35,767 bases of DNA from Candidatus Kapaibacterium sp. (lineage in GTDB: Bacteria; Bacteroidota; Ignavibacteria; Kapaibacteriales; UBA4661): assembly GCA_025363605.1 (NCBI GenBank), contig JANYDO010000079.1:1-35767 (forward strand). The letters are read 5' to 3'. Positions within the stretch are counted from its first letter, which is position 1; each line of letters starts with the position of its first letter. The notes beneath the pieces are model-generated. The model saw only the letters and a list, made by a program, of their open reading frames with translations, had not been told where the DNA came from and searched no databases. Shown here in pieces: positions 1 to 35,767 of this stretch. Made by a program: the position numbers and the translations under genes.

Positions 1-112
1 TGGTAAAAAACGCAACGAAGCGCCGCCCATCTATGCGATAAGCGGCACTTGACTTGAATGCCTGTGGGATGCGGTCTCCGGGAGAAGCATCCGTCGAAAA
101 ATACTTAAACCA
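1..112. other. Left-edge flank with weak hairpin
   Basis: No gene is recognised in the first 112 bases. An imperfect hairpin spans 68-91: arms GATGC and GCATC enclose a second 4-bp stem TCTC/GAGA. It lies just past the stop codon of the minus-strand gene ending at 113, so it could help end that transcript. It has no T-run on either side, so a rho-independent terminator is only weakly supported. Confidence 0.2.
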
Positions 113-3100
113 CTAGCGAATAATATTCAAATGTTCACCGATGCTGCTGCTACGTGTGCGGACAACAACTCTAAACGCACCACTAGGTACATTTCGTACG
201 TCGGCGTGGAGAAGATAATCTCCCGCTTCACGCCATTCCTTCGCAAGCGTCTGTACGACTTCACCACTTGCGGTGAGAAGCATTATTTCTACGTCGCCCG
301 CCTCTGCAAGCGTATAGCCAATTTTTACATCGCCACTCGCCGGATTCGGGATGACCGCAATAGTACCGCTCTTTGCGGCTCCTATCAGCCTCGCCCCTCC
401 TGCTCTCGACACAAGGGTCGTGAACTTAACCGCCGTGTCGGGTTTCTCCGGCTCTTCCACTATTACCGCCTTTTCAAATGGTAAAATCTCCAACGCAGGT
501 TTACCCCACTGCGCACCTATTACCATCGCACGAGTATTCACTCGCTCGCCAGCGACAGCCCGACATTCTATCGTTGCTAGTATTATTGATCGGCTCTCCC
601 AGCGCGTCTGCACTTCGACCACCGCTCTGGTACTGCCACTGCTCCGCAACTGACGACCGCCACTGACCAATGCCAATACCTGCGGGTCAAAACTCACCTG
701 CGCACGAATATCCGGCTGCGCTGCTTTGTAAAGCGAATCCATATTACCCTCTTGGATATACACATCCAGCAGCACGCGGCTTCCGGGCGGTACACTATCC
801 TGACGCGGCTTCACGCCAATCGTCACAAATGGATTATTCGGGTTCACCGCACGAACTTGCGCTTGGACGGATACCGATGCAGAGTCAGCGCCACCTTTCG
901 TACTCCAGAGCACTTGTATTTGCGCACGTAAGTCTGCTTCTTTCGGCGAGGTACAACGCACCGTCACATTCACCGTATCATTGGGCAGCAACGTGATTGC
1001 GCTCAAAGCATCAAGAGTAAAGCGCTTCACATCTTCGCGCGATGCTTCCGAACTATTGGTGGGCAAGAGACGAAGCCCCGTGAGCGCAACCGTGTCACGA
1101 CTCACATTAATCATCCGCAGCCACTGCAAAGCCGTTCGACGTAAACGCACCGCCGGAAAGACGACCCCGTCCACGCGCAAAGCGCCACCTCTACCGCGCA
1201 AGGCATTCTCAAACCGTACCTGCCTCTGCGCCTGCTGCCCGTCCTTGTACCACACCTGCACACTTGCTAACGCTTCGCCCGCTTCACTCGGCGTGAAACT
1301 CACATTTATCGGAACTTCCTCGTTCGATTGCATCACCACATTCCGCGTCTGATTCGTCAGCGAAAATACCTCCCTGTTCGTTACCGCCGTCGCCGAATCC
1401 AGCGTTATCGCGCTCAATCCCACATTCACCAGCACACCATCGCCCCTGCGCTGTGTACCTATCAATGCCCGCCCCGCATCTATCGTGCTAAAGCCGACAT
1501 CCACACCCAACGGAACCACACGAAAACTTCGCGTCTCCGATGGTATGCCCTCGCTGCCTACCGCCAGCGCACGGACTCGCCAGTAATACTGTCCGCCGCG
1601 CTCTAATGCGCCATCGCTCGACTCCAAACGGTACGATTGCTCACTACTTCCCGCAAGTACATTTACCGTCCGGCGAAGAACCACATCCCGTACTTGTGCA
1701 TCCCGTCCGATGGTGAGTTCGTACTGCTCCGCGCCCTCAACACCGCTCCACTTCAAGCGCGGGCGAACAGCGATATTTTCTGCCTGCACCGGCGGAAACA
1801 GCAACTCCGGCGCGTCCAACGTCTGGTCTGCGCCCGTTACTACCAGCTTGTACGAACGTGAGAACAGCGTCAACTCTGGCAACAAACTATTCGTTGCGCG
1901 GCACACATACACTCCACTTTGAAATGCCTTCGCACTTTCCAACACCAACGTTGCCGATGTCGCGCCCCCTAGCACTCGTCCGTTGCGAAGCCATTCGTAC
2001 ACCGTTTTGTCTCCACCTATCCCCGATGGTATCACCAAGCGACTGCTCACCCGCACCACCGTGTCACCGCCACTGCCGATGCTGTCTTGAGGCGTGTAGA
2101 AAAAGGAGACTCGCATTCCAAGATTCGGCTCCAAACTCCCAAACTCCACTCTATTACTATCCACTCGAAGCGTATCAATCCGTAACAGCTTCGGCAAACC
2201 CGTCAGACCGTTGCTTCCTGCTTTCAATACCCGCAAACGCGAAGCACTCTGCAGTACCTCCGGCAAACGACCGCTAAAATTGTTATGCTCCACATTCAGC
2301 GTGGATAGCAGTGTTGGCGTCAACGGCGGAATTGTACCCATAAAACCATTATACCCAACATTGAGCACCTGAAGCGAGTCCCAATTCACGATGCTGCTCG
2401 GCAGTATGCCCGAAAGACGATTGTTGCTCACGTTCAACTGCTGCAACGCACTCATTCCGCCCCATTCCGCCGGAATACCGCCCGTCAGCTCATTCGCACT
2501 CACATCCAGCACACGCAGCGTTGGTGCGCTTTGCACACGTACCGTCCGCTTTACCGTACCGCCTTCCGGGGTACCAAACTCTGGAGGTAAGTTACCCGTG
2601 AGTTTATTATTGTTTACCATCAATTCCTTCAAACTCACCATCCCGCCCAATTCCTTCGGTACACCGCCCGTGAAGCGGTTCTGCGATAAGTTCAGTGTCC
2701 GTACCTTGTCCAGCGTGGCGATACACACCGGTATCAAGCCTTCCAACCTGTTCCCACTCACATCCAATACCTGTAAATTCTTGTACGAACAAAATAGCTC
2801 CGATGCGAGTCCACCCGTCAGACTATTCCCGCTCAAATTCAGACGTTCCAACTTCTTGAACTGTACCAGATTCTGCGGTATGCCGCCCGTTAAGCCCGTG
2901 TTCGATAAATCAAAGCTCCGAAGCTCCGAAAGTGGAGCAAGTGCCCCAATAAACGGTGCCAGCGTCAAATTTAACGGACGACCATGCGCACTAATACTCG
3001 TCACCCGATTATCCGTCTGCTCGATGACAACATCCCTCAAGGTAAGACCCGCCAAGCGCAATGCTCGTTCCAACGCTTCGGTGTCTCCTGCCAACGACGA

Positions 3101-6100
3101 GGCAAAGATGAACGGCTGCAACGAAACCGTCGCACCCATGGGACTCAACAGCGTGATGCCGCCTTGAGAACTTGACGTTACTTGCGCTCCAAGAGTAATC
3201 GTCATTTGCGTGGAAGAATTAATCACAAAACTTCCCACCGGTACGCCACCAACCAGTGCATCGGTCACTCGCGTAAAGTTCACTCCCGACACCACCACCA
3301 TCGTTCCGGCAGCACCCGTTGTTGGGCTGAAGCTCAGAATCACCGGTTGTCCGCTTGCTAATGCCGCGTTCACGATGGCTGCCGTCGTGACGATACCACC
3401 CAATGATGTGAAACTTAGCACACCCGATGCCGGAAGACGAATACCCAAAACATCCACCGACGGCACTCGCACAAACACTTGACCATTGACCAAGCGGAAC
3501 GAGGCGATTGCGCCACCGATACTCGCACTGCTTATCAAATCCAGATTATCGCCACGAACCACAATTTCCTCTCCTGCTGCCGCATCGCTTGGCGAGACAC
3601 TGGTCGCTATCGGTACGCCCACCACCGTAAACATATCGGCAACCACCGTCCGATTAAATGCGCCCAGTGCATCCACCGTCACCAGTGCCGAACTCAGGCT
3701 GGCATTGGTACTTCGCAGCAAGCCCGTGCTTGGCACAAGTACCGTCATCTCTGCCGATGATGACAGAATATAGCTCGCTTTGGTGCTACTAATGCTTGTG
3801 CGCAAGGTCAGTTCTTGGATTAACTCCAGATTTGCACCCGTCACGCGCACACGTCCGCCGACTGGGACAATTTTCGACCGTGCCTCGCTCACTACCACCA
3901 AACGCAACGGGTCAACACCACCACCCGAACCACCGTTCGGGAAGGGACTATACACAAATTGCGTAGCAGAAGTCACCGTGCCAGCGCCTGTGCGAACCGT
4001 CAGATAGACCATATTCGTCACCGCAGCCGTCAACGTACCGAATTTATCGTTGCCAGACGCAAGCAACGGTGCAACCTGCGGAGGAACAACCACGCTCAAG
4101 CGACTATTGCTATTGACCGTTACTGCCTGCGCAAAGACATTACCAAAGCGCACCGTTGTTCCCGGCATGAAGTTTTGTCCTAGTATAGTAACAACAGCGC
4201 CCGTTGAGGAAACTGCGGGACTAAAACTGGTCAAGACTGGCGCAGCAACTAATGTCAAAGCGGCGGTGGAAATAACCGTTCCGCCGGGCGTACTCAGAAT
4301 AATCGTCGAAGTCGTTGCTGTGAGCGGTATCTGCGCAGTAAAACTGCCATCGGGATTTGCTGTAATACCATTCTGCGGAACCGTCACGCCGCCGATTTGC
4401 AAACTGTTCAGACCGCCAAGATTGCTACCACTTATCGTAATGACCGTGCCGACTCCCGCAGGATTAGGAAACACTCCACCGACAACCGGCGCGGGAATAA
4501 ACGTGAAACTCGAATCCGATGCCGCGCCGCCCAATGGACTGCCTACCTGCACCGGCCCCGTTGACACCGCTCCAACGACAACACTGATAGTCGTCGAAGA
4601 AAGAACCGTAAACCGCGATACAGCAACGCCGCCGATAGCAACCGCATTCACACCCGTTAAATTGGTGCCCGTTATCAGCATCACCGTTCCTTCACCACCA
4701 ACGCTTGGTGTAAAGCCCGTGATGCGTGGACTCCCCTGAAGTGTGCCGACGATGGAATAAAACCGCGTGGCGCTATTGCTTACACCATCGCTTAAAAGCG
4801 ATAATCCTTGTGATAAATTACTCAACGTGCCACCAACGCTCGTGTATAAGCCTGTTTGCGTCAGAGAACTTGCCAGCGTGTTCATCGAGGTAATGCCGCC
4901 ACGCAGCACACCAACCCGTGCGCCTGTGAATGCTCCGCTCACACCTGTCAAGCGCCAATACTCACTGGTACTGAGCGCACCCGGCACTCCAAGCGCAGGA
5001 GTTCCGCCCGCTCCCACCGCAAACGCTTCGGCGCTCACCTGCGGCGCAACCGTTCCCGTCGTCGCTTCGGTTAGCGTCAGCGGAAGATAGGTAATTCCGC
5101 GCCCTATCGGGTAAAATATCGGCAGCGTCGTTGGCGGGGTGAGATTCGGAAGAAGTTGACGCGCAAGCGCTCCCGAGACAAAGGATAGTGCATTACCGCC
5201 TACTAACGCCGTATCAGCGCTGCTTTGGAGAATGATACTCGCGCCACCGGGAACGCTGACATTACCGCCGAATAAGCCCAACTGCTGCGTTATCTGCATT
5301 GTGCCGGCAAGCGTGAGAGGCAAACCGCCACGGTTCATCGTCAAGCGTGCAAGCGCAGGAATACCGATGCTACCTGCAATACTGCCCGCACCATCCACTA
5401 TCAGAGTATCCGTCGAATCACTCACAAAATTGCTGCTTGTGAAGGTCAGTGCGCCGCTCAGACGAAGGCGGTCAGCTACGCCGAAGGTCAAGGCGCTACC
5501 TGTCATGCTCAAACTTCCCACCATCGCTTTGCTATTATTTAAGCGAATTGTGCTGTTATTAACCACAAGACTGGCAGGAAATTGAGGAGAAAACTCAACA
5601 TCACTTACTGTCCGATTGCTTGCGGCATTGTACTCCAGCGTTGCCGTCGGTGCGAGATATTGCACGCCGCTTGGCGCACTCACACTACCTGTTCCTTGGA
5701 GCCTCAAGCGTCCGCCGGCGTTAATACGGAATAGTCCATTACTATTGACATTAATACCACTAGGAACTGTAAGAATTCCGCCGGATTCAACTTGTAGCGT
5801 TGTTCCACTTCCAAAGTTTGTGGAGTTTGCAAACTGTGCGTTCACTCCAGAAGGAACATAGAAAATAAACCCCGACGTTGTAAAATTTGCAGGACTGGAG
5901 CCGCCTCCGCCAATCTGTGAATTCCAGCTTGTGGTAAGGTCGGCATTACCGGAAACGTAGTAAAAGATACTCGGCGCAGGACCGGCAATAGAAAAGTGCA
6001 GCGATGAACCTGAAGCTAAACCGATAGACGATGGTGGGTTACAGGTGATAATATTTGGTGTCCCGGGTGTGATAGTACTTGGGACTGTTGGTACAAGAGG

Positions 6101-9100
6101 AAGATAAACCCCGCCGGGACCGGGCGAAACCTGCGCTATTTGGCTTCCAACAGCTATGGCAGGGATTCTTCCAAGAGCATAACGAGAATTAACCAAATTA
6201 TTACTCGCAGCCGTCATACGCCAATATTCCGTAGAACTGAGGCTGCCTAAACCTACTCCCGGCGTACCTCCGGGATTGCCGGTATAAGCCTCTACATCTA
6301 TCAGAGGATTTGCTCCTCCGGGCGTAACGGGTGCTACTACGGAAAACGGCGTATACTGCCCTCCTTTACCAGCAGGAAAATTCCATGTTGCCCCACCGGA
6401 ATATGCCACGGGCAAATACCATTGGAGCGGACCATTAATAAAAGCCATTGTAGAACCACCAACAACTGCTGTATTCGAGGAATTCATTATCGTCAGCGTA
6501 TTTGTCGGATTCGATGTTGTAAAAATACCGTTGGTAAGGGTAAGAATATTGGCCACGCTCAAAGGATTCGTCAATGTCGAGGTTGCGTTGATAGTCAGAT
6601 TATATGTCCCGTTGCTTGTAAACCAAGTTGCATCTACATTGGGACGCTGTATTGTTATAGTCGCATTAACAGCACTTGCATCAATGCGGTTTGGTGCGCC
6701 AGTTGTTGTTATAGCTCCTGCACCGGCAAGAGTAAGATTACTACCACCATTAACCGTGAGTGACCCCGAAGTAATGGTAAGATTCCCCGAAAGCGTCGTA
6801 TTTGCTGCGATTTGAGGAGTTCCGCTCAGAATCTCAACATCTGCGGGCATGGCAATGGGAAGCGTTTTCGTATTCACTACTCCCCCCGACCAACTGCTCG
6901 AAAACTGCAACACGCCGCCCGTAAACGTTACCGCACCTGTGCTGGCAGGGTCAATTTGGGGAGAAACAACACCGTTCAATTCCAGCGTACCGCCGGAAAT
7001 TGCCAGAGAGCCATTGACAATAAGCGGATATGCGCTGCCACTAAGGAATATTCTTCCGGATGTCATTGTGGCAGCTCCGGCTAACGTCGTTGTACCATTA
7101 TCAATATACCTTCCTCCATTAACAGTAAATGCTCCATTAAAGATATGAGTAAAACCATTTGCCCAAACATCACCACCAGTAAAGGTTGTACTACCAGCAA
7201 CGGTTTTGCCTTGATTTAGGAAGAAGGTTGTTCCGGGAATACGATTTATGAGCACTCTTCCCGGCATAACATTCGGAAATTCCAGACCCGTTCCGCCTGC
7301 ACCACTGCCATTGATGTATGAAAGTGTTGCCGTTGCTCCCATGTAGGTCACAGTTCCTGTGGCATTGTTAAAATTGAAATCACCATCAATTTCCAGTGTA
7401 CCGCCATTATTTACTTGTATAGTAACACCGGCAGGTACGGTGTATGTTGCTCCAAGGGTATAGGTCGCCGTTTGCCCGCTCGGAATCACAAATGTAAAAC
7501 CACTATTGAAACCCGGAGCAGGAACACCTAAGCCCCCGACGATCGAAGTCCACCCATTCGGATTTGTAGGTGGGAAACCAAGCGGCGCGTGGTAGAAATA
7601 GGTAGTAGGTATTGAAGCAAAGGCGTAATATTTTGGGGTAGCTGATGGTATCGTTGTAGCAGCGGCGGCGGTTTGGATGCTGTTAGTGGCTACTGAGTTA
7701 AGAGGCAGCGCCGTATATGTACCGCCGATGGCAGTGGCTTCAGCAATCAAGGACGCGGTGAGATTGAAAGACGAGGTGAAGCGATACATAGTCAAATCCA
7801 CAGCGGTCAAATTAACGCTTGGAGCGATGAATACCGCTTGCGAAGCAAATGGCGTAAGCAATGCGCCTGAAGCGGTCTTTCCACCTGCGCTTGCGCTTGG
7901 TGTCACTGTTATCATTCCTGCTCCGGCAGCCGTTTCATTGAGAGCCGTCCCTAAATACTCTATTGTACTACTTCCAACCGGAAAGCTGTACGCATTCGTC
8001 CCCGCATTCACCGCCCGCGTCAATGCCCCAACAACCCATGTAGTATTGACAGTATGCGATATTGCACCGGTGGAGGGATTATTCACGGTAAATCCGCCTG
8101 CACTTGCATCAAGGATGCCATTTGAAAGAGCCAAATTACCTGCTACCGGCAAACTTTTAGCAGCGGGAAGTGTCAGCACGCTCCCGGGACTATTGAGCGT
8201 AAGATTGGCCGGACCATTCAGAGAAGGAAACTCCGCTCCGGCTGTAGCGCTGACAGTACCGGTGTATAACAACTTTGTATCAGTCGGTGAGTAGATAACG
8301 TTATTCGTTCCGATTGCACTTGTTCCTTGCAACTCTAAAACATTACTTACTCCCACCGAACCATTGAAAACATTAATTTGACCATTATTATTCAGCGTTA
8401 CACCTGTTTGCAGTGTCAGGAAACTATTTCCAACCGTGGGACTGCCAATATTCACAATACCAGATGCAGCGATAGTATTTACGCCCGCAAAGCCAAGCGT
8501 GAGCGAGTTTCCGGCTCCTGTACTAAGTGTACCGGTGTTTGCATTTAATGCGCCATTGATGGTTTTATTACCATTGAGCGTTACGGTATTTCCTGCTGCG
8601 CCATTGGTCAAGGTCACACCACCATTCATTGTAGCGGGAAATTCCGTAGCGGTAGAAATTCTATTACTAGCGATAGAATACCGCAGCACTGAACCGACAT
8701 TGTAGGTGATAGGCACTCCTGATATTGCTGCCAAATTATGAGCAATAATAAATGAAGATCCGCTTGCTATTGTTAATCCGCCGTTGTTGACAAATGTAGA
8801 ATTGTTGACCGCTATACCAAAGGCGCTTGATACTTGGCTACCGGCACCATTTAGCGTCAAACTTCCGCCCGCTATAATATTGAGTTGCCCTGTTCCCGAC
8901 ACATTCAGCGCACCGGAAAGCGTAAGCGGGCTGTTTAATTGCGCCGTAACAGCGCCACCATTGATGATAACGGTAAAATTATTCGCCTGAGTAATGGCTT
9001 GCTTGCCTGTTTGTACGCCAAGATTCAGTTGAGAACCACCGACAACATCCAAAATATAGTTTGCTGTCGCGGCGTAGGTTGCTGTTCCACCGACCGCGGT

Positions 9101-10117
9101 TTGTATTGCCCCTGTTGCTTGACTTGTTCCATTAAAGCCGTCGTTGCGAGTAGTACGCAACGTAGCACCCGCTTGGAGATCAAAGGTAGCAGTACCTGCC
9201 GAAAGTGTAAGAGCAAATGCACCTGTGTCAAATATACCTGTTTGGACGGTAACATTACTACCACTGGTTCGATTGGCAGGAAGCGAAATAACGTCGGCAG
9301 CAGCGCGATTCATCGCCACAATGCCGTTCATTAGTGGTGTTGTCCATTCTGTACCAATCGTATATGCGGCTCTGGTGCCGGTGTAGCGTAAAGCAGAATT
9401 GGTGTTGTAGGTGGGAGAAAAACCAAGATATGTTCCATTATCAACAATTTGCATTATTGCAGCCGAATTGAGATAGACAGAACCTGCAGCACCCGCAGTA
9501 TTATTGAGCGTTCCAGTATTATTGATATTGACGGTGCATCCGCCGCTAATATCCAAAAGGCTATTAACGCCGCCAATGAGTGACAACAAACCATCAATAT
9601 TCACTGTGCTTGTGCCATTGAGAGTTAAGGTACTACCAGCGTTGGTAGCTATACTCGTCGTAGCGCCAACAGCAATATTCAGCACCGCCGTTCCATTAAG
9701 TGATACTGTACCACCATTAATTTGCAAATTACTGTTCACCGTTAAACCAGCTCCAGTTGCCAAGTTGAGTGTATTGCCACCACGCATAACTAGGAGCGAT
9801 GTACCATTGACAGAACATACTCCGGAATTGATGGTGAGCGTAGCAGACCCAGTTGCAAACTCAACAAACGCATTACCGTTCACCGTTAGTGTAAAAATTT
9901 GACGGGCACCGACACCAGTTGTGAATGTAACATTTGTTCCGGCGGGAAAGATAACATCATCGCCAAGTGCGGGTCCGCCCGGCACAAACGGCGACCAGTT
10001 TGTGGAACTACTCCAATCACCGGCAGCACCACCGCCTGTCCATGTATAAACGAGAGCTTTCGACAATGATGGTATAAGAAAAAGAATGCAGGTCAGAAAG
10101 GTAAGAATCGTTTTCAT
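113..10117 (-). CDS. Giant T9SS-exported TIG/LRR surface protein, copy 1
   Basis: Predicted secreted or surface-anchored protein of 3334 residues, probably an adhesin or binding scaffold; no ligand can be named. The ATG at 10117 is chosen because GAAGG precedes it and it begins a clean signal peptide (MKTILTFLTCILFLIPSLSKA); the frame is open 40 codons further upstream without such support. Residues about 25-1790 form a Gly/Asn/Thr-rich beta-solenoid-like region that restarts three times (about 25, 838 and 1380). Six TIG repeats follow (about 1794-2340), then plant-type LRRs (2390-2645), an Ig-like domain (2686-2756), an Fn3-like domain (2766-2869), HYDIN-like beta domains (2871-3089), a cohesin-like domain (3091-3222) and a T9SS type A sorting domain (3254-3334, with PNP and a GAFRVVV strand). 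Unlike its two paralogues it lacks the Trp-containing LRR N-cap. Domain calls rest on motif reading only; the exact ligand and fold are inferred. Confidence 0.9.
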   Translation of the reverse strand: MKTILTFLTCILFLIPSLSKALVYTWTGGGAAGDWSSSTNWSPFVPGGPALGDDVIFPAGTNVTFTTGVGARQIFTLTVNGNAFVEFATGSATLTINSGVCSVNGTSLLVMRGGNTLNLATGAGLTVNSNLQINGGTVSLNGTAVLNIAVGATTSIATNAGSTLTLNGTSTVNIDGLLSLIGGVNSLLDISGGCTVNINNTGTLNNTAGAAGSVYLNSAAIMQIVDNGTYLGFSPTYNTNSALRYTGTRAAYTIGTEWTTPLMNGIVAMNRAAADVISLPANRTSGSNVTVQTGIFDTGAFALTLSAGTATFDLQAGATLRTTRNDGFNGTSQATGAIQTAVGGTATYAATANYILDVVGGSQLNLGVQTGKQAITQANNFTVIINGGAVTAQLNSPLTLSGALNVSGTGQLNIIAGGSLTLNGAGSQVSSAFGIAVNNSTFVNNGGLTIASGSSFIIAHNLAAISGVPITYNVGSVLRYSIASNRISTATEFPATMNGGVTLTNGAAGNTVTLNGNKTINGALNANTGTLSTGAGNSLTLGFAGVNTIAASGIVNIGSPTVGNSFLTLQTGVTLNNNGQINVFNGSVGVSNVLELQGTSAIGTNNVIYSPTDTKLLYTGTVSATAGAEFPSLNGPANLTLNSPGSVLTLPAAKSLPVAGNLALSNGILDASAGGFTVNNPSTGAISHTVNTTWVVGALTRAVNAGTNAYSFPVGSSTIEYLGTALNETAAGAGMITVTPSASAGGKTASGALLTPFASQAVFIAPSVNLTAVDLTMYRFTSSFNLTASLIAEATAIGGTYTALPLNSVATNSIQTAAAATTIPSATPKYYAFASIPTTYFYHAPLGFPPTNPNGWTSIVGGLGVPAPGFNSGFTFVIPSGQTATYTLGATYTVPAGVTIQVNNGGTLEIDGDFNFNNATGTVTYMGATATLSYINGSGAGGTGLEFPNVMPGRVLINRIPGTTFFLNQGKTVAGSTTFTGGDVWANGFTHIFNGAFTVNGGRYIDNGTTTLAGAATMTSGRIFLSGSAYPLIVNGSLAISGGTLELNGVVSPQIDPASTGAVTFTGGVLQFSSSWSGGVVNTKTLPIAMPADVEILSGTPQIAANTTLSGNLTITSGSLTVNGGSNLTLAGAGAITTTGAPNRIDASAVNATITIQRPNVDATWFTSNGTYNLTINATSTLTNPLSVANILTLTNGIFTTSNPTNTLTIMNSSNTAVVGGSTMAFINGPLQWYLPVAYSGGATWNFPAGKGGQYTPFSVVAPVTPGGANPLIDVEAYTGNPGGTPGVGLGSLSSTEYWRMTAASNNLVNSRYALGRIPAIAVGSQIAQVSPGPGGVYLPLVPTVPSTITPGTPNIITCNPPSSIGLASGSSLHFSIAGPAPSIFYYVSGNADLTTSWNSQIGGGGSSPANFTTSGFIFYVPSGVNAQFANSTNFGSGTTLQVESGGILTVPSGINVNSNGLFRINAGGRLRLQGTGSVSAPSGVQYLAPTATLEYNAASNRTVSDVEFSPQFPASLVVNNSTIRLNNSKAMVGSLSMTGSALTFGVADRLRLSGALTFTSSNFVSDSTDTLIVDGAGSIAGSIGIPALARLTMNRGGLPLTLAGTMQITQQLGLFGGNVSVPGGASIILQSSADTALVGGNALSFVSGALARQLLPNLTPPTTLPIFYPIGRGITYLPLTLTEATTGTVAPQVSAEAFAVGAGGTPALGVPGALSTSEYWRLTGVSGAFTGARVGVLRGGITSMNTLASSLTQTGLYTSVGGTLSNLSQGLSLLSDGVSNSATRFYSIVGTLQGSPRITGFTPSVGGEGTVMLITGTNLTGVNAVAIGGVAVSRFTVLSSTTISVVVGAVSTGPVQVGSPLGGAASDSSFTFIPAPVVGGVFPNPAGVGTVITISGSNLGGLNSLQIGGVTVPQNGITANPDGSFTAQIPLTATTSTIILSTPGGTVISTAALTLVAAPVLTSFSPAVSSTGAVVTILGQNFMPGTTVRFGNVFAQAVTVNSNSRLSVVVPPQVAPLLASGNDKFGTLTAAVTNMVYLTVRTGAGTVTSATQFVYSPFPNGGSGGGVDPLRLVVVSEARSKIVPVGGRVRVTGANLELIQELTLRTSISSTKASYILSSSAEMTVLVPSTGLLRSTNASLSSALVTVDALGAFNRTVVADMFTVVGVPIATSVSPSDAAAGEEIVVRGDNLDLISSASIGGAIASFRLVNGQVFVRVPSVDVLGIRLPASGVLSFTSLGGIVTTAAIVNAALASGQPVILSFSPTTGAAGTMVVVSGVNFTRVTDALVGGVPVGSFVINSSTQMTITLGAQVTSSSQGGITLLSPMGATVSLQPFIFASSLAGDTEALERALRLAGLTLRDVVIEQTDNRVTSISAHGRPLNLTLAPFIGALAPLSELRSFDLSNTGLTGGIPQNLVQFKKLERLNLSGNSLTGGLASELFCSYKNLQVLDVSGNRLEGLIPVCIATLDKVRTLNLSQNRFTGGVPKELGGMVSLKELMVNNNKLTGNLPPEFGTPEGGTVKRTVRVQSAPTLRVLDVSANELTGGIPAEWGGMSALQQLNVSNNRLSGILPSSIVNWDSLQVLNVGYNGFMGTIPPLTPTLLSTLNVEHNNFSGRLPEVLQSASRLRVLKAGSNGLTGLPKLLRIDTLRVDSNRVEFGSLEPNLGMRVSFFYTPQDSIGSGGDTVVRVSSRLVIPSGIGGDKTVYEWLRNGRVLGGATSATLVLESAKAFQSGVYVCRATNSLLPELTLFSRSYKLVVTGADQTLDAPELLFPPVQAENIAVRPRLKWSGVEGAEQYELTIGRDAQVRDVVLRRTVNVLAGSSEQSYRLESSDGALERGGQYYWRVRALAVGSEGIPSETRSFRVVPLGVDVGFSTIDAGRALIGTQRRGDGVLVNVGLSAITLDSATAVTNREVFSLTNQTRNVVMQSNEEVPINVSFTPSEAGEALASVQVWYKDGQQAQRQVRFENALRGRGGALRVDGVVFPAVRLRRTALQWLRMINVSRDTVALTGLRLLPTNSSEASREDVKRFTLDALSAITLLPNDTVNVTVRCTSPKEADLRAQIQVLWSTKGGADSASVSVQAQVRAVNPNNPFVTIGVKPRQDSVPPGSRVLLDVYIQEGNMDSLYKAAQPDIRAQVSFDPQVLALVSGGRQLRSSGSTRAVVEVQTRWESRSIILATIECRAVAGERVNTRAMVIGAQWGKPALEILPFEKAVIVEEPEKPDTAVKFTTLVSRAGGARLIGAAKSGTIAVIPNPASGDVKIGYTLAEAGDVEIMLLTASGEVVQTLAKEWREAGDYLLHADVRNVPSGAFRVVVRTRSSSIGEHLNIIR

Positions 10118-10171
10118 AAAAGAACCTTCAAAGCAAAAGAGAGCAAAAGTTTGTAGAGAGGATGTTAATTG

Positions 10172-10198
10172 CAAAGATATCGCAGCAAGATACGATAT
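10172..10198 (-). promoter_or_regulatory. Promoter candidate with overlapping dyad, copy 1 gene
   Basis: On the minus strand TATCTTTG (10172-10179) matches the Bacteroidota -7 consensus TAnnTTTG exactly and lies 54 bases before the start codon at 10117. No good -33 TTTG is found at the usual distance. A dyad ATATCG-N10-CGATAT (10177-10198) overlaps the element and the adjacent spacer, the position expected of an operator. Both calls are by pattern only. Confidence 0.4.
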
Positions 10199-10270
10199 TC
10201 CATAGATAAGCCCAACGGTTTTGGGGTGAAATGACAACTGGGAGGGGCGAGTTGCAAATTCATCACCATA

Positions 10271-10312
10271 AAAAAACCACTCGTGCGGGAGCTATCTCCG
10301 CAGAGTGGTTTT
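10271..10312 (-). terminator. Strong rho-independent terminator after copy 2 gene
   Basis: A long stem pairs AAAACCACTC with GAGTGGTTTT, continues inside as TGCGG(G)AG/CTCCGCA after a single mismatch, and closes on a CTAT loop. Read on the minus strand it is followed by a run of seven T residues. It lies about 70 bases past the stop codon of the minus-strand gene ending at 10384 and upstream of the next gene's promoter candidate, so it should separate the two transcripts. The U-run on the plus strand is weaker. Confidence 0.9.
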
Positions 10313-10383
10313 ATTTGATTTGCAACTATTTTTCACAACATTTTGTGAGCAAAAACTGCGCACAAAAACAGCATGAAATCGTC

Positions 10384-13300
10384 TTATCGTCGTACTTGCA
10401 CACGCTCGGTCAAAATCGCCGCCGGAGTACGCAAAATGACAAAGTACGTCCCCGTCGGAAGGTCGTTGACCGGCACAGAAGCAACGTATTCGCCTTTCGC
10501 ATGGTCGCTGTCGGCAATAATCTTCATCACTCTTCCGAAAACATCCACAAGCACCAACTGGGCGAATGTTTGCTCTTGAATGGAATAGGTGATTTGCCCC
10601 ACATCCGGCACCGGATTCGGCTGCATCGCGCTCAGAGTAGCACTCGTAGTAGCTCGCGCTATGAGCCGTGTTCCGCCTGCCCGCGAGACCTTCGCCGCAA
10701 AACTTCCGGCACGCAATTCTTCTACAAATATCAAGCGTTCGCCCTTAAATGGCGTGGGAACAACCGTTGTGGGCAGGGAATCAACACCAAAACGGAAGTA
10801 TTCCAGTTCAACGGCTGTTTGGGTCGTCTCACCCGCCACTGCTCTGCATGGAAAACGCACTATGACACTATCGCGCAGAAGTGCCGTAATATCACGAACA
10901 TTAATGGTAGCGAATGTGACGCTCACACGCTGAAGGCTATTCGACGGATCTGCATTGGAAAGTGCTTGAAGCGGCGGAGCAATTGCTCCCAGTGCCAGCA
11001 CTTGCCTGTGAAAGCGAATAATGGTGCTGTAGGAAAGCGGAAGATTTTGCACAAGATTATCAAGGCTGATATTGCTCCCGGTCACGTTGGCAATATACAA
11101 CTCCATCGTCAACGACGTGCCGGGCGGCAGTGATTCTTGCCCACGCGCGGGGCGAACGCCAACGGTAATACCAATATCCCTGCCACTCCGCTCATTTCGT
11201 GCAAATGCTTTCACTCGCGCGGTGAGCGTATCGAAATAGACCGTTTCGCCTTGCGAGGTGGTCTGTATGAATCGAGCGAAATACTGGAGGGTTGCCGTAA
11301 TACTGCCTTCATTCATAGGAGTACAGGTCACAATCACTGACGAGGATGCCCCTGAGTTGATGTACAAAGGGCTACGAATGCTATCAACGGCAAAACCATT
11401 GGCATTACCGATAATCTTTGCACCCGTGATAATCACTCGCGTCGAAACGCCGCCACGATTGCCGACATAGGCAATGGTTTGGGCAGTCTTACCGACACGA
11501 ATAGTATCGAAGTTCACGTCTTCTGCTTTAATGGGCGTTCCACGCCCCACGAGCACATTTTCCAAACGAACGCTACTGGTGTCGCCGGTGGGGAGAATAT
11601 ACTTTACTGTCACGGCAGCCGACTTCGTGCCGGGACTGCGAGGCGCAAAGGTAATACCGCGAATGGAAAATGTCTGCCCTGCTCGCAAGCGCAAGCCGCG
11701 CACATCGAGCGGAATTCTAAAGCTAAATTCATTATCGTTACCATCCACATCCTGAATCGTGAGGTCTTGGTCGGTAAGATTCGTCAAAAAGGCAAAATCC
11801 GAAACGGATTCACCTAAGACCACATTGCCAAAATTGACCGAACTGACGGCAACAGCACTGCCGGGCGGCGCTGTCACAAAACTGTTTAAGACCGACCACG
11901 CACTGGCAATGTTCACACCGTTTAACGCCCTGACACGCCAATAATACAGCGTAAGCGGCTGTAAGCCCTCCAGACGTGCATTGATGGTCGTCAACGTCGT
12001 ATCGGCAGAGCGCACCGATGCGGTGGTGGCAAGAAGCGAGAAATCGCGGAGCTGCGAGACCTGCACTTCGTAGAGAATCGCATTGTCCACGCGCGTCCAT
12101 TGCATCGTGGGATTGAACGCAATGAAATTCGCACCGTTTTGGGGAAACACAAGGTCGGGCGCTTGGCTTGGCGGGCGAGGCTCCACCGCATGGACACGAA
12201 TCGGACGAGAATAGAGCGTAAGTTTATCTACGAAGCGATTGGTAATCGCACAGACGTAAGAACCGGTATCTTGCGGCATGAACTGCTCAACCCGATAGCC
12301 AATCGTCCCCGACGTAGCACTAACTCGCACACCATTCTTCAGCCATTCGTATTGATTATCACGTCCCGATACAGCAATAGCCAGAAGCATCGGATTACCG
12401 ATAACGACACCAGTATCTCGCACTGCGCCGAGGCTGTCTTGGGGAACGTAGGTAAAATCCGTAACAGCAGCATTCGTCAGTAAATCCCCGAATTGAAGAT
12501 TATTGCCCTGCACCGCCAGTGCCGAAAGAATAGCACTCATGCGGGGCAGAGAGGTGAAGCGATTGTAGGACAGCCCCAACGTTTGCAGATTACGAAGCGC
12601 ACCAAGCTGCGCCGGCACTGTCCCGCTAAAACCATTACTGTCCAAATACAACGTTTGCAAAGAATCCAGATTGCCAAGCGTTCCGGGAACAATTCCCGAA
12701 AATGCATTATTCCGCAGGGACAAGAAGCGTAAACGGCGAAGATTGCCCAGATCGGAAGAAACAACACCCGAAAAGCTATTCCGACCAATGTCCAACGTCT
12801 GTAAATTCGGCAATGCAGGCAGTATGCGCATGATGCTTTCACCCGTCAACTGATTATTTTCAATAAGAAATTCTTCCAGTTGTGTAAGCGAACGGAATGT
12901 TTCCGGCACTTCACCTGTGAGTTTATTCCCCCCAAGCCAAAGGCGGCGAAGCGCGTTTGCGGCGGTCAAGCGCTGTTGATTAGTATTTTTAGAAGAAGCG
13001 TTTGCCGCCACAACGACCGTTGCGACGGTTGCATTACCCAGCGACTCAGGAATCGTGCCTGTGAGTTGATTACGGTGCAAATAGAGTGATTGCAATGCAT
13101 TGGCATTACCAAGTTCCGGCGGAATAGTGCCGATAAACGCATTTTGCCCCAAATCCAAACTCTGTAATTGTGGCAAACTGCCCAGACAAGGCGGTATCGT
13201 ACCGCTGAGTCCGTTTTGGTTCACGTTAATTTCTCGCCCATTGGTCATAGAACAGAGCGATTGCGGCAGCACACCCGACAGACGATTACGGTCAGCAATC

Positions 13301-16300
13301 AGAACACGCAACTTCGGCAATACGCCAATACTGTCCGGTAGAGCGCCCGTAAACTGGTTTCCTCCCAAACGCACCTCTTCCAGCGTTTTGACCGATGGAA
13401 TCCATTGTGGAAATACCCCCGTAACGCCGTTATCCGTGAGATCCAGAATACGCAACGCCGTGAGTTCGCTCACAATTTCGGGTAGCTGCCCGCGAAGATT
13501 GTTGTCCGGCAGCCGTATTTGCGTAACGCGCCCACCCTCAACCGTAACGCCTGTCCATTCAGAAACAGGGTCAGCAGAGAGCCAGCGATTGGTGGCGCTA
13601 TTCGTCCAAGCTGCGCCACCTAAACTATCGTAGAGAACACGCAAAATCGAGGATTCATATTCAATACGGGATAACACCTTTAGCTCCTGCTGAGACTGCG
13701 CTGTGCCTCGCGCTCCTGTTATTCGGATAACTCCCGTCGAACCTGCGCCCACGACTGCCGTCAGAACGGAATCAGAAAGTACCGAAAAGCTGGTGGCAGG
13801 AGTATTACCAAAAACAACAGCCGTCGTGCCGTTAAAATTCCCACCGCGCAAGGTAACTGTTGCACCGGAAACGGCAAAACTGGGCGTAAAACCGATAATG
13901 TAGGGTGAAGGGATAATCGTCATGCGCAGTGTGGAAGTGGTCGAGCCACCAAGCGTCGTGATACTCATCGTGCCACTGGTGTTCAGACGCGAGACCCGCA
14001 CAAGCAGCTCTGTCGGCGAAACACTTTGGACAATATCTGCTCGCCCACCGCCGATGGTAACTTGTTGTACGCCCGTCAGAAACTGCCCCCGCACTTGTAC
14101 GATTGAGCCGAAGGTCGCACTGAGTGGTGTAATGGAGGTAATAACAGGCGGTACGGATGTCACAATAAACGATGTGGTCGTCGTTGCTGTTCCTAAGGTA
14201 CTCGTAACAAAAATTGCCCCTCGCGTGGTACGAGGCGGCAATGCCCCCACGACAGCGAATATTTGCGTCGTCGAGACAAGCGTTACGCTCGTAGCATTTG
14301 TTCCGGCGATACTAACCACGACATCACTGGAAAAACCACGACCAGCAATGCCGATAAGCGAACCGGCAGTACCGAGAATCGGGCTAACGTCTGTGATTGC
14401 TAGCGCAGGCTGCACCTCGAAGCGAGTGCTAGCCGTCGTTGTACCGCCGGGCGTGACAATGCGTAGATTCGACGTTGTTGATCCCAGAAGCGGCAGGCGA
14501 ATGGTCATTTCGGTTGAGGACAAGACCGAGACAATGGCAGTGCTAACGTTTCCAATCGTTGCCTGAGTTGCATAGAGCAAATCGCGCCCGCGCACAAGCA
14601 GCGTCGAACCTGCAACCGCGCTGGATACGGGTTGCCCATTAAAGAATATTCCCGTGATATTGGGTTGCGGAGAATAAAAGAATATGGTTGCCGTCGTTGC
14701 CTCGCCTCCGGGTGTACGCAGAACGATTGTTCCCGTCGAACCGCCCAATATGGCAACACTGACCTGCGTGGGGTAATTGACCGTTATTGATTGTACGGGA
14801 GTACCACCGATAAGAACACTGCTGGTTTGTAAGAGATTTGTGCCGGTAATAGTGATAACCGAGCCACGACTGCCGATACTTGGTGTGAAACTTGTGATGG
14901 TCGGAGGAAAGAAAAACGAAAAACTATCGGTCGTAGTGGCTACCCCGCCAAGCGTTCCCAAGCGAATAGCCCCCGAAACATCACGGTTCGGGCAGCGAAC
15001 CTGTACTAAAGTGTCATTGCGCGTCACAATCGGTATCACCTCCCCGCCAAACGTCACCGATGCGGTCGAGGAAAGATTACGTCCGCGTATAGTAACCAGC
15101 GTATTAAAACCACCGTTCAAAGGAGTAATCAAGGCAATACGCGGCGGTGGCGCATAGACAAATGTGGAGGGCGAAAAGGCAGTGCCGCCGATAGTGACGA
15201 CGCTCACCGCACCCGTCGAGCCATTATTGACCGTTGCGCGAATAACAGTCGGTGCGACGATTTCAAAACTTTGTGCAGGCGTGCCACCGAAAAACACCTG
15301 CGTTGTCGTAGAAAGATTCAATCCGACAATCGTTGCAACAGTAGAATTTCCGCCTGTCGTCGGCGTAACGCTCGTAATCAAAGGAAGCGGTGTAGCATTG
15401 CCGACAGCAAAAAATGATGGTCCCACAGCACCGACGACAAAAATGTTACTCCGCAAGACTGTTCCGGTAAAAGCGCTACTAATCATGGAGAATGTGGCAT
15501 TCGTGGCATTGGCTCCGGCAAAAACAGAACTTGAAACAAAGAAAGGAGCCGTAGTACGAGCTGCAGTCAGAACAATTTGGGAATAATCTCCCGCAAGTGC
15601 AGGTTGCACCTGCCAGTAGCTATTGCTCAAAGAAGCCAAACCGATTCCGAGCGTTCCTGTTACCAGCCCAGTCATTGCCTCTACGATAATGCCCGGATTA
15701 CCTGCACCCGTTGTAGCATCGGAAATATTAACCGGAAGATAATTACCTAGTTTTCCGACGGGAAAGAAGAACAGCGATGTACCATTTTGATTTGCCCCTA
15801 CACGCCGAAGCATTTGCCCCAACACAAAGGATGCCGCCGAGCCGCCCTGCACGGCACTCAAAGAGGGTGTTTCGATACGAACTTGCGGAGCAGACAGATA
15901 CCCCTGCTGGAGAGAAAGAAGTGTCGTCAAGGAAAGCGTCACGGCACTGGTCAGTGTTGCGCCGGGACGATTCAGGGTAAGGCTTGCAAGATTATTTGCC
16001 CCGCCCTGCCAGAGAAATTCTCCCGTGATAGTGCCTGTGCCGCCAAGCGTGATACTTGCGCCCCCGGGACCGGAATTATCCTGAAACTGCGAACCGGCAA
16101 TAAAGGTGATGTTTCCATTCCACGTCAGCGAACCGGCTTTAATGTCAATAATGCCCGTCGAATTTGCGGTAAATGAGCCATTTTGCGAAAGCGCAAAGCC
16201 CGTACAGTCCAGCGTACCTGACACTATCAAGGAACCGTTAATTGTTTTGGCACTACTGAGTTGCAGCGTTGTGTTCAGAACAATCTGCACATCTCCCGGC

Positions 16301-17145
16301 ATAGACGAAGGCATTTCACCATCGGTAACGACTGCTCCGGTGGCATCGTATTGCAATAGCGCGTTCGGTGTTCCAGTTTGATATTGAAATGTACCGGCAG
16401 CAGCAGTGACAATACCTGTTCTCCGAAGAAAGATAGTGCCGGGCGACAGAACGACTGTATTGGCTCCGCCACTAAAGACATGGTTCTGCGCTCCGCAATC
16501 AAACGTACCGCGTTGAATAGTCAGCGAACCGGAAAGCGTAATACCATTATCCATTTGAAGCGCTCCGGCAGTACCGGGATTTTGATTATTAACCGTAATA
16601 GATTGTGCTGCGGTAATGGCTGTTCCCGTAGCAAAACCGGAAATTTGCGTCAGTGCAGCAGCATTAAAGGTATAACTGGCAGTAGGACTGAAGGTGCGCG
16701 TTCCCGTCACTTGTACCACGCCGCCGTTGATACCGCCTGTGTGTGCGGTCAGAAGTGATGCACCGGTTTGAAGATCGAAATCACCGGCTCCGATAACCGC
16801 AAATGCTTGGCCGTCAAACGCTCCGCCTGTTTGTACTTGCACTATCACTCCGGCAGCAATGGTGAGATTAGCAGTAATGACGGCTGTGCGACCGCTTGGC
16901 ACAAGGAATCTATCGGTTGCCGTTGTGAAATTTGCAGGAGTGGCTCCACCACCTGCCAGAATGGTATTCCAACTTGCAAGGAGCGTCGCGTCGCCGGATT
17001 GGTAGAAATAATCTACCGCAAGAAGGCGCGATGTCGGCACAAGACACGTCAATATGGTGAGGAATACCAGCCTACATAGTGACGAATGCAGTACCGAGCC
17101 TTTCCAAAAGTCAGCGGGCGGGGTTCGATGGTTCAATGCAAGCAT
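10384..17145 (-). CDS. Giant T9SS-exported TIG/LRR surface protein, copy 2
   Basis: Predicted secreted or surface-anchored protein of 2253 residues, the shortest of three tandem paralogues. The ATG at 17145 is the only upstream Met; it gives a basic n-region and hydrophobic core (about residues 22-43), but no purine-rich ribosome site precedes it. Residues about 44-580 are one beta-solenoid-like unit ending in a module with FPVGKLGNYLP and SYWQ. Seven TIG repeats follow (about 582-1148), then an LRR N-cap with GGAAWTN and WTGVTVEGGRVT (from 1162), about a dozen plant-type LRRs (1212-1558), a YVPQDSLG cap, an Ig-like domain (1565-1652), an Fn3-like domain (1662-1758), two HYDIN-like beta domains (1762-1985), a cohesin-like domain (1988-2118), an SRAGGTRLI linker and a T9SS type A sorting domain (2168-2253). 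A surface binding role is inferred from architecture. Confidence 0.9.
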   Translation of the reverse strand: MLALNHRTPPADFWKGSVLHSSLCRLVFLTILTCLVPTSRLLAVDYFYQSGDATLLASWNTILAGGGATPANFTTATDRFLVPSGRTAVITANLTIAAGVIVQVQTGGAFDGQAFAVIGAGDFDLQTGASLLTAHTGGINGGVVQVTGTRTFSPTASYTFNAAALTQISGFATGTAITAAQSITVNNQNPGTAGALQMDNGITLSGSLTIQRGTFDCGAQNHVFSGGANTVVLSPGTIFLRRTGIVTAAAGTFQYQTGTPNALLQYDATGAVVTDGEMPSSMPGDVQIVLNTTLQLSSAKTINGSLIVSGTLDCTGFALSQNGSFTANSTGIIDIKAGSLTWNGNITFIAGSQFQDNSGPGGASITLGGTGTITGEFLWQGGANNLASLTLNRPGATLTSAVTLSLTTLLSLQQGYLSAPQVRIETPSLSAVQGGSAASFVLGQMLRRVGANQNGTSLFFFPVGKLGNYLPVNISDATTGAGNPGIIVEAMTGLVTGTLGIGLASLSNSYWQVQPALAGDYSQIVLTAARTTAPFFVSSSVFAGANATNATFSMISSAFTGTVLRSNIFVVGAVGPSFFAVGNATPLPLITSVTPTTGGNSTVATIVGLNLSTTTQVFFGGTPAQSFEIVAPTVIRATVNNGSTGAVSVVTIGGTAFSPSTFVYAPPPRIALITPLNGGFNTLVTIRGRNLSSTASVTFGGEVIPIVTRNDTLVQVRCPNRDVSGAIRLGTLGGVATTTDSFSFFFPPTITSFTPSIGSRGSVITITGTNLLQTSSVLIGGTPVQSITVNYPTQVSVAILGGSTGTIVLRTPGGEATTATIFFYSPQPNITGIFFNGQPVSSAVAGSTLLVRGRDLLYATQATIGNVSTAIVSVLSSTEMTIRLPLLGSTTSNLRIVTPGGTTTASTRFEVQPALAITDVSPILGTAGSLIGIAGRGFSSDVVVSIAGTNATSVTLVSTTQIFAVVGALPPRTTRGAIFVTSTLGTATTTTSFIVTSVPPVITSITPLSATFGSIVQVRGQFLTGVQQVTIGGGRADIVQSVSPTELLVRVSRLNTSGTMSITTLGGSTTSTLRMTIIPSPYIIGFTPSFAVSGATVTLRGGNFNGTTAVVFGNTPATSFSVLSDSVLTAVVGAGSTGVIRITGARGTAQSQQELKVLSRIEYESSILRVLYDSLGGAAWTNSATNRWLSADPVSEWTGVTVEGGRVTQIRLPDNNLRGQLPEIVSELTALRILDLTDNGVTGVFPQWIPSVKTLEEVRLGGNQFTGALPDSIGVLPKLRVLIADRNRLSGVLPQSLCSMTNGREINVNQNGLSGTIPPCLGSLPQLQSLDLGQNAFIGTIPPELGNANALQSLYLHRNQLTGTIPESLGNATVATVVVAANASSKNTNQQRLTAANALRRLWLGGNKLTGEVPETFRSLTQLEEFLIENNQLTGESIMRILPALPNLQTLDIGRNSFSGVVSSDLGNLRRLRFLSLRNNAFSGIVPGTLGNLDSLQTLYLDSNGFSGTVPAQLGALRNLQTLGLSYNRFTSLPRMSAILSALAVQGNNLQFGDLLTNAAVTDFTYVPQDSLGAVRDTGVVIGNPMLLAIAVSGRDNQYEWLKNGVRVSATSGTIGYRVEQFMPQDTGSYVCAITNRFVDKLTLYSRPIRVHAVEPRPPSQAPDLVFPQNGANFIAFNPTMQWTRVDNAILYEVQVSQLRDFSLLATTASVRSADTTLTTINARLEGLQPLTLYYWRVRALNGVNIASAWSVLNSFVTAPPGSAVAVSSVNFGNVVLGESVSDFAFLTNLTDQDLTIQDVDGNDNEFSFRIPLDVRGLRLRAGQTFSIRGITFAPRSPGTKSAAVTVKYILPTGDTSSVRLENVLVGRGTPIKAEDVNFDTIRVGKTAQTIAYVGNRGGVSTRVIITGAKIIGNANGFAVDSIRSPLYINSGASSSVIVTCTPMNEGSITATLQYFARFIQTTSQGETVYFDTLTARVKAFARNERSGRDIGITVGVRPARGQESLPPGTSLTMELYIANVTGSNISLDNLVQNLPLSYSTIIRFHRQVLALGAIAPPLQALSNADPSNSLQRVSVTFATINVRDITALLRDSVIVRFPCRAVAGETTQTAVELEYFRFGVDSLPTTVVPTPFKGERLIFVEELRAGSFAAKVSRAGGTRLIARATTSATLSAMQPNPVPDVGQITYSIQEQTFAQLVLVDVFGRVMKIIADSDHAKGEYVASVPVNDLPTGTYFVILRTPAAILTERVQVRR

Positions 17146-17195
17146 CGTGGTAGGAGAAAAAATGAAACAGAAGCAAGATAAAAGTTATAAATGAA

Positions 17196-17226
17196 AACAG
17201 ATAATGGTACACAAGTGAGTGACAAA
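17196..17226 (-). promoter_or_regulatory. Bacteroidota-type promoter candidate, copy 2 gene
   Basis: Minus strand: TTTG (17223-17226), exactly 19 bases, then TATCTGTT (17196-17203), against the consensus TTTG-N19-TAnnTTTG. The -7 box has two mismatches in its TTTG half. It ends 51 bases before the start codon at 17145. The -33 box lies in the arm of an inverted repeat. Confidence 0.4.
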
Positions 17227-17299
17227 AGCAAAGGCAAAACGGGACAATCGTCATACAATGACGAATACATCACGCCTACACGAGCCTTTGCCTATTGTC
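17221..17299. repeat. Nested inverted repeat between copies 2 and 3
   Basis: Outer arms are 17221-17235 and 17284-17299: GACAA plus GCAAAGGC on one side pairs with GCCTTTGC plus TTGTC on the other, 13 matched pairs with a small internal bulge. Inside the 48-base loop a second perfect stem pairs TCGTCAT with ATGACGA around a 3-base loop (17248-17264). Neither stem is followed by a T-run, so this is not a classic terminator. It could be a structured RNA end for the upstream gene, a regulator site (it overlaps the promoter candidate), or a small palindromic element. Confidence 0.55.
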
Positions 17300-17397
17300 A
17301 GCTTTTCTATTATCCGGCTATCGCCTTTTCATCCCCAAAAACCATACCATTTTTACCAACGCCTGAACGCCGAAGGGAAAAATCATCTACGGAAGAG

Positions 17398-20300
17398 CTA
17401 TCGTATCACCTGCAATCGTTCCGTTATTACCTCACTCCGTGGGGTCTTCATCCGCACCAGATAGGAACCGCTTGCCAGATGGGATGTTTCTAAGCGCAGC
17501 GAGTGCGTTCCGGCATCGTAGTATGCCCCATCGGAAACCATCACGGTCATACCTTGCAGCGTCAACACTTCAAAGTTACATATTCCCGCCGCCAGCACGA
17601 TAAAAGTCAATTCAACCGAGTTGTCGGAAGGATTCGGACTGAGGGCAAGCACACTGCTTGTCGTACTCGCAATCAAGCGCTTGCCGCCTGCACGTGAGGT
17701 GCCGGAGGTAAAGGGTGCAAATGCAACAGTGTCTGCACTGAGGTAGCGTACCGTTACTTGAGAAATCTCGCCCGTGTTCGTTGCTACCGAAGAGGTATCC
17801 CATTTGAAATTATTTTCTACTTTTAGCACTGTTGCATCCGTACTTCCTGCTACAACGCGGCATCGAATCCGCATCAGAATCGGTTCCAACTGTTTTTTTT
17901 CATCATTGGGGAGCCAGCGAGTGGGCGGTATGGTGTACGTGACGAAGTCTCCATTGGAGAGACCAGCTCGCACAACGCCATCTTCCGCCAGTGGTATCAG
18001 CACTTGCCTATTCAGCGTAATCGCACCCGTAAATACCGGATTCCCCACTTTGTAGAGTTGGGTTAAGGTATCAGGAAACGTCTTTTTGGTCTGATAATCA
18101 ATTCTTGCCAGCCGAAGAGCCAGCGATACGATGCCGCCCGGTGCCACGTAATTCTGTTCTGCTGTGAGAACCGGGACAATGGTTACGTCGTTAGAATCCG
18201 GTTTGCGAACACGCACTACCATCGGTACAGACAATGTGTCGGCAATCGTGGAGGAGCCAATGGCAGAATTTACCTGAACGGCAAAACGCAGCGCTCCGCG
18301 TATCGTCGCAGGCGTGGGGTCGCTTGTCAGCGCACAATTGACATTCACAAAAGCACTTTCATTCGGCTTCAACGAAATCGGCTTGATAAACAGGTCGCTC
18401 AGTCCGAAGCGAGCTTTGCTGCTATTCTCTGAACTTGCTCCAACGCTTGTAGCGATTGTCAACTCCATACTCGTCACATTCGTGAGCTGTATGCTTTCTG
18501 TTTTGGTCAATCCTGCGGTCAATAATCCAAAATCTACTTCCGCGCCGTTCAAAACAAGCGCCCCTCCCGCACCCGAAAGCACACTGGCAAACGACAATTC
18601 CGTCGGAACATTACTACCGGATGATGCCACCGTGTAGCCCACCACCACTGATGCCGTCTGCTCACCAACACTTGTGGGTGTGAAGCGCACGTTCACAACA
18701 ACCGTGCTATCCGGCTCCAAACGAACGGCACTCGTAAGACCGCCTGACTGGAATTGTCCTTGCGGTTGCGTGCTTTGCTCCTGAAGGCGTACACTTTGGA
18801 TAATCACTGCCACACTGCTTAAATTCTGCACAGTAATTGTACGCTCTACCGTTTTGCGAAGAATCACACGACCGAAACTGACGGTTTCTACGTTCACCGT
18901 GCGTCCGGCGGGAATTGTGGTAAATCGCCCCACCTCCGACCATGTGCCCGGCAAACCCTCACTCAACGCCCGCACTCGCCAGAAGTATGTGGTCAGATTC
19001 TCCAGTGCTTGTGTGAGCGCAAGGCGTGCGCGGAAGGGGTCATTGACAGTTTGCCGCACAATCATATCGGAAAAATCACTTTTGCTAGAGACTTCGACCT
19101 CGTAACTACTGGTAAACGCCGTAGTAGACCAAACAAGTGTCGGCGTGATGCTGATGCTCTGCGCTGCCAGTTGCGGTGTGATAAGGCTTGGACGGTCGGA
19201 AGGCGCTTGCGGAGGCAATGCACGAAGCGAGAGGACACGCCGAATAAGCGTCAGCTGCGTAGCATTGCGATTACGAATGTAACACGTGTATTCGCCAGTG
19301 TCCGACCGCGCAACGCGGTCAAGTTTAAGCAGCGAATCCGTCGCTTGGGTTAGTAATCGTGAACCTTTATACCATTGGTAATCATTGAAAAATCCACCCA
19401 CCGTACCGGAAACGCGGAATGCCGAAAACACTCGCACAACAGTATCCATGCGCTCCAGAACACTATCTTGCGGAGAATACACGGCAGCGCGGCTACTGGC
19501 TACGTTGCGTTCCAAACTTTCAAATGTCAATGCATTAAAAGCAACATTCACCGAATCCAGCGCTATACCACTTGTTCTGCGGAGCTGCGGTAGCGCTCTG
19601 AGACGATTATTTGCTAACGACAAACGTTTTAAGGCAGCGAGATTCTGCACCGAATCGCTGAGGCTTGCGAGCGCGTTACTATCCAGCCACATCGTCGTAA
19701 GTGCGCTCAAACGCCCGATTTCAAGCGGTACTGCGCCGGAAAAATTATTGGCACGAAGCGAAAGCGTTTGCAACTGTTTCATATTGCCCCAATACGTCGG
19801 CAGCACGTCCGAAAGCTGATTGCGACTGAGGTCGAGGGTTTGCAATGCGGTCAGATTGGCAAAGGATAGCGGGAGGTTACCGGTCAATCGGTTCTGCGAA
19901 AGATTTATTGTGGTGAGAGCCACGCACTGCCCCACACTTGCCGGAATGATGCCCGAAAGCCGATTGCGACTGAGGTCGAGGCGGCGCAAACCGGAGACGC
20001 TTTGCAGCGAAGGCTCTCCGTGCTTATCTCCTGAAGGAGCACGTTCGGCGAGAACAACCGTGGCCTGCGTACCGAGCGTTTGTGGAATCGCACCCGTGAG
20101 CTGATTGCCGGAAAGCACAAGTTCGCGCAGTGCCGTCATAGAGCCAATCGAGACGGGAATACTATCGCTCAAAAGGTTTTCACTCAGATTAAAAATCTCT
20201 ACTCGTTTCAAATCACCGACACAGCTCGGAATAGCACCCGAAAAACCGTTTGAGTCCAGACGTACTTCGCGCAGATTCGGTAAATTGCACAGCCCGCGCG

Positions 20301-23300
20301 GCACATCACCCACAAAGCGGTTATTACCCAAATCCAACACCTGCAAACTCGCCAACGTCGAGAGCGCAGGCACTGCACCCGTGAACTGATTACCGCGCAA
20401 ATTCAGCGTTTCCAGCGCCTTCAGCGTTGCAATCGAACTCGGTAGCGTTCCGCTTAGTTGATTGCCGGACAAATCCAACACTTTGAGTGCGGGAAGTTCT
20501 GCCAAGAGCGACGGCAGCGAACCTTGCAGACCATTATTTGCCAGCACAAGACGTGTCACCTGACCATTTTCAACCGTCACGCCTGCCCATGAGGAAACGG
20601 GCATTTCGGTAAGCCAATTTCGCTCGTTCACCCACGCACCGCCAGCCGTCAGAGCATACACACGCGCCAAGACGCTCGAATCACGCTCAATGGGCGTAAG
20701 TCCGGCTCCACCACTGGAAGGCGCAACAAAACGAAAGACTGCAACCGATGTAGCCACACCGTTGGGCGTGGTGATACGCACCGAACCCGTTGTAGCGCCT
20801 TGTGGGACAATCGCGGCAATGAGCGTCGGCGAAATCACGCGGAACGATGCCGCCGTCACGCCTCCGAACTGCACCAAGCCCGTTGTTGATAAATTTTGCC
20901 CCGAAACAAAGACCTCTGCACCCGCTTCACCGCTTGGCGGCGTAAAGGAAAGAATGCTGGGCGGCGGACCAAGCGAAACAATGACCGTGAAAGGCGAACC
21001 GCTTACTGTCTGACCTTGCTGCGTGAGCACCCGCACCGTGCCGGAAGTCGCTTGTGCGCTCAATGTCGCCACAATCCGCGTATCGCTTGCCACACTAAAA
21101 CTCGCTACGGGTACACCACCAACACTCACACTCGTTACGTTTACAAACTCTGCGCCCGTAATTTCCACACTTGCGCCCGTAGCACCCGACGTAGGGGAAA
21201 AATTTGTAATTGTGGGTGGTAACAAGAAGCGGAAATCTTGAGTAGAGCGAACAGTGCCTCCGGCTGCAATAACGTCAACTTTCCCACTTGCACCGCCCGC
21301 AGAAACCTTTGCCCGTACAAGCGACAGCGAGATGCTTTGCAGGCTGTCAGCTTTCGTGCCGCCAAAGCTCACACCGGTCACGCCCACAAGGTTCGCTCCC
21401 GTTACCAGTACCCACGCCCCTGCTCCGCCGGAGGGCGTGAAGGACGTAATCTGCGGCGGCAGCACATATTGAAAAATTGCTTTCGATGTGTCGCGTCCGC
21501 CGAGTGCAGAAATGACGATGGCGCTTGTGCTGTTCTGCATTTGGAGCGGCATAGTGAAGCTCACTGCTGTTGTGGAAAGCGTCATAAAACCACCAATGTT
21601 TACACTGCCAAATCGAAGCGTATCGACATTCACAAAATTCCGCCCCACCAAGCGCACCACTGTATTTGCACCGCCGACCGCAGGAATGATACTGTCAATT
21701 TTCGGTGCAGGAATAAAGGTAAACGCTGTTGGCGAAACAGCACTGCCGGAGGGCATGAAAACAGAAATTCGCCCCGAAAGCGGCACGGTGTCGAGCGTGA
21801 TGCGCAGTTCTGCGGGCGAAATCAACGAAGCAACACCATTGGAACCGTTAAGGTACGTCGCACCAACAAAAGCAGAATCTATCGGCTGAAAGTCTGTGCC
21901 ACGCACCGTAATCACCGTCCTTGCGCCGCCTTGCGCGGGGCTAATACTTGTGATATTAGGCGCTCCGAAGAACGAAAACGTTGTCACTGAAGCGGCAGTA
22001 CCGCCCGCGTTCTGCACCGTTACTATGCCGCTTGCGCCATTACCGACATCCGCCAGCAGCTGAGTCGGCGAGAGAATGGTAACGTTGGCAGCAGTAACGC
22101 CGCCAAAGCTCACCGTGACGGGGCTAATAAAATTCTGTCCGGTAATAGTGATGACGCTTCCCGGGAAGCCGCTTACGGGCGTAAAGTTGGTAATTTGCGG
22201 TGGCGGTACAATCGTGAAATTCTGCGGAGCAGTCGCCACGCCGCCGGGCGTTGTCACTGTGACGGATCCGGTTATTGCACCGGGCGCTACCGTCGCACGA
22301 ATTTGGGTAGGAGAGTCAACAATGACATTTTGCGCAGCCACGCCACCAATACTCACCGTCGAACCCGCAAGGAAACTTGCTCCGGTAATCGTTATTTGCG
22401 TTCCCACACCGCCCGCCGTCGGTGCAAACGCAACCACCAAAGGCGCTCCGGCACTGGTGCTGATAGTGACCGTGAGCGAAGTAGCAATCATGGGTGCTCC
22501 GGCGGAACGGAAGAGCGTAATCACCGCCTGCGTCGTGCCTCCGGCAAGCGGCGGATTCGACCAATTCACGACCATATTCGGAACGGAATTATTGGCTTGA
22601 TTCAAAAACGATGTTGTATATGCGCACGAAAGCTGTGCCGTACCGCCTGCTGCCGGAGCAATGGCAAGATTCAGCGTTGCTTCATTCGCATCCGGCAAGC
22701 CTGTGCGCTGTGAGAAGATTCCCCATCGCATCGTAAAGGGCGCTCCGGCGTTGATAATGTTCGGCAGTCCAAATGTGCCGGTACTTGATGTTTGACTAAA
22801 GGCAAGAGTAAGAGGCTGTATCAAACACGCCACATTTTTACTGTCCGTGTAACCGAAGGCATCTTGTAACTGAAGAGAATACGTAGCATTGGTGAGCAAT
22901 AAAACACTTGGATTGGTCGTGTTAGTCGGAGCAATATTCGTGAGCGGTGTCCATCCCAGCGTCAGAGGGCTTGTGCCGCCGCGAATCGATGCAGTCGTAA
23001 TTTGCGTGGGTTTATTAAAGCGAACAAATTGCGTTTCCGCCAAAATACTGGGACGAAAGCGTATTTCCACCGTTGCCGACGAAGAATTCATACCATCAGT
23101 GACGCTATACGTGAAAAAATCGGCATCATCCAGATTCACAGCACGATTGGGCGCGTACTGAAGATTTCCTACCGCATCCAGACTCACTGTCGCCATCGTC
23201 GAACCGCCGTTTGCGCCCGTCAGCGAGAACGTCATCGGATTGCCGCCAACTTTGGTTGCCGGCAGAATCGCCGTTGCCACGCCGCTGACATCAACGTTTC

Positions 23301-26300
23301 CGGCAACTTTGAGCGAATTATCTACCCACTGCGGCGGTGTGGGCTGTCCAACACCAGTAAGGGAAACAGGATTGTTGAAGCCCGATAAATCCGCCGATTG
23401 GAGTGGAAAACCTTCGTTAAAACGCCAGTAACCGCGCAGATTCGCAGCGTTAGGATGAGTGTTTTGCAACTCGCGCCCACGCCAATCGGCAATGGTTGTC
23501 TGCGGCAGCGCCGTATTCCAAAGCCGCACCTCGTCTATTGCTCCACGCCAAAAGTCATTTGTGCCGCCATTGGAGCCAATGTGCAAGCGCCCACCCGTGC
23601 CGGAGCCAAGAGCAAGATTATCCACCGCAGCCAAGCGTCCGTCAATATAGTACGTGATAGTACCGCCGGAATAGATGACGGCAAGGTGATATTGGACATT
23701 GCGGCGAAAGGCATTGACAGCGGTCGTCTTCTGGCTTAGACCATTGGTAAACCGAACGCTGGCGAGAAAGTTTCCCAAATGCACGCTGAATTTCATTCCG
23801 GCGGTATTCCCGCCATCGCCAATGGAGAATAAGCAGGGGTCGTTCCCGACCGTTCCTGCTGCCCAGGAAGGACGCACGAGCGCTTCGACGGTGAACGTTG
23901 TCAGCGAGTCATAACTGGGGTGCGAGGCGGCAAATACTTCTTGATTCAATGTTCCCGTCGAACTCCCGTAGAACACCTGCCAGCCAAAACCGGCTTTGGG
24001 CGGAAGAGACATCGTTCCGGGGGTAATGTAGCGCTGTGTACCCGATGACAGTGGAGTAGAAACAGGATCGCTCATCAGTCCATTTGTTACCGCTGTTCCT
24101 CCGACCGAAGTATACGTTCCAACCGGCATAGTAGGGGCAGCAACATTCTCCATCAACCCAAGACCACTTGTACCCGAAAAGCCACCAACGCGAAACACTC
24201 CTATTTGCGCTTGGTTCATTGGTCCAGTACCAGCAATAACACCGCACCTCCAATACTCCGATGTGCTCAGTTGCGTGAGCGGTGCAAGCGGTGTGCCACC
24301 GCTACCCGAAGAATAGGCTTCTGCCGCAAGAATTGTTCCTCCGGCAACATTCACGTTTTGGAAAAGCATCGGTAGATATACGCCACTTTTGCCTAGTGGG
24401 TATAAATATGCTCCTGCTCCACTGGCTAGAGTGCGTTGAAGTGGTCCCTCCACATATGCTGCTCCGGTATTAGCAAAGGTAACAGAATTGGGTGCTGTGC
24501 TGAGAATACGCAGTATGCAGTTTGCTCCCTGCCCAGCTTGAATAATGCCACTAGTAATAGAAAGCGTTGCGGCGGTAGCAAGATCAATACGCATTGCAGA
24601 TGTACCGGGTAGCAATACTTTTGAGCCAATGGGCTTATTCACTTGAAAATTTGCAAAAAAGACCGGCGGTGAAGCTGAATTGGGTATTTCGGCATCTGTC
24701 ACTTGATGATTGTTTGCTCCCGTAAAAAGGAGATTTGAGCCACTAAGGTAACTTATCACCGTTCCACCAATTGCATATCCTGTACCATCCAACTGGAGCG
24801 TCCCCCCGCTTAATATTTGTAGTGGTGCTGGTTTGCTTAGACTCACCCCATCCATCACCTTCAATACACCATTCGTATTCACTTGCACTCCGCCAGCGTC
24901 AATACGACTATTTCCATTGAGTGCAAGTGTGAAAGGTCCTGTGGTGAGTATTCCTGTCAATGCAGCACTCACCGAACCGACCGTTACAGCACCCATCACC
25001 GATGTGGACGCACCAAGATTGACAGCGCTACTATTAAAAATCAGAACACTTCCCGGCATATTTGCAGGAAGCTCCTGAAGAGTAGTGGTCTTAATTCCAG
25101 TACCCACATACCTCAGGGTTGCGGTTGTAGCCAAATAATTGATTGCGCTTGCACCTTGGACTGTTGAAAGATTTGCAGTGGTACTCATGAGGATGCATGA
25201 TCCGCCACCGACAACATTCAGCGTACCATTATTGGTCAAGGTAACATTGGGATTTAATTGCAAGACCGCACCGTTATTCACATTCATTGTTGTACCGCTT
25301 GTGGTGGTATAATACGTCGCCCCCGAACCGGCTAACAGCAAACGCCCGCCCGCATTCACATTCCACGTACCTTGATTAAGCAAAAAACTTCCATTGACGG
25401 TAAGGGTGCCCGCAACACCATTGACCGTGCTACCGGGCTTATTGACGAGAATCGTGCCATTCATCGGACCACCGCCGGAAACTTCCTGACCGTCAATCAT
25501 GAAAGTGTTTGAGCCGATATATTCAAGTGTATCGTTGGGTCCGCCATATTGGATAAGAGCACCACCATTTAATAGTGGGGAGCCATCAATCTGCACTTTA
25601 CCGCCCGAGTTCACATTCAAATTTGCATTAATAGTAAATGTTCGGGCAGTTTTTACCAGCCATATTCCTTGCATTGTGGTGGCAGTTGTCAATGTAGTTC
25701 CGCTTACGTTATCAATTGTTACCATTACCCCACTCGGAATAGTCGGCGGACATTCCTTCCCTATACTACAGGCAGGTGTGGAAAAATACGTCAACTTGGA
25801 GCCCGATTGATAAAAGGGAGTAAACGTTGCCGGGGCATACAGTGGAGCGCCTTGAATTTCCAATTCACCACCAGTGAGAATGGCAAAACCTGCACCGGCA
25901 TTATTAACAGCATTATTATTAAAAAATTTATGCTGATTTTTTATTGAAAACCTTCCGCTCTGAACAAAGAGATTTGAGCCATTTGCAAGGGTAGATTGTC
26001 CGTTTATTCCTGCGTTTACTGAAACAGTGGAAATGACGTTAATGATAAGTTTTGAACCGCCCGCAGAGATAGTTAACCCGCTCAAAATATCCATTCCAAA
26101 ATTCCCTGTGAACGTAGTTATGGATGCACCGCTCACGAGAATACTATTCACACCAATACCAACCGTAAGAGTAACCGTGGGATTGCCGCTCCCGGCATCA
26201 AAAGAGATAATATCGCCCGCTCCGGGAACAGATGCACCACTTACATTACCGGACGTAGCACTCCAATTATTTGTGCTGTTCCAAAGACCATCTCCGCCTG

Positions 26301-26442
26301 TCACCCAAAATCTGTTCGCAGCATGACCTTCGGCACACAAGAGCAAAATAGCGCTGGTGACCAATACAAAACAACGCATTGTGAGCGCGAGACTCAAGCG
26401 AGAGCGCAACGCCTTAGAGACACAGTAACGATGCGTATTCAT
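17398..26442 (-). CDS. Giant T9SS-exported LamG/TIG/LRR surface protein, copy 3
   Basis: Predicted secreted or surface-anchored protein of 3014 residues. The ATG at 26442 is chosen because GGGGG lies 8 bases upstream and it opens a basic n-region plus hydrophobic core ending near CAEGHA; a TTG five codons earlier and an ATG at 26379 are alternatives. Parts in order: beta-solenoid-like region (about 30-650); the EYWR module (657-814); a laminin G/concanavalin-like domain with YYIDG and AIDEVRLWN (837-1000), unique to this copy; a VCBS/cadherin-like stretch (1034-1127); a PKD/SprB-like part; seven TIG repeats (1334-1907); LRR N-cap and plant-type LRRs (1917-2290); Ig-like (2320-2410); Fn3-like (2414-2512); HYDIN-like domains (2514-2744); a divergent cohesin-like domain (2747-2900); SRAGGKRLI linker; T9SS sorting domain (2930-3014, SPNP to LQVIR). 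The LamG domain suggests glycan binding, which is inference. No strong terminator follows. Confidence 0.9.
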   Translation of the reverse strand: MNTHRYCVSKALRSRLSLALTMRCFVLVTSAILLLCAEGHAANRFWVTGGDGLWNSTNNWSATSGNVSGASVPGAGDIISFDAGSGNPTVTLTVGIGVNSILVSGASITTFTGNFGMDILSGLTISAGGSKLIINVISTVSVNAGINGQSTLANGSNLFVQSGRFSIKNQHKFFNNNAVNNAGAGFAILTGGELEIQGAPLYAPATFTPFYQSGSKLTYFSTPACSIGKECPPTIPSGVMVTIDNVSGTTLTTATTMQGIWLVKTARTFTINANLNVNSGGKVQIDGSPLLNGGALIQYGGPNDTLEYIGSNTFMIDGQEVSGGGPMNGTILVNKPGSTVNGVAGTLTVNGSFLLNQGTWNVNAGGRLLLAGSGATYYTTTSGTTMNVNNGAVLQLNPNVTLTNNGTLNVVGGGSCILMSTTANLSTVQGASAINYLATTATLRYVGTGIKTTTLQELPANMPGSVLIFNSSAVNLGASTSVMGAVTVGSVSAALTGILTTGPFTLALNGNSRIDAGGVQVNTNGVLKVMDGVSLSKPAPLQILSGGTLQLDGTGYAIGGTVISYLSGSNLLFTGANNHQVTDAEIPNSASPPVFFANFQVNKPIGSKVLLPGTSAMRIDLATAATLSITSGIIQAGQGANCILRILSTAPNSVTFANTGAAYVEGPLQRTLASGAGAYLYPLGKSGVYLPMLFQNVNVAGGTILAAEAYSSGSGGTPLAPLTQLSTSEYWRCGVIAGTGPMNQAQIGVFRVGGFSGTSGLGLMENVAAPTMPVGTYTSVGGTAVTNGLMSDPVSTPLSSGTQRYITPGTMSLPPKAGFGWQVFYGSSTGTLNQEVFAASHPSYDSLTTFTVEALVRPSWAAGTVGNDPCLFSIGDGGNTAGMKFSVHLGNFLASVRFTNGLSQKTTAVNAFRRNVQYHLAVIYSGGTITYYIDGRLAAVDNLALGSGTGGRLHIGSNGGTNDFWRGAIDEVRLWNTALPQTTIADWRGRELQNTHPNAANLRGYWRFNEGFPLQSADLSGFNNPVSLTGVGQPTPPQWVDNSLKVAGNVDVSGVATAILPATKVGGNPMTFSLTGANGGSTMATVSLDAVGNLQYAPNRAVNLDDADFFTYSVTDGMNSSSATVEIRFRPSILAETQFVRFNKPTQITTASIRGGTSPLTLGWTPLTNIAPTNTTNPSVLLLTNATYSLQLQDAFGYTDSKNVACLIQPLTLAFSQTSSTGTFGLPNIINAGAPFTMRWGIFSQRTGLPDANEATLNLAIAPAAGGTAQLSCAYTTSFLNQANNSVPNMVVNWSNPPLAGGTTQAVITLFRSAGAPMIATSLTVTISTSAGAPLVVAFAPTAGGVGTQITITGASFLAGSTVSIGGVAAQNVIVDSPTQIRATVAPGAITGSVTVTTPGGVATAPQNFTIVPPPQITNFTPVSGFPGSVITITGQNFISPVTVSFGGVTAANVTILSPTQLLADVGNGASGIVTVQNAGGTAASVTTFSFFGAPNITSISPAQGGARTVITVRGTDFQPIDSAFVGATYLNGSNGVASLISPAELRITLDTVPLSGRISVFMPSGSAVSPTAFTFIPAPKIDSIIPAVGGANTVVRLVGRNFVNVDTLRFGSVNIGGFMTLSTTAVSFTMPLQMQNSTSAIVISALGGRDTSKAIFQYVLPPQITSFTPSGGAGAWVLVTGANLVGVTGVSFGGTKADSLQSISLSLVRAKVSAGGASGKVDVIAAGGTVRSTQDFRFLLPPTITNFSPTSGATGASVEITGAEFVNVTSVSVGGVPVASFSVASDTRIVATLSAQATSGTVRVLTQQGQTVSGSPFTVIVSLGPPPSILSFTPPSGEAGAEVFVSGQNLSTTGLVQFGGVTAASFRVISPTLIAAIVPQGATTGSVRITTPNGVATSVAVFRFVAPSSGGAGLTPIERDSSVLARVYALTAGGAWVNERNWLTEMPVSSWAGVTVENGQVTRLVLANNGLQGSLPSLLAELPALKVLDLSGNQLSGTLPSSIATLKALETLNLRGNQFTGAVPALSTLASLQVLDLGNNRFVGDVPRGLCNLPNLREVRLDSNGFSGAIPSCVGDLKRVEIFNLSENLLSDSIPVSIGSMTALRELVLSGNQLTGAIPQTLGTQATVVLAERAPSGDKHGEPSLQSVSGLRRLDLSRNRLSGIIPASVGQCVALTTINLSQNRLTGNLPLSFANLTALQTLDLSRNQLSDVLPTYWGNMKQLQTLSLRANNFSGAVPLEIGRLSALTTMWLDSNALASLSDSVQNLAALKRLSLANNRLRALPQLRRTSGIALDSVNVAFNALTFESLERNVASSRAAVYSPQDSVLERMDTVVRVFSAFRVSGTVGGFFNDYQWYKGSRLLTQATDSLLKLDRVARSDTGEYTCYIRNRNATQLTLIRRVLSLRALPPQAPSDRPSLITPQLAAQSISITPTLVWSTTAFTSSYEVEVSSKSDFSDMIVRQTVNDPFRARLALTQALENLTTYFWRVRALSEGLPGTWSEVGRFTTIPAGRTVNVETVSFGRVILRKTVERTITVQNLSSVAVIIQSVRLQEQSTQPQGQFQSGGLTSAVRLEPDSTVVVNVRFTPTSVGEQTASVVVGYTVASSGSNVPTELSFASVLSGAGGALVLNGAEVDFGLLTAGLTKTESIQLTNVTSMELTIATSVGASSENSSKARFGLSDLFIKPISLKPNESAFVNVNCALTSDPTPATIRGALRFAVQVNSAIGSSTIADTLSVPMVVRVRKPDSNDVTIVPVLTAEQNYVAPGGIVSLALRLARIDYQTKKTFPDTLTQLYKVGNPVFTGAITLNRQVLIPLAEDGVVRAGLSNGDFVTYTIPPTRWLPNDEKKQLEPILMRIRCRVVAGSTDATVLKVENNFKWDTSSVATNTGEISQVTVRYLSADTVAFAPFTSGTSRAGGKRLIASTTSSVLALSPNPSDNSVELTFIVLAAGICNFEVLTLQGMTVMVSDGAYYDAGTHSLRLETSHLASGSYLVRMKTPRSEVITERLQVIR

Positions 26443-26485
26443 AACACAAACCCCCAATAAGGGAAAGAAAAGAATGATAATAGAA

Positions 26486-26517
26486 TGAACTTACAACTTT
26501 CCCAAGACATTTGCAAT
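26486..26517 (-). promoter_or_regulatory. Weak promoter candidate, copy 3 gene
   Basis: Minus strand: ATTG (26514-26517), 20 bases, then TAAGTTCA (26486-26493), a poor match to TTTG-N19-TAnnTTTG. It is the best candidate found in the 250 bases before the start at 26442, about 43 bases upstream, but the match could be chance. Confidence 0.2.
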
Positions 26518-26623
26518 GCTGAGAAGTCACGGATTTCTATGGCAAAAAGTCATAGTGCACATTTTCATGGAGAAAGTTCGCATAGGAAGATAGGACAAAG
26601 CGCCAGAGCGTTACAAACACCCG

Positions 26624-26658
26624 AACGCCCGCCTGAACGGATGTTCAGGGCGGGCGTT
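26624..26658. terminator. Long GC-rich hairpin, terminator-like
   Basis: Arms AACGCCCGCC-TGAAC and GTTCA-GGGCGGGCGTT pair over about 15 bp with one bulged base around a GGAT loop. The hairpin lies about 37 bases past the stop of the Kelch remnant and upstream of the copy 3 gene. Following T content is poor on both strands (TTTGTG on plus, GGGTGTTTG on minus), so it may end transcription weakly or act as an RNA end stabiliser. Confidence 0.5.
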
Positions 26659-26694
26659 TGTGTTGGCATCCCGACGCGCGGGTGGTTTGACCCC

Positions 26695-27052
26695 CTAAAA
26701 AGTAGTTAGCCCACCAATCACAACAACATTTGAATCCAACGTTTGCAATGCAACGCACTGGGCATGAGGAACATTCAATGACGGAGCAGGAACAATAGAG
26801 CGCGACCGAATATCAATTATTTCACACGTCGCTTTTATCGTCCCTCGATTTCCTTCATTAAAGACCCCACGGCGTTCTAAGCCTCCTATTACCAACACTT
26901 TACTCTGCTCCTATCACTGTAGTAGAAAAGGAAACTCGCGACTCCCTTAGATGTCCAAACACTTTCCACTGCAACTCCTGATGCGGCTGCGCGAACACAT
27001 TTGTAGAGTACACGCCCACAAGCAACCACACCAAATAGCATCGCTTTATCAT
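26695..27052 (-). pseudogene. Remnant of exported Kelch-repeat protein
   Basis: The ATG at 27052 begins a signal peptide (MIKRCYLVWLLVGVYSTNVFA) followed by about 28 residues, and the frame then stops at TAA near 26900. One base over, the frame continues at once as SKVLVIGG and runs to a TAG at 26695. Joined, the two halves contain two strands typical of Kelch motifs: KVLVIGG, then a CEIIDIRSRSIVPAPSLN segment, then VVVIGG. A functional Kelch propeller needs four or more repeats, so about 120 residues is far too short. This is read as a frameshifted and 3'-truncated gene. It is isolated from the OmpA-family gene upstream by a terminator. No clear ribosome site precedes the ATG. The Kelch call rests on motif spacing, and a single sequencing error could explain the frameshift but not the early end. 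Confidence 0.55.
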
Positions 27053-27201
27053 ACCAATTTTGTGCAAACGAAAAAAAATGGATAACGCTTCATCGTAAAA
27101 ATAGCATGAGCATAACCGCATCACCAAGCAAGAATCACCACTACGGACAGGAAATTACCATTTCACCTACCCAAAAACAACAGTTTATTACCCAACACAG
27201 C

Positions 27202-27242
27202 AAAAAAAGCGCCTGCCCGAATGAGGAATTCGGACAGGCGCT
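27202..27242 (-). terminator. Strong rho-independent terminator after OmpA-family gene
   Basis: Stem AGCGCCTG/CAGGCGCT (8 bp), one mismatch, then CCGAAT/ATTCGG, with a GAGGA loop. On the minus strand it is followed by seven T residues (from A residues at 27202-27208). It lies 30 bases past the stop codon of the OmpA-family gene. Confidence 0.92.
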
Positions 27243-27271
27243 TACTATTCGTTTGTCTCAATTATCCGTCC

Positions 27272-29446
27272 TTATTTCCCGTAATCCACCGGCGTTTCTA
27301 CGCGAACCTCGACCGTGCGATTGTAGAACCGGCCTTCGGGCTGGTCGTTGGTGTAGAGCGGGCGACGATTGCCGACACCAAGCGACGTTACCTGTCCGGC
27401 TTTTAGTCCATCGGCTACGCTTTTGGCGCGTCCGTCGGAAAGGCGTTGATTGATGTCGCCATTACCTAACTTATCCGTGTAGCCCGTTGCAACGACTTTC
27501 GACTCTTTCGTCAGATACGGATTCACATACTTTCTCACAATCTCGTCGTTCAATTTACCCATCTGGACGCTATTGAACGGGAACGAGATAAGACGAAATA
27601 CGTCCACGGTTTTATCTTTGATTTTGAGTTCTTTTTTCTTTTTCAAATTGAGTTGCTCGACAGGAACAGGTGCAGTTTCGACTACCTTCTGTTTGGCTTT
27701 GTCGTACAGTTCCAATTCAAAATTGAGGTCTTCCTCTGCCTTCGGAATCGTGAAGGGTTCGTCTTTGACGTTCCAGTCATACACCGCCAGAGGTGCGCCT
27801 TCCATCTGGACTTCCTTCAGTGTCTTAGAGCCTTGATACGCTCGCATGACAGACTTCTCAAAGCCAGCTTCCGCCTCACCTTTCATGCGAACACGGATTT
27901 TCGGAACACTACAGACCGAAAGCGTATCAAAGACCAAAAGCGGCTCCAATACTGATGGATCAGCGCTCGAAATCTCCACACGACGGTTTTCTTCTGCGCC
28001 TTCCAGCGTATCCACTGAGGCAGTGGCGTACACAGGTAAATCTCGTGCTTCCAGTTTCATGCGCGTAGAATCTATATCCCAGGTCTTCATCAAATATTCC
28101 CTCACCGTCACGGCTCGCTGCATACTGAGTTTTTTATTACTTTTCTCCGAACCCGGAAGCCCGTCATTACAGCCCGTCAGAGTAATTTTCGATGAAGGCT
28201 TTTCTTTGAGGCGCTTACCAATAACATTCAGCACGTCGTAATAAACGCTCATCATGTCCGAGTTGTAGAAACGATTTTGGAAGTTCGTCAACTGACCTTC
28301 TATGTCATCAAGAATCCCACCATTACTTTCTTCTTTCGCAAAACGCTTGTAGCGTCCGGGCAGCGAATCATTATTCTGGTCAAAAAAGATAAACGGCAGA
28401 ATTGGGTACAGCTGCTTCGATGTCGTTTCCTCCACCTTCAAGCGAATAAGCGGATACTCCGCACCATTACTATCCACACGAAAGGCTTGGATATCGCCCT
28501 TCAATGCTGGTGGCGGTGGCGGTGGCGGTGGCGGTGGCGGTGGTACGGGAGGTTCGGGAATAACAAACCGTGCCGTCACGCCTGCTCTGAGCGCATTGAC
28601 ATTCCACTGTACTCCCGTAACGATTGGCGTAAAGGAATAAGCGTACGTAGCTTCCGGCGCAATCATCACCCGCGCAGCACCGAATTTGAGCGGTATGTCG
28701 TAGCCAACTCCTATCACAGCAGCAATTTGAGGGGTCGAAACAGTGAGCGGTGCATTTGTTGTAGCATTGCGTGTTTTTTGACCATCGCTATAAGCAACAA
28801 GCGGATTATCGGTAAAGTTGAGAATAGATTCGCTCTGTGAAAACGTAGGCGCTAAAAAAGCCCCCGCTTCAGCACCAAGATAAACACGCAAATCAGGAAC
28901 AGATTCGACAGGACGCAAAACACCTAAGATTTGAAGCGATGCAAGGTTGAGTGTAGGCTTGAACTGCCAACCGATATTTGCATCCACAAATGTTGCCTGA
29001 GTCCCATCAGCAGAAAGAAAACCGCTTCGTATTGTTTCTCCCGCAGACAACGGCGAACCAAGTGTACTAAAGACTAAACGTCCATTCAAAGCGAAGAGTT
29101 TAGAAATTGGTAAATCACCAATTAAGCCAGCACTAAAGCCAATGCCAGTGGCATTACCATATCGTGGTGGCACCTTGCCGAAGGAACTATTGGGCGACAG
29201 CACCCCTGTCAGTTGGACTAGCGGATTGCCCGGCAACTGCGTAAAACTCGCAATGTGCTGGTTCAGATTCCCGCCCAATATCACGCCCACGCTCGGACGC
29301 ATCCTGAGCGCAGAGTCGGGTATTTCCGGCAAGCCGCCCGGCGGCGCTTGCGCACGCAATAACGCATGAGAAAGCCCCCAGCCCACCACGCAAAGCCAGA
29401 TGAACGAGAGCAAACGGCGTTTATTATTTTGGCATATTTTTTGCAT
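27272..29446 (-). CDS. OmpA-family outer-membrane protein with two OmpA domains
   Basis: Predicted envelope protein of 724 residues that may tie the outer membrane to peptidoglycan. ATG at 29446 is preferred over a GTG two codons earlier; no strong ribosome site is visible. The signal peptide runs to about LLRAQA (residue 34). Residues about 50-290 are rich in alternating beta strands, like the membrane barrel of PorT/OmpA-type proteins. A polyproline linker (about 302-313) follows. The first OmpA-like domain (about 348-500) starts LPFIFFDQNNDSLP and keeps the Asp and Arg of the peptidoglycan-binding motif (CNDG ... MQRAVTVREYL). A separate beta-rich segment (500-610) precedes a second OmpA-like domain (614-722) with YTDKLG, LSDGRAKSVADGL and NRTVEVRVE. 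Two complete OmpA domains in one chain is uncommon. It is monocistronic by its own promoter candidate and terminator. Neighbouring T9SS substrates make an accessory role in surface display conceivable but unproven. Confidence 0.9.
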   Translation of the reverse strand: MQKICQNNKRRLLSFIWLCVVGWGLSHALLRAQAPPGGLPEIPDSALRMRPSVGVILGGNLNQHIASFTQLPGNPLVQLTGVLSPNSSFGKVPPRYGNATGIGFSAGLIGDLPISKLFALNGRLVFSTLGSPLSAGETIRSGFLSADGTQATFVDANIGWQFKPTLNLASLQILGVLRPVESVPDLRVYLGAEAGAFLAPTFSQSESILNFTDNPLVAYSDGQKTRNATTNAPLTVSTPQIAAVIGVGYDIPLKFGAARVMIAPEATYAYSFTPIVTGVQWNVNALRAGVTARFVIPEPPVPPPPPPPPPPPPALKGDIQAFRVDSNGAEYPLIRLKVEETTSKQLYPILPFIFFDQNNDSLPGRYKRFAKEESNGGILDDIEGQLTNFQNRFYNSDMMSVYYDVLNVIGKRLKEKPSSKITLTGCNDGLPGSEKSNKKLSMQRAVTVREYLMKTWDIDSTRMKLEARDLPVYATASVDTLEGAEENRRVEISSADPSVLEPLLVFDTLSVCSVPKIRVRMKGEAEAGFEKSVMRAYQGSKTLKEVQMEGAPLAVYDWNVKDEPFTIPKAEEDLNFELELYDKAKQKVVETAPVPVEQLNLKKKKELKIKDKTVDVFRLISFPFNSVQMGKLNDEIVRKYVNPYLTKESKVVATGYTDKLGNGDINQRLSDGRAKSVADGLKAGQVTSLGVGNRRPLYTNDQPEGRFYNRTVEVRVETPVDYGK
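28509..28544 (-). repeat. GGTGGC hexanucleotide repeat encoding polyproline
   Basis: On the plus strand five perfect GGTGGC units are followed by GGTGGT. In the minus-strand OmpA-family gene they encode twelve prolines between the barrel-like N-terminus and the first OmpA domain. Unit gain or loss changes the linker by two residues and keeps the reading frame. Confidence 0.95.
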
Positions 29447-29468
29447 AATCACATCTACGATTGATTAT

Positions 29469-29499
29469 CAAATTCTTGATTTTCAGTTATTGCTTCAAA
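29469..29499 (-). promoter_or_regulatory. Bacteroidota-type promoter candidate, OmpA-family gene
   Basis: Minus strand: TTTG (29496-29499), exactly 19 bases, then AGAATTTG (29469-29476). The TTTG half of the -7 box and the spacing match the consensus; the TA half does not. It ends 22 bases before the ATG at 29446, giving a very short leader. Confidence 0.45.
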
Positions 29500-29534
29500 C
29501 AATGCAAAATCTGTGCCAAGCGGCAAAACACAAA

Positions 29535-29714
29535 ATGACGGCGAGAAGAGTTGAGTACGTATCTTCCATTCGGCAAAGACTCTATCGCCATATAACTAGA
29601 TAGCTAGGCACGATATTACAAAAAAAATCTCGACCGCTCAAGCAAGTATTGGCAGCAGTAGATGAGCAGTTTTGGGACGCTTCGGCAGAGATTGACCCAG
29701 CCAAGCGCACATAA
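29535..29714 (+). pseudogene. Possible short broken reading frame
   Basis: An ATG at 29535 opens a frame that reads 22 codons to a TAG at 29601-29603, then continues without shift for 36 codons to TAA at 29712. The second half has coding-like content (KQVLAAVDEQFWDASAEIDP). There is no recognisable family and no ribosome site. It may be the remnant of a small gene or chance. Confidence 0.2.
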
Positions 29715-29867
29715 AAACCGCGTAAAGACTCTTCAAAAACTGCATGGTTGCTTGGTCTAAGCCCCAGAGTTTGCTATATTGTTTGGTTATTATTTCGTCC
29801 GTTCGCACGGTGAAGCGTTCAGTTCATAACTTTTTTTATTCGTCAACCTTCGCAAAGCGGTGTTGCT
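29715..29867. other. Leader region of ABC transporter gene
   Basis: This is the right half of the 421-base divergent gap between the OmpA-family gene and the ABC fusion gene. It is AT-rich before the ATG at 29868. Two weak promoter patterns were seen on the plus strand: TTTG-N17-TATTTCGT starting at 29770, and TTCG-N21-TAACTTTT ending at 29834. Neither fits well. No ribosome site, riboswitch or strong hairpin is recognised. Confidence 0.3.
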
Positions 29868-32800
29868 ATGTCCACCACGGAACCCCTTCTTGCTAACAAC
29901 TCAGTAGCAGCTATTGAGCAGAGCTTTGAGAATTCGCTCATTGTCAATACCATCAAGCTCTTCAGCGTATTGGCAATCGCCGACGGCATTGTTTCCGATG
30001 CCGAGCGCAATTACGTCAGCAACTATCTCGATTCGCTCTATCTGCCGCCGATTGCGGATTATCTTTTCGGGCAGTTCGAGCGCTATATTGAGACCGGAGC
30101 AGAAATAGAGGCTGCCGCGCGACAAATACGCGAGGGATTTTCCTACGAAAACCGCGTCTTTATTTTGATGAAGGTCTATGAACTCGCCTCTACCGACCAA
30201 ATGGAAGAAGCCGAACGCGAGACCGCACGCGCTATCGGGCAGGAAATTGGCGTTTCGATTGAAGACCTTGCCTTTATTGAAAAAATCTTCGACGTACCCG
30301 ATGCTGCCGACCTCGAAACCGGAAAGCAAACGATTATCCAATCGCTCCGCGTGGGCGATATTCCGGGTTATTCGGACATTATTCTACCCTACCAACGTCT
30401 TGAACTCGAAATTCTCAAAATCAATTCGATTTACGTCGCACTGCTCAAATCGCAGCAGCACCCCGTCAGCGTTGGCAATGCAATGGCGATGGCGAAGAAC
30501 CTGAGTCTGCGACTGGCAAATAAAATCCAGCACAACCAGAACATCACCATACGCGAATACACGATAAACTACGAAGACCTTAATTTCTACTTCCAGCTCA
30601 AAGCAAAATTTGTCGTGCCGGTCACGCTCTACGTTGCTAAAGGTATGAATCTGGAAGGCAAAGAAGAGTTTATCATTTCGCAAATGTCGAGTTATGAAGA
30701 CATTATGACGATTGAGTTTGCGAAACTCACTATCATGCTGCGCCCGCTTACGCCGATGACAAACCTGAGCGTGAACGGAATGCCGATAGACGACCAAATT
30801 TTTGTGAATCTGAACGACGATATTTCCGTTGACAACTGCCCCATCAATCTCCGCAAAGTCGCTTTCCAAGAGGGTTTGGCAAGCGATACCTTCCCGCTTG
30901 ACTCGGACAAACTGGAGTACCGCATCGGCAATCACAAAAAATGTGATATTATTTTGAACGATGATTCTCCGAAAGAATGGGATTTCCGTATTCTCCGTAT
31001 CACGGGCGGCGACGGGCAAAGTTCCTTGCTGCTTGAGCCAAAGGGCTGCCCCTACTCGGTCTATCACAATTCCCGCATTATCAAAAAATCCGTTCAGCTG
31101 CCGGAACGCAGCATTGTCCTTGTAGATAAATTTGTTGTCAGCCTCAATTTTCCTTCCGGCGTATGCGCTGTTGAGCCGTTCCGCTTCAAAGATTTTATCG
31201 GACGACAAATCAGCTATCAATTCCAAGACGGTACGCGCGGCCTGGACGATCTTACCTTTGAAATTGACTACGGCGACCTCGTTGCGGTCATGGGTCCGTC
31301 GGGCTGCGGTAAATCAACGCTGCTCAATATCATCAACGGTTACAATAAGCCCACACACGGCACGGTGGAGCTAAACGCATACAATCTGCACAAACTCTAC
31401 CCTTCGCTGCGCGACCACTTGGGCTACGTACCACAAGACGACTTGCTCTTTGAGAATTTGACGGTGTTTGAAAACCTCTTTTACAACGGCAAACTTCGCT
31501 ATCCGCGCAAAACGGACAAAGAAATCACTGACCTTGTGAACGCTGTTCTGATTGACATTGACCTCGCCGACAAACGCGATATTCCCGCCGGAAGCCCCAC
31601 ACAGCGCACTCTTTCGGGCGGACAGCGTAAGCGCCTTAATATCGGCCTTGAGCTTCTTTCCGGCGCGGATGTATATTTCTTGGACGAGCCGACATCAGGC
31701 TTGTCGTCGAAGGATTCCGAAAAAATTGTGGAATTGCTCCGCCGCCTGAGTCTTCAAGGCAAAATCGTGTTTGTGGTCATCCACCAACCGAGTTCCAAGA
31801 TTTACAAAATGTTCGACAAAACGCTCTTCCTCGACAAGGGCGGTAAAATGGCATTCTATGGCGATTCCATGATGGCACTTGCCTACTTCAAGGCACATTC
31901 CAGCTTGTTCCAAGGCGATGCCATCGGTGGCGAACAGTTCGACGTTATCACCGTCGCAGCGCAGCGCCCCTTTGTGGAAAATACCGAACCCGATTTGCTC
32001 TTGGAAGTGCTGGAAGAGCCACTGCGAGACATTGACGGCGTACCACTTCCACAGCGGAAGTATTCACCGGACTACTGGAAAGACCGCTTTCTGGACTACC
32101 GCAATAGCGTGAAGCGCATTACGGTAGAGGACGCGAACCGCGTACCTTTGCCGCCGGCACGTGAATATACCGTTTCCGATAAGTGGCGACAATTCGTAAA
32201 CCTGCTTTCGCGGAACTTCAAGAACAAAGTCCGTGACCGCTCCAACTTGCTTATCACATTCCTCGAAGCACCACTCTTGGCAATCGCCGTGGCGCTTATT
32301 CTACGCCTTTTACCAAGCGCAACTTCAGAATACAACCTCTTCCAGAATGACAATTTGCGCGTCTATATTTTCCTCGCTACGATTATTGCAATGTTCCTCG
32401 CTATGACCAACAGCGTGGACGAAATTATCAGGGATGCGGCAATTCTCTTACGCGAAAGGATGCTGAACATCAGGAATACCGCCTATTATGCCTCAAAATT
32501 CCTGACGCTTTTTGTGTTCTGCGTTGCGCAGAATATCCTTTTTATCGCCTTTTCATTCCCGATTCTCGGCATGAAAGAGCTGTATTTTGAGTATCTCGGC
32601 TTCCTGACGATTGTCTCATTCAACGGCATAGCGCTGGGACTGCTCATTTCAGCGCTTCCCAACTTGTCCTCAAAAGCGGCCTTCAACATCGTTCCGCTTG
32701 TACTTATCCCGCAAATTATCTTTGCCGGAGCGCTGATTCCGTATAGCCAAATGGATCACCTCAAAATCAACAAAAAGCACGAAATACCGGAAGTCTGCCA

Positions 32801-33797
32801 GTTCGTGCCGTCGCGTTGGGCATATGAAGGCTTGGTAGCGCTCCAGTACTCGTTCAATAGCTTCCAGCCAAGAGCGGACTACTTACAGCGCAGGCTCATT
32901 CGTGGCAATGTGCTTTCGGACTTGGCGGATGTTACCGAAAAAGAACGTGACTCGCTCACAACCGCCTTTGAAGCCGCATATATTGCCGATACGACTGCTC
33001 GCTCGACAAAAATTGCCGAGCTTGACCAGAAAATTTTGGTGAATCAGGCACAGTTAGCTTCGATGCAAAAAAACAAGTCATCGCTGGATTCGGCTATCGA
33101 AGCCAACCGCGCAATGGTCAAGAAAAGCGGCGGCAATCCCGAAACGCTGAAAAAGCAGATTCAAGCACTTCAAGAAGAAGCGCAAAAAACGCTTGCCTTC
33201 TACTCGAACTTCGACCGAGCATCGGTAGAGCGCACGAATGCTATTGCTTATTACAACAATAAAATCAAAACCGACAGCCTGAACTTTGTGGCACGAATAG
33301 CCACGCTGAACGACCAACTGCAAAAAACGGAATTGGACTTGCAAGACTTCCAAGTCCAAAAGCAGCGTGTTGACTCGCTTCTCGACCTGCACCGCACAGC
33401 CTACCAGAAACAATACGGCAACCAAGAAATCGCCCGCGAAGTGCGCATTGCCAACGACACTTACCATGACCTCAAGGTAGCAATGCAGAAAGGCGTACAA
33501 CACGGCACGCCGGAAGCAGCCGCTCATGCAGACGCAGTGCGTGGTACGGATGTGGATGCAGAAATTAGCTGGTGGGATTATCCGCTGTTAGTTTCGACCA
33601 AATCTATTCCGGTCATTAACCTTTTCAATCCTTGGTTTAAGACCGTTCCGACGGCAGTCTATGATGCACTGATGCTCTGGCTCATGGCAATTGCAGCAAG
33701 TTTCAGCACCATAGCGCTGCTGGCACTCCGCGACCCGATAGCAACGTTCTTCCAGCGCTTCCGTCGTAAGAAGCGTGTGGCTGCGCCGAGCAATTAA
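29868..33797 (+). CDS. TerB-FHA-ABCG transporter fusion with coiled-coil insert
   Basis: Single-chain half-transporter of 1309 residues, probably an exporter; substrate unknown. Residues about 20-150 resemble the TerB/DjlA helical domain, with its acidic ADGIVSDAE motif. Residues 150-345 are not recognised. An FHA-like beta domain (about 350-428) follows, but its phosphothreonine-binding residues look lost. The ABC ATPase is complete: Walker A GPSGCGKST (476), Q-loop VPQDD, signature LSGGQ (582), Walker B VYFLDEP (602), H-loop His about 639. The order ATPase then membrane domain, and the LSGGQRKR and HQPSS motifs, are ABCG/White-type. Membrane helices are seen near 795-815, 832-850, 878-902, 905-932 and 938-963, with a last one near 1264-1295. 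Between them, residues about 970-1260 include a long Gln/Lys/Glu-rich coiled coil (about 1020-1200), probably outside the inner membrane. The Mycobacterium protein Rv1747 is a known FHA-ABC fusion but lacks TerB. Start ATG at 29868 has no clear ribosome site. Confidence 0.9.
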   Translation: MSTTEPLLANNSVAAIEQSFENSLIVNTIKLFSVLAIADGIVSDAERNYVSNYLDSLYLPPIADYLFGQFERYIETGAEIEAAARQIREGFSYENRVFILMKVYELASTDQMEEAERETARAIGQEIGVSIEDLAFIEKIFDVPDAADLETGKQTIIQSLRVGDIPGYSDIILPYQRLELEILKINSIYVALLKSQQHPVSVGNAMAMAKNLSLRLANKIQHNQNITIREYTINYEDLNFYFQLKAKFVVPVTLYVAKGMNLEGKEEFIISQMSSYEDIMTIEFAKLTIMLRPLTPMTNLSVNGMPIDDQIFVNLNDDISVDNCPINLRKVAFQEGLASDTFPLDSDKLEYRIGNHKKCDIILNDDSPKEWDFRILRITGGDGQSSLLLEPKGCPYSVYHNSRIIKKSVQLPERSIVLVDKFVVSLNFPSGVCAVEPFRFKDFIGRQISYQFQDGTRGLDDLTFEIDYGDLVAVMGPSGCGKSTLLNIINGYNKPTHGTVELNAYNLHKLYPSLRDHLGYVPQDDLLFENLTVFENLFYNGKLRYPRKTDKEITDLVNAVLIDIDLADKRDIPAGSPTQRTLSGGQRKRLNIGLELLSGADVYFLDEPTSGLSSKDSEKIVELLRRLSLQGKIVFVVIHQPSSKIYKMFDKTLFLDKGGKMAFYGDSMMALAYFKAHSSLFQGDAIGGEQFDVITVAAQRPFVENTEPDLLLEVLEEPLRDIDGVPLPQRKYSPDYWKDRFLDYRNSVKRITVEDANRVPLPPAREYTVSDKWRQFVNLLSRNFKNKVRDRSNLLITFLEAPLLAIAVALILRLLPSATSEYNLFQNDNLRVYIFLATIIAMFLAMTNSVDEIIRDAAILLRERMLNIRNTAYYASKFLTLFVFCVAQNILFIAFSFPILGMKELYFEYLGFLTIVSFNGIALGLLISALPNLSSKAAFNIVPLVLIPQIIFAGALIPYSQMDHLKINKKHEIPEVCQFVPSRWAYEGLVALQYSFNSFQPRADYLQRRLIRGNVLSDLADVTEKERDSLTTAFEAAYIADTTARSTKIAELDQKILVNQAQLASMQKNKSSLDSAIEANRAMVKKSGGNPETLKKQIQALQEEAQKTLAFYSNFDRASVERTNAIAYYNNKIKTDSLNFVARIATLNDQLQKTELDLQDFQVQKQRVDSLLDLHRTAYQKQYGNQEIAREVRIANDTYHDLKVAMQKGVQHGTPEAAAHADAVRGTDVDAEISWWDYPLLVSTKSIPVINLFNPWFKTVPTAVYDALMLWLMAIAASFSTIALLALRDPIATFFQRFRRKKRVAAPSN

Positions 33798-33821
33798 AAA
33801 GATGTACTCTCCCGAAAACAA

Positions 33822-33855
33822 AAAGCCCCGCATGAACGATTTCATGCGGGGCTTT
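33822..33855. terminator. Bidirectional terminator between convergent genes
   Basis: A perfect 15-bp stem (AAAGCCCCGCATGAA paired with its complement) closes on a CGAT loop. It lies 25 bases after the stop of the plus-strand ABC gene and 26 bases after the stop of the minus-strand T9SS gene. T-rich tails follow on both strands (GCTTTTG on plus, TTGTTTTC on minus), so it should serve both. Confidence 0.92.
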
Positions 33856-33880
33856 GCTTTTGCTGTCACATCACAAGCGA

Positions 33881-35767
33881 TTACTTCTTCACTACGCGCT
33901 GCCGTACTATTTGCCCGTCCGCCGACTCCACGACGACCGTGTATGCGCCCGCAGACACATTGCTCACATTCACCACACCAGAGACCGTGCGCTCTTCCAG
34001 CACCACGCCACCGCGCATATCGTACAGACGCACCGTGCGCTGACCCGCACCGCCGATGCGTAGTTCCGTCTCCATCGGATTCGGATAAATGCTCAATTCC
34101 TGCGAAGCGCCCTGCTGCTGCTTTCCGGCAACTATTTCTACCACATCCGCAATACTGCCGCTTTCCCACGTCCGCTCTGTGCTTTCCTGTCCCGACGAAA
34201 CAGAACTCACCGATACGCCGCCTTCAAACAACGAGCGAGGCAATACCACACCATGACTACCGCCGTCGGGATTCTGCACCAGCAGTGCCACCGTCGGGCT
34301 GTTCCCCATCAGACGGAAACTCGCCGGTATCTGTGCCGTGAATGCTGTGTCGTTCGTTTGCGAAAGCAGCGGTAAGAATGTATTCCCTAATGATGAGGTA
34401 ATTCCTGCCACAAAATTCACTCCCCGCACCCGCAGAACACCGCCGCTTTGAAGCGTTACCGCACCAATCGTCGGCGGAGAGCGCCTGTCTATGCGTACCG
34501 CCGCTGTCGTGCTTTGTCCGTCCGTGTTCACGAGGCGCAGCGCCAGCGTGATACCGCCAAACACATTCACCGATGCAGGAACTTCCACCGTCGCGTCCGT
34601 CGAAGAATTGACCGTAATTCGTGCCGGAGCGCCGTTCAGCGTGGCTTGCGCCGTGCGGAAGATGTTCGCGCCCGCGAGACGTACACCGAAGGCACGTCCC
34701 GATGCCGTTGTCGAGATAGTAAGCGACTCCGCCGACAACCGCACCGCCGCACCTTGCGTTACGGTAACATTCACCGAAGCCGTCTGTCCGTCGGGGTTGG
34801 TGAGGGTGATAGTCTTTGTGCCGACCGACTGAACACTGCCCGGAAGCGTCACCACAACGCCCGTGCCGCTCACGCTCTGCACGGTGATGCTCTGCCCCGA
34901 TGTGCCGTCGCTCACCTGCGCTCGCACTCCTGCGAGGAAGTTCCTGCCCGTCAGCGTCATGATTGCATCGTTCCCCGTCGCAGCAAGCGCCGCAGGAGAA
35001 ATTGCGTCCGCCGTCGGTGCCGGAAGGCGATTGTAGATGATACCTAAGCCGCCCATATCCAAACTCGCACCCAAGCCGCCCGTAAGCTGTACGCGGTTGC
35101 TGACAGGTACACCGCCCACGACAGCGGTGATGGTATTGTCGTTCACCACCACAAAGTTCGTAACGGGAACGCCACCGATAAGCAGCCCCGTAGCGCCTGT
35201 GAAGCCTGAGCCACTCAGGGTGATGGGTGTACCAAACGTGACGCTGGAAGGCGAAAAATTGCCGATAACAGCCGACTGCGGCGCAGATGTGCCGGAAACA
35301 GCGCTAGTCGCTCCGGCAGCTACACCGATAAAGAAGCCGCCGAGAGAAAGAACGCCGGAAGGAGTAGAAACCACCACGAGCTGCTGCCCACCGGTAACAA
35401 TCGTGCCGCCGCCCAGAACTGCCGTTATTTGCGTATTGCTGTTCACCGTGAACGATGCTGCCGGAACACCGCCGAAGCTGACCGCCGTTGCGCCCGTGAA
35501 GCCTCTGCCGGTGATGACGACGCTTGTTCCCGGAAAGCCGGAGGCAGGGGTGAAGGAGGTGATGAACGGATTCATAGGTACAGGGTCGGTGAAGGTAATC
35601 GAAAGCCCGCCTGCGCCAAGATTCAAGCCCGTTACACCAGCCGCATTTCCGCTTGCAACGGCTGCATTTGCGAAGGCGAGGGTGAAGGTCGTATTATTTG
35701 CCGCAGCGTGGGCAGCAGCATTGCCTGTGAAGGAAATACGCGCAACGGTAGCACTGATGCGATTGAT
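33881..35767 (-). CDS. T9SS-exported TIG-repeat surface protein, 5' end outside window
   Basis: The frame is open without interruption to the right edge, so the N-terminus is missing and 628 residues are visible. It encodes a secreted or surface protein of TIG/IPT repeats: PFITSFTPASGFPGTS with GVPAASFTV (DNA about 35585-35395), IGNFSPSSVTFGTP (35300-35100) and a third near 35010-34780. Two further Ig-like repeats with the phrase NPDG/NTDGQ follow (34780-34260). A linker and a T9SS type A sorting domain end the chain (from about 34095: SIYPNP, VRLYDMRG, GAYTVVV, VVKK). It lacks the LRR, Fn3, HYDIN and cohesin-like parts and the SRAGGxRLI linker of the three giant genes, so it is a more distant relative. 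The upstream segment (ISFTGNAAAH ... TFTLAF) suggests another beta-sandwich before the repeats. Total length is unknown. Confidence 0.9.
   Translation of the reverse strand: MNRISATVARISFTGNAAAHAAANNTTFTLAFANAAVASGNAAGVTGLNLGAGGLSITFTDPVPMNPFITSFTPASGFPGTSVVITGRGFTGATAVSFGGVPAASFTVNSNTQITAVLGGGTIVTGGQQLVVVSTPSGVLSLGGFFIGVAAGATSAVSGTSAPQSAVIGNFSPSSVTFGTPITLSGSGFTGATGLLIGGVPVTNFVVVNDNTITAVVGGVPVSNRVQLTGGLGASLDMGGLGIIYNRLPAPTADAISPAALAATGNDAIMTLTGRNFLAGVRAQVSDGTSGQSITVQSVSGTGVVVTLPGSVQSVGTKTITLTNPDGQTASVNVTVTQGAAVRLSAESLTISTTASGRAFGVRLAGANIFRTAQATLNGAPARITVNSSTDATVEVPASVNVFGGITLALRLVNTDGQSTTAAVRIDRRSPPTIGAVTLQSGGVLRVRGVNFVAGITSSLGNTFLPLLSQTNDTAFTAQIPASFRLMGNSPTVALLVQNPDGGSHGVVLPRSLFEGGVSVSSVSSGQESTERTWESGSIADVVEIVAGKQQQGASQELSIYPNPMETELRIGGAGQRTVRLYDMRGGVVLEERTVSGVVNVSNVSAGAYTVVVESADGQIVRQRVVKK

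Follow-up and report, generated by a model that had tools for sequence, protein, structure and literature searches.

The window, the whole stretch of 35,767 nucleotides analysed here, derives from a Candidatus Kapaibacterium genome (G000) and is filled between positions 113 and 26442 by three adjacent minus-strand open reading frames, A, B and C (Table 1), in agreement with the about 26 kb of continuous coding claimed in the first-pass annotation. Pfam and NCBIfam recover the same order in all three genes, TIG, LRR (E 1e-25 to 1e-37), Ig_3, Fn3-like, HYDIN/ASH/Cep192 and a weak Por_Secre_tail, as the annotation had proposed except for a cohesin-like segment before the junction motif. Cohesin identity of this segment was dropped, as sequence-level comparison gave no match to anything in Pfam, NCBIfam or PDB; at this level it is a beta-rich domain to which no family can be assigned. 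A profile of the part following the LRR matches PDB chains of HYDIN (E = 1.7e-24), Ig cell-adhesion proteins and contactin Fn3. Each protein has an N-terminus which, judged by eye, is hydrophobic, and a head of about 540 to 1800 aa, with Laminin_G_3 found in C alone. The terminator-like hairpin separating B and A has, on the minus strand, outer arms AAACCACTC/GAGTGGTTT followed by a T run, which suggests that the two genes are transcribed separately. A plus-strand ORF inside gene B (10231-11133) is without a Pfam match and was taken as spurious.

Table 1. Positions of genes A, B and C, their domains and the intervening hairpin in the window.
Feature	Position	Strand	Remarks
Gene A, 3334 aa	113..10117	-	ORF open to 10237, likely ATG 10117
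A head, ~1780 aa	4718..10051	-	Beta-rich, solenoid-type region; differs between species
A TIG/IPT repeats	2978..4717	-	Pfam/NCBIfam
A leucine-rich repeats	2123..2977	-	Pfam/NCBIfam
A stalk	410..2122	-	Ig, Fn3, two HYDIN-like, beta-rich domain
A motif SRAGGARL	386..409	-	Before sorting domain
A T9SS sorting domain	113..355	-	Weak Por_Secre_tail
Hairpin, terminator-like	10270..10315	-	In the B-A gap; inner stem found by scan at 10284-10302 (+)
Gene B, 2253 aa	10384..17145	-	Likely ATG 17145
B head, ~540 aa	15391..17013	-	Short stacked strands, then beta-sandwich (AF2)
B TIG repeats	13651..15390	-	Pfam/NCBIfam
B leucine-rich repeats	12451..13650	-	Pfam/NCBIfam
B stalk	10687..12450	-	Ig, Fn3, two HYDIN-like, beta-rich domain; all-beta AF2 model
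B motif SRAGGTRL	10663..10686	-	End of last folded strand/start of low-confidence linker
B T9SS sorting domain	10384..10635	-	
Gene C, 3014 aa	17398..26442	-	Likely ATG 26442
C head, ~1370 aa	22198..26316	-	Includes Laminin_G_3 (23488-23913)
C TIG repeats	20683..22197	-	Pfam/NCBIfam
C leucine-rich repeats	19468..20682	-	Pfam/NCBIfam
C stalk	17698..19467	-	Ig, Fn3, two HYDIN-like, beta-rich domain
C motif SRAGGKRL	17674..17697	-	
C T9SS sorting domain	17398..17646	-	

The last 700 residues of B are modelled by AF2 as a chain of beta-sandwiches (mean pLDDT 79), and the head of B is modelled with a mean pLDDT of 74 and low confidence in the first 160 residues. The stacked strands of this model make the beta-solenoid fold that had been ascribed to the heads likely, but a PDB fold search with the B head returned nothing significant, the best matches being tailspike and autotransporter beta-helices at an E of 0.03.

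The genome encodes T9SS machinery, PorU and SprA scoring 710 and 789 bits, both well above the cut-offs, and about 150 sorting domains. The sorting domain of B lies at the cut-offs, at 27.0 of 27 bits for PF18962 in the genome search and 23.6 versus 23 for TIGR04183, and those of A and C score below cut-off at the correct C-terminal place. Two marks of a type A T9SS cargo, a terminal sorting domain and the machinery in the same genome, are therefore present. Ahead of the sorting domain, S-x-AGG-x-RLI is invariant in ten G000 paralogues, with S alternating with C at the start of the motif across species. In the AF2 model of B the last folded strand ends with this motif, and the residues behind it, 602-626, form a low-confidence linker leading to the sorting domain. 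A genome-wide role of SRAGG as a T9SS motif was rejected, as the strict form occurs in only 2 of 16 sampled G000 sorting domains, one of which is a family member; the motif belongs to one class of tail. Forms of the type C-x-[AE]-GG-x-RL are found in the tails of T9SS proteins outside the family, in other parts of the order. The general form [CS]xxGGxRL was observed order-wide just before the sorting domain (L149, L153, L155, L158, L163, L165-L167), in tails with the beta-rich domain, with Cys in many species and Ser in most members from the genus of the window, PH2015. A second class of sorting tail was observed in the same genome, in a contig-edge T9SS protein of TIG repeats (window 33881-35767, minus strand) with a sorting domain of 37.9 bits and no AGG junction motif.

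Known T9SS cleavage sites lie in the flexible linker that connects the sorting domain to the folded domain before it, and small residues are favoured there (PMC11969387). By analogy, [CS]xxGGxRL is a candidate T9SS cleavage site, with PorU as the presumed protease. It resembles the known sites in its linker position and small residues, as at SxAGGxRL, but is a longer motif and is confined to one tail class.

The pairwise protein and DNA alignments which the annotation had called for show that the C-terminal parts of the three genes can be aligned over their whole length with 28-32% protein identity (E 1e-101 to 0), with DNA similarity absent in blastn except for one 57-base and one 21-base match. 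The similarity is therefore real but old. A tree of 51 family members, built from the last 720 residues, places A, B and C in three separate orthologous groups, each with 1:1 orthologues in sister species. The nearest paralogues of A are two further genes of a longer array, joined with A in a clade with 98% SH-aLRT, and tandem origin thus holds for those three genes, which on the evidence of the tree are an older tandem expansion. The array consists of five genes in the related genome G006, C, B and A being followed by two more family genes, so that the array extends beyond position 113. The two extra genes have counterparts in G000, on contigs C557 and C54. Over 2614 aa, the second ORF of C557 shares 83% identity with the corresponding G006 gene, which makes it very likely that the same five-gene array is found in G000, interrupted by contig ends.

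The annotation had read the triplet as duplication of a surface scaffold with diversification of its outer part, which is taken here to mean that a single gene was copied in tandem at this site in recent times and that the heads then diverged. Such an origin would fit the common strand, adjacency and identical domain order of the genes and, for A and the next two array genes, the single clade (98%), but it is most improbable for the triplet, since B and C each group with orthologues of their own in other clades, DNA similarity is limited to a 57-base match, and orthologues of A, B and C occupy three different contigs in G007, where no family gene follows B. The orthologous groups of the tree rule out A, B and C as sister copies, and duplication in place as their origin was rejected on the tree and on synteny. 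The G007 orthologue of B instead adjoins OmpA and ABC genes, and that of G002 adjoins OmpA, so that these genes are probably the ancestral neighbourhood of B; B is an old fixture beside them. In the window, 27272-29452 (minus strand) encodes an OmpA-family protein with a poly-proline linker, marked by a GGTGGC x5.8 repeat (28509-28543); its neighbour at 29868-33797 (plus strand) is a 1309-aa protein that fuses TerB-like and ABC transporter parts. In G001 the B and A orthologues are separated by approximately three ordinary ORFs (C413:5963-9319), where the window has only a short gap.

The family has at least 12 members in G000, A, B and C among them. The genome belongs to the Kapabacteriales genus PH2015; relatives that bear a name are MAGs of Candidatus Kapaibacterium and 'Ignavibacteria', and G006 is Clear-D13, of the provisional genus PH2015, assembled from a Dolichospermum enrichment (PMC7714850). 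The survey of related genomes suggested by the annotation gave 2-14 copies per species, full-length modules being identified with an Ig-to-end profile and counted by hand from the listing: 12 in G000, 12 in G006, 13 in G007, 14 in G004, 9 in G003, 8-9 in G005, at least 8 in G001 and 2 in G002, with 6-7 in G009 of a neighbouring genus. In G008, a genome of 70% completeness, the profile found no full-length module, and the genomes sampled from the order's other families gave only partial matches, HYDIN-to-end most fully. Among the sampled genomes the complete stalk is thus restricted to two genera, g1 and g3, that belong to the same family. By arithmetic from ORF lengths, the family ORFs sum to roughly 2% of the genome. 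Other members carry propellers in place of the solenoid, of the NHL (C348, C327 and C54 type) or FG-GAP (C446 and C346) kind. G002, the SKYG85 isolate, has the smallest genome of the genus here and the fewest family copies; one of its members (C208:8277-9791) has three in-frame stops and is probably a pseudogene.

Head and stalk differ in conservation. Over 49 orthologue pairs, mean identity is 53% in the head, 62% in TIG, 63% from LRR to HYDIN and 53% in the last 300 residues, the head being less conserved than LRR-to-HYDIN in 40 of the 49 pairs (p = 1e-6, a value which is only a guide as the pairs share species and are not independent). A variable N-terminal half is thus borne out, but a constant C-terminal half is only roughly right, as the last 300 residues are less conserved than LRR-to-HYDIN. 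Orthologues which never vary had been named as evidence against a diversifying head; the orthologues are indeed one-to-one, but their heads do vary. Not every member has an exchanging head, since B is almost uniform relative to its G006 orthologue, at 82-87% and down to 74% at the end. A shows a sharp step near residue 1580 in the same comparison, from 40-53% before to 79% after.

Exchange between species was assessed with SprA as the reference gene, using 100-aa windows and the difference at fourfold (synonymous) sites. The SprA tree pairs G000 with G006, G001 with G003 and G007 with G002, each at 100/100. Between G001 and G007, SprA is 66% identical with a fourfold difference of 0.53, the lowest 100-aa window being 0.38. 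In the A head the same species share 80% aa identity over residues 400-1370, including 100-aa windows at 91-94% with fourfold differences of 0.10-0.23, and return to 67% and 0.52 in the TIG part. In the tree of the A head, G001 groups with G007 (100/100), and the G000+G006+G001 clade present in the TIG tree (92/91) is rejected (p = 7e-6). In a C348-type head, windows at 97% with fourfold differences of 2/57 are observed between G007 and G003, for which SprA gives 64% and 0.53. Of 296 windows in heads, nine show such a low difference, compared with none of the 181 in TIG and none of the 225 in LRR-to-end, so that no exchange tract was found among the stalk windows; the nine arise from two loci and do not represent nine events. 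Local divergence or phylogeny of the exchanged heads disagrees with that of the remaining gene and of the genome, the disagreement by which allelic exchange is recognised. Combined, these comparisons show that homologous recombination has moved head tracts from one species to another in two orthologue groups.

Between G000 and G006, the fourfold difference of A is 0.71 in the head versus 0.54 in the rest (p = 4e-4), as expected if one species acquired a diverged head. The G000+G006 grouping is rejected over the whole A head at p = 0.046, but not in its halves (p 0.17 and 0.11). A larger region may have been transferred and eroded afterwards. In a further G000 member (L021, C446), residues 2000-2600 are 75-86% identical to G006 and 22-29% to G007 and G003, with flanks at ~60% identity; this resembles another replaced cassette, and the tract test was not positive for it.

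Two other explanations of variable heads bear on these data. The proteins could be structural scaffolds of a surface layer or sheath, in which the stalk does the work and heads vary through loose constraint, a reading suggested by their great length, all-beta repetitive make-up and faster-evolving heads, and by the finding of no enzymatic domain. This is unlikely, as the heads keep long open frames and ligand-type folds (LamG, NHL, FG-GAP), and relaxed constraint alone gives no head-confined tracts of lowered synonymous difference. Alternatively, the heads could be targets of phages or predators, exchange mainly letting cells escape recognition and adhesion being secondary. A receptor that is exposed would be expected to show exchange and divergence limited to the head, as seen here, but escape leaves the different head folds on one stalk unexplained and is considered quite improbable.

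The explanation we favour, and consider fairly probable, is that A, B and C belong to a lineage-specific family of giant adhesins displayed by the T9SS, in which the stalk is conserved while divergence and recombination diversify the head. We infer export, cleavage, surface anchoring, adhesion and a benefit of varied heads as follows. A signal peptide would secrete each protein and the C-terminal sorting domain would take it across the outer membrane, where PorU presumably cuts the linker at [SC]xAGGxRL and attaches the protein to the surface. The TIG, LRR, Ig, Fn3 and HYDIN-like domains would form a long stalk from which the N-terminal head, a solenoid, LamG, NHL or FG-GAP propeller depending on the member, may point outward and bind a surface, polysaccharide or another cell. 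The paralogues are old and have been kept as separate orthologous lines, and their heads diversify in three ways: by faster divergence, by different folds on one stalk and, as shown in two orthologue groups, by exchange of tracts between species. The first-pass suggestion of a duplicated T9SS surface scaffold with a diversifying outer part is thus upheld by the shared stalk and varied heads, although it missed the genome-wide family, the other head folds on the same stalk and the recombination of heads between species. More tentatively, and as a possibility rather than a probability, the family could be a genus-wide display platform with one stalk and anchor, an order-wide [CS]xxGGxRL junction that the T9SS sortase would recognise and cut specifically, and heads of unrelated folds whose pieces would be traded between species by recombination, each species having its own set of binding heads.

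SprB-type T9SS adhesins of gliding flavobacteria are likewise very large and repetitive, but SprB is single, has a different sorting domain and is bound to gliding motility. In Porphyromonas gingivalis, particular domains of T9SS surface proteins vary within the species as a result of rearrangement and allelic exchange (PMC5266723), and its gingipain adhesin domains and HagA resemble the present family as modular T9SS surface proteins whose domain variants form a mosaic unrelated to strain phylogeny (PMC5266723). In P. gingivalis, however, exchange involves one species and few loci, whereas here it occurs between species of an uncultured genus and the heads are on a family of up to 14 paralogues, with domains unlike those of P. 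gingivalis. Flavobacterium psychrophilum similarly has several LRR surface proteins that end in a TIGR04183 sorting domain and whose locus tags are almost consecutive; compared by description, the available part of that account describes no giant TIG/head or Ig-Fn3-HYDIN stalk in them (PMC5682007). Literature searches on Kapabacteria returned nothing with LRR and one passing mention with T9SS, and no published description of this surface-protein family was found.

At ~2% of these genomes, the family is a surface-protein family without a found description in a little-studied group of water bacteria, one member species of which was recovered from a bloom-forming Dolichospermum culture (PMC7714850). 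Its junction motif is a candidate for a sequence-specific T9SS cleavage site, in contrast to P. gingivalis, for which the available part of one source describes cleavage as sequence-independent (PMC4804311), and its heads allow recombination that is confined to heads and crosses bacterial species to be put to the test in an uncultured group.
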